Positions 1-64,000 of a stretch of 64,000 bases of DNA are shown one piece after another. Numbering within the stretch: position 1 is the first letter of the stretch; the number at the start of each line of letters is the position of its first letter. The notes beneath the pieces are model-generated. The model was not told the DNA's origin. It did not search any database and saw nothing but the letters and a program-made list of their open reading frames with translations. The stretch covers positions 102,421 to 166,420 of the forward strand of contig CADCIP010000001.1 in assembly GCA_902801485.1 (NCBI GenBank), read 5' to 3'. This stretch comes from an uncultured Bacteroidales bacterium (lineage in GTDB: Bacteria; Bacteroidota; Bacteroidia; Bacteroidales; Bacteroidaceae). Both the position numbers and the translations under genes were made by a program.

Positions 1-218
1 GCAGACGCCTTTATCTATGGGAGGCTGTGGCCGTAGAGAAGGGCTCCTTTCCCATCTACCAACCTGATGAACATATGTATAAGAAGAGTACTCGCCAGAA
101 AGTATGGAAAATGCAGAGCGAGTGGAACAAACGCCACAATGAGCTCGCCGGAGTGCTTGACTTCAACTTCCACCCCAAGACAAAACGCTACCCATACGAT
201 CCACTGGAACTTGAATAA
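1..218 (+). CDS. C-terminal fragment of an unrecognised protein
   Basis: The reading frame is open from the left edge (first full codon at base 3) to a stop ending at 218, so this is probably the 3' end of a gene that starts outside the window. The visible 71 residues are basic and aromatic, with a tail containing NFHPKTKRYPYDPLELE. I do not recognise the family. A GTG inside the frame at 27 is unlikely to be the true start because the frame continues upstream without a stop. The following DNA is accessory in character (toxin-antitoxin pair, gene remnants). Confidence 0.5.
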   Translation, partial: RRLYLWEAVAVEKGSFPIYQPDEHMYKKSTRQKVWKMQSEWNKRHNELAGVLDFNFHPKTKRYPYDPLELE

Positions 219-250
219 CCCATTTTTACTAACAACTGGCAGTAACCCTT

Positions 251-358
251 ATGCCCCGTTTCTCCAGCGATTGGGGTGGTGATATGAACACAGAGGAATA
301 CGCTGACATGCTTCGCAACGAGAACGTTGAAAATACAAGAACTGTTGAAACTTGGTAA
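251..358 (+). CDS. possible 35-residue small ORF
   Basis: An ATG at 251 opens a frame of 35 codons that begins MPRFSSDWGGDM and ends TRTVETW before a TAA at 356-358. The short acidic helix-prone body and the tail resemble small antitoxin-like or orphan proteins found beside accessory genes in Bacteroidota, but I cannot name a family. No clear TAnnTTTG box precedes it. It could be a gene remnant or chance. The rest of 219-555 shows no other coding frame that I can support. Confidence 0.3.
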   Translation: MPRFSSDWGGDMNTEEYADMLRNENVENTRTVETW

Positions 359-555
359 ATTTCTATGGAACAATATTTGCTTGACACCTGCATTTGCATC
401 TCTATGTTCCGAAACGAAGGGCGTAACAGAACAATTAGATGGAACAGCGATTCGGGAGAAATAGGATTGACCTTCAGGTGCTGCGGGAGTTCTGATTTGA
501 GATGGGCGGGTTAAACTGTTGCTTTCGAAATGTACATAAAAATGTACGTGTTTTC

Positions 556-587
556 TTTGGGAGATTTAATATAATGTCGTATCTTTG
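556..587 (+). promoter_or_regulatory. Bacteroidota promoter of the toxin-antitoxin pair
   Basis: A -33 TTTG at 556-559 is followed after 20 bp by TATCTTTG at 580-587, matching the TTTG-N19-21-TAnnTTTG consensus. The first gene starts 28 bp downstream. No obvious palindrome for antitoxin autoregulation is visible beyond the AT-rich stretch 559-575. Confidence 0.75.
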
Positions 588-614
588 CAGCAGAACAACA
601 AATATTATTGAAGT

Positions 615-869
615 ATGACAGCACTTACTTTCACAGATTTCAGAAAGAACATGGCCAGTTCGTTCGACCTCGTGGACGCTGGTGAGCATGTGTTCATTAA
701 CAGAGGGAGCAAGAAAATGTATGCCATCATCCCTGTTGATGATGACGACCTGACAATAACCCCCGCTATGGCAGCTAAGATAGAGAAAGCCAGAAAGGAA
801 TATCGGGAGGGGAAAGGTGTGTCCCTGAAGACCCACGAAGATATTGACAAGTATTTCGAATCGCTGTGA
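615..869 (+). CDS. YefM/Phd-type antitoxin
   Basis: An 84-residue protein with the Phd/YefM layout: an N-terminal fold starting MTALTFTDFRKNMASSFDLV that binds DNA as a dimer, then 'FINRGSKKMYAIIPVDDDD', and an acidic helical C-terminus that would wrap around the toxin. It lies directly upstream of a YoeB-like toxin, with only 1 bp between its stop and the next start, which is the standard antitoxin-first order. By family knowledge it neutralises the toxin and, with it, represses the shared promoter at 556-587. Naming rests on sequence style and context, not on a search. Confidence 0.85.
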   Translation: MTALTFTDFRKNMASSFDLVDAGEHVFINRGSKKMYAIIPVDDDDLTITPAMAAKIEKARKEYREGKGVSLKTHEDIDKYFESL

Positions 870-870
870 T

Positions 871-1143
871 ATGTACGAGGTTAAGGTTTTACCAGAAGCA
901 GAGAAAGTAATCAAGAAGTGGAAGAAATCAAACCCACAGCTCTTTAAGAAGTACCAAAAGATTTTTCACGAGTTAGCAGATCATCCACGTACAGGTATTG
1001 GGCATCCAGAAGCACTCAAGGGCGGAAATGACGTAACTTATTCCCGTCATATCACGGCTCATGACCATATTATCTACGATATTTACGACAATACGCTGGT
1101 AGTGTTAGTAATCGATACCGAGGGCCATTATAGCGATAAGTAA
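871..1143 (+). CDS. yoeB: YoeB/Txe-family mRNA interferase toxin
   Basis: A 90-residue RelE-superfamily toxin that would cleave mRNA at the ribosome. The ATG at 871 is chosen rather than an upstream in-frame ATG at 844, because 844 lies inside the antitoxin gene and the conserved start is MYEVKVLPEAEKVIKKW. Family features visible are the basic helix, the HPRTGIGHPEALKG segment, the beta-hairpin YSRHITAHDHIIYDI and the C-terminal GHYSDK, in which His-Tyr corresponds to the catalytic end of YoeB. It is co-transcribed with the antitoxin and followed by a terminator at 1235-1260. The protein looks intact. Confidence 0.88.
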   Translation: MYEVKVLPEAEKVIKKWKKSNPQLFKKYQKIFHELADHPRTGIGHPEALKGGNDVTYSRHITAHDHIIYDIYDNTLVVLVIDTEGHYSDK

Positions 1144-1234
1144 TTCCCTTATTATATTTAATTAAGGCCCAAGTGATTTGTTCTTGAGGTACACCCAAAA
1201 CACGAACATAATAATAAAAAGTAAAAGCATATAG

Positions 1235-1260
1235 CGGATAGGTAACACTATCCGTTTTTT
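1235..1260 (+). terminator. Rho-independent terminator after the toxin-antitoxin operon
   Basis: A perfect 7-bp stem (CGGATAG at 1235-1241, CTATCCG at 1248-1254) with a 6-nt loop is followed by six T. It ends the operon from 615. Confidence 0.8.
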
Positions 1261-1361
1261 GTACTAACAAAGCAACGGTATGGAACAAAGGTTTGGGAAA
1301 TAATAAGCTTTTCTTTTCACTTTTTCTGCCGAAAGCAGAAGGGATTATCCGGAAATGTTAG

Positions 1362-1369
1362 TAAATTTG
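1362..1369 (+). promoter_or_regulatory. -7 box of the DUF3791 gene
   Basis: TAAATTTG at 1362-1369 matches TAnnTTTG, 27 bp before the ATG at 1397. No TTTG lies at the ideal -33 distance. The position rules out the upstream in-frame start at 1355 as the translation start. Confidence 0.55.
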
Positions 1370-1396
1370 CAAACGGAAACAAGAACAATAATAAAT

Positions 1397-1612
1397 ATGA
1401 GTAAGTACGAGATACCATTCCTTACGGCATGTATACAGTCCTTTGGGCGACGTTTCTCTATGACGCGCCAGGCAGCCTTCCGCTACCTACACGAGCACAA
1501 GGGGCTGGCTTTCCTGATCGAATTCTATGATGTGGAACACCTGCAGTCGATGGACGAAACAATTGACGACCTGCTCATCATTTGCCAAAAGAACGGAGGT
1601 AGGCTGGCATGA
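1397..1612 (+). CDS. DUF3791 domain protein
   Basis: A 71-residue protein starting MSKYEIPFLTACIQSFGRRF and containing the typical DUF3791 sequence 'MTRQAAFRYLHEHKGLAFLI' followed by a short acidic half. In Bacteroidota such genes commonly precede a DUF3990 gene with overlapping stop and start, an arrangement often seen as toxin-antitoxin-like. Here the partner is reduced to a nine-codon stub at 1609. No biochemical function is known to me. The start follows the -7 box at 1362-1369. Confidence 0.75.
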   Translation: MSKYEIPFLTACIQSFGRRFSMTRQAAFRYLHEHKGLAFLIEFYDVEHLQSMDETIDDLLIICQKNGGRLA

Positions 1613-1638
1613 TACTCTATCACGTAGAAACCGTATGA
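1609..1638 (+). pseudogene. stub of a DUF3990 partner gene
   Basis: An ATG overlapping the DUF3791 stop (ATGA) opens MILYHVETV and stops at 1636-1638. DUF3990 proteins typically begin MILYHG, so this looks like the 5' end of the usual partner gene cut off after about five codons. The similarity is short, so this rests on position and overlap as much as on sequence. Confidence 0.45.
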
Positions 1639-1660
1639 GCCAGCCTAATCACCAAACCTT

Positions 1661-1798
1661 CTAAGTCCGTTGGAACTTAGCGGGTGTCATACCTGTGTAT
1701 TCGCGGAAGGAACGATGAGGAACGCACAACATTAGCATTACCGACAGCATCAACTTTGTCAGTTCACTGCTTATTTGCATCTCTCCAAAGGAAATCAT
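1661..1798 (-). pseudogene. C-terminal remnant of an AraC-family regulator
   Basis: On the minus strand a 45-codon frame ends FREYTGMTPAKFQRT-stop, the hallmark end of the AraC/XylS DNA-binding domain (the second helix-turn-helix and its 'F+xYxGMTPxxFR' tail). The preceding residues do not form the expected first helix-turn-helix, and no upstream ligand domain exists, so this is a degraded 3' end. The 1613-1966 interval has no other gene. Confidence 0.55.
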
Positions 1799-1966
1799 GC
1801 CGCTAAGATACAAAATATCCGCATTTCTCCGCTCCCGTAGGAAGTAAAATGTAAAAAAAACACGGTTTTTTCACACCTAATACTTGTTTTTATACACCTT
1901 CTTTCGTGATAATTTCCGTATTTTGTAACCAAAAAACAAAAAATCATAAGCAATAACATACCGATT

Positions 1967-3124
1967 ATGAAAAATTATTTTACAACAATGGCAGTTGCCC
2001 TATGCTGCGCTTCTCCAATGACTGCGACGGCACAGGAGAACTTGCAACGCCAGGCACAAGCCTCGCAGGAACAGAAGACATTCACCACCGTGAAGGAACT
2101 GCCCATCACCAGCATCAAGAACCAGTGGCGCAGCGGTACATGCTGGGCTTACGGAACGCTGGGATACATCGAGAGCGAGATACTCAGGCAGAGGGGTCGC
2201 ACGTACGACCTCTGCGAGATGTTCGTGGTAAATAAGGACTACATGGAGAACGCCACGCATTTCGTCCGTATGCACGGCTTCAGCCAAATCTCCCAGGGCG
2301 GCTCGTGCGATGACGTGGTGGACGTCATCCGCCGCTACGGCATCTGCCCCGAAGAAGCCATGCCGGCCCCCGGCTCCTTAGTGGGCGACTCACTGGCCAA
2401 CTTCACCAAGTTCTTCCCTGAGTTCGAGGCCACCGTCCGCCGCACTATCGTCCCCGACGACTCTGTGGCCGCCGACCTCGCCAAAGCCCAGGCAGCCGCT
2501 ACTACCCACGGTGCCACACCCCGAGCCTTCTGGCAGGAAAGTGTGCAGGAAGTCCTCGACCGCAACCTGGGCCGCTGCCCCCAGTCCTTCACCTACGAGG
2601 GCAAGACTTACACCCCGCAGACATTTGCCCAAAGCTTAGGACTGAACCCCGCCGACTATATAAGCCTCACCAGCTATACGCACCACCCCTTCCGTAAGTG
2701 GTTCGTCATTGAGGCTCCCTACAAGTGGCGCCTCAAGCCCAGTTATAACATCCCCATCGAGGAACTGATGCAGGTCATCGACGCAGCCATCGATGCGGGC
2801 TACACCGTGGCATGGGGCGGCGACGTATCAGGTGACTTCACCCGCACAGGCTTGGCAGAGTTGCCCAACGGCGTGCAGCCCACGCAGCAGCTCCGTCAGG
2901 AACAATGGGATGACTGGCGTTTCACCTACGACCATGTGATGCTCATCTACGGCAAGGCTACCGACCAGGCGGGGCGTCCCTTCTACATGGTCAAAAACAC
3001 TTGGGGACTGATGGGAAACTATGCCGGCATCTGGTACATGTCGCGCGACTACATGGCGCTGAACACTACCTACATCTTCCTCAACCGCAACGCCCTTCCG
3101 AAGAAGCTGAGGAAGGAACTATAA
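1967..3124 (+). CDS. secreted C1-family (papain-like) cysteine peptidase, aminopeptidase C type
   Basis: A 385-residue protein with an N-terminal signal peptide (about residues 1-22, ending TATAQ). The papain-fold catalytic set is visible: Gln53 in IKNQWRSGTCWAYG, the nucleophile Cys59, His323 in YDHVMLIYG and Asn344 in MVKNTWG. The layout with a long insertion between Cys and His is that of bleomycin hydrolase/aminopeptidase C (PepC), but the signal peptide implies action in the periplasm or outside the cell. It is somewhat shorter than cytosolic PepC (about 450 residues). A small secreted gene follows 27 bp later, so the two may be co-transcribed. Confidence 0.9.
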   Translation: MKNYFTTMAVALCCASPMTATAQENLQRQAQASQEQKTFTTVKELPITSIKNQWRSGTCWAYGTLGYIESEILRQRGRTYDLCEMFVVNKDYMENATHFVRMHGFSQISQGGSCDDVVDVIRRYGICPEEAMPAPGSLVGDSLANFTKFFPEFEATVRRTIVPDDSVAADLAKAQAAATTHGATPRAFWQESVQEVLDRNLGRCPQSFTYEGKTYTPQTFAQSLGLNPADYISLTSYTHHPFRKWFVIEAPYKWRLKPSYNIPIEELMQVIDAAIDAGYTVAWGGDVSGDFTRTGLAELPNGVQPTQQLRQEQWDDWRFTYDHVMLIYGKATDQAGRPFYMVKNTWGLMGNYAGIWYMSRDYMALNTTYIFLNRNALPKKLRKEL

Positions 3125-3151
3125 AGAGTTTAATTCTTATTTCAAGAAAAC

Positions 3152-3425
3152 ATGAAACATAGACTACTTCTCCTCATCGCCCTCCTCTGCACATTTGCAG
3201 GGAGTGCACAGGCTGACACCCACTTCAATGACCCAAACATGACATGGATCAGCCATAATCCTTCAGTCAAAGAGCCGGGGGGAGCATCTTACCTTCAAGG
3301 TGTTTGTAAATGGAGAGATTATAGAGGCCGACCGTGGTATAACCTACACATTCCTCAATTCTCAATTAAAACGGAAGGGAATATATATTGTTAACGGTAA
3401 AAAGATGTTTGCTGATGGTTTTTAA
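3152..3425 (+). pseudogene. small secreted protein interrupted by a +1 frameshift in a G6 tract
   Basis: The frame starting at 3152 has a clear signal peptide (MKHRLLLLIALLCTFAGSAQA) and would stop early at 3394. If one G is removed from the six-G run at 3277-3282, the frame continues as KEPGEHLTFKVFVNGEIIEA and ends GIYIVNGKKMFADGF at 3425. That ending is the kind of C-terminal strand seen on many Bacteroidota secreted proteins, so the +1 frame is the real one. The intact product would be about 90 residues. The shift may be a true mutation, a phase-variable tract or a sequencing error. No named domain was recognised. Confidence 0.65.
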
Positions 3426-3433
3426 AACCGAAG

Positions 3434-3464
3434 AGAGGCAGGACTAAACATCCTGCCTCTTTTT
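3434..3464 (+). terminator. Rho-independent terminator
   Basis: A perfect 10-bp stem (AGAGGCAGGA at 3434-3443, TCCTGCCTCT at 3451-3460) with a 7-nt loop and a T run ends the C1 peptidase and small secreted protein unit. Confidence 0.9.
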
Positions 3465-3467
3465 CAT

Positions 3468-3493
3468 TCCCCCTAAAGGGGGTTAGGGGGTCT
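3468..3493 (+). repeat. GC-rich hairpin repeat, intergenic copy
   Basis: CCCCCTAAAGGGGG followed by TTAGGGGGTC. This is a copy of a family that recurs near 5142, 5247, 22150, 28245, 29522, 41384 and 54486: a short C-run/G-run hairpin joined to a purine or pyrimidine tract. It lies between the fumarase 3' end and the terminator of the facing gene. Confidence 0.65.
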
Positions 3494-3495
3494 TT

Positions 3496-5136
3496 TCACT
3501 TACAACTGGGGCACCAGGGTTTGAGCTGCTGGAAGAAGTCGTTGCCCTTGTCATCTACCAAGATGAAGGCGGGGAAGTCTTCCACATCAATCTTCCAGAT
3601 GGCCTCCATACCCAATTCGGGATACTCTACGCACTCTATGCTCTTGATACTGCTCTGGCTCAGTACGGCAGCTACGCCGCCGATGGTACCCAGATAGAAA
3701 CCGCCATGCTTCTTGCAGGCATCAGTTACCTGCTGGGTGCGGTTACCCTTGGCAATCATTACCAGAGATGCACCGTTGGCCTGGAACTCATCTACGTAGG
3801 GATCCATACGATTGGCTGTTGTGGGGCCCATAGAGCCGCAGGGATAACCTTCGGGGGTCTTGGCAGGACCGGCATACAGCACAGGATAATCCTTGAAGTA
3901 CTGAGGCATACCCTCGCCGGCATCCAGACGGGCCTTCAGCTTGGCATGGGCAATATCACGGGCTACGATGATGGTACCCTTCAGGTTGACACGGGTGCTG
4001 ACGGGATACTTGGTCAGCTCGGCACGAACGGCATCGATTCCCTTGTTCAGGTCTATCTCGATACCTTTGGGACCTTCACCCGGGTTACGCAGTTCTTCGG
4101 GAATCAGCTCTGTGGGGTTGCTATCCATCTTTTCGATCCAGATACCGTCCTCATTGATCTTAGCCTTGATGTTACGGTCAGCAGAACAGCTTACACCCAT
4201 ACCTACGGGCAGGGAAGCGCCGTGACGTGGCAGACGAATCACACGGATGTCATGAGCCAGGTACTTACCTCCGAACTGAGCACCCAGACCAATCTTCTGT
4301 GCCTCCTTCAGCAGTTTCTCTTCCAGGTCGATATCGCGAAAGGCACGACCCGTCTCATCGCCTGTAGTAGGCAGACTGTCGTAGTACTTGATAGAGCCTA
4401 ACTTAACAGTCAGCAGGTTCTTCTCGGCACTGGTACCGCCGATTACGAAGCAGATGTGATAAGGAGGGCAGGCAGCTGTGCCCAGATGCTTCATCTCCTC
4501 TACCAACCAGGGCAGCAAGGTCTTCTCGTTCTGGATGAGCGCCTTGGTCATGGGGTAGAAATAAGTTTTGTTGGCAGAGCCGCCACCCTTGGCAACGCAG
4601 ACGAAACGGTACTCAGCACCTTCTACAGCCTCGATGTCAATCTGGGCAGGAAGGTTGCACTTGGTGTTCACCTCGTCGTACATATTCAGGGGCGCATTCT
4701 GGGAATAACGCAGGTTGTCCTGTGTGAAAGTGTTGAAGACACCGCGCGAGAGAGCTTCCTCGTCCTCGAATCCTGTCCACACCTGCTGTCCCTTCTCGCC
4801 ATGAATGATGGCGGTTCCTGTATCCTGGCAGAAGGGCAGCACACCCTTGGCTGCCACATCAGCATTACGCAGGAACTGCAGAGCCACATACTTGTCGTTC
4901 TCGCTTGCCTCAGGGTCGGAAAGCACCTTGGCGACCTGCAGGTTGTGCTCGCGGCGCAACATGAACTCCACATCGTGGAAGCACTGCTGTGCCAACAGGG
5001 TCAAGGCTTCCTTGCTAACCTTCAAGATCTTGTGACCCTCGAATTCACCTACGCTTACTCCCTCCTTTGTCAGGAGGCGGTATTCTGTTTTGTCCTCGCC
5101 CATCTGGAACATTGGGGCATACTTGAAATCAGCCAT
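3496..5136 (-). CDS. fumB: class I (iron-sulfur) fumarate hydratase
   Basis: A 546-residue cytosolic enzyme that interconverts fumarate and malate in the reductive and oxidative branches of the citric acid cycle. Both class I domains are present and the length is normal (about 540-550). The three cysteines expected to hold the oxygen-sensitive 4Fe-4S cluster are Cys103 (PFCQDTGT), Cys223 (AACPPYH) and Cys317 (VSCSADRN), matching the spacing of E. coli FumA. The C-terminal half has the swivel-like beta domain with [15 protein letters not shown]. In Prevotella-type organisms this enzyme feeds succinate formation. It is flanked on both sides by GC-rich repeats and shows no near operon partner. 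Confidence 0.95.
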
Positions 5137-5141
5137 ATAGG

Positions 5142-5190
5142 AGACCCTCTCCCTAACCCTCTCCCTTAAAGGCGAGGGAACTGCTTCGCA
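5142..5190. repeat. GC-rich hairpin repeat upstream of fumarase
   Basis: The stretch begins AGACCCTCTCCCTAACCCTC and ends CGCAGGGTCTT, so the outer AGACCCT/AGGGTCT arms pair and enclose CTCCCTTAAAGGCGAGGG. It belongs to the same family as 3468-3493 and occupies the place where a promoter for fumB would be expected. No TAnnTTTG box is evident here. Confidence 0.55.
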
Positions 5191-5231
5191 GGGTCTTGGG
5201 CAGTTTATATTATTGTATATTTTGAATCTTA

Positions 5232-6536
5232 TTATTTTGAGTTTTGAATTTCCTCCTCCTCGGGGGAGGTGGGTAGGGGGCTGTCGTAATGCTGGAAGAG
5301 AAAATCGTTATACGGGTATTTCTGCACGTGCAGTTCCCTTACCTTATTATATAATACCTGCTTCATGGTGTCCAGGTTGGTTTTCTCCTGGGCAGAGATG
5401 AAGAGACAGTCACCGTTCAAGCGCGACATCCAGGTATGTGTCAGTTCATCTAACGAGACGTTCTTGGCGGTAGCTGGAGTCAAATCGTCGGCATCCTTCT
5501 CCTCCCATGTATAGGCATCTATCTTGTTGAAGATAACCATCGAGGGCTTGTCGGCACAACCCAGATCCGAGAGTGTCTTTTCTACTACTTTTATCTGGTC
5601 TTCGAAGTCGGGATGACTGATGTCCACCACATGCAGTAGGAAGTCCGCCTCGCGTACCTCGTCCAGTGTGCTCTTGAAGGAATCAACCAGGTCGGTAGGC
5701 AGTTTGCGAATAAAACCGACGGTATCAGATAGCAGGAAAGGCAGGTTATCGACAATCACCTTGCGTACCGTAGTATCAAGGGTGGCAAAAAGCTTGTTCT
5801 CGGCAAACACCTCGCTCTTGGAGAGCAGGTTCATCAAGGTACTCTTTCCCACGTTGGTATAACCCACTAAAGCCACGCGTATCATACGTCCTCTGTTACC
5901 ACGCTGGGTAGTCTTTTGACGGTCGATGTCGGCCAAACGCTGCTTGAGCAAGCTCATGCGGTTCAGGATGATACGGCGGTCCATCTCCAACTGCGTTTCA
6001 CCCGGTCCGCGCAGACCTACCGAACCTTTTCCGCCTCCGCTTCCTGAACCACCGCCCTGACGTTCAAGGTGCGTCCACAAGCGTTGCAGACGGGGCAGCA
6101 TATAGCGATACTGAGCCAATTCCACCTGCGTCTTGGCATTGGCGGTTTGGGCACGCATGGCAAAGATGTCTAGAATCAGACTCGTACGGTCCAGCACCTT
6201 TACTTTCAGTTCATTTTCGATGTTGCGCAACTGCTTAGCAGAGAGTTCATCATCAAAGATGACCAGATCCACCTCACGCTCCGCGTCCTCCTCAGCCTCG
6301 ATATAGGCCCTTATCTCTTGCAGTTTACCTATACCTAAGTAGGTTACGCTACTGGGGCCGTTCATGCGCTGTGTAAAACGCTTTACGGTTTCGGCTCCAG
6401 CCGTTTCTGCCAGAAACTCCAGTTCGTCCAGATACTCCTTTGTCTTCCGCTCGTTCTGGTCGGGCGTAATCAGGCCCACCAGAATGGCTTTCTCGGGACG
6501 TGTTTCCACCACATTGTGGAACTTCACGTCTGACAT
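5232..6536 (-). CDS. hflX: GTPase HflX
   Basis: A ribosome-associated GTPase of the Obg-HflX class that splits stalled ribosomes. From the ATG at 6536 it has 434 residues. An upstream in-frame TTG at 6599 is possible but less likely, since the conserved domain begins soon after [10 protein letters not shown]. Visible parts are the HflX N-domain, a Gly/Ser-rich linker [11 protein letters not shown], the GPGETQLE motif, the P-loop GYTNVGKST (about residues 225-233), DTVGF (G3) and NKID (G4). The last about 17 residues (from [11 protein letters not shown]) are encoded by a copy of the GC-rich repeat (about 5247-5283), so the tail is probably repeat-derived and not functional HflX sequence. Confidence 0.93.
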
Positions 6537-6603
6537 ACCGTCTTCAAAGGGCAAAGACGACCTGCTGGAATTATAATGTTTACTTCTACTTGTCTTCAAT
6601 ATT

Positions 6604-6680
6604 AAGCCAGTTTACTGTTTACCGTTTACGGTTTACTGTTTTGGTCGTTCCGCTAACCGCTAACCGCTCCACGCTAACCA
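6604..6680. repeat. two heptanucleotide repeat runs between hflX and a lipoprotein gene
   Basis: Units of 7 bp run in register: GTTTACT, GTTTACC, GTTTACG, GTTTACT, then CGCTAAC twice, CGCTCCA, CGCTAAC. The interval has no gene. It belongs to the heptanucleotide set described in the findings. Confidence 0.75.
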
Positions 6681-6684
6681 TTCT

Positions 6685-7539
6685 TTACTTCACCTGCACC
6701 ACCAGATACTTTCCTGTGCTCCAGAACTTAACAGGGTCGGAGATATGCAACTCATACAGTCCCTTGCTATCCTTTACCATCTGGTAACTGCCAGAGGGAT
6801 GATTGGTAAGCATGGTGGCACTCTTACTGTAGAACTTAATAACCTTATCGTAACGGATATCAATTTGGGTAAAGTAATCCTTGTTGAAGTTCCCGTCACG
6901 CAGCACATCGCCATTCTGCAGTATCTTCTCCTCCTTCAGCTCTGCTTTAGTACCGAAGACAAACCATGCTGCATTCAGTTGCTTCTCCTGTGTGGCAACA
7001 GTAGCCGCCTTCTGTTTGTTTTCCTCAGTCAGCGTGTTCACACTCTCGTTCAGGGTATTAATCTGTTCACCCTGTTCGGCCAGTTGAACATCCTTCTCGG
7101 CAAGTTTTGCCTCCAACTCCTGAATACGGGCTGTTTGTGTATCTATCTGAGCCTGCAGGTTCTCAACTGTCTTCTTCAGCTTTTCTGCATTGAAGGAACT
7201 TTTGCGCAGTTTTTCTTTCAGCTGGGCAATCATATCGCGGTTCTGCTGCATAGCATCACGAATAAACTGCATATTCTCCAGGATTACCTCCTTGTTGCTG
7301 GCACTTTCGGGATTGCCGTCGGCAACGGTTACCCGTCCCTCGGCTTCATTTATACGTCTGATTCCTTCCTGTACTTCATCGAAAGTACTCATGATATCAT
7401 TCAACTCTATATCCTTTTCGTTTATAATCCGCTGTAGCGAATCACGTTCCTGCTCAATGGCAGCCTCACTAACTTGCTGACTCTGGCCGCAAGAAACCAA
7501 CAGCAAAGTTACTACTGAAATAAATCCGAACTTTTTCAT
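6685..7539 (-). CDS. coiled-coil lipoprotein, function unknown
   Basis: A 284-residue protein. The ATG at 7539 is chosen over an upstream TTG at 7563 because it gives a lipoprotein signal, MKKFGFISVVTLLLVSC, with the lipidated Cys17. Residues about 25-190 are strongly heptad-patterned coiled coil with many Glu, Gln and Lys. The last about 90 residues form a compact globular end (from WFVFGTKAEL) that is typical of a family of Bacteroidota lipoproteins with no known role. It probably sits on the inner face of the outer membrane. Heptanucleotide repeats lie on both sides. Confidence 0.8.
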   Translation of the reverse strand: MKKFGFISVVTLLLVSCGQSQQVSEAAIEQERDSLQRIINEKDIELNDIMSTFDEVQEGIRRINEAEGRVTVADGNPESASNKEVILENMQFIRDAMQQNRDMIAQLKEKLRKSSFNAEKLKKTVENLQAQIDTQTARIQELEAKLAEKDVQLAEQGEQINTLNESVNTLTEENKQKAATVATQEKQLNAAWFVFGTKAELKEEKILQNGDVLRDGNFNKDYFTQIDIRYDKVIKFYSKSATMLTNHPSGSYQMVKDSKGLYELHISDPVKFWSTGKYLVVQVK

Positions 7540-7561
7540 ATCAATATTATTTTGAATTCTC

Positions 7562-7602
7562 AATATCCTCTCTAAACTCTCAACTCTAAACTCTAAACTC
7601 TC
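7562..7602. repeat. heptanucleotide repeat, TCTAAAC/TCTCAAC type
   Basis: Five 7-bp units in register (TCTAAAC, TCTCAAC, TCTAAAC, TCTAAAC, TCTCTTA) lie between rsmI and the lipoprotein gene. The same unit occurs in frame inside the GH95 gene at 20190-20270. Confidence 0.8.
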
Positions 7603-8274
7603 TTATAAGGCTCCGCCCAAAACGATTACGAATTCACCTCTGGGTTCATTCTTTTTAAAGTGTTCCAAGACCTCTTCCACGGTGCCGCGAACGCTCTCCT
7701 CATGGATTTTACTAATCTCACGGCATACGCTAACGGGTCTGTCGAATCCGAAGACTTCCTTGAACTGCTCCAAAGTCTTTACAATGCGATGAGGAGATTC
7801 ATAGAAAATCATCGTTCGGGATTCCTCGGCAAGCGCGTTGAGTCGGGTCTGGCGTCCCTTCTTTTGGGGCAGAAAACCCTCGAAGCAGAACTTGTCGCAA
7901 GGCAGTCCGCTGCTTACCAAGGCAGGCACAAAAGCTGTTGCGCCTGGCAGAGTAATTACCTCTACGCCTGCTTTTATGGCTTCGCGGGCCACCAGAAAGC
8001 CAGGGTCGCTGATACCTGGTGTGCCGGCATCGCTTACCACAGCCACAGTCTCGCCGCCCTTCAGTCGTTCCACCACACGGTCAACGGTCTGGTGCTCATT
8101 GAACTTATGGTACGAAAGCATAGCATTCTTAATCTCGAAGTGCTTCAGCAGTATGCCGCTGGTCCGAGTGTCCTCGGCCAGAATCAGGTCAGCCTCCTTC
8201 AGCACCTTCAAGGCTCTGAATGTGATATCTTCCAAATTTCCTACCGGTGTAGGTACCAAGTACAATGTCCCCAT
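7603..8274 (-). CDS. rsmI: 16S rRNA (cytidine1402-2'-O)-methyltransferase
   Basis: A 223-residue tetrapyrrole-methylase-fold enzyme that uses SAM to methylate the ribose of C1402 in the decoding centre. The start at 8274 (MGTLYLVPTPVGNLEDIT) is the conserved RsmI start. A longer frame reaching 8334 would begin upstream of the -7 box at 8297-8304 and is rejected. Motifs seen are TPVGNLEDIT, AEDTRTS, VSDAGTPGISDPG and the LPGATAFVPALVSSGLP loop, plus ESPHRI near the C-terminus. At 223 residues it lacks the extra C-terminal helical extension of E. coli RsmI (286 residues), as is usual in this phylum. Confidence 0.95.
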   Translation of the reverse strand: MGTLYLVPTPVGNLEDITFRALKVLKEADLILAEDTRTSGILLKHFEIKNAMLSYHKFNEHQTVDRVVERLKGGETVAVVSDAGTPGISDPGFLVAREAIKAGVEVITLPGATAFVPALVSSGLPCDKFCFEGFLPQKKGRQTRLNALAEESRTMIFYESPHRIVKTLEQFKEVFGFDRPVSVCREISKIHEESVRGTVEEVLEHFKKNEPRGEFVIVLGGAL

Positions 8275-8296
8275 TTCCGAAATGCCAATTTGGGGA

Positions 8297-8304
8297 CAAA
8301 AATA
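8297..8304 (-). promoter_or_regulatory. -7 box of rsmI
   Basis: On the minus strand TATTTTTG matches TAnnTTTG, 22 bp before the rsmI ATG. No TTTG is seen at the proper -33 spacing. Confidence 0.6.
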
Positions 8305-8399
8305 AACATAAAAAACGATTTTGCGGATAAACAAGTCAAAATATTTAGATTATTTCAAATTTTTTAAACCCCCCATGGGGCTAATTCAAATAGAATGTA

Positions 8400-8407
8400 T
8401 ATTTTTG
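8400..8407 (+). promoter_or_regulatory. -7 box of the AI-2E transporter gene
   Basis: TATTTTTG at 8400-8407 fits the consensus and lies 65 bp upstream of the ATG at 8473. The 5' leader contains a partial GTCAACTTGTCAACTC repeat. Confidence 0.55.
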
Positions 8408-8472
8408 CGTCCATGAAATCGATTAGCGATTAAAGAGCCTAACTCTACACGTCAACTTGTCAACTCAAAAAT

Positions 8473-9609
8473 ATGTTTGAACAAAAGATAACTTTCGACA
8501 GTTTTATCCGCAGTATTACAGTCCTCTGTCTTTCTGTAGGAGCCGTATGGTTGCTCAACACCCTTTCCAGCGTATTGTTACCTTTCTTTATAGCATGGCT
8601 TCTTGCCTATCTGCTATATCCTCTTGTGCGATTTATCCAGCACAGGTTACGTTTGCGCAACCGTATTCTCAGCATCGTAGTAGCCCTGTTGTTTGTGTTT
8701 GCTTTGTTGGCAGGCTTTATTGCCCTGATTGTTCCCCCGATTATAAAAGAGACCATACACATTGCCGAATTGACTACGCTGTATTTCCATGATGTGATGA
8801 CTCAGACCAACATGTCGAAATACATACAGAATGTTGTTGATTATCTCAGCAATAAGAACACCCTTGTCAATCTGGTTCAGCAAAGTTCGTTTATCGATGC
8901 CATGCAGACCGTTATGCTTCAAACCTGGAATGTGGTTTCCAGCACGGTAAATGTGGCCTTGAGTGTGCTTGGCGTGTTTGTCGTGCTACTCTATATGTTC
9001 TTTATATTGGTAGATTACGAAAAGATATGTCAGGGTTGGGTGAATCTTATTCCTGCCGGCAAGAGAAACTTTGCCTCTATGGTGGTACAGGATGTCAAGA
9101 ACGGCATGAATGCTTATTTCCGCGGCCAATCCCTGATAGCCCTTATCGTAGGCATCCTGTTCAGTATCGGTTTCCTTATTATAGATTTCCCTTTGGCAAT
9201 TGGATTGGGTTTGTTTATAGGGTTCCTTAATTTAGTGCCTTATATGCAGCTATTTGGCTTTATTCCCACCATACTGCTGGCTATTCTTAAGGCAACCGAG
9301 ACAGGCGAGAGTTTCTGGTTCATAATGCTTTGTGCTTTGGCCGTCTTTGCTGTGGTGCAACTCATACAGGATATGTACCTTACGCCTCGGATCATGGGGC
9401 ATGTTATGGGACTGAACCCCGCCATTATTCTGCTCAGCCTTTCCATTTGGGGTAGCTTGATGGGTATTATCGGCTTAATTATAGCCCTTCCGCTCACCAC
9501 GCTGTTGCTGTCCTATTACCGCAGATTTATACTCAAAGAAGTCGCCGCAGAAGCTGAAACAGAGCAAAAAACAGAGGAGGACGCACAAAAAAGTGAGGAA
9601 AATGAATAA
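8473..9609 (+). CDS. AI-2E family membrane transporter (PerM/YdiK-like)
   Basis: A 378-residue integral membrane protein with about eight predicted transmembrane segments: two pairs near residues 15-35, 38-52, 65-90 and 150-180, then a dense C-terminal block from about 210 to 345. The periplasmic or soluble stretch between segments 3 and 4 (about 90-150) and the C-terminal pattern 'GLGLFIGFLNLVPYMQLFGF' and 'TPRIMGHVMGLNPAIILLS' are typical of the family. Members have been linked to autoinducer-2 or ion export, and the substrate here cannot be told. The acidic tail is Glu/Lys-rich. A single gene with its own -7 box. Confidence 0.9.
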   Translation: MFEQKITFDSFIRSITVLCLSVGAVWLLNTLSSVLLPFFIAWLLAYLLYPLVRFIQHRLRLRNRILSIVVALLFVFALLAGFIALIVPPIIKETIHIAELTTLYFHDVMTQTNMSKYIQNVVDYLSNKNTLVNLVQQSSFIDAMQTVMLQTWNVVSSTVNVALSVLGVFVVLLYMFFILVDYEKICQGWVNLIPAGKRNFASMVVQDVKNGMNAYFRGQSLIALIVGILFSIGFLIIDFPLAIGLGLFIGFLNLVPYMQLFGFIPTILLAILKATETGESFWFIMLCALAVFAVVQLIQDMYLTPRIMGHVMGLNPAIILLSLSIWGSLMGIIGLIIALPLTTLLLSYYRRFILKEVAAEAETEQKTEEDAQKSEENE

Positions 9610-9641
9610 TTTTGAATTATGAATTTTGAATTATGAATTAA
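9610..9641. repeat. heptanucleotide repeat, TGAATTA/TGAATTT type
   Basis: Four to five 7-bp units (TGAATTA, TGAATTT, TGAATTA, TGAATTA) directly follow the stop of the AI-2E gene and run into the tRNA-Lys promoter, supplying its -33 TTTG. Confidence 0.8.
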
Positions 9642-9655
9642 AATATATACCTTTG
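9625..9655 (+). promoter_or_regulatory. promoter of tRNA-Lys
   Basis: TTTG at 9625-9628 and TACCTTTG at 9648-9655, separated by 19 bp, match the Bacteroidota consensus. The same TACCTTTGCACCC core drives tRNA-Pro at 31925-31932. Confidence 0.8.
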
Positions 9656-9691
9656 CACCCGCAATTGCAGAAATGCATTGGTAATTAGGTT

Positions 9692-9764
9692 GGTCCGCTA
9701 GCTCAGTTGGTAGAGCACAACACTTTTAATGTTGGGGTCTTGGGTTCGAACCCCAAGCGGGCTA
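9692..9764 (+). tRNA. tRNA-Lys (anticodon TTT)
   Basis: A complete cloverleaf of 73 nt: acceptor GGTCCGC/GCGGGCT (G1-U72 wobble), D-arm GCTC/GAGC, anticodon stem CAACA/TGTTG with loop CTTTTAA, 5-nt variable loop, T-arm TTGGG-TTCGAAC-CCCAA, discriminator A. No CCA is encoded. Fragments of this gene recur at 9830-9883 and 15178-15258. Confidence 0.97.
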
Positions 9765-9773
9765 CAGCAAAAA

Positions 9774-9828
9774 GAGAGAGACCAACAGCAGAAAGTTTTA
9801 CTTTCGGAAGTTGAGGCTCTCTTTTTTT
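9774..9828 (+). terminator. terminator after tRNA-Lys
   Basis: Arms GAGAGAG and CTCTCT, extended by an imperfect CCAAC/GTTGAGG part and an inner GAAAG/CTTTC hairpin, are followed by seven T (9822-9828). Confidence 0.75.
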
Positions 9829-9829
9829 G

Positions 9830-9883
9830 ATGTTAAGCTTCCCGTGGAAGGGCCGGGGTCGATGAATTCAACCCCAAGCGGGC
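9830..9883 (+). pseudogene. tRNA-Lys 3'-half remnant with an inserted hairpin
   Basis: After ATGTT (the 3' anticodon stem of tRNA-Lys) comes AAGCTTCCCGTGGAAGGG, then a damaged T-arm GGGGTCGATGAATTCAACCCC and the tRNA 3' acceptor strand AAGCGGGC. The insert and the order are the same as in the scar at 15204-15258. It lies between the tRNA terminator and the stop of the M16 gene. Confidence 0.65.
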
Positions 9884-9889
9884 AGATCC

Positions 9890-12760
9890 CTATTGCCCCT
9901 CCTCATTGCTTTCCGTCGTCAGGTATCCTATATGTAAATTACCATTCTCAAGCATACGCTTTAGGTGTGCCTTCAAAGATTTCGGCGTAACCTTGCGCAG
10001 GTACGACAAGTCGTTGTTATCAATAGCAATGCCATAAAGTTCACGTTGTACGAGGAGGCCTAACTTGTCAAAGTCGTCTAATGGTTTTACACCTTTCTCA
10101 CGCTGCTTAATGTAACCATCTATCAGCTCCTTCGTGATAAGGTCACCTTCAGCCATTTCGTGCATCAGTTGATCTACATCCTTGGCAATACGTTCACGTT
10201 CTTTGGGGTTGCAGGAATAGTTAATGCTGCATAACATCTGGTAAAACGGATGTATGAAGTACCGAACTCCACAGGATGGGGTATAAACATCACTGTGTTT
10301 GACTCTGAGATTCTCAAACAGCAAAGAATTTAGCACACTCCATAGCGCGTTGTTATGGGCATGTGTCTTGGCTGAGTATTTATAGCCTTTGTCCCATGTA
10401 TACACTAGAACTGTTTGACAAATAGGGGTATTATTCTGTATCTTTTCTACGATGGTGGTGTCGGTTGTACGGAAGTGGGCTGAGGGCCACTCTTTGCACC
10501 TTACCGGTTCAGGCTTTGAGGGCAGCGATGCCACATACTTAAGCACATGGGGCATGATGCTGTCTATTTCGAAATCTCCCTGAATGCCTAATACGGCTCC
10601 ATTGCAGTTAGAATAGAATTCCTTTATTACCTCCTTAAAGCGCGACACGTTATATGTTGCGGCCAATTCCGGTGTAATGGGTAACATACGCTCAGGGTGA
10701 GCGCTGTATATGGAGTTTACTCTTGCTGCTGCCTGACTTACCGGGTTTGTACTATTCTGGGCAATCATTTGCAGGTTCTTTAGCCGTTCCTTAAACTTTG
10801 TGGTGTTTATATCTCCTGTTGGGGTCAGTTCGGCATATAATTGCTTGAAGAAATTATTGGTATTACCGCTGCTATCTATCCAACAATTTAAGTAATCCTC
10901 ATAGTCCTGAATCATTCCGCCCACAGAGTAACCGTCTTTATTTTTATATTCTCTTTTACAGAAATCAATCAGATTTCCATAAAAACGGTCCTCATTGTCA
11001 AGGAGGGAGTAGCCTCCAGGACGCAACCACTTCATGTTGATTTTCTTGTCTGATGTCTTATGTTTCCAGAATACCACCTTTACACCGTTTGAGAGAACTG
11101 CCTCGCGGATACCGTGTCTGCGTGCTTTCAGTTCCTTTACCGTTCCTGGGGTGGGGTCTATGTTTACGGAATCTATGTCGAGTTTTTCAAATTTCTCTTC
11201 TTCTTTTTCTTTCTGTGCCAGTTCCTCGTCTGGCATATTTTTTACCTTATTATATATCTCCTGCAATTCTTCCACCGAGAGGCCTTCCGTTTTGCTGGGG
11301 AAGACACCAGATATAATCATGTTCTGCCCGTCAGTCAGTCGGCAAAATGCTTTCTGGAGTTCTTCTCTTGGGATGGAAAACTTGACATGATCGTACACCA
11401 ATGCTTCTGAGTTCTCTGAAATAGCATCCTTGTTTTCCATGAAACGGGATGTCAACCTGTCAATCCTTTTTGAACTATTAAAAGGCGGAACGAAGGAACT
11501 TGTACTCATTTTACATGAAAAATCAATAGCTGTAGTGTCCGCGTTATAGATATCTTTCACACGGTCTAAGTTTTCGAACTCGTCCTTTGTGAATCCATTC
11601 CTGCGAACAGACTCTATCTCTTTAAAAAGCATTTCAAGGGCAGCCTTACCGCTTCCTGGATTGACAGAGAGCGCCATTTCAAGCGTACTGACGGCAGAAG
11701 TGAATGTCTGGTGTGAAAGCAGAACGGTTGTTCCGCCTACCAAATCAGAGTTCTCCACAAGTTTCTTAACTCTGTTCTTTAGGATATCGGTCAGCTTTTC
11801 TTTTATCCATTCAGCCTTAACGTCACCTACCGTCATCTTATCTTGATAAACCTGTTGGGGTATTCTGATATCCACAAATATGGCATCAAGTGATAAATTA
11901 TCCTCTTTATAGGAACGGAACAGAGGCCCTTCTGTGTTTTGGAAGGTGGGTAAGGGAGGAACCACAGACTCTCCTTTTTTTATATTACCGAACATACGGT
12001 TTATTTTCTCCTCCATCTGATCGGCATCAAAGTCACCCACCGCCACTACAGCCATGTTCTGAGGTTGGTACCAGCGCTTGTAGAAGTTGCGAACCAGTTC
12101 TGGTGTACAGTTCTGTATGATATCCATCTCGCCAAGGGGCATCCGGTTATTGTATTGGGGATGGTTAAAGATGTCTTTTCTTAAGCTGATTTGGAAAGCT
12201 TTGGGATTTCTCATTCGCCATTCCTCGGCAATTACATTGTGTTCGCCTTTTACGGCCTCGTCGCTGATAGCGGCATCTTGGTTGGCTATATCCTGAAAGA
12301 AGAGCAGACAGGAATCCAGCAACTCCGCTTTGTCCGTAGGCACAGCATCAAACACATAACATACAATGTCATGAAATGTAAATGCGTTGCTATCGTGTCC
12401 CACTGGCATACCGTTCCTTCGCAGGAAACCATATACACCATCAATGCCTGGGAAATGCTTGGTACCCTTGAACATCATGTGTTCCACATAGTGGGCAATA
12501 CCGCGTTCGTTTTCCTCTTCTACCAGCGAACCGCCTTTTACCAACAGACGGAAGTAAGCACGCTTCTCTGGGTTTTTGCTCTCAGCCACGTAATACGTCA
12601 GTCCGTTGTCCAGCACTCCAGTCCTGAAGGCGGTATCTGTGGGTATTTCCTGTTTGTCGATAAGGTCGGCACGACCATGAAAGCGAATAGTGTCTTCTGC
12701 AAACACTGTGACACTACTCAGCAGTGCAAGAAGGATGCAAGGAAAAATCTTCATTTTCAT
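9890..12760 (-). CDS. secreted M16-family zinc metallopeptidase (pitrilysin-like)
   Basis: A 956-residue protein with a signal peptide (about 1-21). The inverted zinc motif HYVEH lies at residues 90-94, and the third ligand should be the Glu in 'GEHNVIAEEW' about 75 residues later. Two tandem M16 halves follow (N-terminal active half, then 'VLSNGVKVVFWKHKTSDKKI' opening the C-terminal half), giving the clam-shell fold. Length matches the about 940-residue Bacteroidota M16 group. It likely degrades peptides in the periplasm. It has its own -7 box (12793-12800). Confidence 0.93.
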   Translation of the reverse strand: MKMKIFPCILLALLSSVTVFAEDTIRFHGRADLIDKQEIPTDTAFRTGVLDNGLTYYVAESKNPEKRAYFRLLVKGGSLVEEENERGIAHYVEHMMFKGTKHFPGIDGVYGFLRRNGMPVGHDSNAFTFHDIVCYVFDAVPTDKAELLDSCLLFFQDIANQDAAISDEAVKGEHNVIAEEWRMRNPKAFQISLRKDIFNHPQYNNRMPLGEMDIIQNCTPELVRNFYKRWYQPQNMAVVAVGDFDADQMEEKINRMFGNIKKGESVVPPLPTFQNTEGPLFRSYKEDNLSLDAIFVDIRIPQQVYQDKMTVGDVKAEWIKEKLTDILKNRVKKLVENSDLVGGTTVLLSHQTFTSAVSTLEMALSVNPGSGKAALEMLFKEIESVRRNGFTKDEFENLDRVKDIYNADTTAIDFSCKMSTSSFVPPFNSSKRIDRLTSRFMENKDAISENSEALVYDHVKFSIPREELQKAFCRLTDGQNMIISGVFPSKTEGLSVEELQEIYNKVKNMPDEELAQKEKEEEKFEKLDIDSVNIDPTPGTVKELKARRHGIREAVLSNGVKVVFWKHKTSDKKINMKWLRPGGYSLLDNEDRFYGNLIDFCKREYKNKDGYSVGGMIQDYEDYLNCWIDSSGNTNNFFKQLYAELTPTGDINTTKFKERLKNLQMIAQNSTNPVSQAAARVNSIYSAHPERMLPITPELAATYNVSRFKEVIKEFYSNCNGAVLGIQGDFEIDSIMPHVLKYVASLPSKPEPVRCKEWPSAHFRTTDTTIVEKIQNNTPICQTVLVYTWDKGYKYSAKTHAHNNALWSVLNSLLFENLRVKHSDVYTPSCGVRYFIHPFYQMLCSINYSCNPKERERIAKDVDQLMHEMAEGDLITKELIDGYIKQREKGVKPLDDFDKLGLLVQRELYGIAIDNNDLSYLRKVTPKSLKAHLKRMLENGNLHIGYLTTESNEEGQ

Positions 12761-12792
12761 ATTTTTTATACCTGTTTGTGTATTTCCGAGTA

Positions 12793-12800
12793 CAAATCTA
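12793..12800 (-). promoter_or_regulatory. -7 box of the M16 peptidase gene
   Basis: On the minus strand TAGATTTG matches TAnnTTTG, 32 bp before the ATG at 12760. The divergent box at 12854-12861 serves the next gene. Confidence 0.6.
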
Positions 12801-12853
12801 CAACAAATTCTTTAAATAATAACAATGACAGGCTTTAATATTCGGAAATTTTG

Positions 12854-12861
12854 TAAATTTG
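12854..12861 (+). promoter_or_regulatory. -7 box of the MORN/DUF4919 gene
   Basis: TAAATTTG at 12854-12861, 29 bp before the ATG at 12891. The -33 element is weak. Confidence 0.55.
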
Positions 12862-12890
12862 CCAAGTAATTTTTAAGCAGAGAAGTAATT

Positions 12891-14516
12891 ATGCGCCGTT
12901 TTATTCATTTCCTTCAGATTGCGTTGCTGCTGATGCTCCCCGTTACGGTAATAGCCAAAGAAACATATACTACACGGTATTTCTACCATTGGGAGAAGAA
13001 AGAAGGTACGCCCCACCCAGAGGACGTTATTTTGGCTTTGGAATACAAGCAGGATAACAGCCTGTACAAGGTACGCATTTATTGCACTACCGACGAGGAC
13101 AATAAAACACGTGTAAGATTCCTGCCCGGTTTTTATGTGCTGGAGCACCCCATCCTCCCCCAAGACAAGGTGAGCGAGAACGAGTACAACTTAGAGTTCT
13201 TCCCTCAGGCTAAAATGGTGTATGCCCAGCCTGTAGAGATTAAATACAAGGAGCCAGAAGCACCATGGAAGAGCGGTAAATATCAGACGTGGCGCTACAC
13301 AAAGACTTTTCACCCCAACAGCTTTAAATACAAGATGCGGTTGGAATCCGATGGCACATTAACCCTGAAAGGCCACTATTACAAAGACCGCAAGTTCTTC
13401 CCTATGAGCGAGGCACAGGTCAGCTCCCTGAACCGTAACACCTACGACGAAAAACTGCTGGCTGCCAACAGAACCGTTAATCCCATAGACGACGAGAGAG
13501 CCAGGGCTGCATCATCCATAGCCAAGAAAAACGTTCAAAGGACCTTACGTAAGGACGGAAAGGTGTATTACGAGGGAGAAGTATCACTCTACAAGAACGG
13601 ACAAACGCTTATCGAGGGGAAAGGAAAATATTACTTTTCCGACGGAACCGTCTATGAGGGAGACTTTGTAAACGGCAAGCGCCAGGGCTATGGCACAATC
13701 GTATGGGGCGACTCCACCCAATGGGCTGGCGAACGCTACGAAGGCGAATGGAACGACGGTTGGCGAACAGGTCAGGGAACCTATACCGATGCCCACGGAA
13801 ATATTTCTAAGGGCCGTTGGGAAAAGAACATCCTGGTGGAACCCGAAAGTCAGACCCCAGAGGTGGCCACAGAAATAAAGAACCCTCCATCCGGAATGGC
13901 TATGCTCGAATTCTTTGCATCGAACGGCAAACTGCAGATAGACTTTCAGGAAGTTGAGACTTTCGTAAAACAGAATGCCCAAGGATATAAAGAGCTGATG
14001 GAAAAGTTCCACGAAGACCCTTTGTCTCTTTCGAACGAAGAAGCAGCCATGCTTTATTATGGTTTTGCCTTTACCAAGGATTACGACCCCGACCATGTAG
14101 ATCTGATAGTTGCACCGACACAACTCATTAAGGAAGGCAAACTGCAGGAAGCCTTTGATGTATGCCAGAAAGAATTGCAGAAGGCCCCTGTATCGCTATC
14201 TCTTCTCTTGAGGGCTGCTCTGGCGGCTGGTATGCTGAAACATCCCGATGCTCAGAAATACAGTCAGAAGGTAGCTAAGATTATGACTGCTATTATGTCA
14301 AGCGGAACGGGTTACAGTCAGGATAAGGCCATAAAGGTTATATTCATCTCCGACGAATATGCCATCTTCCGTGACGGTATGCGTTTTGTCCTTTCACAGC
14401 AGGATTTTATCGATTCGCGTTACGACCGTATGACATTGGAGACGGGCAACAAGGGAGAATCCATCATCCTCTGGTTCGATACTTATCTGGTTCAGCAAAG
14501 ACGCAAGGGGGATTGA
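12891..14516 (+). CDS. secreted MORN-repeat protein with C-terminal DUF4919
   Basis: A 541-residue protein with a signal peptide (about 1-22, MRRFIHFLQIALLLMLPVTV). Residues about 215-305 contain MORN-type repeats of the form YEGxFxxGxRxGxGT: GKVYYEGEVSLYKNG, GTVYEGDFVNGKRQGYGTI and ERYEGEWNDGWRTGQGTYT. Residues about 340-538 form a DUF4919 domain (LYYGFAFTKDYDP...) that is closely related to almost the whole gene at 16094-16894. MORN repeats usually act as scaffold or lipid-facing beta sheets. The function of DUF4919 is unknown. The protein is probably periplasmic or surface-held. Confidence 0.85.
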   Translation: MRRFIHFLQIALLLMLPVTVIAKETYTTRYFYHWEKKEGTPHPEDVILALEYKQDNSLYKVRIYCTTDEDNKTRVRFLPGFYVLEHPILPQDKVSENEYNLEFFPQAKMVYAQPVEIKYKEPEAPWKSGKYQTWRYTKTFHPNSFKYKMRLESDGTLTLKGHYYKDRKFFPMSEAQVSSLNRNTYDEKLLAANRTVNPIDDERARAASSIAKKNVQRTLRKDGKVYYEGEVSLYKNGQTLIEGKGKYYFSDGTVYEGDFVNGKRQGYGTIVWGDSTQWAGERYEGEWNDGWRTGQGTYTDAHGNISKGRWEKNILVEPESQTPEVATEIKNPPSGMAMLEFFASNGKLQIDFQEVETFVKQNAQGYKELMEKFHEDPLSLSNEEAAMLYYGFAFTKDYDPDHVDLIVAPTQLIKEGKLQEAFDVCQKELQKAPVSLSLLLRAALAAGMLKHPDAQKYSQKVAKIMTAIMSSGTGYSQDKAIKVIFISDEYAIFRDGMRFVLSQQDFIDSRYDRMTLETGNKGESIILWFDTYLVQQRRKGD

Positions 14517-14781
14517 GAATTGAGAGTTGATGTGGCTAACAACAGTCTCAAAATGCTGTAAATTTATCCTCTCAAAGGCATCAGAAGAGATGCGCGAACC
14601 CCTTGTTCCGATGATTTTCCTGCATTTTCAACTCACCTGAGTGATGCGGAATTTTTATATTCTGACAACAAATACTATGAATTATGTGGCAAAATGGGAT
14701 GTTTGATCGGTTTTTTATGATATTGGCAAGTCTCAGTTGGCGCATCTTGTGAAGGCAATGTGCAGGGGTTTGTCAGGCAAG

Positions 14782-14850
14782 CGAGCCTATGTTTGCAACC
14801 TCCCCGAGCCTACACTTGCAGACTCCCGGGCATCGCACGTGCAGATTCCC
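14782..14850. repeat. three tandem degenerate 23-bp units
   Basis: Units start at 14782, 14805 and 14828. Each has the shape CGAGCCTAnnnTTGCAnnCTCCC, and the third is most diverged (GGGCATCGCACGTGCAGATTCCC). A core of TTGCA or GTGCA and terminal TCCC is common to all three. Confidence 0.65.
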
Positions 14851-14996
14851 GAGGCGATTTGTTACCGTCGAAGTTACTGGCACTCGGAAAAGGAAAGAAA
14901 AATAAACTTTTCTTTCGCTCTTCTCTCGTTTTTTCGTAACTTTGACATCTATAATATCGAAGTTACTCCGTCTCGGCATAAAAAAGATTAAAATCT

Positions 14997-15027
14997 TTTG
15001 TTCTGCTCTCGACCTTTCGTAACTTTG
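14997..15027 (+). promoter_or_regulatory. intact promoter left in front of the GH20 remnant
   Basis: TTTG at 14997-15000 and TAACTTTG at 15020-15027, 19 bp apart, match the consensus well. The promoter now reads into the truncated GH20 start at 15064 and the tRNA-Lys scar. Confidence 0.7.
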
Positions 15028-15063
15028 CCATCACAAAACAGACATTTAAAACCTATTTAATCT

Positions 15064-15204
15064 ATGAGAAGAATTAAATTGCTATTCATTGCATGCATTG
15101 CTGCCGTCTCTGCTTATGCGCAGCGTGCCAGTTACAACATCATCCCTCTGCCCAAGGAGGTGAAGGTGGATACAACTTCAGTTGGTAGAGCACAACACTT
15201 TTAA
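15064..15204 (+). pseudogene. 5' fragment of a GH20 gene fused to a tRNA-Lys fragment
   Basis: A 46-codon frame encodes a signal peptide and MRRIKLLFIACIAAV...SYNIIPLPKEVKVD, nearly the same at DNA level as the first about 35 codons of the GH20 gene at 16949. At 15178 the sequence switches abruptly to tRNA-Lys sequence (TCAGTTGGTAGAGCACAAC...) and the frame ends in the anticodon region. It is the leftover of a lost GH20 paralogue, or a recombination product. Confidence 0.8.
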
Positions 15205-15258
15205 TGTTAAGCTTCCCGTGGAAGGGAAAAGGGTCGAAGAATTCATCCCCAAGCGGGC
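15178..15258 (+). pseudogene. interrupted tRNA-Lys copy
   Basis: Bases 15178-15208 equal tRNA-Lys from the D-loop to the 3' anticodon stem (9703-9733). Then comes AAGCTTCCCGTGGAAGGG (a CTTCC-CGT-GGAAG hairpin), a damaged T-arm and AAGCGGGC. The 5' acceptor strand is missing. It cannot be a working tRNA. Confidence 0.75.
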
Positions 15259-15262
15259 TTCT

Positions 15263-15745
15263 TTATTTCTTCTTCTCAATATTTTTTCTTAGGTACTTAC
15301 CTATTGTTTCTCCTGCATCTTTCATTGGATCGCGCAGGGTAATTATGTCGTTGTTATCCCCGTCAGATCCCTTTAGGAAGAACAATGCCTCGGTTGTATT
15401 GGCTTTTGTATCAATCAGTTTTATTTCGGCAGTTATTCTGCCTGATTTCTGTACGTCCTTTACAACAATGACTAGTTTAAACTGATCGCTGTTGTTCACG
15501 GGTACGGCTGTTATCTTCTTCGTCTCGTCGTTGAACCACTCAAAAAAGTAATCCAGAGATCTTTCTTCCCAGTCCTTGGCCCTGCGGGCAAGGTTCAGAA
15601 AATCAGAGAAGCTATTATCACCTAGATAGGTTGCTTTGGAGCAGTCCAGTTCAATCATAACTTTGTCGGCATTCTTCAGACAGTCTACACCACCTTTTAC
15701 TGGCATTAAATTACCTGCATTACCTGTTAGACAGAATGCTAGCAT
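15263..15745 (-). CDS. hypothetical protein, possibly N-terminally frameshifted
   Basis: A 160-residue protein of unrecognised family, with acidic and Lys-rich content and alternating strands (IELDCSKATYLGD, FKLVIVVKDVQKSGRITAEI) followed by a Lys-rich tail. The visible N-terminus MLAFCLTGNAGN is too short for a signal peptide. Upstream, an ATG at 15771 in another frame reads MKQLSVFVL before a stop, and joining it to LAFCLTGNAG would give a proper signal peptide. A small indel near 15745-15750 is therefore likely. The stop lies 4 bp from the tRNA-Lys scar, and no partner gene is evident. Confidence 0.6.
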   Translation of the reverse strand: MLAFCLTGNAGNLMPVKGGVDCLKNADKVMIELDCSKATYLGDNSFSDFLNLARRAKDWEERSLDYFFEWFNDETKKITAVPVNNSDQFKLVIVVKDVQKSGRITAEIKLIDTKANTTEALFFLKGSDGDNNDIITLRDPMKDAGETIGKYLRKNIEKKK

Positions 15746-15771
15746 AACACGAATACAGAAAGTTGTTTCAT

Positions 15772-16093
15772 AGCTTTTCCTAAAATAAAATGGTTCGTAA
15801 TGATATTAGTTTTTTTATTTCACTTTGCAAATATATATGTATTATGTGATATGACAATTCTTTTTGTGGAATTATAGCTTTTTTTTTGCATCAAATCGGG
15901 ATAAACGTGCGTTCTGCCTTCCGTAAATGAGATAGTTCAGTACCTTGTGCCTGTTGTGCTCTTTTGTTAGCTTATTTGCTGACAACAGTCTACTTGTTTT
16001 TGGACAAAAATTAAGTTAAATATTTTATTATGTTAGTTGATTATCTTTATTTTTCACTATCTTTGCGCAGCAAATTATGTATTTAAAAGAATT
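15772..16093. other. intergenic region with one promoter box
   Basis: About 320 AT-rich bases with no gene. TATCTTTG at 16058-16065 is a good -7 box for the gene at 16094. No further structure was seen. Confidence 0.55.
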
Positions 16094-16894
16094 ATGCGTT
16101 GTTTTTCTTTAACTTTGTACACTATTCTGTTTCTGATGCTGCCCCTTATGGTAAACGCGCAGAAAACGGAGGAACCTGACGTTATAATGACAGACTCCTC
16201 TATCCAAATACTTGATCCCGTTTCACAAGTGCCAGACTCTTTGAAGAGAGAAAAAGCAAAGGATACCAACATTATATTAGAGAGCTTCAGCAACATGGAG
16301 AAGATTGATGTTGACTATAAGAAAATAGAGGAATTTGTGAAGAAGAACCCAAAGGGGTACAAGGATCTTATGAAGAGATTTTTGGACAATCCTCTTTCTC
16401 TTTCGGTAGAAGAAGTTGTTAAACTCTATTACGGATATCCTTTCACCAATGGCTATAATCCTAATCGTGTGGATGCATTAACAAAGCCGACTAGGCTGAT
16501 GTTGTCTGGCGAATTGCAGGGAGCACTTGATGTTTGTGAAAAAGAATTGAGGAAGGCGCCTGTGTCTTTAGCTCTTCTTGAAAAGGCAAGCTTCTTAGTC
16601 CATGAGCTAAAAGCTCCTAGCCGTCAGAAGTATGTTCAAAGAACCATGAAACTTTTATCTGCTCTTATGGCTAGCGGAACGGGTTATAGTAAAGAGGATG
16701 CGGTGAAGGTGATATACATCTCGGATGAGTATGCTGTCTTCCGTGAGATGATGGGTCTCGTTCTTTCAAAGCAGGAATTTGTTGAACGTCGCTATGACCG
16801 CATGACGCTGAATACGGGTAACGGTGGGGAGTCTATTATCCTATGGTATGATACGTATTTGATGCAGGAATGGCGTAAGAAGCATGTTCGATAA
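16094..16894 (+). CDS. secreted DUF4919 protein
   Basis: A 266-residue protein. The ATG at 16094 (MRCFSLTLYTILFLMLPLMVNAQ) is chosen because it gives a signal peptide and follows the -7 box at 16058-16065, whereas an in-frame ATG at 16037 lies upstream of that box. From about residue 75 it is a single DUF4919 domain with 'LYYGYPFTNGYNPNRVDAL' and 'ALMASGTGYSKEDAVKVIYI', both matching the C-terminal half of the gene at 12891. It lacks the MORN repeats. The pair looks like a duplication whose intervening DNA then collected debris. The role is unknown. Confidence 0.85.
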   Translation: MRCFSLTLYTILFLMLPLMVNAQKTEEPDVIMTDSSIQILDPVSQVPDSLKREKAKDTNIILESFSNMEKIDVDYKKIEEFVKKNPKGYKDLMKRFLDNPLSLSVEEVVKLYYGYPFTNGYNPNRVDALTKPTRLMLSGELQGALDVCEKELRKAPVSLALLEKASFLVHELKAPSRQKYVQRTMKLLSALMASGTGYSKEDAVKVIYISDEYAVFREMMGLVLSKQEFVERRYDRMTLNTGNGGESIILWYDTYLMQEWRKKHVR

Positions 16895-16948
16895 TCAGAA
16901 GAAAAAGAAAAACAAGAAATAATAACAACAAAAAACCTTTATAACCTT

Positions 16949-18646
16949 ATGAAACAAATTGGATTATTTATTTTAGCATGCATCGCTGCCGTCTCTGCTT
17001 ATGCGCAGCGTGCCAGTTACAACATCATCCCTCTGCCCAAGGAGGTAAAAGCGGATACTACCCAGTTCTTTACCCTGAAGGGCGGCATGGGAATTGCCTA
17101 CGATGAGGGCAACGCAGAAAACACACGTGTTGCCCAGTTTCTGCAGGAATGGGTGAAGGAGGCTACAGGCATCGACTTACAGATGACACCTGCCGACAAG
17201 AACGCACCCATCCGCTTGTCTCTCATTGCTCCTGCCAAGAAGAGCAAGAAAAGTAAACAGCCCGTAGAACTTACAGAACAACAGAAGGAAAGCTATACAC
17301 TGGCTGTGGGCAAGGAGGGCATCCTCATCAGTGCCTACGAACCTGCAGGTCTTTTCCGTGCTGCCCAGACGCTTCGCAAGAGCTTGCCAATAGCCAAGGG
17401 CCAAAGCGTAGAACTCCCCTACGTGCAGATTACCGACCAGCCCCGCTTCTCTTATCGTGGTGTGCTGTTGGATTGCGGTCGTCATTTCTTCAGCGTTGAA
17501 TTTATCAAGCAGTTCCTGGATGCTATGGCCCTGCACGGATGCAACCAGTTCCACTGGCATCTGACAGAGGATCAGGGATGGCGCTTCGAGGTGAAGGCTC
17601 TGCCCGACCTGGCCAAGAAGGGTAGTGTGCGCGAGAAGAGCATCATTGCCCCAAGTAAAGTGCGCCTCTACGACAATATTCCTTATGGTGGCTACTATAC
17701 GCAGGAAGAGTGTCGCGAAATCGTTCGCTACGCTGCTGAGCGTTACATCAATGTGGTACCCGAGATAGATATGCCCGGACACATGCAGAGTGCCCTGCAC
17801 GTATTCCCCAACTTGGGTTGCACGGGCGGCCCGTACCCCGTTGCTCCGCATTGGGGTGTGATGCGCGAAGTGCTTTGTGGCGGTAACCCTCAGACACTGG
17901 ACTTCCTGAAGACGGTCTTTGGCGAGCTTTGCGACGTGTTCCCTTCTCCCTACATCCACATCGGTGGTGACGAGTGCCCGAAGGAGCGTTGGCAGAAGTG
18001 CCCGAAGTGTCAGGCAAAGATTAAGGAACTGGGCTTGACCACCGAAAATGTTAAGGTTGAGGGTGACGGTGGCAGAGGAAGTCAGGACGGACGCAGCGCT
18101 GAGAACAAACTTCAGTCCTATATCAACCATGAGATTGAGCAGTTCCTGGCATCAAAGGGTCGCAGCCTGATTGGTTGGGACGAGATTCTGGCCGGAGGAC
18201 TGACGGAGGATGCCATCGTGATGTCCTGGCGTGGCACCAAGGGTGGTGTTGCAGCTGCCAAGCAGAAGCATCGTGTCATCATGAGCCCCAACGTCTTTTC
18301 TTACATCGACCATCCTCAGTTGAAGGACCTCAGCAAGTCACCTCGCACAACAGACAGTTACGTTGTTTCCTGCTCTAAGATGTACTCCTTCGAACCCCTT
18401 GTTCCAGAAGAGCTGACCAAGGAGGAGGGCGAGTGCATCCTTGGCGTTCAAGCCAACTTGTGGACGGAGCATGTGGCTTATCCTGAGCACGCCCTTTATC
18501 AGTTGCTGCCCCGACTGGCCAGCATGAGCGAGGTGCAGTGGTGCAATCCCGAGCAGAAGGATTTCGAGGATTGGAAGAAACGTCTGCCGCAGCTGAAAAA
18601 GCTCTACGACAAAATAGGCCTTGTTTATTGCAACGAAGTGGAGTAA
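16949..18646 (+). CDS. GH20 beta-N-acetylhexosaminidase
   Basis: A 565-residue secreted exo-enzyme that removes terminal beta-GlcNAc or beta-GalNAc by substrate-assisted catalysis. It has a signal peptide (about 1-20), an N-terminal GH20b domain, and a TIM barrel starting near FSYRGVLLDCGRHFF. The catalytic pair Asp341-Glu342 sits in HIGGDECPKERW. A Cys-rich loop (CPKCQAKIKEL) follows, with a Gly-rich linker that many homologues lack. It is the first gene of a plus-strand GH20-GH95-GH78 run with tiny gaps (5 bp to GH95). Its 5' end is duplicated at 15064. Confidence 0.96.
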   Translation: MKQIGLFILACIAAVSAYAQRASYNIIPLPKEVKADTTQFFTLKGGMGIAYDEGNAENTRVAQFLQEWVKEATGIDLQMTPADKNAPIRLSLIAPAKKSKKSKQPVELTEQQKESYTLAVGKEGILISAYEPAGLFRAAQTLRKSLPIAKGQSVELPYVQITDQPRFSYRGVLLDCGRHFFSVEFIKQFLDAMALHGCNQFHWHLTEDQGWRFEVKALPDLAKKGSVREKSIIAPSKVRLYDNIPYGGYYTQEECREIVRYAAERYINVVPEIDMPGHMQSALHVFPNLGCTGGPYPVAPHWGVMREVLCGGNPQTLDFLKTVFGELCDVFPSPYIHIGGDECPKERWQKCPKCQAKIKELGLTTENVKVEGDGGRGSQDGRSAENKLQSYINHEIEQFLASKGRSLIGWDEILAGGLTEDAIVMSWRGTKGGVAAAKQKHRVIMSPNVFSYIDHPQLKDLSKSPRTTDSYVVSCSKMYSFEPLVPEELTKEEGECILGVQANLWTEHVAYPEHALYQLLPRLASMSEVQWCNPEQKDFEDWKKRLPQLKKLYDKIGLVYCNEVE

Positions 18647-18651
18647 ACAAA

Positions 18652-21195
18652 ATGGGAAGGTTTCAGAAACGGCTGATAACAGTAGCGGCATTATGCCTGG
18701 TTGTAACAGGAAAGGTATGTGCCCAGACGCTGCATTACGACAAACCTGCAGTATTCTTCGAGGAGGCTTTGGTAATCGGTAACGGCACTATGGGTGGTAT
18801 CATCTATGGCGGAACGGAGCAGGATAAAATCTCCTTGAATGATATTACGCTTTGGACGGGCGAACCCTGCAACATGAAGATTTATTCGCCAGATGCGCAC
18901 AAAAGCATTCCTGCCATCCGTGAAGCCTTACGTCAGGGTGATTATCAGAAAGCCGACTCGTTGCAGCACGATGTTCAGGGACATTTCTCGCAGAACTATC
19001 AGCCGTTGGGACAGCTTACCATAGATTATCTGGATACGGAAACACCTGCCTCAGGCTATCGCCGTTGGTTGGATATAGGCAACGCTACAGCTCATACAGC
19101 CTATCAAAGGGGTGCCTACCGATATACTACAGAATATTTTGCCACACATCCTGATTCGGGAATCGTTATCCGCATTAATACTGATAATCCCAAGGGAATC
19201 TGTGCCCGCATAGGACTGAGCTGTCAACTCAAGAGCCAGCTTCGTACAGAGGAAGGAAAGGTGCTGGTGAACGACGGCTATGCTGCCTATACCTCTTTAC
19301 CCAGCTATTACAATGCTCAGGAGCGCTTCTCTTATGACCCCTCTCGCGGCATTCATTTCTGCACCAAGGTCCAGGTGGAGGGAGAGAATGTAAAGGCCGA
19401 GGGCGATGCGGTTGTCGTAAACGGGTCCAGCGAGGTTGTCATCTATCTGGTAAATGCCACCTCTTTCAACGGCTACGATAAAGACCCAGTTAAGGAGGGC
19501 CGCCCCTATCGGCAATTGGCCGATGCCAGGATGAAACACCTGACGGCTTTGTCCTACGAAGCGCTGAAGGACCGCCACGTAACCGACTATAAGAATATCT
19601 TCGACCGAGTGAAGCTCTCTCTGGGGGAAAGCAAGTCAGATACTCGCTCTACCGAGGAAGTCCTGAAGGAGTATGTTGACGAGAGTATCTTCAATCCCGA
19701 CCTGGAAGCCCTTTACTTCCAGTATGGCCGCTACCTGCTTATCTCCTGCTCCCGAACACCTAATGTGCCAGCCAACCTGCAAGGCCTGTGGAACGAGAGC
19801 ATCCTGCCTCCCTGGTCGTGCAATTACACCACCAACATCAACCTGCAGGAGAACTACTGGCCCGCCGAGACAGCTGCATTGCCTGAAATGCACCTTTCTC
19901 TGCTTACCTACATGAAAGAATTGCAAGGGTCAGGTGAACTTACCGCCAAGGCCTACTATGGCGTGGATAAGGGTTGGTGCCTGGCTCATAATACCGACAT
20001 CTGGGCTATGACCTGCCCAGTCGGTCTTCATACGGGTGACCCCCAATGGGCCAACTGGAACATGGGTGGTACCTGGGTAAGCACGCACATATGGGAACAT
20101 TACACCTTCTCACTGGATAAGGAATTCCTGCAGGAGTACTATCCCGTACTGAAAGGTGCTGCTGAATTCTGCTTAGGTTGGCTGGTTCCCCTCTCAACCT
20201 TCAACCCTCAGCCCTCAACTCTAAACTCCCAACCTTCTACTCTCAACTCTCAACTCTCAACTCTAAACTATCTAGTCACCGGTCCGTGTACCTCGCCCGA
20301 GAATGCATATGTTACACCTCAAGGTTATCACGGACGTACCTGCTATGGCGGTTCGGCCGACTTGTCTATGATTCGCGAGTGTCTGACAGATGCCCGTAAT
20401 GCAGCATGTGTGTTGGGCTTGGACAAGGATTTCGTTGCTCAGGCCGATGAGGCGCTTGCTCGCCTTCAACCATATAAGATAGGTAAGAAAGGTAATCTCC
20501 AGGAGTGGTTCTACGACTGGGATGATGAAGACCCGCACCACCGTCATCAGAGTCACCTCTTTGGCATCTATCCTGGACATAACCTACCCGATGGCGTCAA
20601 CAGTCAGGAGGATATCAACCGCGCTGCCCTCAAGTCACTGGAAATCCGCGGCGATCGTACTACTGGTTGGAGTACGGGTTGGCGTGTAAACCTCTATGCT
20701 CGTCTGCACGATGCCAAGAACGCTTATCACATCTACCGCAAGTTGCTCTCTTATGTAAGTCCTGATGGCTATCGTGGCCCTGATGCACGCAGGGGTGGTG
20801 GAACCTATCCCAACCTGCTGGATGCTCATTCACCCTTCCAGATAGACGGCAACTTTGGCGGTTGTGCCGGCGTGATAGAGATGCTTATGCAAAGCCATTA
20901 TAACGTTAACGTTAACGATAACGATAACCAAGCGAAAAAAGATAATTATCAACTCTCAACTGTCAACTGTCAACTAAGCATAGAATTACTTCCTGCTTTG
21001 CCCGAGAACTGGAAGGATGGGGCAGTTAGCGGCATTCGTGCCCGTGGTGGAATTTCCGTCGATATGACTTGGAAGGACAGCAAGGTTACTGCCCTCACCC
21101 TTACCGCTCAGCATCCCTGCAAGGTGGCACTCAAGGTAAACGGACAGGTAAAAACAGTGAAACTGAAGAAAGGTAATAATAAGGTAAAATGCTAA
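18652..21195 (+). CDS. GH95 alpha-L-fucosidase or alpha-L-galactosidase
   Basis: An 847-residue secreted inverting glycosidase. The ATG at 18652 (MGRFQKRLITVAAL, signal peptide) is chosen, as an in-frame ATG at 18538 lies inside GH20. It has an N-terminal beta domain (GNGTMGGIIYGG), then an (alpha/alpha)6 barrel with NYTTNINLQENYWPAE (the two Asn that activate water, about residues 389-404), QEWFYDW/HRHQSHL (acid Glu region, about 615-632) and DAHSPFQIDGNFGG (about 723-736). Residues about 513-540 are a repeat-encoded insertion (STLNSQ type). A second insertion near 20900-20975 is encoded by hexamer and heptamer repeats. Both are absent from the usual family core. Confidence 0.95.
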   Translation: MGRFQKRLITVAALCLVVTGKVCAQTLHYDKPAVFFEEALVIGNGTMGGIIYGGTEQDKISLNDITLWTGEPCNMKIYSPDAHKSIPAIREALRQGDYQKADSLQHDVQGHFSQNYQPLGQLTIDYLDTETPASGYRRWLDIGNATAHTAYQRGAYRYTTEYFATHPDSGIVIRINTDNPKGICARIGLSCQLKSQLRTEEGKVLVNDGYAAYTSLPSYYNAQERFSYDPSRGIHFCTKVQVEGENVKAEGDAVVVNGSSEVVIYLVNATSFNGYDKDPVKEGRPYRQLADARMKHLTALSYEALKDRHVTDYKNIFDRVKLSLGESKSDTRSTEEVLKEYVDESIFNPDLEALYFQYGRYLLISCSRTPNVPANLQGLWNESILPPWSCNYTTNINLQENYWPAETAALPEMHLSLLTYMKELQGSGELTAKAYYGVDKGWCLAHNTDIWAMTCPVGLHTGDPQWANWNMGGTWVSTHIWEHYTFSLDKEFLQEYYPVLKGAAEFCLGWLVPLSTFNPQPSTLNSQPSTLNSQLSTLNYLVTGPCTSPENAYVTPQGYHGRTCYGGSADLSMIRECLTDARNAACVLGLDKDFVAQADEALARLQPYKIGKKGNLQEWFYDWDDEDPHHRHQSHLFGIYPGHNLPDGVNSQEDINRAALKSLEIRGDRTTGWSTGWRVNLYARLHDAKNAYHIYRKLLSYVSPDGYRGPDARRGGGTYPNLLDAHSPFQIDGNFGGCAGVIEMLMQSHYNVNVNDNDNQAKKDNYQLSTVNCQLSIELLPALPENWKDGAVSGIRARGGISVDMTWKDSKVTALTLTAQHPCKVALKVNGQVKTVKLKKGNNKVKC
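20190..20270 (+). repeat. in-frame heptanucleotide repeat in GH95
   Basis: About eleven units close to CTCAACT or CTAAACT, with the cleanest run at 20241-20266. Three 7-bp units make 21 bp, so the protein shows a 7-residue repeat (STLNSQL, STLNSQP). A change by one or two units would shift the frame of the catalytic domain. Confidence 0.85.
20903..20978 (+). repeat. hexamer and heptamer repeats near the GH95 3' end
   Basis: AACGTT/AACGAT hexamers (NVNVNDNDN in the protein) are followed by CAACTCT, CAACTGT, CAACTGT, CAACTAA. They separate the barrel (ending IEMLMQSHY) from the C-terminal beta domain (IELLPALPENW). Confidence 0.75.
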
Positions 21196-21200
21196 TATAC

Positions 21201-23957
21201 ATGAAAAGAACGCTCTCCTTACTTGCATGTCTGCTGCCTTTGCAGTTGCTTGCCATTGGGCTGTACGACTTAAGGTGTGAACTCCTGCATCAGCCTTGGG
21301 GTGTAGATAACACCACTCCTGCGCTGAGTTGGAAGATAACGCCTGGAGAGAATGGTCTTTGCCAGACGGCTTATCAGATTCTGGCTGCCTCCAGTCCTGA
21401 ATTACTTACGGAAGAGAAAGCCGACCTGTGGAATACGGGCAAGGTAAAGAGTACAGAAAGTCTGTGGATACCGTATGCAGGAAAGGCGCTGACCTCGCGT
21501 AGCGTGGTCTATTGGCAGGTTCGTGCTTGGGACCAGAATGATAAGGTTGGCGGTTGGGCCAAGGGTGCTCACTTTAGCGTAGGTATTCTGGATAATAGTC
21601 TATGGAAGGGTCAGTACATTGGCATGAAGCGTGAGAATCCCAAGGTGCAGCCCATGTTCTGGAAGACATTCAGTTTTAGCGGCAAGGGGAAGCCTGCTTT
21701 TCTACACATCAATACGCTTGGCTATCACGAGGTCTATCTGAACGGCCAGAAGGTGTCCGACGATGTGCTGGTGCCTGCTATGGTGGAATTCCCCAAGCGC
21801 AGTTTGGCTATGACGTACAATGTGACCAATCTGTTACAGGAAGGTCAGAACGACTTGGTTATCTGGTTAGGAACGGGTTGGTACGATGCTGGTCTGCCTG
21901 GTGTGAAGGAAGGCGGTCCGTATGTGATGGCGCAGATAGACCTGCTGGAGAACAACAATTGGAATAGCATCGTTAAGACCGATGAAACGTGGAAGGCTCG
22001 CTCAAGCGGCTATTATTTCGATGGCTCCATGAAGCCCTACGGCTTTGGCGGCGACTTGGTAAAAGCCGAAGAACTCCTCTCCGACCTCACCCATTCCACC
22101 CTTGAAGCCGCCGAATGGCAATTGGCCGTTGTTAATTCACAATTTTCAGATGAGCCCTCACCCAAAGGGGGAGCAGGGAGGGGGCCTTCCCCAATGATGT
22201 GCGAACCCAACAAGGTTCAGCAGGCTGTTCAGGCACAGAAGATTACCCGCTTCCAAGACGACAAATGGATGGTGGATATGGGTCGGAGCATCGTCGGTTG
22301 GGCACGCTTCAACTTTGGCAAACTGAATAAGGGACAGCAGATAATTATCAGCTACGGAGATATGTTGGGATTGGATGGCGACTTCGAGCACGGCGTGTAT
22401 ACCGACCGCTACATTGCCAGCGGCGAGGGCGAGGAGTCGTTCTGCAACAAATTCAGCTATCACGCTTACCGTTACATCAAGATTCAAGGCTTGGGACACC
22501 AGCCTGCACTCTCGGACATTGAGGGCCTGAGCATTTATACGGGCTATGAGAAAGAGTCGGCCTTCGTCTGCAACGACGACGACATCAAAGCTATTCACAA
22601 CATGGTGCATTATACCTTTAAGTGTCTTACCCAGAGCGGATATATGGTGGATTGCCCCCATCATGAGCGCCAAGGTTACGGAGGTGACGGTAATGCTTCT
22701 ATCCTAGCTGCACAGACCATGTATGATATGTATCCACTCTACAAGAACTGGCTGCAGGCTTACGGCGATGCGCAGGGCGAGGACGGTGAAGTGCCTCATG
22801 TGGCTCCAGCCATCTGGACTTGTGGTGGAGGCCCCTTCTGGTGTGCCTTCATAGCCAATGCTCCTTGGCAGACCTATCTGCAGTATGGCGACAAGCGGAT
22901 GCTGGAGCGTTACTATCCCAATATGCAGCGCTACTTGCAGTACACCGAGAAGTATATGCCCGATGGGTTGCTGAGTCTGGAGCATCGTTGGCCCACCTCA
23001 TTCCGCAAGCATTGGTTCCTTGGCGACTGGGCGCTGCCCAACGAGGAGCATCAGCATCATACAGAAAGTATCGACGATGTGAACAGTTGTTCCATGAGCT
23101 GGGTGTATGGCATTATGGCGCGAGTTGCTGCTGTTTTGGGTAAGACCGATGATGCTGCCCTTTACCAGCAGAAGCAGCAGGACATCAACAGCAAGATTCA
23201 TCAGAAATTCTATAATAAGAAGGATGCAACCTATGCCAGCGGCTTGCAGTTAGATGCCGCCTTTCCCCTCTTTGTGGGCGCAACGCCAGAGAACCTTACA
23301 AATAAGGTAAATGGCCAACTCAAAAAAGACATCTATGGTCGTTGGGAAGGTCATCTGTTCACAGGCCTTGTGGGTGTGCCTATTGTTACCCAATGGCTCA
23401 CCAAGGCGGGCGAGGCGCAGGTGATGTACGATATGCTCAAGCAGCGCAGCTTCCCAGGCTACCTGTATATGATAGAGAACGGCGCCACCACCACGTGGGA
23501 GCATTGGAATGCCCGAAGGAGCCGAATCCACAACTGCTACAACGGCATAGGCTCTTGGTTTTATCAGGCACTGGCCGGCATTGTGCCAGACGAGGACAAT
23601 GCGGCTTACCGCCATTTCTTCATTCGTCCTCAGATGGCAGACGGCATCAACTTTGTCCGTGCCCTGAAGCCCACTCCTTATGGTGATATCAAAGTTGAGT
23701 GGAACCTCTCAAAGGCCACCTTCGATGTTCGCTTAACCATTCCCCCAGGCACGACGGCCACCCTTGAATGCCCAGCATCGCTTAAGGCTAAGGTTGCAGA
23801 GATGCCGCCCTCTGGCCTTATGCGTTACGGCCTTATCTACAACGAGAATCAGCGCGACCGCATAGATGCTCCTGAGAACGAGAAGTTCCCTGCCACCGAG
23901 CCCATTCAACTCCAGAGCGGCACATACAGAATTATCTATATGCTGAAAGAAAAATAA
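21201..23957 (+). CDS. GH78 alpha-L-rhamnosidase
   Basis: A 918-residue secreted enzyme that removes terminal alpha-L-rhamnose from pectin-like or arabinogalactan side chains. The ATG at 21201 (MKRTLSLLACLLPLQ) gives a signal peptide; an ATG at 21189 overlaps the GH95 stop. Order of domains: N-terminal Ig-like (LYDLRCELLHQPWGVDNTTPALSW), rhamnosidase N domain, concanavalin-like domain, and an (alpha/alpha)6 barrel with the acid motif DCPHHERQGYGGDG (about 484-497) and the base-side motif NGATTTWEHW. Residues about 312-332 (SDEPSPKGGAGRGPSP) come from the GC-rich repeat and are not family sequence. It ends the plus-strand operon. Confidence 0.95.
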   Translation: MKRTLSLLACLLPLQLLAIGLYDLRCELLHQPWGVDNTTPALSWKITPGENGLCQTAYQILAASSPELLTEEKADLWNTGKVKSTESLWIPYAGKALTSRSVVYWQVRAWDQNDKVGGWAKGAHFSVGILDNSLWKGQYIGMKRENPKVQPMFWKTFSFSGKGKPAFLHINTLGYHEVYLNGQKVSDDVLVPAMVEFPKRSLAMTYNVTNLLQEGQNDLVIWLGTGWYDAGLPGVKEGGPYVMAQIDLLENNNWNSIVKTDETWKARSSGYYFDGSMKPYGFGGDLVKAEELLSDLTHSTLEAAEWQLAVVNSQFSDEPSPKGGAGRGPSPMMCEPNKVQQAVQAQKITRFQDDKWMVDMGRSIVGWARFNFGKLNKGQQIIISYGDMLGLDGDFEHGVYTDRYIASGEGEESFCNKFSYHAYRYIKIQGLGHQPALSDIEGLSIYTGYEKESAFVCNDDDIKAIHNMVHYTFKCLTQSGYMVDCPHHERQGYGGDGNASILAAQTMYDMYPLYKNWLQAYGDAQGEDGEVPHVAPAIWTCGGGPFWCAFIANAPWQTYLQYGDKRMLERYYPNMQRYLQYTEKYMPDGLLSLEHRWPTSFRKHWFLGDWALPNEEHQHHTESIDDVNSCSMSWVYGIMARVAAVLGKTDDAALYQQKQQDINSKIHQKFYNKKDATYASGLQLDAAFPLFVGATPENLTNKVNGQLKKDIYGRWEGHLFTGLVGVPIVTQWLTKAGEAQVMYDMLKQRSFPGYLYMIENGATTTWEHWNARRSRIHNCYNGIGSWFYQALAGIVPDEDNAAYRHFFIRPQMADGINFVRALKPTPYGDIKVEWNLSKATFDVRLTIPPGTTATLECPASLKAKVAEMPPSGLMRYGLIYNENQRDRIDAPENEKFPATEPIQLQSGTYRIIYMLKEK
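22134..22196 (+). repeat. GC-rich repeat inside GH78
   Basis: ACCCAAAGGGGGAGCAGGGA and the following GGGGGCC are the reverse orientation of the repeat in the MFS gene (54486) and hflX tail. They are preceded by AATTCACAATTTTCAGATG, of the intergenic AATTC-type repeat. The reading frame stays open through it. Confidence 0.75.
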
Positions 23958-24002
23958 TACAGCGTGTAAGCAATTCTATGTTCTTACCGTTCCACAAGGA
24001 AC

Positions 24003-26057
24003 CTACTCTTTCTCTCTGGGGAAAGCCGAAATACGAAGCCGGGCTGCACCCATTGGCACAAGGATGATGGGCGTTGTCTCTGTTGCACGGGCCGCATATT
24101 TGGTAGGAAGAAAATCGGTCATGCCCGTTGAATCGAAGCCCCACGAGGGTATCTGCCTTCCGACAGCAGTAAACTCAAGAGGTACGTTCTCGAGCGTGAA
24201 GGGCTGTTCGTTCTCGGGATAGGGCTTGCGTATTACGCTGAAATTTACAGGCAAGTTCAGCTCATCAACTACCAGCCCGTAGTTCCAATCGCTCTTGGCA
24301 CGCAGTACATAACAAGGCCAGAGTGAAGCATCCACACCCTCCTGCCAATGAGAATCATCCTGAACAAACTCCTTGTCACGACTGTCATGAGCCTCGAATT
24401 CCTCATCAATCTTCAGGGAGAGGGTCAGAGGGCCATAGTCAACACTGACGCTGGATTTGTTCTGCTGCCATACCGTAGAACACAGGCTCATGGGCAAACG
24501 AAGCGCAACGGTATCACCCTCTTTCCATTGACGTGAGATACGAATATAACGGCCTGCAGCATCTCCTTCTGTTGGCTGACTCTCGCCGTTAATGTTTACC
24601 TCGGCGCCTTTAGCCCAGGCGGGAATACGCAGGTAAAGAGGGAATTCCACTTCACGTTCGGGGTGAAGAATAAGGGTGATAGTCTCGTCGAACGGATAAT
24701 GGGTAATCTCCTCCATCCTCAGAGATACACTGTCTGCTACCATAGCCGTTGTCTCGTTGGCAGCATAGAGCATAGTGGCAAGTCCGTTGTCGGCTGTTGC
24801 CATTACCAGATGCTCGGCAAAATATGGCCATCCCATGCCGTGATTGTGCTGGCAGCAACGAGAGCTGAAGGGGCTCATGGAGAGCATACCACGCAGGCTG
24901 TTGTCGATGCTGGGGGCGTGATTCTTCTCGTCGCTGATAGCCATATTAGCTGAAGTGATATAACGCAAAGCCCGCATATCGGGAGTGAGGGCTGCGGGGA
25001 ATGAATTGAAGGCGACATTCTCGCAGTGGTCGGCCCAGAAAACATCGCCGGTGATGCCCATAAGTATCTCATCACTTGCCATCTGCTCTACCAAAGCACA
25101 AGTCTCGGCACCGTTTCGCGGGTCATAGTAACCGGCACGGGCATTCTCGTCGGCTGCGTACATACCGCCAGGCATTTGCCCGTAACGACGGCGCATCTCG
25201 TTGTGCGCATTGTAGGTTGCTTGCAACATCTCCTTGTCGCCCGTATATATATAATAGGTTGCGGGTTCGCGGAAGCCCTGTGCAACATTTACGCCATGAT
25301 AGTTAGGAAGGTCACCCTTCATGGTCCAGTCGGAGGTAGCTTTGTGCAGCTTGTCTATCAGCGGAAGGATGGTCTTGTCGCCGTTCCGGTTGTAGAGCCA
25401 CAGCACGCTCCACAAGTTGTCTCCGCCGCGCTTCTCCTGCCAGAGTCCCTTCAGGAATTTATTGTCAGGGATGGACATTTCCCACTTGAAGTAGCGGTTC
25501 ATGGCTGTCAGCACACGCTGCGAGCCGGTAGCCTCGTAGTAGGTCTGCAGCGCCCACAGCATGGGCATCTTGGCCCAGATATCAGGGCTGTCGCCATCAT
25601 ACCCGTCAGGACCGAGGCGGCCGTTGGAGGTCTGGTTGTTCAGGACTGCCTGAATCCATATCTCTACTTCTTTTTTCATGGCCTCATCATTCAGGATGTA
25701 GGCCAGACTGCTATAGCCTCTTATCCAGTAAGGTACTTCCTCCCATCCGTGATCGCCTTGGTTAGAGAGCCACTGGTTATTATTCTTATCAAGCCAGGCA
25801 CTTACGGTGCCCAACTGTCCGTTTAGTCCGTCGCGTTGCAGCTCCAAGTATTTACGGAGCCATCCCTTTGGCTGTACCTTTCCAACGGGCAGCTTCAATA
25901 ACGGAGCCTGTTGTAGGGGTGCGCGGAAGTTGGTATAGTTGGCATTCGTTGCCTCGCGATTGGGGCTGTCAACAATGGTAATGGTTTCGTCTGCCCTGAT
26001 GCCGGCAAAAGGAATCGTTAGCAGAAGAGTTAATAATGTTGTCTGGATTTTATTCAT
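24003..26057 (-). CDS. GH127-type beta-L-arabinofuranosidase (DUF1680)
   Basis: A 684-residue secreted protein (signal peptide 1-22) with the (alpha/alpha)6 barrel and C-terminal beta domains of GH127. The zinc-thiolate catalytic site is complete: Glu318 and Cys320 in GAETCALVE and the Cys401-Cys402 pair in SSRCCQHNHG, matching Glu338/Cys340/Cys417/Cys418 of Bifidobacterium HypBA1. It would remove beta-L-arabinofuranosyl residues, for example from hydroxyproline-rich plant glycoproteins or pectin side chains. Last gene of the minus-strand run; it faces GH78. A paralogue lies at 29560. Confidence 0.93.
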   Translation of the reverse strand: MNKIQTTLLTLLLTIPFAGIRADETITIVDSPNREATNANYTNFRAPLQQAPLLKLPVGKVQPKGWLRKYLELQRDGLNGQLGTVSAWLDKNNNQWLSNQGDHGWEEVPYWIRGYSSLAYILNDEAMKKEVEIWIQAVLNNQTSNGRLGPDGYDGDSPDIWAKMPMLWALQTYYEATGSQRVLTAMNRYFKWEMSIPDNKFLKGLWQEKRGGDNLWSVLWLYNRNGDKTILPLIDKLHKATSDWTMKGDLPNYHGVNVAQGFREPATYYIYTGDKEMLQATYNAHNEMRRRYGQMPGGMYAADENARAGYYDPRNGAETCALVEQMASDEILMGITGDVFWADHCENVAFNSFPAALTPDMRALRYITSANMAISDEKNHAPSIDNSLRGMLSMSPFSSRCCQHNHGMGWPYFAEHLVMATADNGLATMLYAANETTAMVADSVSLRMEEITHYPFDETITLILHPEREVEFPLYLRIPAWAKGAEVNINGESQPTEGDAAGRYIRISRQWKEGDTVALRLPMSLCSTVWQQNKSSVSVDYGPLTLSLKIDEEFEAHDSRDKEFVQDDSHWQEGVDASLWPCYVLRAKSDWNYGLVVDELNLPVNFSVIRKPYPENEQPFTLENVPLEFTAVGRQIPSWGFDSTGMTDFLPTKYAARATETTPIILVPMGAARLRISAFPREKE

Positions 26058-26072
26058 AGGTTAAAAACGGTA

Positions 26073-26786
26073 TCAATATTTCTGAATAATCTTTTTTCCT
26101 TTGGTAATGATAATGCCCCGATAACCAGCAGGATAGGATATCCGCTGACCTGTCAGGTTATAGATTTCTGCATTGTCTTCTGAGTCTGAATCAGGAGCGG
26201 AGAGGCCATCGTGCATGGGGTTATACCTTACGCTCAGGCCATAATCGATATGTCCGCCTCCACCCCCTTGTTGCAACGAGACACATAATACGTTGTCACC
26301 TTCGACGAAGTATTTCTTTCGGGTGCTGTTAAAAAGGAGGGTGGCATAGTTGTTATCGTTCCACCCGGAGGCAGAAACAAGTTGTTTACCGTTCAGCCAG
26401 AACTTGGGGTTCTCGTCGTAGCTATATGTTAATGTTACAGCACCGATCTGTATCTTTGCCAAATCCTCGGCCGTTAGGGTGAAGTGGCGGCGAATAAGAA
26501 TGGGATGAACGGTACTCTGCCATTGTGTGACAAGGAACTTGTTCGCATCGATACTGAACGGACCGACGCCTTCTCGCCAGTAGCTCTCGTCCTCGTCCAG
26601 GGCATACCACTTGGCCTTTTCTGCCTGGGAAATGTCCGAATTATAATTCAGTTCGTAGAAGAGGCAGGGCCAAGAACCCTCTCCACTATCCACGGTGTCC
26701 AGGATGTACTCTGTAACCTGTTCGGCAGCCTTGGATGTAGTGATGACGAGAAACAAAGGCAACAGCCATTTATGTTTCAAAGACAT
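26073..26786 (-). CDS. lone secreted galactose-binding-like domain protein
   Basis: A 237-residue protein with a signal peptide (MSLKHKWLLPLFLVITTSKA). The body reads as one jelly-roll sandwich of the type found at the front of GH2 and DUF4965 proteins: it shares with the neighbouring DUF4965 protein the pattern 'RRHFTLTAEDLA...FWLNGKQL...LLFNSTRKKYFVEGDNVLCVS'. The tail (IYNLTGQRISYPAGYRGIII...GKKIIQKY) is the C-terminal strand module frequent on Prevotella secreted proteins. No catalytic domain is present. It could be a stand-alone binding protein or the remains of a larger enzyme. It lies 15 bp upstream of the GH127 gene at 26057. Confidence 0.7.
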   Translation of the reverse strand: MSLKHKWLLPLFLVITTSKAAEQVTEYILDTVDSGEGSWPCLFYELNYNSDISQAEKAKWYALDEDESYWREGVGPFSIDANKFLVTQWQSTVHPILIRRHFTLTAEDLAKIQIGAVTLTYSYDENPKFWLNGKQLVSASGWNDNNYATLLFNSTRKKYFVEGDNVLCVSLQQGGGGGHIDYGLSVRYNPMHDGLSAPDSDSEDNAEIYNLTGQRISYPAGYRGIIITKGKKIIQKY

Positions 26787-26833
26787 AAAAATAAATATAT
26801 TAGTTCTGAATATGGGTATCGGTTTTCAAAAGA

Positions 26834-26868
26834 AGATTCCCTCTTCCTTTTTTCTAAAGAGGGAATCT
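26834..26868 (-). terminator. terminator after the DUF4965 gene
   Basis: A perfect 12-bp stem AGATTCCCTCTT/AAGAGGGAATCT with an 11-nt loop lies 20 bp past the DUF4965 stop on the minus strand and is followed by TCTTTTG. It splits the minus-strand run into two units. Confidence 0.75.
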
Positions 26869-26888
26869 GTTATAGAGGTCAGGTGTCC

Positions 26889-29483
26889 TTATTTCTTTAT
26901 TTTCTTGGTCTTAGCAGGTGCCTCTGGAGCGGGGTTTACCTTATCCATAAGAACGCGGAACCAGTAGCCACCGATTACGGAACGAGCCTTGAAGCCCACC
27001 ATATTACCAGTCTTAGTGTCGCTCCAGTCTGAGATGGGCACACGGCTCTGGGTCTCATTGATGTACTTATAGACGGGGCTGACAAACTTCTTGAATGTAT
27101 CAGCATCGGGAGCCATAGCAGCGGTCCACATAATCCAGTCGCTCTTGGTGTAATCCTTGCGACAATCGAGAGGCAGACCATACTTGTTCTGCTTGGTCAG
27201 ATAGTACTTGATTTCCGTCTGCATAGCATCGTTGGGGATGATGCCTGTGTTCCACAACTTATCCCATACCATATTATATTTCTGGCTCCAAGTGTCCTTG
27301 CCTGCGCCATATGCCAACTCATAGTGGTCGCCTACCTTGGTTTCCTTTTCCCAAGCAGCTGCCATCTCCTTGGCCTTAGCGTTGTACTTCTGATAAACAT
27401 CGTCCAAGCCCTTCATCTTTGCCATCTCGGCATAACCAGCAATACCCATGATAGCCTTCAGTGCCAAGTTACAGTTGCCTGCCCAATGGCCAGCGAAGTC
27501 ATCAGTACAGAGTTGGTTGGCAGGATGCAAGCCGTTCTCTACCAAGTAATCCACCCAGATGGTCATCATATCCCAGTAAGGATCTGCGTAGGCAGTGTTG
27601 CCGTCCAACTTGCATATTTCGGCTGCCAAGGTAAGCATATTACCAGACTCCTCCAGAGGCATGTCGCCACCATACACCTGCTTGTTGGCTAATGGATACT
27701 GACCCAGGTCGTGAGCTGCGAAGGGCTTTGTCCAACGACCGCTCTTGCTATAATCGAAGATAGAGGTCATCATGGCCTTCTGCAGATTGGGGTTGTAGCA
27801 AAGAACCAGCGGAGCCTCGGGGTAAGTGAGGTCGACGGTGTTCACACAACCATTGGAGTTATTCTCCTTAGAGAACCACAGCAGATTGCCATCCTTATCC
27901 TGGAAGAGTTTGTGGGCAGCCATCACGTGACGGTAAGAACCAGAGAGGATTTCGGCATATTCCTGACCACCAGACTTGAAACCATCGTCGTAAATCATCT
28001 TATCGAAGGCACGACAACGCTGCATAATGCTGGCGTAGCCGTTCTGCATATTCTTGAAGGCATCAAAGATAGTCACGCTGCCACCATGAGCCCAGTAGCC
28101 TTTGTAGCGGTTGTAGAAGTATTCGATGTCCTCTATTTCATCGTAACCCATCATCATAAAGCTGCTGGCGGTTTCTACGCTGCCAAAGTCGTGGGTATAA
28201 GCCAAAACGGGCATCTCGGCAGGCTTGCGGGCAATGATGGGACCCCTTCTAAATCTCCCCGAGGGGCGACTTTCATTCACTCCCCTTTGGGGGAGACGGA
28301 GGGGGGCCACTCCTGTCTCCACAAAGTTGTTCTGAATCTCGGAGGCATCACCCATCATCACACGACCGTTGATAGCGGGAATATAGAAGTAACCCCAGTC
28401 GATGCAGATGCCGTCGCCCGACTTAGCCAGAATGGGCTGCTCGATGGTACCTGTACGAACGTACTGCACGCCCTTCTCGTTGCCCATAGTGGTAATGGTG
28501 GGCTGTGTGTTGGTGTTCACTGCCTGCAAGGGGTTGGCACTGATGTACACCTGCACGTCGTGCTTCCTTCCATCAGTAGCGCGGACCTGATAAGAGATGT
28601 AGTTGATGGGCATAGAGATAAGGTCGTAGTCGTCAATCAGCATGGGAGCAGTGAAGACGATGTCTAGTTCTACGGGCCCACACGCGAATGTATAATAGGT
28701 ATTGGTAGCCAAAACGTCTACACTCTTCTGTTCTGCCACCAGAACGTTGGCACCCTTAGGCTTGATGTTCTTGAACAGACCGAAGTCGACGTATGCACCG
28801 CCTGTGGTATTGTGGCAGTGAGCTGAGATGATGTTCTTGCCGGCATGCAAGAGGTTCTTCAGGTCGCCATCCAGATGCAGTACCACATTATTGACCCAAG
28901 TCTCGCCTGTATCGGCCACCTTTGTACCATTGATATAGAGTTCAAACACATCGTCGTGCGAATATTTCACATACAGGTCTTCCTGCAACTGCTGAGCAGT
29001 CAGCTCCACCTCACGACGGATATAGATATCCGAACCTTGGCGGCCAAAGCGACGATTGCTGATATTTTCACCCTCGGTTCCCCAAGCAGCCTTCTCGGTG
29101 CGCCACTCAGAATCGCTGAAGTTCTCCTTCTGCCAACCGTCGGCGGGTGTCTGATAAGTTACCTTACCTTCCCAGCGCTCCTCGTCAGACATAGGCGCGA
29201 TAGAAGAGAGCACATAGGTCTGCTCTGCACCCATAAAGCGATAGGCGGTACCGTCAACACGCAGGATGCCTAAGATGGGCTTCTCATCGTTGGTCCAGTG
29301 ACGGGTGGTTCCATCGGTCAGCTTATCAAAAGGCGACCAGATAGAAAAATAGGGGTCATTCACTACCAGAGGCACAGAAGGCAGACGCAAGTCTGTGCTG
29401 GCATAGGGCTTAAAAAACTCTGCAGTCTGTGCGAAAGCCATTGTCGCAGCAAACAAGCAAGCGGTTAAAATCTTTTTTCTCAT
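26889..29483 (-). CDS. DUF4965 (glutaminase A-like) multidomain secreted protein
   Basis: An 864-residue protein with a signal peptide (MRKKILTACLFAATMAFA). It has the standard order DUF4964 (RLPSVPLVVNDPYFSIWSP), DUF5127 with an embedded galactose-binding sandwich (DLYVKYSHDDVFELYINGTKV), DUF4965 (about 430-600) and DUF1793 (from about 620, 'LTAAEICKLDGNTAYADP'-like barrel), ending in a Lys-rich tail. Fungal and bacterial relatives are labelled glutaminase GtaA, but the fold is that of a glycoside hydrolase barrel and the gene sits among glycosidases, so the substrate may be a glycan. Residues about 390-413 (APLRLPQRGVNESRPSGRFRRG) are repeat-encoded. Confidence 0.88.
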   Translation of the reverse strand: MRKKILTACLFAATMAFAQTAEFFKPYASTDLRLPSVPLVVNDPYFSIWSPFDKLTDGTTRHWTNDEKPILGILRVDGTAYRFMGAEQTYVLSSIAPMSDEERWEGKVTYQTPADGWQKENFSDSEWRTEKAAWGTEGENISNRRFGRQGSDIYIRREVELTAQQLQEDLYVKYSHDDVFELYINGTKVADTGETWVNNVVLHLDGDLKNLLHAGKNIISAHCHNTTGGAYVDFGLFKNIKPKGANVLVAEQKSVDVLATNTYYTFACGPVELDIVFTAPMLIDDYDLISMPINYISYQVRATDGRKHDVQVYISANPLQAVNTNTQPTITTMGNEKGVQYVRTGTIEQPILAKSGDGICIDWGYFYIPAINGRVMMGDASEIQNNFVETGVAPLRLPQRGVNESRPSGRFRRGPIIARKPAEMPVLAYTHDFGSVETASSFMMMGYDEIEDIEYFYNRYKGYWAHGGSVTIFDAFKNMQNGYASIMQRCRAFDKMIYDDGFKSGGQEYAEILSGSYRHVMAAHKLFQDKDGNLLWFSKENNSNGCVNTVDLTYPEAPLVLCYNPNLQKAMMTSIFDYSKSGRWTKPFAAHDLGQYPLANKQVYGGDMPLEESGNMLTLAAEICKLDGNTAYADPYWDMMTIWVDYLVENGLHPANQLCTDDFAGHWAGNCNLALKAIMGIAGYAEMAKMKGLDDVYQKYNAKAKEMAAAWEKETKVGDHYELAYGAGKDTWSQKYNMVWDKLWNTGIIPNDAMQTEIKYYLTKQNKYGLPLDCRKDYTKSDWIMWTAAMAPDADTFKKFVSPVYKYINETQSRVPISDWSDTKTGNMVGFKARSVIGGYWFRVLMDKVNPAPEAPAKTKKIKK
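28240..28313. repeat. GC-rich repeat, double copy, inside the DUF4965 gene
   Basis: CTCCCCGAGGGG and CTCCCCTTTGGGGGAG hairpins followed by GGAGGGGGGCC. The frame of the minus-strand gene is kept. The insertion adds about 23 residues rich in Arg, Pro and Gly between GVxVNNFVETG and PIIARKP. Confidence 0.75.
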
Positions 29484-29489
29484 TGGGTT

Positions 29490-29558
29490 TTATTATTAAT
29501 TCATAATTCATAATTCATAATTACTCCCTCCCATTTGGGGGAGGGATGGGGAGAGGGG
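29490..29558. repeat. heptamer repeat plus GC-rich repeat between DUF4965 and GH127 genes
   Basis: TTCATAA three times (29499-29519) is followed directly by ACTCCCTCCCATTTGGGGGA and GGGATGGGGAGAGGGGCC. Both repeat types of the window are joined here in one 70-bp spacer within a presumed operon. Confidence 0.8.
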
Positions 29559-29559
29559 C

Positions 29560-31578
29560 CTACCTCATCGGCGGGAAGGCGCTAATGCGCAAGCGCGCCG
29601 CTCCCATAGGTATAAGGGTAATCTCCTCCACCTTGCCACGACGGGCACGGGCATCGGGCAGAATCTGGCAGAGGCCAGTTGCATCTTGGCCCCAGCCCTC
29701 CACACGGGCACCACGGGCTTTTATGCGGATGGGGGCGTTCTCGTGATTAAAGGGATAGTTGTTCTCAGGCCAAGGCCGCTTCTCTAATTTCATACTGTGA
29801 AGGTTCTCCACCAAGGCATAATTCCAAGGGCTGTCGGCATAAATCTCAAAGGTCGGCCACTTGCTGGCATCGGCACCTTCTTGCCAATGCGAGTCACCGA
29901 TGGCCGTCTTGCGACTGTCCTTCTGCTCGTAGCGCTCCTTAATCAGGAGGCTCATGGTGATAGGACCGTAGTTGATGCTCACGCTGTTCTTGTTCAGCGC
30001 CCAGACGCGCTTGGTGAGTCGCATGGGCAGAAACAGTTTCACCTCGTCGCCGTTCTTCCACTCATTCTTTATCTGCAGAAGGCCACTGTGTACCTGACAA
30101 TCAACCGTCTTGCCATTCACGGTTACGTGGGCACCCTTTGTCCAAGTGGGAATACGTAGGTAGAGGGGAAAGCTTACAGTCTGGTTTTTCTTCAGTCCGC
30201 CGATGGTGAGCAGAATGTCCTCGCTGAAGGGATAGTGCGTCTGCTCATCGATGGTTACCGTCTGACCGTCGGCCACTTTCAGTGTAGCCTTGCAGTCGGC
30301 ATAGATCAGGCAGGCTGCCCCGCCATCGGCACTTGCCAATACTAAATTCTGGCTGTAGTAAGGCCAACCCATCGCATGGTTATGCTGGCAGCAACGACTG
30401 CTGAAAGGGTTCATGCAGAAGAAGGGACCACCGTTGTCCACACCTGGATGATGGTTGTTCGAGTCGGCCTGCACCATATTAGGGCAAGTCAGATAACGCA
30501 GGGCACGCATATCCTCGGTCATGCTGGCAGGATAGCTGTTAAAGGCCACATCCTCCAGATTCTCCATCCACAGTAGGTCGCCCGTCTGCGCCATCAGAAT
30601 TTCATCGCTGAGCATCTGCTCCACAAAGCCGCAGGTCTCAGTGCCTTGGCGGGGGTCGATATAGCCATGACGACAGTTCTCATCGCTTCCGAACATACCG
30701 CCGGGTACCTGACCGTAAATGCGACGGATGAGGCTATAATCATTATAGGTAGCCTTAAGGGCGGCGGGGTCTTTGGTTACAAGGAAGTATTCTGCAGGCT
30801 CGCGGAAGCATTCTGCCACATTCACATTGTGCCAGTTGGGCAGACCGCTCTCCTGCATCCAGTTGGCGGTACACTGGTGAATCTTATGGCAGAGGTCCAG
30901 CAGCCAGCTTTCGCCTGTGCGGTTGTAGAGCCAGATGACGGACAGCAGGTTATCGCCGCCACGAGAGTTCTCCCAGTAGTCGCGCAGGAACTTCTCCTTG
31001 GGATATTGCATTTCCCACTGGAAGTAACCCTTCATCACTTGGAGCACACGCTCATCGCCGCTATAGTCGTAATAATCTTGCAGAATCTGCAGGGCAAGCA
31101 TATTAGCCCAGAGCTCACGCCTTCCGTTCTTGTCCTCGTTCACAGGGCCGAAGTATCCGTCGGGCTGAGCGCTCTTGATGATAGCCTCCACCCAGAACTT
31201 TGTCTCGTCCAGCATAACCTTGTCACCTAAGATATAAGCTAAGTTGCTGTAGCCGCGCAGCCAGTAAGGAACCTCCTCCCAACCGTGTGAGCCACCGCTC
31301 TCCAGCCAGGCATTGCCTTTCTTGTCCAGCCAGTCGCTTATCTCGCCCAAGTTTCCACTCAGGCCGTCTTTCTGGCGTTGCAGAATCTCACCCACCCAAC
31401 CGCGTGGGGTGATAGCGTTAACGGGAAGTTTCAGGAACGGGTTGGCAGGCAGTGGAGCCTTATTATTAATGTAATTGGTTTGTGTAGCCTCGATGTTACG
31501 AGCCCTCACCATTTTTGCCGTCTGCGCAGAGGCAGAAAGGGCGATAAAAAAGACAAGAAAAAAGGTCTTAATTTTCAT
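29560..31578 (-). CDS. GH127-type beta-L-arabinofuranosidase, second copy
   Basis: A 672-residue secreted paralogue of the gene at 24003. The ATG at 31578 (MKIKTFFLVFFIALSASAQ) is chosen: it gives a signal peptide and lies 32 bp past the -7 box, while a longer frame to 31653 would start upstream of the promoter. The zinc-thiolate set is conserved: Glu314 and Cys316 in GTETCGFVEQM, and Cys396-Cys397 in SSRCCQHNHA. First gene of the minus-strand run and driven by the promoter at 31610-31641. Two GH127 genes suggest two different arabinofuranosyl linkages. Confidence 0.93.
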   Translation of the reverse strand: MKIKTFFLVFFIALSASAQTAKMVRARNIEATQTNYINNKAPLPANPFLKLPVNAITPRGWVGEILQRQKDGLSGNLGEISDWLDKKGNAWLESGGSHGWEEVPYWLRGYSNLAYILGDKVMLDETKFWVEAIIKSAQPDGYFGPVNEDKNGRRELWANMLALQILQDYYDYSGDERVLQVMKGYFQWEMQYPKEKFLRDYWENSRGGDNLLSVIWLYNRTGESWLLDLCHKIHQCTANWMQESGLPNWHNVNVAECFREPAEYFLVTKDPAALKATYNDYSLIRRIYGQVPGGMFGSDENCRHGYIDPRQGTETCGFVEQMLSDEILMAQTGDLLWMENLEDVAFNSYPASMTEDMRALRYLTCPNMVQADSNNHHPGVDNGGPFFCMNPFSSRCCQHNHAMGWPYYSQNLVLASADGGAACLIYADCKATLKVADGQTVTIDEQTHYPFSEDILLTIGGLKKNQTVSFPLYLRIPTWTKGAHVTVNGKTVDCQVHSGLLQIKNEWKNGDEVKLFLPMRLTKRVWALNKNSVSINYGPITMSLLIKERYEQKDSRKTAIGDSHWQEGADASKWPTFEIYADSPWNYALVENLHSMKLEKRPWPENNYPFNHENAPIRIKARGARVEGWGQDATGLCQILPDARARRGKVEEITLIPMGAARLRISAFPPMR

Positions 31579-31609
31579 TATTGGTTGGTTTTTAGGATAA
31601 TTTCGGGTG

Positions 31610-31641
31610 CGAAGATAGCAAAAGCCGATTGAAAAACCAAA
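31610..31641 (-). promoter_or_regulatory. promoter of the minus-strand glycosidase run
   Basis: On the minus strand TTTG (31641-31638), 20 bp, then TATCTTCG (31617-31610). One mismatch to TAnnTTTG, but spacing is exact. Confidence 0.65.
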
Positions 31642-31790
31642 TTTCAGAACCACGAAGAAAAAAAAATGCTAAGATAATTCGAATTTCGCAAGCTCCAATT
31701 TCGTCAGGTGTCAGGTCTTAAGGTCGCTTCGCTTATAGGTTTAAGGTAATATCACCTCACCCCCCCACAACCTCATAACCTCATGACACA

Positions 31791-31827
31791 AAAAAAGGAG
31801 CGATGCTTTTGTGCTTCGCTCCTTTTT
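31791..31827 (-). terminator. terminator after tRNA-Pro, usable on both strands
   Basis: GGAGCGA/TCGCTCC stem flanked by A6 and T5 runs with a 12-nt loop. It lies 5 bp past the tRNA-Pro 3' end. Confidence 0.85.
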
Positions 31828-31831
31828 CAGG

Positions 31832-31904
31832 TCGGGATGACAAGACTCGAACTTGCGACCTCGCGCCCCCCAGACGTGTGCGCTACCAACTGCGCTACAT
31901 CCCG
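31832..31904 (-). tRNA. tRNA-Pro (anticodon GGG)
   Basis: Cloverleaf of 73 nt on the minus strand: acceptor CGGGATG/CATCCCG, D-arm GCGC/GCGC, anticodon loop CTGGGGG, T-arm GCAAG-TTCGAGT-CTTGT, discriminator A. The anticodon stem CACGT/GCGCG has an A-C mismatch at 28-42 and a G-U, which is weak but tolerable. Confidence 0.93.
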
Positions 31905-31924
31905 TTCCTTACGTTTTGTGGGTG

Positions 31925-31956
31925 CAAAGGTAGGACATTATTTTGTTATTTGCAAA
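31925..31956 (-). promoter_or_regulatory. promoter of tRNA-Pro
   Basis: On the minus strand TTTG (31956-31953), 20 bp, TACCTTTG (31932-31925). Interleaved with the divergent aroA promoter. Confidence 0.8.
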
Positions 31957-31972
31957 TTTTTGTGTACTTTTG
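31942..31972 (+). promoter_or_regulatory. promoter of aroA
   Basis: TTTG at 31942-31945, 19 bp, TACTTTTG at 31965-31972. It overlaps the tRNA-Pro promoter on the other strand, so the two may compete. Confidence 0.8.
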
Positions 31973-32005
31973 TACTCAAAATAGATATAAATTGCAATAG
32001 AAAGG

Positions 32006-33271
32006 ATGGCCATAAACCTTTTCCCTCCCAAAAAAATGCAGGCCGAAGTGATTCTTCCAGCCAGCAAAAGCATCAGCAACAGGGCTCTTATCATACACGC
32101 GCTGGCAAGTGGCGGTAGAGTAAGAAAAGAGCAACTGGGAACGGTGCTTAGGAACATCTCGGACTGCGATGACACATTTGTGATGGTTCGCGACCTTAGT
32201 GAAATGCCTGATACCATAGACATTATGCCGGCTGGGACGGCTATGCGCTTCCTGACGGCTTACCTGAGCGTGACACCTGGCACGCACATCATTACAGGAA
32301 CGGAGCGTATGCGCCACCGTCCCATAGGGATTCTGGTTGATGCCCTCAGACAGTTGGGTGCCCAAGTGGAATATGCCGGCGAGGAGGGTTTCCCACCCCT
32401 GCGCATCACAGGGGACAGGCACAAAGGCGGGCGTTTGGAACTGCCTGGCAATGTGAGCAGTCAGTACATCAGCGCCCTGCTGATGATAGGTCCCGTAATG
32501 GGGGAGGGGCTCATGCTGTCGCTAACAGGGAATGTGGTAAGCAGGCCTTACATAGAGATGACGCTGAGCATTATGCGCGACTTTGGCGCTAAAGCTGTAT
32601 GGACATCGGACCACGAACTGAAGGTGATGCCTGGCGGCTATCAAACTATACCTTATCTTATAGAGAATGACTGGAGTGCCAGCAGCTACTGGTACCAGAT
32701 GATGGCGCTGACGGAGGATAAGGCTCCCTGCATGGTGTTGCCTGCGCTCTTTGCCAAGAGTCTGCAAGGGGACTCGGCTATCAGCCAAATATTCCGCCCG
32801 TTGGGCATAGAAACCACCTTCGAGAAAGATGCGGAAGGTGTGGAGCGCGTAAGACTCTCGCGTAGCGGAACTCCCTGCAGCAGCATGGATTACGACTTTG
32901 TGAACCAGCCCGATCTGGCTCAGACCCTTGTGGTTACCTGCGTCATGTTGGGGATTCCATTCCGCTTTACGGGCTTGCAGAGTCTGAAGATAAAAGAGAC
33001 AGACCGCATCCGTGCCTTACGAACGGAGCTGCGCAAATTAGGCTATGACATTCAGGAACAGGACGACAGCATCCTTTACTGGAACGGCGAACGCTGCGAG
33101 GCTCAGGAAAACCCATCCATTGATACCTACGAGGATCACCGTATGGCTATGGCCTTTGCCCCTTGCGCCATGAAGTTGGGCAGCCTGCGCATCAACAACC
33201 CCGAGGTGGTAAGCAAAAGCTATCCTGCCTTCTGGGAAGACCTGAAAAAAGTTGGTTTTAAGATATGCTGA
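32006..33271 (+). CDS. aroA: 3-phosphoshikimate 1-carboxyvinyltransferase (EPSP synthase)
   Basis: A 421-residue cytosolic enzyme joining shikimate-3-phosphate and phosphoenolpyruvate in aromatic amino acid synthesis. Family signatures seen: PASKSISNRALII near the N-terminus (shikimate phosphate binding), MPAGTAMRFLTAYL in place of the usual NAGTAxRFL, GNVSSQYISALLM, SLKIKETDRIRALRTEL and the C-terminal DTYEDHRMAMAFAP. Length is normal. The N-terminal 'GNSGT'-type motif is altered to AGT, as in other Bacteroidota. The next gene overlaps it by 7 bp. Confidence 0.96.
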   Translation: MAINLFPPKKMQAEVILPASKSISNRALIIHALASGGRVRKEQLGTVLRNISDCDDTFVMVRDLSEMPDTIDIMPAGTAMRFLTAYLSVTPGTHIITGTERMRHRPIGILVDALRQLGAQVEYAGEEGFPPLRITGDRHKGGRLELPGNVSSQYISALLMIGPVMGEGLMLSLTGNVVSRPYIEMTLSIMRDFGAKAVWTSDHELKVMPGGYQTIPYLIENDWSASSYWYQMMALTEDKAPCMVLPALFAKSLQGDSAISQIFRPLGIETTFEKDAEGVERVRLSRSGTPCSSMDYDFVNQPDLAQTLVVTCVMLGIPFRFTGLQSLKIKETDRIRALRTELRKLGYDIQEQDDSILYWNGERCEAQENPSIDTYEDHRMAMAFAPCAMKLGSLRINNPEVVSKSYPAFWEDLKKVGFKIC

Positions 33272-33669
33272 TAGTACTCTACATGTTAATCGCCCTCGCG
33301 GTGTTAGGCCTAATAGCCGGCATCGTCAGTTGGTGGCATTACAGGCACGCTCCCAAGGAGGAGCCTATAGTAAACCCTGCCGATATGGAGTGTTGCGGCC
33401 AACATGAGGTGTGCGAGAAGGAGAGCCTTTTGGCCGCCATCAGCAAACAGATAGAATACTACGATGATGAGGAACTGGACCGTTTTAAGGGTCGCAGTGG
33501 AGATGAATATACTGAGGAGGAAACAGAGGAATTCCGCAATGTGCTGTACACCATGCGCTCGGAAGAGGTGGCAGGATGGGTGCGCAGTCTGCAACTCAGG
33601 CAAGTGAATCTGCCTGACGATGTAAAAGATGAGGTGTTCCTGATAGTGGGAGAGAGAAGGTTTTTTTAA
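33265..33669 (+). CDS. small single-span membrane protein, conserved beside aroA
   Basis: A 134-residue protein with one N-terminal transmembrane segment (about 2-24) and an acidic cytosolic part. A short Cys cluster ECCGQHEVCEK at about residues 42-52 could bind metal. The rest is helical and Glu-rich, ending in VFLIVGERRFF. Its start overlaps the aroA stop, so translation is probably coupled. I do not know a function. It is followed by an A-rich spacer before the uronate operon. Confidence 0.75.
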   Translation: MLIVLYMLIALAVLGLIAGIVSWWHYRHAPKEEPIVNPADMECCGQHEVCEKESLLAAISKQIEYYDDEELDRFKGRSGDEYTEEETEEFRNVLYTMRSEEVAGWVRSLQLRQVNLPDDVKDEVFLIVGERRFF

Positions 33670-33718
33670 ACGAAAACGAAAACAAAAACAAACAACTTGA
33701 TAACTAACAAATAACAAC

Positions 33719-34513
33719 ATGATTGATTTTTCTTTAACTGGTAAGGTGGCGCTGGTAACAGGTGCTGCGCACGGAATAGGCTTCTCGATGGCTGAGGCCT
33801 TAGGAGAAGCAGGAGCCAAAGTGGTGTTCAACAGTCGCAACCAAGAGCATGTGGATAAAGCGTTGGCTGCCTTCAAGGAGAAAGGCATTGAGGCGCACGG
33901 CTTTGTATGCGACGTGAACGACGAGGCTCAGGTAAAGGCAATGATTGAGAAGATAGAGAAGGAAGTGGGAACGGTGGATATTCTGGTAAACAATGCCGGC
34001 ATCATTCGCAGGATTCCCATGCACGAGATGGAATTAGAAGAATTCCGACTGGTGGTGGATACAGACCTTACGGCTCCCTTCATTGTATCAAAAGCGGTGA
34101 TTCCCGGTATGATTAGAAAGGGACACGGCAAGATTATCAACATCTGCTCCATGATGAGCGAGCTGGGTCGCGAGACCGTTTCTGCCTACGCTGCTGCCAA
34201 GGGCGGACTGAAGATGCTGACACGCAACATCGCCTCGGAATACGGCGAATACAACATCCAATGCAACGGTATCGGACCGGGCTATATGGCTACATCGCAG
34301 ACCGCTCCATTGCGTGAGCCACAGCCCGATGGGAGCCGACATCCGTTTGACTCATTCATTGTTTCCAAGACACCCGCTGCCCGCTGGGGAACACCTGAAG
34401 ACCTGAAAGGCCCCGTTGTATTCCTTGCCTCTGACGCTTCGAACTTTGTGAACGGACATATCCTGTACGTGGATGGCGGCATCCTTGCCTACATAGGAAA
34501 ACAACCTAAGTAA
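33719..34513 (+). CDS. kduD: SDR dehydrogenase, KduD/gluconate 5-dehydrogenase type
   Basis: A 264-residue short-chain dehydrogenase: cofactor loop TGAAHGIG (14-21), NNAG (91-94), catalytic Ser144, Tyr157 and Lys161 (SAYAAAKGG), and a C-terminal VNGHILYVDGG. The family includes gluconate 5-dehydrogenase (IdnO) and 2-dehydro-3-deoxy-D-gluconate 5-dehydrogenase (KduD). Because kduI follows two genes later with an intervening transporter, KduD (the step after KduI in unsaturated uronate breakdown) is the more likely role; sequence alone does not separate the two. First gene of a tight operon (1 bp gap to the next gene). Confidence 0.85.
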   Translation: MIDFSLTGKVALVTGAAHGIGFSMAEALGEAGAKVVFNSRNQEHVDKALAAFKEKGIEAHGFVCDVNDEAQVKAMIEKIEKEVGTVDILVNNAGIIRRIPMHEMELEEFRLVVDTDLTAPFIVSKAVIPGMIRKGHGKIINICSMMSELGRETVSAYAAAKGGLKMLTRNIASEYGEYNIQCNGIGPGYMATSQTAPLREPQPDGSRHPFDSFIVSKTPAARWGTPEDLKGPVVFLASDASNFVNGHILYVDGGILAYIGKQPK

Positions 34514-34514
34514 T

Positions 34515-35867
34515 ATGGAAAACTGGTTCTCATACATCATAAGTCTGGGCGCAGCCGTTATGATGCCCATCATTTTTACGTTGCTGGGACTGCTGCTGCG
34601 CATCAAGCCAGGAAAGGCGCTACTATCGGGTCTGTACGTAGGCGTAGGATTTGTGGGCCTTTCCGTAGTGACAGGCTTGCTGACAAGCGCGCTGGGTCCA
34701 GCCTTGGAGACCGTTGTGGGTGTGTACGACCTGCAACTGGGCATCTTTGATATGGGTTGGCCGGCAGCTGCTTCTGTAGCCTACAACACGGCAGTAGGGG
34801 CCTTTATCATCCCCGTCTGTCTGGCCATTAATGTGCTGATGCTGCTCACTCGTACTACACGTACTGTGAACATCGACCTGTGGAACTACTGGCATTTTGC
34901 CTTCTTAGGTTCCATTGTCTATTTTACTACGGACAATCTGGCCCTTGGATTCAGTGCTGCCATCTTCTGCTACATGCTGACGCTGATTATGGCCGACCGT
35001 ACGGCAGAGGATTTTCAGAAGTATTACGACGGGATGGAAGGAATCTCTATCCCCCAGCCTTTCTGTCAGGGATTTGTTCCGTTTGCCGTTGTTGTAAACA
35101 AGTTGCTCGACTTCATTCCAGGCTTCAGCAAATTGGACATTGACGCAGAAGGAATGAAGAAGAAGTTCGGCATTCTGGGCGAACCGCTGTTCTTAGGTGT
35201 GATAGTGGGTTGCGGCATAGGTCTGCTGGCCAGATACGATGTGAAGGACATCTTGGTTCTGGGTGTGAAAATGGGTGCCGTAATGGAATTGATACCTCGC
35301 ATTACCCGCCTGTTTATCGACGGCCTTATTCCCATCTCTGATGCTACCAAGAAGATGATTTCCAGCAAGTTTGGCGACAAGGTAAAGCTGCACATAGGCA
35401 TGAGTCCGGCCTTGGTGATTGGTCATCCCACTACGCTGGTTGTTTCTCTGCTGCTCATTCCCGTTGTGCTGCTGCTTTCGGTAGTACTGCCAGGCAACAA
35501 GTTCCTGCCCTTGGCATCCCTGGCCGGTATGTTCTACCTGTTTCCCGTTGTGCTGCCTATTACAAAGGGTAATGTGGTGAAAACCTTCATTATAGGACTG
35601 GTAGCGCTGGTATGTGGTCTGTACTTTGTTACCAACATTGCCGACGCCTTCACAATGGCAGCCAATTCTGTTGCTGCCTTACACCCAGAGGATGCCTCAG
35701 TACGCATTCCTGAAGGTTTTAGCGCAGGTGCAGCACTCGACTTTGCCTCCAGCCTTATGTGCTGGGTATGGTATCATGTATTTGTGGGCAATAAGTTCTT
35801 TGCTTTTGCCGCAGGGTTGCTGATGGCATATCTACTCGTTTGGAATAGAAAGAAAAGTGAAAAGTGA
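34515..35867 (+). CDS. orphan PTS-type EIIC permease, galactitol family
   Basis: A 450-residue membrane protein with about 10-12 hydrophobic segments, in the GatC/SgcC (galactitol EIIC) family: [20 protein letters not shown] start, and the GxxLDF-like '[29 protein letters not shown]' loop, then GHPTT. No EIIA or EIIB domain or gene is present nearby, and Bacteroidota generally lack a full sugar PTS. It probably works as a secondary transporter for a uronate or its derivative, judged from its place between kduD and kduI. It overlaps no neighbour and starts 1 bp after the kduD stop. Confidence 0.85.
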
Positions 35868-35887
35868 AAAATAAAAGAATGAATAAT

Positions 35888-36820
35888 ATGAAAAAGACTT
35901 TAATAACAGGATTGCTTTTGACATCCACTATGCTTATGGCACAGAATCATACTAATTATGAATTGCGTTACCCCACTCATCCCGAGGATGTTCGCACATA
36001 CGACACAAATCGCCTTAGGAAGGCTTTTGCTATTGAGAAAGTATTCTCAGCTGACGAGATAAACATTGTTTATACCATGCACGACCGCTTTATCGTTGGC
36101 GGTGCTATGCCCGTAAACAACAAAGCCCTACAGTTGGAGACCTTTGAGTACCTGAAGGCTCCCAACTTTCTGTCAAGAAGAGAAATAGGAATCATCAATG
36201 TAGGCGGAACAGGTACTGTTACCGTTAAAGAGGGCAGTAAAGAAAAGACATACGAGTTGAAATACAAGGAGGCCCTGTATGTAGGCAGCGGGAAGCATGA
36301 GGTTTACTTCGCATCCAACGACCCCAGTCAGCCTGCACACTTCTACTTTAACTCAGCAACTGCTCACACCTCTTACCCTGCCCGCAAAGTTACTTTGGAA
36401 GACTTGCGTAAGAAAGGTTGCTACATAGAGGCTGGCTCCATGGAGGAAAGCAATGCGCGCGTTATCAACCAGTTGATTGTAGCCAAGAGTATGGACAACC
36501 AGATTTGCCAGTTGCAAATGGGAATGACCGAGCTGAAACCCGGTAGTGTCTGGAACACAATGCCAGCCCACACACATTCGCGCAGAATGGAGGCTTATTT
36601 CTACTTTAATGTTCCTGAGAAACAGGCAGTCTGTCACTTTATGGGCGAGCCCAAGGAAACACGTCCCATTTGGCTGCATAACGAACAAGCTGTCATTTCG
36701 CCGGAATGGAGCATTCATGCAGGAGCCGGCACCAGCAACTACATCTTCATTTGGGGTATGGCCGGAGAGAATCTGGACTACAATGACATGGACAAATTCG
36801 GACCAACAGACCTGAAATAA
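35888..36820 (+). CDS. kduI: 5-dehydro-4-deoxy-D-glucuronate isomerase with a signal peptide
   Basis: A 310-residue cupin enzyme converting 5-keto-4-deoxyuronate to 3-deoxy-D-glycero-2,5-hexodiulosonate, the substrate of KduD. The body from [15 protein letters not shown] is full-length KduI, with the metal ligands His, His and Glu in [14 protein letters not shown] and the last His in WSIHAGAG. Unlike usual cytosolic KduI, residues 1-19 ([19 protein letters not shown]) look like a cleavable signal peptide. Possible starts are GTG 35864, ATG 35879 and ATG 35888; the last gives the cleanest signal sequence. Confidence 0.9.
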
Positions 36821-36867
36821 GAGCTTCAATACAATAAAATGCATCGCGCGCACGTTATTAAAAATAC

Positions 36868-39804
36868 ATGGAAAAGAGACAATTCACACAAAACAGCATA
36901 AGCATGGGGATACTCATGCTCATGCTGCTTTGTGTCATTTCTGCTTGCTCCATAAAGAAAAATACGCCTACCACCCGTTTCTATCACGCTATGACAGCCC
37001 ACTTCAACACATTGTACAATGGAGAAGTGGCTTATTTGGACGGTGAGGAAGCACAGATGAAATCGCATCAAGATGATTACAACCGGATGCTTCCCATGTA
37101 CATCAGTACAAATAAGACAACAGCAGGTGTAGGAAAGAGTAACTACGAAACAACCATCACCAAGTGCGAGAAAGCCATCAAGCTGCACAGCATGAAGAAA
37201 CGTCCTACGGTGAAGCCAAGTCAAAAGAAGGACGAGAAAATGAAGGCTTTTTTAGCCCGCAAGGAATTTAACCCCTACATGTACCATGCTTGGCTGATGA
37301 TGGCTGAAGCACAATTCCAGAAAGGCGAATTCATCGAAGCGGCCAGCACATACAACTACATTATCCGTCTTTATCAGGCACAGCCCGATATTGCCAGCAT
37401 CGCCAAAGCCAAATTGGCCAGATGTTATGTGGCCTTGGACTGGGCATACGATGCCGAAGATGTAATTAACAAGATGAAACGCGACAGTATCGGACGCGAA
37501 GGTCAGCAAGAACTGACCAACACAATGGCTGCATATCAGATTCTAATCGGCCAGTACGAAGAAGCCATTCCCTACCTGAAAAACACCATCAAAAATGTTA
37601 AGCGGAAGCAGAAAAGAACTCGTCTGAACTACCTGTTGGGACAGCTATATCAACAGACAGGACAAAATGAGGAGGCTTACAAAGCCTATGCCAAGGTAAT
37701 GCGTGCCAACCCTCCATACGAGATGGCCTTCAGCGCCCGTATCGCACAGACGGAGGTCATGCCTCGCGATAAATTCAACCAAATGGTATCGTTGCTGAAA
37801 AGAATGGCAAAAAGCGATAAGAATAAGGACTACCTGGACAAGGTTTATTATGCTCTTGGCAATATATATATGGGAGTAAACGATACTACACACTGTATCT
37901 ATGCTTGGGAAAAAGGCGTTAAGGACGCAACAAAGAATGGACCGGACAAAGCTATGCTGCTGCTGAAACTGAGTAACCTGTACTGGGAAATGGAGAAGTA
38001 CATTGATGCAGCCCGTACATATAAAGCCTGTGTTGGCATTTTGGACAAAGAACACGAAGAATACAAGGAAACTGAGCGTAGAAGTAAGATTCTAACCGAA
38101 CTTGAGCCTCATCTGAGTGCAGTAAAACTGCAAGACAGCCTGCAGGCCCTGGCAAAAATGCCCGAGGCAGAATACCTGGCTGCCATAGACCGTGTAATCG
38201 AGCAACTGAAAAAAGAAGAGAAAGAAGCAGAGAAGAAAGCAGCTCAGAACGGCACCAACGCAAACGGGCAAAAACCTGCAGCCAACGGCCAGCAACTACA
38301 GAACAACAAATCTATAGCCGCTAACACAGGAACAGGCGGGAACCAGCAACAGGGCCCCTGGTATTTCTACAATCCCACAACAATGAAGCGCGGTATTGAA
38401 GAATTCCAACGCAGATGGGGACAGCGTAAAAACGAGGACCTATGGCGTATCAGCAACAAAGCTTCGTATGCTGCCGCTACAGGAAATAACGATATGGAAT
38501 TCAGCCAAGTGGAAGGAGGTGATGATGAAAGTTTATACGGTTCTTTAGAATCCGACTCTACTTTATCTGCTGACCGAGCCAAGAAAGATTCTTTGGAAAA
38601 CGATCCTCATCACAGGGAATACTATCTAAAGCAGATTCCGTTTACAGAGGAACAGATGGAGGCTTCTAACCAAATCCTTAGCGACGGTCTTTACAATGCG
38701 GGCATTCTGGAACAGGAGAAATTAGAGAACTGGCTCCTGGCAGAGGAAACTATGCAGCGTGTACTTTCCGACTTCCCCGAACGTGACGGAATAGACAACA
38801 TATACTACCACTTGTTCCTTTTGTACGGCAGATTAGGAAATTCCGAGAAGGCGGATTATTACAGGGCCCTGTTGATGGAACAGTTTGCAGAAACCAAACT
38901 GGCAGTTCTTTTGGCTAACCCCAATTACGAGATGATAGCACGCGACGGGAAACACGTGGAGGACTCTGTTTATGCAGCCTCGTATGCTGCTTATCAGGAA
39001 GATAAATACAGCGAGGTGGAAAAGAACTACCAGTTCAGCACCGAGAACTTCCCCGAAGGACAGAACCGTGCCCGTATGATGTTTATACGTGCCATGAGCC
39101 AACTATACGGAGGAGAACGAGACAGCTTCCTGGTAACCCTGAAAGAGGTGATACAGAAATACCCCAAGGAGGAGGTAACAGAATTAGCCAATGCCATTGT
39201 GAAGGGTCTGAATGAAGGACGACTATTGATGGACGACCGCTATGATGCCAGCAGTATCTGGAGCAGAAGAACGCGTCAGGCCTCGGGCGACAGCACAGAA
39301 GTGGTTCCAGAACTGAAGGATGACCGCTACGGCAACTTTGTCTTCGTACTGGCATACCCCACCAACAGCTTGGACGAGAATCAGTTGCTTTTTGAGGTTG
39401 CCCGTTACAACTTTACCTCTTATATGGTAAGAAACTTTGATATTGAAATTCAGGAGAAGCAGGGTATCACTATGATGTGCGTGAAAGGTTTTCTCTCTTA
39501 TGACGAGGTACACTCTTATGCACAAACCCTCTATGCCGACAAGCACATGAATACACTCTTGGAAGGCATCAGAACATTGCTGATATCAGAAGACAACCTG
39601 AAGTTGATTGGTACGGAATTCAGTTTCGACGATTACAAAGCCTTCTACGAAGAAACATTTGCACCTATGGATATTCCTGAAGACCTTCAGATAGACGAAC
39701 CTACTAACCTGAAGATTATTGATCCCGACGATTACGTACCTGAAGAGAAGAAGGAAGGCGAAGAAGAGGAAGAGGTGGAAGATGATTTTCCATGGGGATT
39801 CTGA
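36868..39804 (+). CDS. porW: TPR lipoprotein, SprE/PorW homologue
   Basis: A 978-residue protein with a lipoprotein signal (lipobox ISAC, Cys27). It is built largely of TPR-like helical pairs (for example HAWLMMAEAQFQKGEFIEAASTYNYI, LNYLLGQLYQQTGQNEEAYKAY), with a low-complexity Asn/Gln-rich linker near residues 460-500 and an acidic tail EGEEEEEVEDDFPWGF. Length and layout match SprE of gliding Flavobacterium and PorW of Porphyromonas, an outer-membrane lipoprotein required for type IX secretion. It is followed by porX, its known functional partner. Homologues also occur in Bacteroidota without a full T9SS, so secretion by this route is not shown here. Confidence 0.85.
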   Translation: MEKRQFTQNSISMGILMLMLLCVISACSIKKNTPTTRFYHAMTAHFNTLYNGEVAYLDGEEAQMKSHQDDYNRMLPMYISTNKTTAGVGKSNYETTITKCEKAIKLHSMKKRPTVKPSQKKDEKMKAFLARKEFNPYMYHAWLMMAEAQFQKGEFIEAASTYNYIIRLYQAQPDIASIAKAKLARCYVALDWAYDAEDVINKMKRDSIGREGQQELTNTMAAYQILIGQYEEAIPYLKNTIKNVKRKQKRTRLNYLLGQLYQQTGQNEEAYKAYAKVMRANPPYEMAFSARIAQTEVMPRDKFNQMVSLLKRMAKSDKNKDYLDKVYYALGNIYMGVNDTTHCIYAWEKGVKDATKNGPDKAMLLLKLSNLYWEMEKYIDAARTYKACVGILDKEHEEYKETERRSKILTELEPHLSAVKLQDSLQALAKMPEAEYLAAIDRVIEQLKKEEKEAEKKAAQNGTNANGQKPAANGQQLQNNKSIAANTGTGGNQQQGPWYFYNPTTMKRGIEEFQRRWGQRKNEDLWRISNKASYAAATGNNDMEFSQVEGGDDESLYGSLESDSTLSADRAKKDSLENDPHHREYYLKQIPFTEEQMEASNQILSDGLYNAGILEQEKLENWLLAEETMQRVLSDFPERDGIDNIYYHLFLLYGRLGNSEKADYYRALLMEQFAETKLAVLLANPNYEMIARDGKHVEDSVYAASYAAYQEDKYSEVEKNYQFSTENFPEGQNRARMMFIRAMSQLYGGERDSFLVTLKEVIQKYPKEEVTELANAIVKGLNEGRLLMDDRYDASSIWSRRTRQASGDSTEVVPELKDDRYGNFVFVLAYPTNSLDENQLLFEVARYNFTSYMVRNFDIEIQEKQGITMMCVKGFLSYDEVHSYAQTLYADKHMNTLLEGIRTLLISEDNLKLIGTEFSFDDYKAFYEETFAPMDIPEDLQIDEPTNLKIIDPDDYVPEEKKEGEEEEEVEDDFPWGF

Positions 39805-39829
39805 TAATTAATAATTCATAATTGACAAT

Positions 39830-41380
39830 ATGGCTGCATACAAACTGCTTTGGGTAGATGATGAGATAGAATTATTGAAGGCGCATATCCTGTATCTGGA
39901 GAAAAAGGGATATGGGGTGGAAACTGTTACAAATGGCTACGATGCGTTGGATCGCTGTGCAGAGGAAACCTTCGACCTTATCCTGTTGGACGAGAACATG
40001 CCTGGTTTGAGCGGTTTGGAAACCCTTAACCGGATTAAGGAACAGACACCCAGCACACCTGTGGTAATGGTCACCAAGAGCGAGGAGGAAAACATCATGG
40101 AGCAAGCCATCGGTGCCAAGATTGCCGACTACCTTATCAAACCCGTGAACCCGACCCAGATTCTGCTGACACTGAAGAAAAACATTCATCAGAAGGAAAT
40201 TGTTACGGAACAGCAGACAACAGCCTATCAGCAAGATTTTGGGAAGATTGGTATGCAAATCAACGATTCTCTCTCACTGGAGGAATGGATAGAAGTTTAC
40301 AAACGTCTTACCTATTGGGAGTTGCAATTATCCGAAACAGACAGTGCCATGAAGGAGATGCTGAATATGCAGCGTTCTGAAGCTAACAGGGAATTTACCA
40401 AGTTCATACGAAAGAACTATACCAAATGGATGTCCCAACCGGATAATCGGCCTGTGATGAGCCCGGACATCTTTAAACATAGTATATTCCCCCATTTGAA
40501 TAACGAAGAAAAGGTCTTCCTTGTGGTAATAGATAATTTCCGCTATGACCAGTGGCGTATGCTATACAACGAGATTGCCGACCTGTTTAATATCGAAGAG
40601 AATCTTTATTGTAGCATCCTTCCTACGGCAACCCAATACGCCAGGAATGCCATCTTCAGCGGTCTGATGCCCGATGTTATAGAACGTATGTTCCCTGACT
40701 TATGGGTTGACGAAGACAGCGAAGAGGGCAAGAACCTTAACGAGGCTCCGTTGGTGCAGACGCAGTTCGACCGTTACAGGCGCAAGAACACATTCAGCTA
40801 TCACAAAATCAACGACTCTCAGGCAGCAGAGAAACTGGTGCAGCAGATGCCGCAGTTGCAGAGGTATGACCTGAATGTGGTGGTGATGAACTTCATAGAT
40901 ATGCTCAGCCACGCACGTACCGAGAGTAGAATGGTACGCGAACTGGCGAGCAACGAGGCTGCTTACCGCAGCATTACACAAAGTTGGTTCCGACACTCGC
41001 CCGTAGGAGACCTTTTCCGCTATCTGGCTTCCAGCGACTACACAATAGTTCTGACCACAGACCACGGAAGTATTCGTTGTTATAACCCCATAAAGGTAGT
41101 AGGCGACAAGAACACCAATACAAACTTACGCTATAAATTAGGCAAGAACCTCAGCTACAACCAGAAAGAAGTATTTGAGATTAAGGAGCCTCATCAAGTG
41201 GGACTGCCCAGACCCAATCTTAGCACCACCTACATCTTTGCGACAGGCGATGACTTCTTTGCCTATCCAAACAACTATAACTACTACGTACAATATTATA
41301 AAGACACCTTCCAGCACGGAGGCATCAGCATGGAGGAAATGCTGATTCCGCTCATTACCCTGCGTGGAAAGAAGAGATAA
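39830..41380 (+). CDS. porX: PorX-type response regulator with PglZ phosphatase domain
   Basis: A 516-residue protein: an N-terminal receiver domain (KLLWVDDE acidic pocket, phospho-acceptor Asp in [10 protein letters not shown], Lys in LIKPVNP), a helical linker, and a C-terminal alkaline-phosphatase-superfamily PglZ domain ([55 protein letters not shown]). PorX regulates type IX secretion and, in Porphyromonas, cleaves oligonucleotide signals. The neighbour upstream is the PorW/SprE homologue, the arrangement expected for a shared system. Confidence 0.92.
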
Positions 41381-41383
41381 AAG

Positions 41384-41412
41384 CCCCTCCCCGCTCCCCC
41401 TTTGGAGGAGTG
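41384..41412. repeat. GC-rich repeat between porX and tsaE
   Basis: GCCCCTCCCCGCTCCCCCTT followed by TGGAGGAG, a copy of the family seen at 3468 and elsewhere. Confidence 0.65.
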
Positions 41413-41427
41413 CTAATTAAAAAAACT

Positions 41428-41835
41428 ATGGAGATAATATTTAAAGAAGAAGATATCAAACAGGCTGCCAAGCAGTTTGTAGAGACGATGGGAGAGAACA
41501 CCGTCTTTGCCTTTTATGGTAAGATGGGAGCAGGAAAAACCACCTTTATTAAAGCCGTTTGCGAGGAGTTGGGAGTTGCTGATACCGTAACATCACCGAC
41601 CTTTGCCATTGTAAACGAATATGAGGCAGCTGGTGGCCGCCCCATATATCATTTCGATTTCTATCGTATAAAGAAAGTGTCCGAAGCATACGACATGGGA
41701 TGTGAAGAATACTTCTATAGCGGCCATCCTTGTTTCATTGAATGGCCGGAACTGATAGAGGAAGTGCTTCCCGAGGAAACAGTTAATGTCACTATCGAGG
41801 CGCTATCCAACGGAGAAAGACGATTAGTTCTCTAA
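41428..41835 (+). CDS. tsaE: tRNA t6A ATPase subunit TsaE
   Basis: A 135-residue P-loop ATPase of the TsaBDE complex that makes N6-threonylcarbamoyladenosine on ANN-decoding tRNAs. Motifs are GKMGAGKTT (about 31-39), [13 protein letters not shown], the HFDFYR motif and FIEWPE (Walker B-like). The ATG at 41428 is chosen over GTG 41410, which is repeat-derived. Its 3' end overlaps the convergent gene by 12 bp. Confidence 0.95.
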
Positions 41836-42147
41836 GGATTCGCCGTACTCCAGTTCGCCGTCAACCACCCAGCGGAGATCTTCAGGGTCGAAGTCACCCA
41901 TTTTCTCCTTCCTGGCTTTCTTGGCAATGTATTCGGCTACGGCATCAATATCGATGTCCACTTCGTCTTCGCTCTCTGTTTTCTCAAGCAAATCCACATA
42001 ATACTCACCTATCACATCCAGAAAATAGTAAAGGTCGTCCTCCGTGAACTTCTCCTTTACATCCTGAGGCAAATAATTCTTGATAAATTCTACCGTCAAG
42101 CGGTCGTCCTCGGCATCAGCCAGGAAGTCATCTTCAATATTTCCCAT
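41824..42147 (-). CDS. small acidic conserved protein
   Basis: A 107-residue, very acidic protein (many Asp and Glu) with helical segments and a central [15 protein letters not shown]. It seems to be a Bacteroidota-conserved protein of unknown role. It lies 7 bp downstream of trxA on the same strand and overlaps the end of tsaE on the other strand by 12 bp. Confidence 0.7.
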
Positions 42148-42154
42148 AGTCTTC

Positions 42155-42469
42155 TTACAATAAGCTTTTCAGTTTCTCTTCGTAAACAGGGCGTGCAGCA
42201 GCGCCAACCACCTTATCTACCACTTCTCCACCTTTAATAAAGAATACGGTTGGAATATTGCGTACGCCAAACCGTACAGCCATATCCTCGTCTTCTTCTA
42301 CGTCACACTTGCCTATGATAGCCTGACCCTCGTAATCCTGTGCCAAAGCCTCGATAATAGGACCAACACGCTTGCAAGGGCCGCACCATGTGGCCCAAAA
42401 GTCCAAAACAATGGGTTTGCCGGTTGCAACCAGCGCTTCAAAATTGTTACTGTTGATAATCTGTGCCAT
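42155..42469 (-). CDS. trxA: thioredoxin
   Basis: A 104-residue thioredoxin with the active site WCGPC (Cys29 and Cys32) and the cis-Pro loop GVRNIPTVFF. It reduces protein disulfides in the cytosol. It lacks a signal peptide. It lies 33 bp after dnaE on the same strand and upstream of the small acidic gene, so the three may be one unit. Confidence 0.97.
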   Translation of the reverse strand: MAQIINSNNFEALVATGKPIVLDFWATWCGPCKRVGPIIEALAQDYEGQAIIGKCDVEEDEDMAVRFGVRNIPTVFFIKGGEVVDKVVGAAARPVYEEKLKSLL

Positions 42470-42502
42470 ACCTTATATAAATATTAATGAAAGAAAAATA
42501 AG

Positions 42503-45500
42503 TTAGTTGATTTTATATGTCAGATATTCTGTCGCATTCAAGTAGTCCATCAGTTTCTTGCTGACCCGATAGCATTTAGTTCTGGATTTCATGTGAAGGA
42601 CAGGAGCACTACCGCCACAGTAGATATTCCATTTTACGTCTATCGAAGCAACCGGCTTTCTGCTATCGTCAGGCTCCCGCTGCATTTCTTGAATGTGCTT
42701 GCTGAGTTCAGCCACATCATCGCTTTCCAGTCTGTTCGAATCAACAGTTATGGTAATGCTCTGTATCAGTTGATCTTTTACGTCGGCCAGAAACTCTATT
42801 TTTCCAATCTTTAACTCCATGACTTCTGGTCTGTATTGGCGTCCTTGCACCCTTCCTGTTATATACACCAGATTGCCTTGCTGCGTAAGGTACCCTTTCC
42901 ATTGAGCCCAATCGGTTCCAAACAAAGCTATTTCGGCCGAACCTGTATAGTCCTCTATCATAACGATTCCGTAGGGTTGGTTGGTTTTGGTTATACCCTG
43001 GCGTTTCAGTCCGGTCACTATTCCGCCTAGTCTTACTTCCTGATTTTCAAACGGGGCAAGGTCGTTCATCTGCTCCATGTGCAGATTACAGATACCGTTC
43101 AGGATAACGCTGTATTCGTCTAACGGATGTGCCGAGAGGTAAATTCCCACCAATTCACGTTCTTTGTTAAGGCGCTCCAGGTCGTTCCACCTTTCCGTCA
43201 CAGGTATAGGGGGCAAATGTCTGTCTATTGCCTCCATCCCGAAGAGAGAGAACTGCGCCTCCATTTTTGCTTGCTGGTACTGGGTGCCATATTTGGTCAG
43301 CGATTCAACAAAAAGTTCCCCTTTTGTATTGGGGGCAATAAACTGTTCACGGCTTATCTGGTTAGAGAATGTATCAAAGGCACCACTTAGGGCCAGACAT
43401 TCTATGCCGCTCTTCTTTACGGAAGGAATGGAAACACGCTCTACGAAGTCGTAGATATCCTTGTATTTGCCGTTCTTTTCTCTTTCCGAGATGATGGACG
43501 CGGCTGCGGCCTCTCCCAGTCCCTTGATACCATTCAACCCAAAACGGATTTGCTGTTTATCATTTACGCCAAAATCAGCATGAGATTCGTTAACGTCCGG
43601 GCCTAACACCTCTATCTTAAGATTCCTGCACTCGTCCAGCAACTTGGTTATTTCCTTAATATCATCCTTTCTTCTTGTCAGCAGGGCTGCCATGAACTCA
43701 GCAGGATAATGGGCTTTCAGGTAAGCCGTCTGATATGCCACCCAAGAATAACAGGCAGCATGCGACTTGTTGAATGCATAGGAAGCAAACTTCTCCCAGT
43801 CGCCCCAAATCTTATCCAGCACAGCCGGGTCATATCCTCTTTCCTTTCCGCCATTGATGAAGAGCGGCTTCATTTCATCTACAATATCCTTCTTTTTCTT
43901 ACCCATAGCCTTACGGAGCGCATCGGACTGGCCTCTGGTAAAGCCTGCCAGCAGACGACTCAGCAACATCACCTGCTCCTGGTAAACGGTGATGCCGTAA
44001 GTATCTTTCAGGTATTTCTCCATCACAGGGATATCATACGTAATTTCCTCAAGACCGTTTTTACGTCTGATAAAAGACGGGATATAATCCATTGGTCCGG
44101 GACGGTAGAGGGCATTCATGGCTATAAGGTCCTCGAAAACGGTTGGTTTCAACTCCTTCAGATACTTCTGCATACCAGCCGACTCGAACTGGAAGGTTCC
44201 TACCGTCAAGCCCTTCTGATACAACTGATATGTCAGTTCATCGTCAATGGGAATGTGGTCCAAGTCGATATCCACACCGTGGGCTTCCTTGATAACACGA
44301 CAAGCCTCCTTTAACTCCGAGAGCGTTTTCAGTCCCAGAAAGTCCATCTTGATAAGCCCCGTACTTTCTATAACATGTCCGTCGTACTGTGTAACAGCCG
44401 TCTTTCGGTCGGGAAAGTCGGGATCGTCAGCAGTTGAGATAGGTACATGATCCGAAATCGGGTCGCGGCAGATAATGAATCCGCAGGCGTGAATACCGGT
44501 CCCCCGAATCTGCCCCTCCAGTTGCTGGGCATATTTTATAGTATCAGCTTCTCTATAGTCAGGCGACGACTGAGCTAACTGCAGCTCAGGCGTACAGGAG
44601 ATGGCATTCTTCAGGTTCATCTTCATGCCGTCGGGCAGTCGGTCCGGTATGGCTTTACAAAGCGCATTACTTGTATCCAATGGCAAGTCCTCCACACGTG
44701 CCACATCCTTAATGCTGTTCTTGGTAGCCATCGTGCCATAGGTGATGATGTGCGCACAATTCTCATGCCCGTACTTATCCATTACCCATTGCAGCACCTT
44801 ACCACGTCCGTCATCCTCAAAGTCTGTGTCAATATCGGGCAATGAGATACGGTCGGGATTCAGAAAACGTTCAAAAAGCAGGTCATACTTTAGGGGATCC
44901 AGTTTGGTAATACCCAGACAATAGGCCACTACGCTACCGGCAGCAGAGCCACGGCCCGGTCCGACCCATACATCCAGCTCTTGTCGGGCAGAATTGATGA
45001 AATCCTGCACAATCAGGAAGTAACCAGGGAAACCCATCGTCTTCATGATATGCAACTCGAATCGGATGCGATCATCCACTTCCTTTTCCAATGGTTCTCC
45101 GTATATACGCCTGGCACCTTCGTATGCCAGTTTAGCCAGATAATCCGCCTCGAATTTTATTCTGTAAAGCTTATCGTAGCCGCCCAGTTTCTTTATTTTT
45201 TTCTCGCCCTCTTCCTTTGGAAGCGGGTTCTCGCCGTTCTCATCGCTGGTGAACTCTCGGAACAAATCTTCTTCTGAATACTTCTGCCTCCACTGCTCCT
45301 CTGTTCCAAAGTCTTCTGGTATGGGGAAGAAAGGCATAATAGGATCAGACTCCAGATTGTAAGTCTCCACCTTATCCAGAATCTCCACCGTATTGCTGAG
45401 CGCCTCGGGAATGTCGGCAAAGAGCTCATTCATTTCCTCCTTTGTCTTGAACCATTCCTGCTTGGTATATAGCATGTGCGGCTCCGATATTTTCTTGCCC

Positions 45501-46243
45501 GTTGACAAGCAGAGCAGACGCTCATGCGCATCGGCATCTTCCTGATTTACAAAATGACTGTCGTTGGAACAGATCAGTTTGATATTCAGCTCACGAGCTA
45601 TTTTTATCAGTTCGGCATTCGAAATCTGCTGCAAGGGGAACGTTTCCCTGTTAGCCGCCACATTAGGATCTTTCACCTCGTGACGCTGCAGTTCCAGATA
45701 ATAGTCTTCGCCAAAAACATCCTTAAACCATTGGGCCGACTGACGGGCCCCTTCCAAATCGCCTTTCAGGATTTTAGACGGCACTTCACCCGCTATGCAA
45801 GCCGAGCAGCAGATGATATCCTTGTGAAAACGCACCAGATCATCATGATCCGTTCTGGGCTTGGAATAAAAACCGTCCACCCAGGCACGGGAAACAAGCT
45901 TTATCAGGTTTCTGTAGCCGTTTTGGTTCTTGGCCAGTAGAATCAGGTGGTTACCGCTACGGTCGATGGTGGGATCGGACATCTGCTCCTTCTTGCGACG
46001 GGCCACATACACCTCGCAGCCAAAGATAGGCTTAAAGGGTTCCAACCCTTCTTTCTTCCTCTTTTTGTTAACAGAGTTGCAGCAGTCAAAGAAATCCTTT
46101 ACACCAAACATATTTCCGTGGTCGGTAAGTGCCATACCACGCATTTCGTTGCCGATGGCCTTTTCCACCATTTTCTGGATAGAAGCCTGACCGTCAAGCA
46201 AAGAATACTGGGAGTGAACGTGTAAATGTATAAAATCTTCCAT
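42503..46243 (-). CDS. dnaE: DNA polymerase III alpha subunit
   Basis: A 1246-residue replicative polymerase of the DnaE type. It begins MEDFIHLHVHSQYSLLDGQ, the PHP domain with the HxHSxYS metal motif. The catalytic palm shows the SLPDIDTDFED motif, and the finger and HhH regions follow (YAFNKSHAACYSWVAYQTAY, GLNGIKGLGEAAA). A C-terminal OB-fold (VRLGGIVTGLKRQGITKTNQ) and a tail domain complete it. No proofreading exonuclease is built in. Length is normal for Bacteroidota. Confidence 0.97.
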   Translation of the reverse strand: MEDFIHLHVHSQYSLLDGQASIQKMVEKAIGNEMRGMALTDHGNMFGVKDFFDCCNSVNKKRKKEGLEPFKPIFGCEVYVARRKKEQMSDPTIDRSGNHLILLAKNQNGYRNLIKLVSRAWVDGFYSKPRTDHDDLVRFHKDIICCSACIAGEVPSKILKGDLEGARQSAQWFKDVFGEDYYLELQRHEVKDPNVAANRETFPLQQISNAELIKIARELNIKLICSNDSHFVNQEDADAHERLLCLSTGKKISEPHMLYTKQEWFKTKEEMNELFADIPEALSNTVEILDKVETYNLESDPIMPFFPIPEDFGTEEQWRQKYSEEDLFREFTSDENGENPLPKEEGEKKIKKLGGYDKLYRIKFEADYLAKLAYEGARRIYGEPLEKEVDDRIRFELHIMKTMGFPGYFLIVQDFINSARQELDVWVGPGRGSAAGSVVAYCLGITKLDPLKYDLLFERFLNPDRISLPDIDTDFEDDGRGKVLQWVMDKYGHENCAHIITYGTMATKNSIKDVARVEDLPLDTSNALCKAIPDRLPDGMKMNLKNAISCTPELQLAQSSPDYREADTIKYAQQLEGQIRGTGIHACGFIICRDPISDHVPISTADDPDFPDRKTAVTQYDGHVIESTGLIKMDFLGLKTLSELKEACRVIKEAHGVDIDLDHIPIDDELTYQLYQKGLTVGTFQFESAGMQKYLKELKPTVFEDLIAMNALYRPGPMDYIPSFIRRKNGLEEITYDIPVMEKYLKDTYGITVYQEQVMLLSRLLAGFTRGQSDALRKAMGKKKKDIVDEMKPLFINGGKERGYDPAVLDKIWGDWEKFASYAFNKSHAACYSWVAYQTAYLKAHYPAEFMAALLTRRKDDIKEITKLLDECRNLKIEVLGPDVNESHADFGVNDKQQIRFGLNGIKGLGEAAAASIISEREKNGKYKDIYDFVERVSIPSVKKSGIECLALSGAFDTFSNQISREQFIAPNTKGELFVESLTKYGTQYQQAKMEAQFSLFGMEAIDRHLPPIPVTERWNDLERLNKERELVGIYLSAHPLDEYSVILNGICNLHMEQMNDLAPFENQEVRLGGIVTGLKRQGITKTNQPYGIVMIEDYTGSAEIALFGTDWAQWKGYLTQQGNLVYITGRVQGRQYRPEVMELKIGKIEFLADVKDQLIQSITITVDSNRLESDDVAELSKHIQEMQREPDDSRKPVASIDVKWNIYCGGSAPVLHMKSRTKCYRVSKKLMDYLNATEYLTYKIN

Positions 46244-46270
46244 TGTTGCTGCTTAATACCAATAATCGTA

Positions 46271-46278
46271 CAAATATA
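46271..46278 (-). promoter_or_regulatory. -7 box of dnaE
   Basis: On the minus strand TATATTTG matches TAnnTTTG, 27 bp before the dnaE ATG. The -33 is not clear. Confidence 0.6.
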
Positions 46279-46350
46279 GCGTTTTTTCCTGAAACGGAAA
46301 GTGCTATTCCCCCTTTTGTTGTAGAAAAAGCCAAAATTACCACAAAAGTT

Positions 46351-46381
46351 TTTGATAAATAACAAAATTGCCCTATCTTTG
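46351..46381 (+). promoter_or_regulatory. promoter of psd-pssA
   Basis: TTTG at 46351-46354, 19 bp, TATCTTTG at 46374-46381, then the psd ATG 21 bp downstream. Confidence 0.8.
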
Positions 46382-46402
46382 TGTCCAAAGTAAACAATCC
46401 CC

Positions 46403-47098
46403 ATGGGAAATAGACTAAAGAAACTAAAGAAAATAAAGAAGATAAGGTTACACCACGAAGGCACTCCCACCTTGGTGGTCAGCGCCATTCTTTTTCTGGC
46501 CGTCAGTGCCATCCTTCACCTCTTTTTTTCCAATCAGATACCATTCTACCTGTTTGCAGGAGTTAGCATCAGCATATACCTGATTCTTATCAATTTCTTC
46601 CAATGCCCCATCCGATGTTATGAAGGCGACACAGAGGGTATTGTCATTGCCCCCTGCGACGGGAAAGTGGTTGTGGTAGAGGAAGTAGAAGAAACCGAAT
46701 ATTTCCATGACAAACGCATCATGGTTAGCATCTTTATGAGTTTGTGGAATGTTCATGCCAACTGGATTCCCGTTGACGGTACCATAAAATTGGTCAGACA
46801 TTACGACGGCAACTTCCATAAGGCTTGGCTGCCAAAGGCCAGCGAGGAGAATGAACGTAGCACAATTGTGATAACCACGCCCGATGGGACAGATATTCTG
46901 GCTCGTCAGATTGCCGGAGCAATGGCACGCCGTATTGTCACCTACCCCCACGAGGGCGACTCATGCTTTATTGATGAGCATTTGGGATTCATCAAATTCG
47001 GATCTCGCGTAGATCTTTTCCTGCCCTTGGGAACAAAAATATGTGTAAAGTTGGGCGACAAGACTGTCGGCAACGAAACAATTATCGCCAAATTATGA
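46403..47098 (+). CDS. psd: phosphatidylserine decarboxylase proenzyme
   Basis: A 231-residue enzyme that makes phosphatidylethanolamine. It has two N-terminal transmembrane spans (about 23-41 and 46-65), then the catalytic domain: CDGKVV (Asp86), the NVHANWIP motif (His118), and the self-cleavage motif KFGSRVDLF, where processing between Gly200 and Ser201 creates the pyruvoyl group. This is the short archaeal/Bacteroidota type. It is followed by pssA, whose start overlaps its stop (ATGA). Confidence 0.96.
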
Positions 47099-47796
47099 TA
47101 AAGAATCTTCCCAACACCATAACCTGCTGTAATCTGATTAGTGGCTGTATTGCTACAGGATGTGCCTTCTATGGGCAATACCAATGGGCTGTACTGATGA
47201 TTGTAGTGGGTGCCGTATTCGATTTCTTCGACGGCATGACAGCTCGCCTTCTTGGTGTTTCTTCCCCCATAGGTAAGGAACTGGATTCTCTGGCCGATGT
47301 GGTAACGTTTGGCGTAGCCCCCAGTGCAATTGTCTTCTACCTCTTCCATCAGGTTCATTACCCCGAAATCCTGGCCCCCTTCAAGGATTTTATCCCCTAT
47401 ACCGCTTTTATTATGGCAGCCTTTTCTGCATTGCGGTTGGCCAAGTTCAACTTAGACGAGCGGCAGAGCAACCAGTTCATTGGTCTTCCCACCCCTGCTA
47501 ATGCACTCTTCTGGGGCTCACTGGTATTGGGGCAGCATGCTTTTTTGGTTTCACTCAAATTCAATGCGGTGTTCCTTTTCCTCTTCATGTTGCTTTTCTG
47601 CATGTTGCTGGTTTGCGAGGTTCCCATGTTGGCTCTAAAATTCAAAAACTTGAGTTGGGAAAAGAACAAGGTTAAATTCATCTTCATTTTGGGCTGCATA
47701 CCTTGCTTCCTTTTGGGTGCCAGCTGTTTTGCAGCCATCATTTTATGGTACGTAGCCCTGTCTATTCTTGCAGACGTAAAGGCAAGGCGCACCTGA
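47095..47796 (+). CDS. pssA: CDP-diacylglycerol-serine O-phosphatidyltransferase
   Basis: A 233-residue integral membrane enzyme that makes phosphatidylserine, the substrate of Psd. The CDP-alcohol phosphatidyltransferase motif is complete: [12 protein letters not shown]...GKELDSLAD. About seven transmembrane segments follow. The ATG at 47095 is chosen because it overlaps the psd stop as ATGA and starts with [16 protein letters not shown], the family beginning; an upstream ATG at 47041 lies inside psd. Confidence 0.95.
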
Positions 47797-47844
47797 CAAA
47801 ACATACTTCCACACACTTTCTTTGCGAAGTCAACATTCAAATTT

Positions 47845-49569
47845 ATGCGAAAATCAAATTACGACAAGTTCCCCAGCACCCATACCGACGGTATGGCTAT
47901 TGTGGGCTGGGAGAAGATTGTATCCACATTAAATGAGCAATGGGCCGATGAACCGGTATGGGCCATCGACCTCTACACAGGCACTTACGAGGAAGATTTC
48001 CTTACAGCCTTTGCCAAGACTGGGCGAAAGATTATTAATACACGCTCGCTGATGAGGCCCGAGGAGGAAATCCGACAACTTACAGAACGTTTTATTACGG
48101 ACGATGTGCTGTTCGGCTATATGTCGAACGTAAGGCTGGAGGAATACTACGACAGTTTAAGAGTTCAAGAGTTCAAGAGTTCAAGAATCCAAGAGCCCTG
48201 TATCATCATCGGAACAGGGGCGGCATATATCGCAGAAAAACTCTCAACTCTCCCCTTGGCTTATGCCGATATGGCACGATGGGAGATTCAGCAACGGTTC
48301 CGCCGACACGAGGTGAAGGCACTGGGTATAGACAACAGTCAGGAGGAGCCTTCGCGACAGTACAAGCGCGGGTACTTTAACGACTGGAACATTGTGGACC
48401 GATACAAGGACGAACTGATGCAATCACATCGCATTCAGTACTGGATAGACAGCAACAATCGCTTGGAACCTAAGATGATTTCCGACCAGCAGTTCCGTCA
48501 GGGTATGGAGCGCACAGCTCGTAAGCCGTTCCGCGTGGTACCTTTCTTCGACCCCGCTCCCTGGGGCGGCCAGTGGATGAAGGAAGTCTGTGATTTACCT
48601 CGCGAAGAGCAGAACTACGGATGGTGCTTCGACTGCGTCCCCGAGGAGAACAGCCTCTATCTGAATCTGGACGGTGTGCTGGTGGAGTTCCCCTCGCAGG
48701 ATGTGGTACTGACGCACAGTCGCGAACTGTTGGGCGAGCAGGTTTGGGCACGCTTCGGAAAGAGCTTCCCCATCCGTTTCGATTTCCTCGATACCATGGG
48801 CGGCGGCAACCTGAGCCTTCAGGTTCATCCCACCAACGAATTTGCGCAGCGCGAGTTCGGTCTGCCTTATACGCAGGACGAGAGTTACTATCTGCTGGAT
48901 GCCGATGAGGATGCTGTGGTGTATCTGGGGCTCAAGGAAGATATAGATGAGAGGCAGATGATAAAAGACCTGAGGGCTGCTCAGAGGGGAGAGATCAGCT
49001 TCGATGCCGAGAAGTACGTAAATAAGTTCCCTGCCAAGAAGCATGACCATTACCTCATTCCCGCAGGTACCATCCATTGCAGCGGACACGACAGCATGGT
49101 ACTGGAGATTAGTTCTACACCCAGTATCTTCACTTTCAAACTGTGGGACTGGAACCGCTTGGGACTGGATGGCAAGCCCCGCCCCATCAACGTGGAGCGT
49201 GGCAAGCATGTTATCCAGTGGAACCGCACAACGGAGTGGGTGAACCGTAATATCCGCAACCACTTTGAAGTACTTTCCGATGAAGACGGCATCATGGAGG
49301 AACGTACAGGCCTGCATCCCAACGAGTTCATAGAGACACGTCGGCACACCTTCACACGGACAGTAGAGCACAACACCAACGGCGGGGTGAACGTACTGAA
49401 CTTGGCAGATGGCTACGAGGCTGTGGTGGAGAGTCCGGAAGGCAAGTTCGAACCCTTCACGGTGCATTATGCCGAGAGCTTCATCATCCCCGCCTGCATC
49501 GGTCGCTACACCATCACGCCTTTGGACGGTGAAGAGTGTAAAACCATAAAAGCTTATGTGAGAAAATAA
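47845..49569 (+). CDS. long phosphomannose isomerase-like protein (class I cupin)
   Basis: A 574-residue protein. The C-terminal 330 residues are a class I mannose-6-phosphate isomerase: LSLQVHPTNEFAQ (zinc His and Gln) and PAGTIHCSGHDSMVLEI (zinc His), with TPSIFTFKLWDWNR. The N-terminal about 230 residues (WAIDLYTGTYEEDFLTAF, GTGAAYIAEKL, RWEIQQRFRRHEVKALG) look like a degenerate P-loop or kinase-type domain and lack a clear Walker A. Class I enzymes usually have about 320-400 residues, so this is an extended form. An octanucleotide repeat inside (48157-48200) adds residues near 105-120. Nearby GH92, ROK kinase and MFS genes support a mannose role. Confidence 0.85.
   Translation: MRKSNYDKFPSTHTDGMAIVGWEKIVSTLNEQWADEPVWAIDLYTGTYEEDFLTAFAKTGRKIINTRSLMRPEEEIRQLTERFITDDVLFGYMSNVRLEEYYDSLRVQEFKSSRIQEPCIIIGTGAAYIAEKLSTLPLAYADMARWEIQQRFRRHEVKALGIDNSQEEPSRQYKRGYFNDWNIVDRYKDELMQSHRIQYWIDSNNRLEPKMISDQQFRQGMERTARKPFRVVPFFDPAPWGGQWMKEVCDLPREEQNYGWCFDCVPEENSLYLNLDGVLVEFPSQDVVLTHSRELLGEQVWARFGKSFPIRFDFLDTMGGGNLSLQVHPTNEFAQREFGLPYTQDESYYLLDADEDAVVYLGLKEDIDERQMIKDLRAAQRGEISFDAEKYVNKFPAKKHDHYLIPAGTIHCSGHDSMVLEISSTPSIFTFKLWDWNRLGLDGKPRPINVERGKHVIQWNRTTEWVNRNIRNHFEVLSDEDGIMEERTGLHPNEFIETRRHTFTRTVEHNTNGGVNVLNLADGYEAVVESPEGKFEPFTVHYAESFIIPACIGRYTITPLDGEECKTIKAYVRK
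48157..48200 (+). repeat. octanucleotide repeat inside the isomerase gene
   Basis: GTTCAAGA three times in perfect tandem, then ATCCAAGA. Three 8-bp units make 8 codons (VQEFKSSR/IQEP). A unit change would shift the frame of the remaining gene. Confidence 0.8.
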
Positions 49570-49605
49570 AAATAGATAAAATTATCACGAAATACTTGTC
49601 GATTC

Positions 49606-49637
49606 TTTGCTGTTTTCAAAAAAAACATTTATCTTTG
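49606..49637 (+). promoter_or_regulatory. promoter of the lipoprotein gene
   Basis: TTTG at 49606-49609, 20 bp, TATCTTTG at 49630-49637. Confidence 0.8.
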
Positions 49638-49680
49638 AACCGCGAGAAATACTTTTATTTAACTTTTAAACAGAAAAAAG

Positions 49681-50058
49681 ATGAAAAAGATTCAAACAGT
49701 GTTGCTCACTTTGCTAGTAGCATGCGTGGGAATGGCCGTACAGTCGTGCAAAAATGATGATATTCAACTCAAACGTTACTATCGTTGCGAAGGGTATATA
49801 GACTGTGTTAAAGGATATGAAGCAAAAGCCCAAGCGTTTAATAATGATCTTAATGCGGTCATGCAATCATTAACTAATCAGACAGCGAATGATGATTTAG
49901 TTAAGCAGAAAGTACAGACTGTAGTTGATAAATATAACAATGATGTGCTTTACGGTTATGTTGATTTGAAGGCTGGTGACACACAGGTTTCTGAATATAT
50001 GACAACCATTAAGAAGTACATTTTAACAGCTAATCCCCAATATCTTGCAAATAGATAA
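49681..50058 (+). CDS. small lipoprotein, function unknown
   Basis: A 125-residue protein with a lipoprotein signal (MKKIQTVLLTLLVACVGMAVQSC, lipidated Cys23). The mature part is helical (CVKGYEAKAQAFNNDLNAVM, KQKVQTVVDKYNND) with no recognised domain. Transcribed alone, from the promoter at 49606-49637 to the terminator at 50081. AT-richer than its neighbours (many AAT, GAT and TAT codons), which may point to a separate origin. Confidence 0.75.
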   Translation: MKKIQTVLLTLLVACVGMAVQSCKNDDIQLKRYYRCEGYIDCVKGYEAKAQAFNNDLNAVMQSLTNQTANDDLVKQKVQTVVDKYNNDVLYGYVDLKAGDTQVSEYMTTIKKYILTANPQYLANR

Positions 50059-50080
50059 AGGATTTGTTCATAAAAGAAAT

Positions 50081-50110
50081 GCTCAGGATCTTCGGTTCCT
50101 GAGCTTTTTT
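50081..50110 (+). terminator. Rho-independent terminator after the lipoprotein gene
   Basis: Perfect 8-bp stem GCTCAGGA/TCCTGAGC with an 8-nt loop holding TTCG, then six T. Confidence 0.9.
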
Positions 50111-50179
50111 CTTTTCGGCAAGGAAAAACCTTAGCTGAAAAAATAACCCGGAAGTTTTCCTTGCTACCGGTTTTTTTTA

Positions 50180-50187
50180 TACTTTTG
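50180..50187 (+). promoter_or_regulatory. -7 box of the ROK-GH92-MFS operon
   Basis: TACTTTTG at 50180-50187; the ATG is at 50274, so the leader is about 80 nt. The -33 element is degenerate. Confidence 0.55.
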
Positions 50188-50273
50188 CGAAGAAAACTAT
50201 TCTTTTTGCAGAATAATTTATAAATAAATATGAGATAGATGAAAATAATCTTCAACTAATAAAACCTGAAATT

Positions 50274-51368
50274 ATGACTAACGACAAAAAAATTGTGCTG
50301 ACGCTGGATGCCGGCGGAACGAACTTTGTGTTCTCAGCCATTTGCGACAATGAAGAGATTGTTGAGCCCGTACGCCTGAAGGCTGTAACAACCGATACCG
50401 AGGGCTGTCTGGCTACCTTGGTTCAGGGTTTCACTACCGTTAAGGAGAAACTGGATGTAGAGCCTGTAGCCATCAGTTTTGCCTTCCCCGGTCCTGCCGA
50501 TTATGAGCGTGGTGTGATTGGCGACCTGCCCAACTTCCCTTCCTTCCGCGGTGGTGTGGCACTCGGTCCGTATTTGGAGAGTGTGTTCGGAATTCCCGTT
50601 TATGTGAATAACGACGGCAACCTGTTTGCCTACGGCGAAGCACTGGCAGGAGCCCTTCCTCGAGTAAACAAGGCTTTAGAGGAGGCTGGCTGCAAGCGCC
50701 GTTATAAGAATATGGTAGGTATAACTTTGGGAACCGGATTCGGTTGCGGCGTGGTATTAGATAAGGTATTGCTGACAGGTGACAACGGTTGCGGCGGTGA
50801 TGTATGGTGTATGCGCAATGGCATGTATCCCTTTGTGATTGCCGAGGAGAGTGTCAGCATCCGTGCCGTCCGCAGGGTGTATGCCGAGATGTCGCACGAG
50901 CCAGTTGGCGACCTTACCCCCAAGGATATCGGTGATATTGCCAACGGAACCCGTCCAGGCAACATGAAGGCTGCTCAGGAGAGCTTCCGCCAGTTGGGGC
51001 AGGTTTGCGCAGCCGCTCTGGTGAATGTGCTCAACATCGTGGACGGGATCGTTGTTATCGGCGGCGGTTTGTCCCATAATTCCAAGTGGATTCTGCCCGG
51101 CATGATGGAGGAATTTGCCCGTCCCGCAGGAACCTTCACGGGCAATCTGCTCCCCACACTCCAGAGCGAGGTTTACAATTTCGAAGACCCCGAGCAGCGT
51201 GCTGCTTTCCTCGAAGATAAGGACATCTATGTCAATGTTCCCCACACCGACAAGAAAGTTCTTTACTGCGCTCAGCGTAAGGTCGCTGTCTGCATCTCAG
51301 AACTGGGAGCCAGCAAGGCCATCAACTTAGGTGCCTACAATTTTGCCCTGAATCAATTAAACAAATAA
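50274..51368 (+). CDS. ROK-family sugar kinase
   Basis: A 364-residue kinase of the ROK group: phosphate-1 loop LTLDAGGTNFVFSA at the N-terminus, AFPGPADYERGVIGDLPN, the catalytic Asp region VYVNNDGNLFAYGE, LGTGFGCGVVLD and the adenosine motif IGGGLSHNSKW. The HxCxxC zinc site of many ROK kinases is not seen; instead NGCGGDVWCMRNGM occurs at the same place. Because GH92 follows 4 bp later and a sugar MFS next, mannose is a likely substrate, though glucose cannot be excluded. It ends with a normal kinase C-terminus. Confidence 0.88.
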   Translation: MTNDKKIVLTLDAGGTNFVFSAICDNEEIVEPVRLKAVTTDTEGCLATLVQGFTTVKEKLDVEPVAISFAFPGPADYERGVIGDLPNFPSFRGGVALGPYLESVFGIPVYVNNDGNLFAYGEALAGALPRVNKALEEAGCKRRYKNMVGITLGTGFGCGVVLDKVLLTGDNGCGGDVWCMRNGMYPFVIAEESVSIRAVRRVYAEMSHEPVGDLTPKDIGDIANGTRPGNMKAAQESFRQLGQVCAAALVNVLNIVDGIVVIGGGLSHNSKWILPGMMEEFARPAGTFTGNLLPTLQSEVYNFEDPEQRAAFLEDKDIYVNVPHTDKKVLYCAQRKVAVCISELGASKAINLGAYNFALNQLNK

Positions 51369-51372
51369 TCTT

Positions 51373-53736
51373 ATGAAAATTAGAAAGTTGCTTTTGTTAC
51401 TTGCCTGTGCCATAGGTGCTATGGTAAGCTGTGACACGCCTGAGACCATTCCTCAGAGTTATACCCGCTTTGTAGAACCTCGTATCGGAACGGCTCATTG
51501 CCGTTACTTCCACTTCGCCCCCGGCGCTATGCCCTTCGGAATGGCCAAGCCCGGTCCCAGCACCAACGGGCACTTGGGCAACAAAGACGGTTGGGAGGCA
51601 ACAGGTTATGATTATCGTGATAAGTCCATCGAGGGCTTTCCATGCACCCACGAGTTTCAGGTGGGCGGCATTGTGCTGATGCCTACCTGTGGAGCGTTGA
51701 AGACCATTCCCGGAGCTGTTGATTCCGAGGGCGAGGGCTACCGCTCCAAGTTCTCGCACGATGAGGAGGAGGCCACAGCCGGCTACTATTCTGTGATGTT
51801 GCAGGACTACGGCATCAAGGCCGAGGTGACCGCTACCCCGCGTGTGGCCTTCCAGCGTTACACCTACCCCAAGTCGGAAGAGAGTCGCATCCTCTTCGAT
51901 ATCGGAAACCGTTCAGGTGAGAGCGGGGCTGTTAAGGATGCTCACGTAGAAGTTTGCGAGGATGGTAAGACCGTAGAGGGTTATGTGATTACCCTGCCTG
52001 AGTACGTCAAGAAGTACCAGCCCGGTGCCGAGGTGCCCATCTACTTCTCTGCCGTACTGGATAAGGAAATTGCCAGTGCAGGTGCCTTCAACGGCGCAGA
52101 TGTTCGTGAAGGCGAAAAGGAAGCTACAGGCCCGGGTGCCGGTGTCTATGTAACCTTCCCCACCGAGGAGGGTGAAAAGGTGACCGTAGCTGTGGGAATC
52201 AGCTATACATCCGTCGAGAATGCCCGCCTGAACCGCGAGACGGAGGCCAAGGATATGACCTTCGATGAGGCTTGGAAACTGAACAAAGAAGCTTGGCAGG
52301 AGATGCTGGGCCGCATAGATGTCCGGTTTGCCAAGGACGAGGACATGAAGAAGTTCTACACGGGACTTTATCACGCCATCTTAGGGCGCGGTCTGTGCAG
52401 CGATGTCAACGGAGCCTATCCCCGTCACGATGGCGGCATAGGACAACTGGAGCTGAAGGACGGAAAGCCTATACATAATATGTATAATACGGATGCCTTC
52501 TGGGGCGGTCAGTGGAACCTGGGTCAGTTGTGGATTCTGGCTTATCCCGAATATACTTCGGATTATATCAGCAGCCACCTGCAGGTCTTCAAGGATGCGG
52601 GTTGGATGGGCGACGGATTGGCCAATAGTCGCTACGTATCAGGTGTAGGAACAAACCAACTGCCTCTCATCATCAATGCAGCTTACCAGTGCGGTATCCG
52701 TGACTTCGATGTGGAACTGGCATACGAGGCTTGCCGCAAGAACGAGTTGGATGGCGATAACCGCCCCTTCGGAGCCGGTAAGTCAGACACCAAAGAGTTT
52801 GTGCAGTACGGCTATGTACCTCACGTAGAGAATGCTGAGGGGCCAGCCGAGAAGTTCCGTTTCTCAGCCTCACATACGCTGGAGTACGCCTTTACCTCTT
52901 GGGCAACCGCTCAGTTGGCTAAGGCGCTGGGCAAGCCCGAATACGACCAGCTGATGAACCTCTCTAAGGCATGGGAGCGCATCTACGACGACAAGGAGAA
53001 CTTCATGCACCCCAAGGATGCCGAAGGCAACTTCATTCCCAACTTCGATCCCATGGAGGTGTGGCGCGGATTCCAGGAGGGCAACGCCTGGCAATATACC
53101 TTCTATGTTCCCCACGATGCCAAGTCGTTGGTGGCTAAGGTAGGCGAGGAGGAGTTCAATGCCCGTCTGGACAGCATCTTCACGCTCTCTCAGCCCAAGA
53201 TTTTCAGCGGCGGAACAGAGGTGGGAGCCTTTGCCGGACTCCGTACCCTCTACAACCAAGGCAATCAGCCTTGCCTGCATATCTCGTGGCTTTTCAACGA
53301 GGCCAACCGTCCGTCCAAGACGCAGAAGTGGGTACGTGCCATCCTTGACGAGTTCTACGGGACGGATGGTATTCACGGCTATGGTTACGGTCAGGATGAA
53401 GACCAGGGTCAGCTGGGTGCGTGGTATGTTATCTCCAGCATCGGCCTGTTCGATGTAACGGGTCTGAATGCCACCAATCCCACCTTCTCGCTGGGCAGTC
53501 CGCTCTTCAACAGAATCGTCATCTATCTCAGCCCCAAATACTATTCAGGAAAGTATTTTGCAATCCAAACCTACGAATCCCTGAAGGCTATGCCCAAGGA
53601 CGATGAGATATACGTGCAGGAATATCGTCTGAACGGCAAGAAACTGACAGATCCGCACATTCCCTTTGCTGATGTAGTGAAGGGCGGTAAGCTGCAGATT
53701 AAAATGGGTAAGGAGCCCGTGGACTCTTATAAGTAA
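51373..53736 (+). CDS. GH92 alpha-mannosidase lipoprotein
   Basis: A 787-residue exo-alpha-mannosidase with a lipoprotein signal (MVSC, Cys20), so it is probably anchored at the surface or in the outer membrane. The N-terminal beta domain starts YTRFVEPRIGTAHCRYFHFAPG, and the (alpha/alpha)6 barrel holds the acid motif EGNAWQY (about 569) and the calcium/base motif GYGQDEDQGQLGAWY (about 671). GH92 enzymes need calcium and trim mannose from N-glycans or fungal mannan. Second gene of the ROK-GH92-MFS unit. Confidence 0.95.
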   Translation: MKIRKLLLLLACAIGAMVSCDTPETIPQSYTRFVEPRIGTAHCRYFHFAPGAMPFGMAKPGPSTNGHLGNKDGWEATGYDYRDKSIEGFPCTHEFQVGGIVLMPTCGALKTIPGAVDSEGEGYRSKFSHDEEEATAGYYSVMLQDYGIKAEVTATPRVAFQRYTYPKSEESRILFDIGNRSGESGAVKDAHVEVCEDGKTVEGYVITLPEYVKKYQPGAEVPIYFSAVLDKEIASAGAFNGADVREGEKEATGPGAGVYVTFPTEEGEKVTVAVGISYTSVENARLNRETEAKDMTFDEAWKLNKEAWQEMLGRIDVRFAKDEDMKKFYTGLYHAILGRGLCSDVNGAYPRHDGGIGQLELKDGKPIHNMYNTDAFWGGQWNLGQLWILAYPEYTSDYISSHLQVFKDAGWMGDGLANSRYVSGVGTNQLPLIINAAYQCGIRDFDVELAYEACRKNELDGDNRPFGAGKSDTKEFVQYGYVPHVENAEGPAEKFRFSASHTLEYAFTSWATAQLAKALGKPEYDQLMNLSKAWERIYDDKENFMHPKDAEGNFIPNFDPMEVWRGFQEGNAWQYTFYVPHDAKSLVAKVGEEEFNARLDSIFTLSQPKIFSGGTEVGAFAGLRTLYNQGNQPCLHISWLFNEANRPSKTQKWVRAILDEFYGTDGIHGYGYGQDEDQGQLGAWYVISSIGLFDVTGLNATNPTFSLGSPLFNRIVIYLSPKYYSGKYFAIQTYESLKAMPKDDEIYVQEYRLNGKKLTDPHIPFADVVKGGKLQIKMGKEPVDSYK

Positions 53737-53747
53737 TTCAACTTTTG

Positions 53748-53807
53748 GAAGTTAAAAGGGAAGTTAAAAGGGAAGTTAAAAGGGAAGTTAAAAGGGAAGT
53801 TAAATGG
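53748..53807. repeat. five tandem 12-bp repeats
   Basis: GAAGTTAAAAGG four times and GAAGTTAAATGG once, perfectly in tandem after the GH92 stop. Reverse copies of the core (TTAACTTC) occur at about 53865-53910, so the transcript can fold back. Confidence 0.9.
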
Positions 53808-53848
53808 ACAATACCAAAACAGATTGCCAACTTTTAAAGCTATCGTCC

Positions 53849-53865
53849 AGCCAGCCCTGCTGGCT
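53849..53865 (+). other. short perfect hairpin before the MFS gene
   Basis: AGCCAGC-CCT-GCTGGCT, 7-bp stem with a 3-nt loop, between the GAAGTTAA array and its TTAACTTC reverse copies. No T run follows, so it may be an mRNA processing or stabilising element. Confidence 0.55.
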
Positions 53866-53933
53866 TAACTTCCTGCGCAAAGCGCATAACTTCTTATTTA
53901 ACTTCATTTTATAACTTCTGAAACTTAAATAAA

Positions 53934-55112
53934 ATGAATAATAAGAAACTTTTTCCCGTTATGCTGTGCTTCTTCGCCATGGGGTTTGTTGACCTCGTGG
54001 GCATAGCCAGCAATTATGTGAAGGCCGACCTGAATCTGTCTGATTCAATGGCCAACACGTTGCCTTCGCTCGTTTTCCTGTGGTTCTTGATTTTCAGCAT
54101 TCCCACCAGTCTGCTGATGAACAGGATAGGCCGTAAGAACACAGTATTGCTTAGCCTTGTTATGACACTTGCCTCGCTGCTTGTTCCAATTTTTACACTC
54201 GACTTTACCATGCTGCTGCTTTCCTTCTCCCTTTTGGGAATCGGAAATGCCATCATGCAGACATCACTCAATCCCCTTGTGGATAGTGTTATGAAGGGCG
54301 GTGCCTCAGCCAGTACGCTTACCTTCGGTCAGTTCATCAAGAGCATCGCCTCGTTCCTGGCTCCCATCATTGCCTCTTGGGGCGCCACCACCAATGCGTT
54401 CGGCTTTGGCTGGCGAGCACTCTATCCCATCTATTTGGGAGTGGGTGTGTTGGCAACCCTGTTCCTGTTTGGTACAAGAATCAACGAGCAAGCCCCCTCT
54501 AACTCCCCCGAGGGGGAGAAGACTGTGGGGCAGCAGTTCGCCGGTTGTTTTGCATTGCTCAGGGGAGGTTTTATATTTATGTGTTTTCTGGCGATTGTCT
54601 GCCATGTGGGAATCGATGTAGGCATAAGTGTAACGGCTCCTAAAGTTCTGATGGAACGTTTGGGTATGAACCTGAACGATGCCGCCTATATAGCCACCGT
54701 CTATTTTGTAGCCAAGGCAGCCGGCAGTTTCAGCGGCAGTTTCATCATGAAGTTCATGAAGGACTGGACTTTCCTCTTTGTCAGCGTGGCCATGATGATA
54801 ATAGCCCTTATAGGCCTATATGTAGGAAGCACCCAGTGGGAGATTTACGGAGCTGTGGCCCTGATGGGTTTTGGCAACGGAAATCCCTTCAGCATCATCT
54901 TTGCCCGTGCGCTGGCTGCTGTGCCCGACAAGAAGAACGAAGTCAGCGGCCTCCTTATCATGGGTATCTGCGGCGGCGCCGTTTTCCCCATGCTCATGGG
55001 TGCTGCCAGTGATGCCGTAGGAAGTCAGGCAGGAGCCATTGCCGTAGTATCGGTGGGTGTTCTCTACCTGTTAGGCTATTGGATGGCGGGGTTAAGGAAA
55101 AAACAGGATTAA
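53934..55112 (+). CDS. MFS sugar transporter
   Basis: A 392-residue permease with 12 predicted transmembrane segments, close to the FucP/GluP-type sugar-proton symporters of Bacteroidota ('MGFVDLVGIASNYVKADLNLSD', the NRIGRKN loop between segments 2 and 3). Residues about 184-199 (NEQAPSNSPEGEKTVG) in the cytosolic loop between segments 6 and 7 come from the GC-rich repeat. It is probably the uptake route for the mannose freed by GH92. Confidence 0.92.
   Translation: MNNKKLFPVMLCFFAMGFVDLVGIASNYVKADLNLSDSMANTLPSLVFLWFLIFSIPTSLLMNRIGRKNTVLLSLVMTLASLLVPIFTLDFTMLLLSFSLLGIGNAIMQTSLNPLVDSVMKGGASASTLTFGQFIKSIASFLAPIIASWGATTNAFGFGWRALYPIYLGVGVLATLFLFGTRINEQAPSNSPEGEKTVGQQFAGCFALLRGGFIFMCFLAIVCHVGIDVGISVTAPKVLMERLGMNLNDAAYIATVYFVAKAAGSFSGSFIMKFMKDWTFLFVSVAMMIIALIGLYVGSTQWEIYGAVALMGFGNGNPFSIIFARALAAVPDKKNEVSGLLIMGICGGAVFPMLMGAASDAVGSQAGAIAVVSVGVLYLLGYWMAGLRKKQD
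54486..54528 (+). repeat. GC-rich repeat inside the MFS gene
   Basis: AGCCCCCTCTAACTCCCCCG and AGGGGGAG. It is the closest match to the hflX tail copy and encodes an in-frame loop extension. Confidence 0.75.
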
Positions 55113-55245
55113 TAATTATAAATTATTGCCATCAGCCTTTAGAGCATTATACACAATCTCCTCTAATCATGTAAATAATTTTCCAAACGGCTTTTGCGAT
55201 TCTATTTTGCCGCCACGTTAGGAAAAACTTGCTGCCTAACTAAGA

Positions 55246-55277
55246 AATTTTTGCCGCCACGTTAGGCGGCAAAAATT
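55246..55277. terminator. bidirectional terminator-like hairpin
   Basis: Perfect 13-bp stem AATTTTTGCCGCC/GGCGGCAAAAATT with loop ACGTTA. The upstream TTTTGCCGCCACGTTAGG at 55205 is a partial copy of it. It could end the MFS operon. Confidence 0.7.
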
Positions 55278-55350
55278 CTTATGCTAAAGAACATATTATG
55301 CCATTTCTGCCGACTTTCCGATTGTCAAAATATTTCCATTTTGCACGTTT

Positions 55351-55729
55351 CTTCAGTTGACAGTTGACAGTTTCTGTTTCAGGAAATGTATACAGTATAC
55401 AGTATACAGTTTGTTTTTCACAAAAACGACTCAGATATCAGTTATATCAGATATCAGTTTCCTTTTTTGATTTTTAGACATGGATTGACTAAAGTACACA
55501 TACTACTTACTATTTAATATATACTATTATATATAATATATATTATATAATATGATAATATAGTATATAATTAATAATAATATAATAATACTATAATGTA
55601 TAACAACAAATGCTGTGGCCTCATTTTTCATTTTTGGAAACTGATATCTGATATCTGATTCCAAAAACCGATTTTCAAAAACCAAACTGTCAACTGTCAA
55701 CTGAAGAAACTGTATACTGTATACTGTAT
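55351..55729. repeat. three perfect inverted repeats of heptamer arrays
   Basis: A 55351-55373 pairs with A' 55684-55706 (23 of 23, CAGTTGA units). B 55390-55412 pairs with B' 55707-55729 (23 of 23, CAGTATA units). C 55444-55462 pairs with C' 55636-55654 (19 of 19, CAGATAT units). The order A-B-C then C'-A'-B' means they are not simply nested. Confidence 0.9.
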
Positions 55730-55885
55730 CTGTCTTTTGTGCAAAAAATGCACTGTCCTTTGTCCCAATTGTCACAACTCTGCTAATTTTTTTACCGAAG
55801 TTGCCACAAGAAAACCAATTTGTATTGATTGACCATAAACCATGAACCAAACAAGGCCTGTCACCTTTGATTCATCGAGATAGGC

Positions 55886-55952
55886 TGAACGAGTTGTTCC
55901 CCCTATCTGTACGACTCGTTCAGATAATCCCTTACCCCCCTAAAGGATTATC
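55886..55952. repeat. two adjoining hairpins
   Basis: TGAACGAGT (55886-55894) pairs with ACTCGTTCA (55914-55922). GATAATCC (55923-55930) pairs with GGATTATC (55945-55952). Further ACTCGTC and CCCTATC motifs follow, also found near 63755. Confidence 0.7.
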
Positions 55953-56123
55953 CGAGCAACTCGTCAACCCTATCCGAACATGTCATTAACCCTATCTGAA
56001 TAAAAGTGACCCATTTTCTTGGATGTCAAAAGTGAGTTAACCACAAAACAATCAAGTTAGAGAAGCTTCGCAAACAAGCTGGAAAGAATTTGGTTCAATA
56101 CTCCTTGCGACTTGCGTGGCAAG

Positions 56124-57008
56124 TCATCTGATTGAATTACCCGTATTAGGGTATTGTTCAAATTTTAAGATGAATGTTGTGTGATAGCCAGCATCCGATT
56201 TTTCTGAAAGTTCAAGAATACCGCTAAGCATGGTCATAATTTGTCGTGATAGGGCAAGACCTATGCCTGTACCTGTGCTTTTGGTTGTGTAGAATGGGAT
56301 GAAGATGTCCCTCCTGACCTCTGCCGGAATCGGTATTCCATCATTGCTGATGCGTAGCGCATACTCGTGCCATCTGCATTTTATGTTCTTAGCATCAGCT
56401 TCGGCCGCGTTTTTGATGATGTTGACGATGACCTGGCGCAGGAGTGATTCGTCCGTATCAAGGGCAGTATCTGCTGGAATATCTATTTTCCAGGTAATAT
56501 CGGGATATAATACCATGATGCCTTCAACAAACTCTTTCAGTCGCAGAGTAGCAATTACAGGTTCCTGGAGCTGAGTCAGTTTGCGATAGCTATCTACAAA
56601 TGTCACCAGATTACCAGCAGCATCGTTGATGGCATGGATTCCTTTTTCTAACGATGTACCTACAACCTTTGGGTGTTCAAGGTATGCCTGACTAATACTC
56701 TGGATAGGAGTGCTCACATTCATTATTTCATGGGTAAGCACACGCGTAAGTTTTTGCCAAGATTCAACTTCCTTTTGTGCCACCAACTTGTTGATGTCCT
56801 GCCCCAGATCATTCAGAGCTTCTTGCAATGCCTTTTCTCCATAGAATAGTCCTTTGACCGGTAGATGAAACGTAAATTCATGGTTCCTCACAGCTTCACG
56901 CATCAGTCGGGCGCGTAACTTCAGTTTGTTCTGGTGGTGAAAAAAGAACATTGTACCAGCCAAGATAAACAAGATAAAGATGATGACGAAAACTACAACC
57001 ATTGTCAT
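56124..57008 (-). CDS. membrane sensor histidine kinase
   Basis: A 294-residue kinase with one N-terminal transmembrane segment (about 3-24), no periplasmic sensor domain, a short cytosolic linker, the H-box HEIMNVSTPIQS (His93), the N-box IVNIIKNAAEA and the ATP lid TTKSTGTGIGLALS. The very small input part suggests that it senses a membrane or cytosolic signal. Its start overlaps the stop of the response regulator gene (ATGA), so the two are translationally coupled. The pair faces away from the efflux operon. Confidence 0.9.
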   Translation of the reverse strand: MTMVVVFVIIFILFILAGTMFFFHHQNKLKLRARLMREAVRNHEFTFHLPVKGLFYGEKALQEALNDLGQDINKLVAQKEVESWQKLTRVLTHEIMNVSTPIQSISQAYLEHPKVVGTSLEKGIHAINDAAGNLVTFVDSYRKLTQLQEPVIATLRLKEFVEGIMVLYPDITWKIDIPADTALDTDESLLRQVIVNIIKNAAEADAKNIKCRWHEYALRISNDGIPIPAEVRRDIFIPFYTTKSTGTGIGLALSRQIMTMLSGILELSEKSDAGYHTTFILKFEQYPNTGNSIR

Positions 57009-57526
57009 TTACCTAACTTTCTATATAGTCTTTGACGTGAAATCTCAAGTAATTCCGCAGCCTTGCTGATGTTGCCATGACATTTGTCAACCACTTTACG
57101 TACATGTTCTTCTTCCATCTTTTCCAATGGTACGACATTGGTATTGGCATCGATGGCATCCTTCAGCACACGGACAAGTTCATGGTTATCCCACGGCTTG
57201 GTTACAAAGTCAACTGCACCACTCTTCAACCCTTTGACAGCTAATTTCACGTCTGCGTATGCAGTCATCAATACGATAGGAATATCAGGGTGTCTGCGGT
57301 GAACACTCTGTACCCACAGTAATCCCTCCTGACCATTATTAATGCCAAGAGAGAAATTCATATCAAGCAGAATGATGTCAACCGCCTCCTGCTCCAGTGT
57401 GGTCAGTATGTTTTCTGGTTTGGTAAGGGTCAGTATGCGGTCGAACACACCATCCAGACATATTTCAAGTGTTGTAAAGATAGACGTGTTGTCATCTACA
57501 ACGAGTATTGTTCCATAGTTTGCCAT
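57005..57526 (-). CDS. response regulator with receiver and Fis-type HTH, no AAA+ domain
   Basis: A 173-residue regulator. The receiver has acidic pair Asp11-Asp12, phospho-acceptor Asp55 (IILLDMNF), the switch Thr in VLMTAYAD and Lys in VTKPWD. After a short linker, residues about 133-172 form a Fis-type helix-turn-helix (CHGNISKAAELLEISRQRLYRKL). Most Bacteroidota regulators of this branch are NtrC-like with a sigma54 AAA+ domain; here it is absent, giving a RegA/ActR-type layout. The likely operators are at 57665-57704. The -7 box is at 57618-57625. Confidence 0.92.
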   Translation of the reverse strand: MANYGTILVVDDNTSIFTTLEICLDGVFDRILTLTKPENILTTLEQEAVDIILLDMNFSLGINNGQEGLLWVQSVHRRHPDIPIVLMTAYADVKLAVKGLKSGAVDFVTKPWDNHELVRVLKDAIDANTNVVPLEKMEEEHVRKVVDKCHGNISKAAELLEISRQRLYRKLGK

Positions 57527-57617
57527 ATATTTCTTAATCTTTTAAGCATCCAATAGGTACAACTAACACTCCATCCTCAGGACGCTTGTATGCATAGTCG
57601 CCTACTTTCCTTGGTTG

Positions 57618-57625
57618 CAAAGGTA
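57618..57625 (-). promoter_or_regulatory. -7 box of the two-component operon
   Basis: On the minus strand TACCTTTG matches the consensus. It lies 40 bp from the proximal operator palindrome; the leader to the ATG at 57526 is about 90 nt. Confidence 0.6.
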
Positions 57626-57664
57626 ATGCTTTTTTGTGAAAATACCCACTCCGTAACGTGAAAG

Positions 57665-57704
57665 TGTATTGTTTTAATACAGAGAAGTGTGTTGTTTTAA
57701 TACA
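57665..57704. promoter_or_regulatory. tandem palindromic operator candidate
   Basis: TGTATT-GTTTT-AATACA (57665-57681, perfect) and TGTGTT-GTTTT-AATACA (57688-57704, one mismatch), centre to centre 23 bp, about two helical turns. They lie between the divergent two-component and efflux promoters, upstream of both -7 boxes, as activator sites would. Confidence 0.7.
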
Positions 57705-57753
57705 ATCTCACTTTGGCGAGGTTAAAATCCATTGTCATTTATGACCTTGATTG

Positions 57754-57761
57754 TAATTTTG
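57754..57761 (+). promoter_or_regulatory. -7 box of the efflux operon
   Basis: TAATTTTG at 57754-57761, 19 bp before the ATG at 57781. No good -33 TTTG, which fits a promoter needing an activator bound at 57665-57704. Confidence 0.6.
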
Positions 57762-57780
57762 CAGTACAAAAATCAGCAAA

Positions 57781-59100
57781 ATGAAAAAAATCGCGTACAT
57801 ATTATCATTTTTAACCTGCCTCACAGGACAAGCCCAAAACGCATGGACAGTCGATGAGTGCATGCAGTATGCTGTCATGCATAACCATGAGGTGCGCCTA
57901 CAGAATATCAGATTTGATGACTACAAGGCAGAAAAGGTAAGGGTAATTGGTTCATTCCTGCCTGCAGCAGAAGGACACATCGGAGGACAGTACAACTTTG
58001 GCCGAGCCATTGACCCAGAAACAAACACCTACACCAGTGTCAGCACATTCTACAATTCGTATGGGCTGAGTGTAGGTGTACCTGTCTTTGACGGATTCCA
58101 ACGCTACAACAATCTGCGTGCCGCAAAGGTGAATGTACTGATGGGTAAGAGTCAGTTGATGGCACAGAAAGATGCCACGGCACAGAAGGTTCTGGAGACT
58201 TACGTGCTCGCGCTATATTATAAAGGATGTATAGACATTTCTACTCAAAAACGCGCTGAGAGCGAGATGCTCCTCCACCAGACAAAAGTTATGGCAGAAG
58301 TCGGACAGAAGGGAGAAGCCGATGTGGCACAGATGCAAGCCACATACGCTGCCGATGACTACGAGGTAACTCGCCAGCATGGGTTATACGACAATGCAAT
58401 CCTGACATTGAAGCAGTTGATGAATTACCCGATAGACGATATACTCGAAATTGCAGATTGCGAGAAAGAGTCCTTGGAACCTACCTTTGCTGCAGATTCT
58501 GAGATTTTTGAGCATGCAAAACTCCATAATCCAGACATCAAGCAAGCAGAATACAATCTGCAATCAGCCAAGTTTGCATACCAATCCAGCAAAGGTGCCT
58601 TATTCCCTTCAGTATCTTTAGGAGCTGGTGTCTCTACCACGTACTATAAGCAGCTGAATGTACCGCTTGCGTCAAGTTTCAGCGAGCAATTCCGCAACAA
58701 TGCTGGTCAGTATGTCTCTGCCTCGCTCTCCATTCCGATATTTAACAGGCTGAACACACTTACCAACATTCGCCGACAGCGTAACAATATCAAACGAGCA
58801 GAGGAAGAATTAGAGTACCGAACTGACGAGCTACAAAGACTAATACAAGAAGCCATTACGGATCAGGAGAACAGCCGTAAGGAAACAGAAAAGATGACGG
58901 CAAAAGTGGAGTCGGACAGCATTGCATCACGCTTGACCATCCGAAAGTACGAAGAGGGACTTGCTTCCTCCATCGATGTGCAGACACAAACAGTCTCTTT
59001 GTTACAGAGCAAGGCTCAACTTTTGCAATGCCAGCTTACATACTTATACAAGACACGTATGTTGAACTATTACAATGGGAAACCACTATGGACAGAATAA
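57781..59100 (+). CDS. TolC-family outer membrane efflux protein
   Basis: A 439-residue outer-membrane channel subunit with a signal peptide (MKKIAYILSFLTCLTGQAQ). It has the two OEP repeats with long coiled helices and the duplicated fold: first half 'WTVDECMQYAVMHNHEVRLQNI', second half 'HNPDIKQAEYNLQSAKFAYQSSKG'. First gene of a tolC-hlyD-permease-ATPase operon; the next start lies 13 bp inside its end. Confidence 0.93.
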   Translation: MKKIAYILSFLTCLTGQAQNAWTVDECMQYAVMHNHEVRLQNIRFDDYKAEKVRVIGSFLPAAEGHIGGQYNFGRAIDPETNTYTSVSTFYNSYGLSVGVPVFDGFQRYNNLRAAKVNVLMGKSQLMAQKDATAQKVLETYVLALYYKGCIDISTQKRAESEMLLHQTKVMAEVGQKGEADVAQMQATYAADDYEVTRQHGLYDNAILTLKQLMNYPIDDILEIADCEKESLEPTFAADSEIFEHAKLHNPDIKQAEYNLQSAKFAYQSSKGALFPSVSLGAGVSTTYYKQLNVPLASSFSEQFRNNAGQYVSASLSIPIFNRLNTLTNIRRQRNNIKRAEEELEYRTDELQRLIQEAITDQENSRKETEKMTAKVESDSIASRLTIRKYEEGLASSIDVQTQTVSLLQSKAQLLQCQLTYLYKTRMLNYYNGKPLWTE

Positions 59101-60338
59101 TAGAGAAGAAACGAGGCCTCCAGAAGAAGCACATCCCTTATATAGCAGGAGGTGTATTTGTGCTGATAGTATTGCTATGGATTCTCTTCGGAAATCACCA
59201 GAGCACCTTGCAAGTTGATGAAGAGGACATCACCATCAGCAACGTCACGCAGGGGGAATTCAAGGATTATGTACGTCTTAACGGAACGGTCATTCCTATC
59301 CAGGTGGTACGTATCTCTCCCGAGGAGGGTGGCATCGTTATGGAGAAGGTGGCAGAGGAAGGACAAAAGGTCAAGAAAGGCGATGTCATTATTCGTCTTT
59401 CCAACAGCAACCTCGACCTGCAGATTCTCAATGCCGAAGCAGAACTGGCAGAGAAGCAGAATCTTTTGCGCAACACGCAGGTGGCTATGCAGCAGGATAA
59501 ACTGAACAACGAGACGGAACAGGCCACACTGGAGATGGATGTGGTGCGCAAGCGCAGAGCTTTCGAGCAGAACGAACGACTCTACAAGGAAAAGCTTATC
59601 TCCAAGGAAACATACCTTCAGGCAAAGGAAGACTATGACCTGGCCAAGAAAAAGCAGACACTCATTGGTGAGCGACTGAAGAAGGATGCACAGTACCGCA
59701 ACATTCAGATGGACCAGATGGAGGATAACCTTCAGAATATGCGCAAGAATGTGGTTCTGGTACGTCAGCGCAAGGACAAGCTCGAAGTACGCTCTTCCAT
59801 TGATGGCGAGTTAGGTCTGCTCGATGTGGAGTTAGGACAAAGCATCAGCCCAGGACAGAAGATAGGCCAACTGAACGACCTCAGCGATTATAAGGTACAG
59901 GCGCAAATCGACGAGCACTATATTGACAGAGTAAGGCAAGGACTGATGGCTACCTTCACCCGTGGCGACAAACAGTATCAGCTTCAGGTGCGCAAGGTCT
60001 ATCCGGAAGTTCGCGAGGGCAAGTTCCGCTGCGACTTTATCTTCAAGGGAGACCGCCCGGAGAATATCCGCACAGGCCAGACCTATTACATCGAACTCGA
60101 ACTGGGTCAGCCTGAGCAGGCCATCATCATCCCTCGGGGCACGTTCTTCCAAACCACAGGCGGCCAATGGATCTTCGTCCTCTCGTCTGATGGGAGCAAA
60201 GCCCATCGCCGTCCCATCCGCGTAGGTCGTCAGAATCCCCAGCACTACGAAATTCTCGAAGGCTTGGAGTCAGGCGAGCGCGTAGTCACCAGCGGCTACG
60301 AGGCATTCAAAGACAATGAAGTATTAGTAATCAAATAA
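59088..60338 (+). CDS. HlyD/MacA-type periplasmic adaptor
   Basis: A 416-residue membrane-fusion protein. The ATG at 59088 (MDRIIEKKRGLQKKH) is chosen; an upstream ATG at 59028 lies deep inside the TolC gene. One transmembrane span (about 18-35), a split biotinyl-lipoyl domain (VVRISPEEGGIVMEKVAEEG... and RSSIDGELGLLDVELGQSI), a long coiled-coil hairpin between (about 120-230) and a C-terminal beta-barrel and membrane-proximal part. It links the FtsX-type permease to TolC. Confidence 0.92.
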   Translation: MDRIIEKKRGLQKKHIPYIAGGVFVLIVLLWILFGNHQSTLQVDEEDITISNVTQGEFKDYVRLNGTVIPIQVVRISPEEGGIVMEKVAEEGQKVKKGDVIIRLSNSNLDLQILNAEAELAEKQNLLRNTQVAMQQDKLNNETEQATLEMDVVRKRRAFEQNERLYKEKLISKETYLQAKEDYDLAKKKQTLIGERLKKDAQYRNIQMDQMEDNLQNMRKNVVLVRQRKDKLEVRSSIDGELGLLDVELGQSISPGQKIGQLNDLSDYKVQAQIDEHYIDRVRQGLMATFTRGDKQYQLQVRKVYPEVREGKFRCDFIFKGDRPENIRTGQTYYIELELGQPEQAIIIPRGTFFQTTGGQWIFVLSSDGSKAHRRPIRVGRQNPQHYEILEGLESGERVVTSGYEAFKDNEVLVIK

Positions 60339-60346
60339 ACAACGAT

Positions 60347-62737
60347 ATGAACGTATTCAGAAACATGCTTTACATGGCACGTCGCTTCAAGACGGCGACA
60401 GTGCTCAACTTCATCGGCCTCACGGTGTCCTTCGCCGCCTTTTACCTGCTGATGACACAGGTCATCTATAATCGCTCTTACAACTTCTCCATCCCTGATG
60501 GCGAGCGTGTCTTCCGACTGGAGTCGAAGGTGAACCCCGACGCGCAGTGGGACATCAACTGCAACCGCCCCATCCACGCCCTCGTGGCCAAGATGCCGCA
60601 GGTGGAAGCCGTGTCGGAACTGGCCACATGGGGTGGCAGCTGGAATATACTGGTGGGCGAAAGCACCGTGGAGCAGTTCTGCATGGGCACTAACCTGACA
60701 CCCTTCGGGGCCGTCGGCGCACGCTGCCTCGACGGCCGCCTGTCGTGGGACGACTACGGCGAACGCACTGCCATCATCCCAGCCTCGCTGGCACGCAAGG
60801 TCTATGGGCGGGTCAACGTGGCTGGCGAACCGCTCTATTCAGAGACTGACACAATCATAGTGCAGGGTGTCTATGAGGACTTCCCCGACAATTGCTCGAT
60901 GAAGAACAACCTTTACTACGCCACCCAAGACAATCTCGACAACTGGAGTGAGTGGAGCTCCACCCTCTACGTGAAGTTGGCCGAGAATGTCAATGCAGAC
61001 ACCCTGCTGAAAGACTTCCCCGAACAGATGCGCCAGCTGATGTGGCGCAGGCAGTGGGGGCAGGCAGTTGCTTCTGGCGTATATGATGAGAATCAGGAGG
61101 CAGACATCAAAGCAAAGTTTGACGCCCACTTCGGCTTTGAGTTCCGCCTGACTCCTATTCGCGACACTTACTTTTCCGGCGTAAGCTCCGACGACAAGGG
61201 CAACCCCGCCATGCTCTTCATCCTCGAGCTGGCCTCGCTGCTCATCATCGTCATTGCTGCCATCAACTTCCTCAATTTCGTGTTGGCCGAGAGTCCCATG
61301 CGCATCAAGGGCATCAACACCCGTCGCGTTTTGGGCGAGGGCCTGTGGCAGCTGCGTCTCGGGCTGGTGGGCGAGGCTGTTGTCACGTCTTTGCTGGCTT
61401 GTGTCATAGCCTATGTCTTGTGTGTCGCTGTATCGCGGCAACAGACGGAACTGCTACTGGGCGACCTCAGCCTTTCCGCCCACCCCTGGCTCGCGGCTTT
61501 TACCGCCTTGATAGCGATTGCGGCAGGCATCGCTGCCGGCACCTATCCCGCCTTCTTCGCCACCTCGTTCCAGCCTGCTCTCACACTCAAAGGCTCTTTC
61601 GGTCTTACGCCAAAAGGAAGGCAACTACGCACGGCACTCGTCTGCCTGCAAATCGGCATTGCCCTCTTAATGGTCACCTACATCGGCATCCTTCTCCTGC
61701 AGAGCCGTTTCATCTATCACTCCGACTACGGCTTCGCGAAGGACGAGGTGCTCTATGCCCAGCTCTCTGACGAACTGATGCATAAAAAAGATGCCATACG
61801 CACAGAACTGATGCAGATTGGTGGCATTGATGATGTCAGCTTCTCACGCTTCGTGCTGGGCTCACAGGAAGGATATATGGGCTGGGGACGCAGCGACGAT
61901 GACCACAAAATCACCTTTACCAGCATGCCCGTAGATTACCACTACCTGCGCACGATGGGCATCAAGGTTATCGAGGGCCGCGACTTCAACGAGCACGACG
62001 GCGATGTTTATATCATTAACGAGGCCGCCCGCAGGCAGTGGCCGTGGGTGGAGATGGACAAGCCGTTGCTGGAGGGCGACCTGTCCGTCGTAGGTGTGTG
62101 CGAGAACGTCCGCTATGCCTCCACCCGTCAGGACCGCACACAGGAGCCCGTCGCCTTCGTCATTTTTGGCGAGAAGTATAGCGGCTGGGGCGACCAGCTT
62201 GGAATAGTGAACATACGCGTGGCAGCCGGTGTTGACAAGCTGTCCGTGCGGCGGCAGGTCAACCAGCGGCTCACGGCCATGGGCAGCGGCGAAGATGTCG
62301 AAGTACTGTTCCTCGATGAACAATTGGAGAATCTCTATCAGGAGGAGTTTCGCTTCATCCGCCAGGTGCTGTGGTTCACCGCCGTCTGCTTCGTCATCAC
62401 CCTCATCGGTGTCTTCTGCCTCACAATGTTCGAGACGGAGTATCGCCGCAAGGAGATAGCTATCCGCAAGGTAATGGGCAGCAGCGTGGGCGAAGTGCTG
62501 TCGCTCTTTACCAAACGTTATGCCATTCCGCTCATCCTCTCCTTCGTGATAGCAGCACCTGTTGGTTACTACATCAGCGAACAATGGCTTCAGAACTTTG
62601 CTGAACATACACCCATCCACTGGTGGTTGTTCCCTCTGGCATTCCTCATTGTCAGCATAGTCGTTCTCCTTACCGTCATCATCCAAAGTTGGCGAGTTGC
62701 AACGATGAACCCAGTAGAGAGCATCAAGACAGAGTAG
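60347..62737 (+). CDS. MacB/FtsX-type ABC transporter permease
   Basis: A 796-residue permease of the Bacteroidota long type: two FtsX-like modules in one chain, each with an N-terminal span and a large periplasmic MacB_PCD domain. Transmembrane segments are near 20-40, 285-305, 335-360, 385-405, 430-450, then a C-terminal set near 675-700, 725-745 and 765-785. The conserved end is 'WRVATMNPVESIKTE'. It forms the membrane part with the ATPase that follows 39 bp later. The DNA is markedly GC-richer than the flanking genes. Confidence 0.9.
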   Translation: MNVFRNMLYMARRFKTATVLNFIGLTVSFAAFYLLMTQVIYNRSYNFSIPDGERVFRLESKVNPDAQWDINCNRPIHALVAKMPQVEAVSELATWGGSWNILVGESTVEQFCMGTNLTPFGAVGARCLDGRLSWDDYGERTAIIPASLARKVYGRVNVAGEPLYSETDTIIVQGVYEDFPDNCSMKNNLYYATQDNLDNWSEWSSTLYVKLAENVNADTLLKDFPEQMRQLMWRRQWGQAVASGVYDENQEADIKAKFDAHFGFEFRLTPIRDTYFSGVSSDDKGNPAMLFILELASLLIIVIAAINFLNFVLAESPMRIKGINTRRVLGEGLWQLRLGLVGEAVVTSLLACVIAYVLCVAVSRQQTELLLGDLSLSAHPWLAAFTALIAIAAGIAAGTYPAFFATSFQPALTLKGSFGLTPKGRQLRTALVCLQIGIALLMVTYIGILLLQSRFIYHSDYGFAKDEVLYAQLSDELMHKKDAIRTELMQIGGIDDVSFSRFVLGSQEGYMGWGRSDDDHKITFTSMPVDYHYLRTMGIKVIEGRDFNEHDGDVYIINEAARRQWPWVEMDKPLLEGDLSVVGVCENVRYASTRQDRTQEPVAFVIFGEKYSGWGDQLGIVNIRVAAGVDKLSVRRQVNQRLTAMGSGEDVEVLFLDEQLENLYQEEFRFIRQVLWFTAVCFVITLIGVFCLTMFETEYRRKEIAIRKVMGSSVGEVLSLFTKRYAIPLILSFVIAAPVGYYISEQWLQNFAEHTPIHWWLFPLAFLIVSIVVLLTVIIQSWRVATMNPVESIKTE

Positions 62738-62776
62738 AATAAATGGTAAATTGTAAATTGTTAAATAGCAAATAAT
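62738..62776. repeat. heptanucleotide repeat, GTAAATT type
   Basis: GTAAATT, GTAAATT, GTTAAAT between the permease and ATPase genes of one operon. Confidence 0.65.
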
Positions 62777-63454
62777 ATGATGATAAAGATTGAAAATCTC
62801 TCAAAAGTATTCCGCACTGAGAATGTGGAGACAACAGCGTTGAATGGCGTAAGCCTGGAAGTAAAGGAAGGCGAGTTCGTGGCAGTCATGGGTCCTTCGG
62901 GTTGTGGCAAATCAACGCTCCTGAATATCCTCGGATTACTCGATAATCCCGATAATGGCAACTACTACCTCGAAGGTGAGGAGGTGGGACACCTGAAGGA
63001 GAAGGATCGTACCAAGTATCGCAAAGGACGCATCGGCTTTGTGTTCCAGAGCTTCAACCTCATTGATGAACTCACTGTAGAGGAGAACATCGACCTACAA
63101 CTGAAGTACCTTAAAGTGCCAAAGGCAGAGCGCAAGCAACGCGTCTTGGACATCCTGCGCAAGGTAAACCTCTCACAGCGTTCCACCCACTATCCTCAAC
63201 AACTCTCTGGCGGTCAGCAGCAGCGCGTAGCCATTGCACGTGCTGTGGTGGGGAAGCCAAAGCTGATTCTTGCCGATGAGCCAACAGGTAACCTTGACTC
63301 AAAGAATGGACTCGAAATTATGGAGCTACTCTCACAACTCAATTCGGAAGGTACCACCATCGTAATGGTAACGCACAGCCAGCACGATGCTGCATACGCC
63401 AATCGTATCATCAACCTGTTTGACGGTGAGATAGTTGAGAATACCGTACTTTGA
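62777..63454 (+). CDS. MacB/LolD-type ABC transporter ATPase
   Basis: A 225-residue nucleotide-binding subunit: Walker A GPSGCGKST (about 38-46), Q-loop FVFQSFNLIDELTV, signature LSGGQQQR, Walker B LILADEPTGNLD and H-loop VTHSQH. It pairs with the permease at 60347. It is the last gene of the operon in the window. Confidence 0.95.
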   Translation: MMIKIENLSKVFRTENVETTALNGVSLEVKEGEFVAVMGPSGCGKSTLLNILGLLDNPDNGNYYLEGEEVGHLKEKDRTKYRKGRIGFVFQSFNLIDELTVEENIDLQLKYLKVPKAERKQRVLDILRKVNLSQRSTHYPQQLSGGQQQRVAIARAVVGKPKLILADEPTGNLDSKNGLEIMELLSQLNSEGTTIVMVTHSQHDAAYANRIINLFDGEIVENTVL

Positions 63455-63583
63455 TGAAAAATTCTTTATACAACATCTTGAGGTAACAGATTTCCCCTGA
63501 CTTCGTAAAAGTGGTGAAGAAGAACCGAAATTATTGATTATTCGCAAAACAGGTAACATATACCCTAGATTGCTGCTGAGAGC

Positions 63584-63712
63584 CGATGGTTATCGGGCTT
63601 TTATAGTGTTATCTGTTTGTCCAACATGTACCCTAACATATACCCTAACATATACCGTCTTCTAATCCCGATAACCATCGCAGTTTGTGCCCCCTCAGGG
63701 GTATATGTTAGG
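63584..63712. repeat. interleaved inverted repeats after the efflux operon
   Basis: CGATGGTTATCGGG (63584-63597) pairs with CCCGATAACCATCG (63667-63680), 14 of 14. CCTAACATATACCC (63632-63645, in a 12-bp tandem repeat) pairs with GGGTATATGTTAGG (63699-63712), 14 of 14. The two pairs interlock and do not nest. Confidence 0.85.
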
Positions 63713-63846
63713 CTAATTTTGGTTTCTGTTCTCCTAGGGGAAGTCAGAAGGGGGCCTATCAACTCGTCTACTCGATTGGTTCTTCTTCACTTTTGCTGAT
63801 AAAAGAAAACCGCCAAAACCCGTTTCTGTTGCTCATATCAAAAACA

Positions 63847-63950
63847 GCCTACATGCCTACATAAAAACGCTGGGAAATGCGATGGTTGTCGCGTTTTTGT
63901 TACCTCAAAGCCTACATAAAGCCTACATGGAGCCTACATGATGCCTACAT
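63847..63950 (+). repeat. GCCTACAT direct-repeat array
   Basis: Six exact copies at 63847, 63855, 63910, 63921, 63932 and 63943; the last four are spaced by exactly 11 bp. Between copies 2 and 3 lies an AAAAACGC/GCGTTTTT hairpin (63863-63898). Confidence 0.85.
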
Positions 63951-64000
63951 GCTTTTGGGTGTTTACAGGGTGGAAGCAATATTTGAGCAACGCATTTGCA

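Follow-up and report, generated by a model that had tools for sequence, protein, structure and literature searches.

Why should tandem repeats in one bacterial genome change their sequence from place to place and keep their period? The stretch of DNA analyzed here (64,000 nucleotides from an uncultured Bacteroidales bacterium, referred to as the window) raises this question with arrays of 7-base units. A preliminary description of the window had listed nine such places and proposed that they share a generator, one candidate being polymerase slippage with a 7-nt step. Tandem Repeats Finder returned period 7 at all nine, the sites at 14516 and 39805 being weak and the region listed as 55351-55729 yielding several arrays between 55354 and 55733, and also found two unlisted arrays of this period (20949-20975 and 35852-35870). 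The arrays are as follows:

6610-6641, plus strand: GTTTAC followed by a variable base (T, C, G, T), intergenic, with both flanking genes on the minus strand
6650-6679, plus strand: CGCTAAC, adjoining the GTTTACn array (Tandem Repeats Finder)
7570-7601, minus strand: TTTAGAG/TTGAGAG, between genes 6685-7563 and 7603-8334
9608-9640, plus strand: TGAATT followed by A or T, starting within the stop codon of an AI-2E transporter gene, with a tRNA (9692-9764) downstream
14512-14530, plus strand: ATTGAGA, short and weak (2.7 copies, score 31), overlapping gene 12891-14516 at its stop codon
20191-20269, plus strand: 11 imperfect heptamers in the GH95 gene 18652-21195, where they encode STFNPQPSTLNSQPSTLNSQLSTLN within a loop
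20949-20975, plus strand: TCAACT followed by C or G, in a second loop of the GH95 gene 18652-21195
29497-29522, strand unassigned: TAATTCA, between genes 26889-29483 and 29560-31653
35852-35870, plus strand: GTGAAAA, spanning the stop codon of gene 34515-35867
39804-39823, plus strand: TAATTCA/TAATTAA, short and weak (score 33), in a spacer of 25 bases that precedes the PorX-like gene 39830-41380
55347-55410, plus strand: CAGTTGA and CAGTATA, on the left side of a large inverted arrangement
55428-55462, plus strand: CAGATAT, also on the left side of the inverted arrangement
55636-55733, plus strand: CTGATAT, AACTGTC and ACTGTAT, the complementary right side of the inverted arrangement
62740-62766, plus strand: GTAAATT, with the FtsX-like gene 60347-62737 on one side and the ABC ATPase gene 62777-63454 on the other

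In the window, lag 7 has 11 exact runs of 12 or more matches, as against 0 at lag 6, 1 at lag 8, and 0 at lag 9, and ten Markov controls gave a mean of 0.0 such runs at lag 7. Three of the arrays start in or traverse a stop codon. Between the inverted arms 55347-55373 and 55684-55710, 27 of 27 bases pair; the only RNA families scoring at gathering level in the window were two tRNAs. The succession of GTTTACn and then CGCTAAC is found again at L205:11567-11618.

The excess extends to the genome, as the preliminary description had anticipated for a scan of period 7 against periods 6, 8, and 9. A sample of 858,855 of the 3,607,779 bases (24%; the window and 40 stretches, all on contigs C1-C8) holds 142 arrays of fundamental period 7, 29 of them initially detected at a multiple of 7, compared with 15, 14, 18, and 14 at periods 6, 8, 9, and 12. 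One Markov control of this sample contained no period-7 array. The 7-base unit thus exceeds both chance and neighboring unit lengths, the property of a heptanucleotide long simple sequence repeat (LSSR). Counts at periods 7, 6, 8, and 9 are 95, 7, 10, and 7 for intergenic arrays, roughly a tenfold lead, and 37, 8, 1, and 9 for coding ones. In coding DNA the reading frame would favor periods 6 and 9, yet period 7 is foremost. Relatives show the same order with a smaller lead than here, both in spacers (117 vs 1, 42, and 37) and in genes (44 vs 6, 7, and 14). Their first batch of stretches, chosen without regard to heptamers (20 stretches, 389,052 bases), gave 35 arrays at period 7, compared with 7, 13, and 16 at periods 8, 9, and 22; densities in the second batch are biased high, most stretches having been picked around contigs with pattern hits. 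A 50 kb stretch of E. coli K-12 had no arrays at the periods printed.

The arrays had been described as marking gene junctions, which holds in part. With a simple gene caller, 95 of the 142 are intergenic and array density is 20 times higher in spacers than in genes, but 37 lie within ORFs, including the listed place at 20190 in the GH95 gene, and 10 are mixed. The suspected excess at gene ends was not significant: in co-directional spacers, 22 of 76 arrays lie within 10 nt of a stop codon, against 17.5 for random placement (155 of 2000 draws were as high), and 14 of 76 lie within 10 nt of a start codon, against 17.4. The arrays are a feature of spacers and protein loops, not specifically of gene ends. 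Those inside ORFs include arrays in a GH95 glycosidase, glutaminyl-tRNA synthetase (GlnRS), and valyl-tRNA synthetase (ValRS). The ValRS gene, which is single-copy in this assembly and which we take to be essential, carries 4.9 perfect heptamer copies, and reading frames remain open across the arrays in the tRNA synthetases. A single GlnRS loop holds CTTCAAT in genome G027, CAACTTT in G018, and TCAACTC in this genome. Comparison of orthologous junctions, which the preliminary description had proposed, showed period-7 arrays recurring with other units, but the array is often absent in the sister species; matching places there have another unit or none, and in two cases the unit is one favored by that genome.

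That the unit differs from place to place at constant period was borne out insofar as many units exist, but their choice is not free. Only 64 distinct units occur in the 142 arrays, and pairs of arrays with the same unit number 241, against 17.9 expected. A and T predominate in the consensus units (A 330, T 325, G 177, C 162). The pattern TCAAYTC has 80 matches in this genome, overlapping matches counted. Three copies of CTTCAAT match 15 times in G027, 9 in G001, 3 in G005, once in G014, and not at all in the other 57 of 61 genomes; CAACTTT has 122 matches in G018 and 39 in G029, and three copies of TTCAATG have 51 in G015 and 1 in this genome. The backward-read control is usable for TTCAATG (1 control match in all) and CTTCAAT (0), and is not independent for TCAAYTC and CAACTTT, whose reversed patterns describe the same kind of array. 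With the three units used for picking removed (202 of 249 thinned arrays kept), unit identity is 0.0261 within genomes and 0.0135 between them, a difference reached in 0 of 300 label shuffles; with all 249 thinned arrays the values are 0.0306 and 0.0211 (1 of 300). Units are restricted, and each genome has its own favorites.

Within arrays, the differences between units gather on one position. At period 7, 86 variant pairs are co-positioned, compared with 40.3 expected under a null that preserves which units carry variants (z 9.4; 184 of 355 arrays entered), and a smaller array set gave 80 vs 36.8 (166 of 253 entered, 1 skipped). A simpler null that ignores the carriers yields a milder result (84 vs about 60; z 2.3, 2.3, and 1.8 in three sets). 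Co-position z values at other periods are 2.8 (period 6), 2.7 (8), 5.1 (9), 4.5 (10), 1.0 (12), and 2.2 (15); period-22 arrays show no excess (11 vs 10.3). Individual families display the pattern directly. Outside viral loci selected by the same patterns, n is heterogeneous in 25 of 27 GTTTACn triples, with three letters in 9 (15 separate runs in 9 loci, overlapping triples being counted more than once); when another position of GTTTAC is freed and n held at any letter, 9 of 24 triples are heterogeneous and 2 have three letters. For AATTGAn (27 separate runs in 19 loci, counted likewise) the figures are 46 of 63 with 11, against 41 of 163 with 2, and all 6 GTAAATn triples are heterogeneous. 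In AGTTGAn, n is mostly G or A. Some families have a second variable place: TCAATnT (16/24), nATTGAA (18/29), TGAAnAT (18/29), nCAATGG (9/14), and GTTTAnA (6/10). IMG/VR contigs also carry such triples; there, AATTGAn is heterogeneous in 160 of 244, with all four bases common and three letters in 23, and AATnGAG in 48 of 102, with three letters in 1. For GTTTACn (26/44) and GTTnACG (14/30) in viral contigs, where the free place was moved while n was fixed at its most frequent letter alone, a clear difference is confined to three-letter triples (10 vs 1).

With distance along the array, unit identity is 0.837 at 1 unit, 0.79 at 4, and 0.836 at 7, with no steady fall. Adjacent-unit identity exceeds the array's own shuffle in 32 of 55 arrays, the sum being slightly above shuffled (373.1 vs 362.4), and n is shared less often by adjacent units (0.442) than by units two apart (0.523). 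One-position variability together with the lack of a steady decay hints at something other than the mark of one-unit slippage.

A tentative reading, which we hold to be somewhat short of probable, is that a recurrent error, in which DNA synthesis during replication or repair steps back by 7 nucleotides, leaves the arrays behind as by-products. At each step about six bases would be copied anew, with the previous unit or a local template as source, and one would be filled with little fidelity, giving a near-constant hexamer and a variable base. New arrays would persist where sequence is free, namely in spacers and protein loops, in the latter if the length changes by a net multiple of three without creating a stop; they would turn over fast and serve no common function. 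The common generator proposed for the window gains plausibility from the recurrence of period 7 with many units here, in several relatives, and at matching junctions. Several observations run against stepping: a purely local template predicts neither unit sharing within a genome nor the differences between genomes, concentration on one position is also seen at periods other than 7, and some families vary at a second place. Stretches common to the loci L196 and L205 (114 bases at 95.6% identity, comprising a hairpin and a heptamer-like stretch, and 39 more at 97.4%) likewise point to copying between places.

Ordinary replication slippage could instead prefer 7-nt steps, the polymerase contacting about 7 nt of DNA, with variants arising by point mutation; this idea of slippage and polymerase footprint is due to Mrazek and colleagues, as cited in PMC4679880 and PMC4692102. 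We judge it unlikely, though deserving of serious weight. Period 7 dominates here and, according to those citing papers, in many bacteria; some arrays contain blocks of two or three units (the 29 detected at a multiple of 7), and several unit families vary at more than one place. The step size for which the preliminary description had invoked polymerase slippage fits, but plain slippage does not predict one-position variants: point mutation should strike all seven positions equally, neighbors should be most alike, and a +7 step breaks the frame in genes such as that of ValRS.

The arrays could alternatively be small passive mobile sequences, pieces of which are copied to new sites by recombination or gap-filling repair. 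As a general explanation this seems to us rather doubtful, although the stretches common to L196 and L205 mean that some of this DNA was copied between places. The restricted vocabulary and genome dialects (CTTCAAT, CAACTTT, TTCAATG) fit such copying, as do the different units in the GlnRS loop, the GTTTACn-CGCTAAC succession in the window and at L205, and the 114-base composite. Among BLAST pieces linking arrays more than 1 kb apart, 870 of 2,506 extend at least 15 nt past the called array, an overhang that in part consists of neighboring heptamers (among the 25 matches listed). Copied pieces should carry their variable bases along, yet the free base looks reshuffled within arrays, and non-systematic inspection brought neither an insertion enzyme nor a target duplication to light. 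Some relatives have no array at the GH95 and ValRS loops, an observation compatible with copying and with stepping alike.

A function for the arrays, either as protein binding sites in which the hexamer is read and the spacer base ignored or as three-frame stop cassettes, appears improbable. A spaced direct repeat would look just like this, with its hexamer constant and one base free, and 131 of 142 units contain a stop on one or both strands, a content raised over shuffled units in this genome (z 3.3 intergenic, 2.6 coding) and in the coding arrays of relatives (z 2.7). However, the intergenic arrays of relatives show no stop excess (103 of 117 vs 101.4 expected, z 0.5), and distinct intergenic units show a weak one (z 1.9 and 1.0). 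Across 124 distinct units, TGA/TCA is enriched (54 vs 34.7), TAA neutral (47 vs 44.9), and TAG depleted (20 vs 32.6). Stop cassettes were rejected on these counts and for want of a significant pull toward stop codons; hexamers, moreover, vary from array to array, and matching places in sister species are without one. An assembly artifact is hardly credible, even though the window comes from an 85-contig draft and most of the named relatives are metagenome assemblies, given the open frames through arrays in tRNA synthetases, the different units at one site in different assemblies, and the two period-7 arrays of the isolate Bacteroides salyersiae DSM 18765 (L053; of the two other isolate loci examined, L068 has none and L076 a period-8 array only).

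A reverse transcriptase adding units in telomerase-like fashion was also considered as generator. RVT_1 had no match in this genome (85% complete), and among 37 genomes of the genus it is present in 5 of 14 with at least 8 matches to four array patterns and in 6 of 11 with none, the remaining 12 lying between; this candidate was rejected as not found here and without association with array richness. More speculatively, and with considerable doubt, the arrays may be the footprint of an unrecognised kind of Bacteroidales DNA synthesis that recopies a hexamer, adds one untemplated base, and builds arrays whole, into spacers and loops of important proteins. We are equally skeptical of its extension to the sources of many IMG/VR contigs, in which it would be a bacterial analogue of telomere-like stuttering. 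Six steady bases and a free one can separate models of why bacterial tandem repeats favor 7, since plain slippage predicts alike neighbors and even mutation, and untemplated addition a random base at one place. Because tRNA synthetases and glycosidases gain new peptide loops from them, the arrays are also a source of protein variation, and the favorite units of each genome may mark lineages.

Heptamer systems are known from other bacteria. STRR units are heptamers, and the STRR sequences of heterocystous cyanobacteria, reportedly treated by Vioque in 1997, are said to have copies in the RNase P RNA gene. As far as that account goes, both systems are dispersed short tandem repeats found also within an essential gene, STRR copies lying in an RNA gene and the arrays here in enzymes; one unit at many unlinked, mostly intergenic places, as with TCAAYTC and the 95 intergenic arrays, is a further STRR-type property. 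Heptamer arrays in Bacteroidota are already published: TAACTGA repeats occur in marine Beggiatoaceae, cyanobacteria, and five Bacteroidetes including Paludibacter, with other heptamer repeats adjoining in some (MacGregor 2015, PMC4679880). The relevant passages of that paper describe, as here, arrays at many junctions, at partly species-specific sites and some in ORFs, with stops in three frames of one orientation, and, between two sister Cyanothece strains, indels that mostly come in 7-nt increments. They differ in a single fixed unit whose one-base neighbors are rarely repeated, in a position close upstream of starts in the main genome, and in ORF copies mainly at protein ends; here there are many units, no significant start or stop bias, and copies in mid-protein loops, and none of the 64 units is the canonical form AACTGAT.

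The repeats of Xanthomonas, GGGAATC or (GGGANTN)n, at 186 and 183 places in two genomes, and of Nostoc PCC 7120, GGGGA(C/T)T, are according to passages of PMC4692102 also 7-base units, mostly intergenic with some in genes, variable at certain positions as are the units here, and found in convergent inverted pairs (cf. 55347-55733); in Xanthomonas, length and sequence vary between the two species. Each of those genomes, unlike this one, has one G-rich family with G-quadruplex potential, and most Xanthomonas repeats lie between matching genes in both species, whereas here dozens of AT-rich units occur, one position can take four letters, and the orthologous place is often empty. Heptanucleotides are the commonest LSSR class in most genomes studied (Mrazek et al. 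2007, per PMC4679880 and PMC4692102), the citing passages mentioning no single variable position. An excess of heptamers, copies within genes, inverted pairs, and variable positions are, on these partial accounts, already known from cyanobacteria, Xanthomonas, and Beggiatoaceae; what is new here is that variants within the unit concentrate on one position.

Tandem Repeats Finder recovered period-7 arrays at all nine places listed in the preliminary description, together with two further arrays in the window (20949-20975 and 35852-35870). Exact runs in the window numbered 11 at lag 7, one at lag 8 and none at lags 6 and 9. The window spans positions 102421-166420 of contig C1 in a draft assembly of 3.61 Mb and 85 contigs; judged by the PorX-like protein, the closest named relatives belong to the Bacteroidaceae, Prevotellaceae and Paraprevotella of rumen and gut. 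Across 858,855 bases of this genome, the excess of period 7 over periods 6, 8 and 9 that had been set as a test was borne out, with 142 arrays of fundamental period 7 vs 15, 14 and 18 (period 12, 14). One Markov control yielded two arrays altogether and none with period 7.

Related genomes display the same period. A 389-kb sample of same-genus DNA (20 stretches from 20 genomes, chosen without regard to heptamers) contained 35 period-7 arrays, against 7, 13 and 16 at periods 8, 9 and 22. For periods 7, 8 and 22 the counts were 86, 30 and 41 in the 80 PorX loci of named genomes, which total 1.38 Mb, and 10, 5 and 0 in 367 kb made up of 20 stretches of other Bacteroidales families. The spread among genomes is large: nine of the 20 same-genus stretches lacked period-7 arrays and two held 6 or 7. 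Of the 70 PorX loci no shorter than 11 kb, 31 had none, and counts among these loci were overdispersed (chi-square per degree of freedom 2.47). No arrays were detected in 50 kb of E. coli K-12, and the presence of reverse transcriptase does not track array richness. Period 22 is the next commonest array class in the PorX loci (L004-L083) and the same-genus stretches. Such arrays, 68 intergenic and 2 coding in relatives, are also present in heptamer-free same-genus stretches of four genomes (G011, G012, G024 and G025), and their variants show no concentration by position.

Against the 643 genes that we called (88.8% coding), 95 of the 142 arrays were intergenic, 37 coding and 10 mixed, corresponding to 0.99 per kb of intergenic vs 0.049 per kb of coding DNA. 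Arrays at 9608, 14512 and 35852 start inside or cross a stop codon. In co-directional spacers, attraction was not significant either to stop codons (22 of 76 within 10 nt vs 17.5 at random) or to start codons (14 of 76 vs 17.4). Of the proposal that the arrays mark gene junctions, the density in spacers thus stands; since neither codon exerts a significant pull, the arrays fill spacers and are not gene-end marks.

Orthologous junctions carried other units or no array when compared as initially proposed. After the AI-2E gene (array at 9608-9640), period-7 arrays occurred in five of 30 loci (10 at a lower threshold), with the units TGAATTA, TTTAAAC, TTTTGAA, TTTTTAA/TTCTTAA and GTAAATn across loci. 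The array before the ABC gene was found in the studied genome only, among 30 best matches, some of which are not orthologues. By eye, heptamers with other units were seen in many printed rows of PorX upstream spacers. With rotation and strand removed, the 142 arrays comprise 64 distinct units, and same-unit pairs numbered 241, whereas 500 draws of random intergenic 7-mers gave an expected 17.9 and at most 40. Genomes also use dialects: unit sharing was 0.0261 within vs 0.0135 between genomes, a value reached in 0 of 300 label shuffles, and this test left out the units used for choosing stretches. Among 61 genomes, with overlaps counted, TCAAYTC-type matches numbered 80 in the studied genome, 45 in G018, 30 in G029 and none in 40 genomes; TTCAATG x3, 51 in G015 and one in the studied genome; CTTCAAT x3, 15 in G027, nine in G001 and none in the studied genome; and CAACTTT, 122 in G018, 39 in G029 and four in the studied genome. 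This shared vocabulary favors some copying of array DNA between places, as does one 114-base composite common to loci L196 and L205.

The 37 coding arrays are mostly oriented with the stop-free strand and encode seven-residue repeats, e.g., STLNSQL and SILNSQF. The GH95 gene in the window (18652-21195) carries two, at residues about 513-540 and 751-776, which have no counterpart in the solved homologue 2rdy. Among its three closest orthologues, the first loop lacks a repeat-like insert in one and bears different repeat-like inserts in two, and short similar residues (QPSTL) are kept in the second loop of two; a comparable insert was absent from all 10 more distant orthologues. In the same loop, the orthologue from G034 (L240) has a 42-base (6 x 7) repeat starting ACATCCTACATCATCCATCAGCCCTCTT, a higher-order, heptamer-like array. 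Compared with its E. coli counterpart, glutaminyl-tRNA synthetase has an additional stretch that includes SNLYSQLSTYQG. This loop is enlarged in five of 30 sequences (the studied genome and 29 relatives): arrays were called by score in the studied genome and G027 (CTTCAAT, AAAATTG), in G018, CAACTTT-type units were read by eye, at about two copies apiece and below array calling, and the other two lack a clear array. The loop units of G018 and G027 are each the commonest in their own genome among four patterns tried. Valyl-tRNA synthetase contains CAATTCT x 4.9 in the studied genome and AATTTTC/AATTCTC in G029, with no array in the other 26 of 28 sequences covering the site, including G001 at 89% identity. 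Here the array substitutes for loop sequence with little net change in length (99 bases vs 93-108 in four array-free relatives). Altronate dehydratase, a GH2 enzyme, a DEAD-box helicase, an FGGY kinase and a family-4 glycosyl transferase also bear arrays. Because a step of +7 or +14 would lose the frame in genes generally regarded as essential and present once in the assembly, their perfect heptamers suggest birth of several units at once or arrival ready-made.

Several arrays sit close to protein C-termini, preceded by 'GRKV/GRRI' and followed by 'KG.YI/KKGL', a context that we take to resemble a putative type IX secretion C-terminal signal:
L203:2518-2549, array near a C-terminus
L203:4788-4816, array near a C-terminus
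L209:8204-8233, array near a C-terminus
L209:11242-11271, array near a C-terminus
L208:16557-16583, array near a C-terminus
L098:8197-8221, array near a C-terminus

Variation within many arrays concentrates on one wobble base: successive GTTTAC copies, for instance, carry T, G, A, G, G as the next base, and GTAAAC copies carry C, A, C, G, T. Against a naive null, co-positioned variant pairs in three sets numbered 38, 25 and 21 vs 28.2, 16.3 and 15.2 expected (z 2.3, 2.3 and 1.8). A carrier-preserving null, in which variant-bearing units are kept, the variant is moved to a random position and detection is still required, gave 86 pairs vs 40.3 expected for period 7 (z 9.4) and 11 vs 10.3 for period 22. 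Because periods 6, 8, 9, 10 and 15 are also raised (z 2.8, 2.7, 5.1, 4.5 and 2.2; period 12, 1.0), the concentration is strongest at 7 and not confined there. Of the 260 arrays spanning 28 bases or more, 21 are clean one-free-base cases; their free base was C 34, A 31, G 31 and T 28 times, an evenness favored by the three-letter requirement, and neighboring free bases were identical in 29 of 103 pairs vs 27.1 expected. Triples of consecutive units were heterogeneous at n in 25/27 cases for GTTTACn, 46/63 for AATTGAn, 28/46 for AGTTGAn and 24/32 for TCAATGn, and in the smaller families TGAAGAn (8/13), AGTTTAn (6/10) and GTAAATn (6/6). Second variable places exist in TCAATnT (16/24), nATTGAA (18/29), TGAAnAT (18/29), nCAATGG (9/14), AGTTnAG (8/21) and GTTTAnA (6/10). 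In the full control, n was fixed at each of the four letters in turn and a different place was left free: GTTTAC gave 24 triples, 9 heterogeneous and 2 three-letter (vs 9 three-letter at n), and AATTGA gave 163, 41 and 2 (vs 11 at n). The independent IMG/VR collection gave 26/44 heterogeneous and 10 three-letter triples for GTTTACn (moved place, 14/30 and 1) and, among the matches listed, 160/244 and 23 for AATTGAn (moved place, 48/102 and 1).

This wobble at one unit position, and unit identity that shows no steady fall over distance, tend to count against one-unit slippage followed by even mutation across positions. We tentatively favor synthesis that would step 7 nt, recopying about six bases and filling one loosely, with copying of existing array DNA as a second route. 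That the arrays represent a novel case, a DNA synthesis activity copying a hexamer plus one untemplated base, appears unlikely. The full control of the free place led us to grade both the stepping and the novel readings slightly lower and the two nearest rivals slightly higher.

Larger elements were also noted. The L196/L205 composite (L196:4416-4529 and L205:11751-11864, unlinked; 95.6% identity) holds a hairpin of the GCCGCCACTGGCGG type and, below array calling, the heptamer-like stretch AGTTGAGAGTTGATAGTTTAAAGTTGAGAG; a GCCGCCACGTTAGGCGGC hairpin lies at window 55246-55277. One dispersed element, intergenic and about 170 bases long (window 55829-56022, L209:11326-11655 and L095:15118-15547; copies 82-91% identical) includes the period-22 array TATCCGAACAACTCATCAACCC in its window copy. 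A second dispersed element, of about 190 bases and also in spacers (window 53737-53933, L197:7095-7326, L206:916-1303 and L103:18080-18318; 77-91% identity) displays GGAAGTTAAAAG x 4.8 in the window. Past the last called gene, 63847-63951 and 63623-63656 hold clustered repeats of GCCTACAT and AAGCCTACATG, and of AACATATACCCT.

At 55347-55733, CAGTTGA, CAGTATA and CAGATAT arrays stand left of an AT-rich center, and their complements follow on the right in the order CAGATAT, CAGTTGA, CAGTATA. The arms (27, 26 and 19 bases) pair at 100, 96 and 100%, and the predicted single-strand fold is -68.8 kcal/mol vs a shuffle mean of -30.1. A free base in Bacteroidota heptamers is undescribed in the available portions of MacGregor 2015 (PMC4679880) and of the Xanthomonas/Nostoc paper (PMC4692102). 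Position-limited heptamer variation is not wholly new, as the latter, in the portion available, describes Xanthomonas (GGGANTN)n repeats with positions 1-4 and 6 conserved; the inverted arrays at 55347-55733 likewise resemble the convergent inverted pairs of Xanthomonas heptamers described there.
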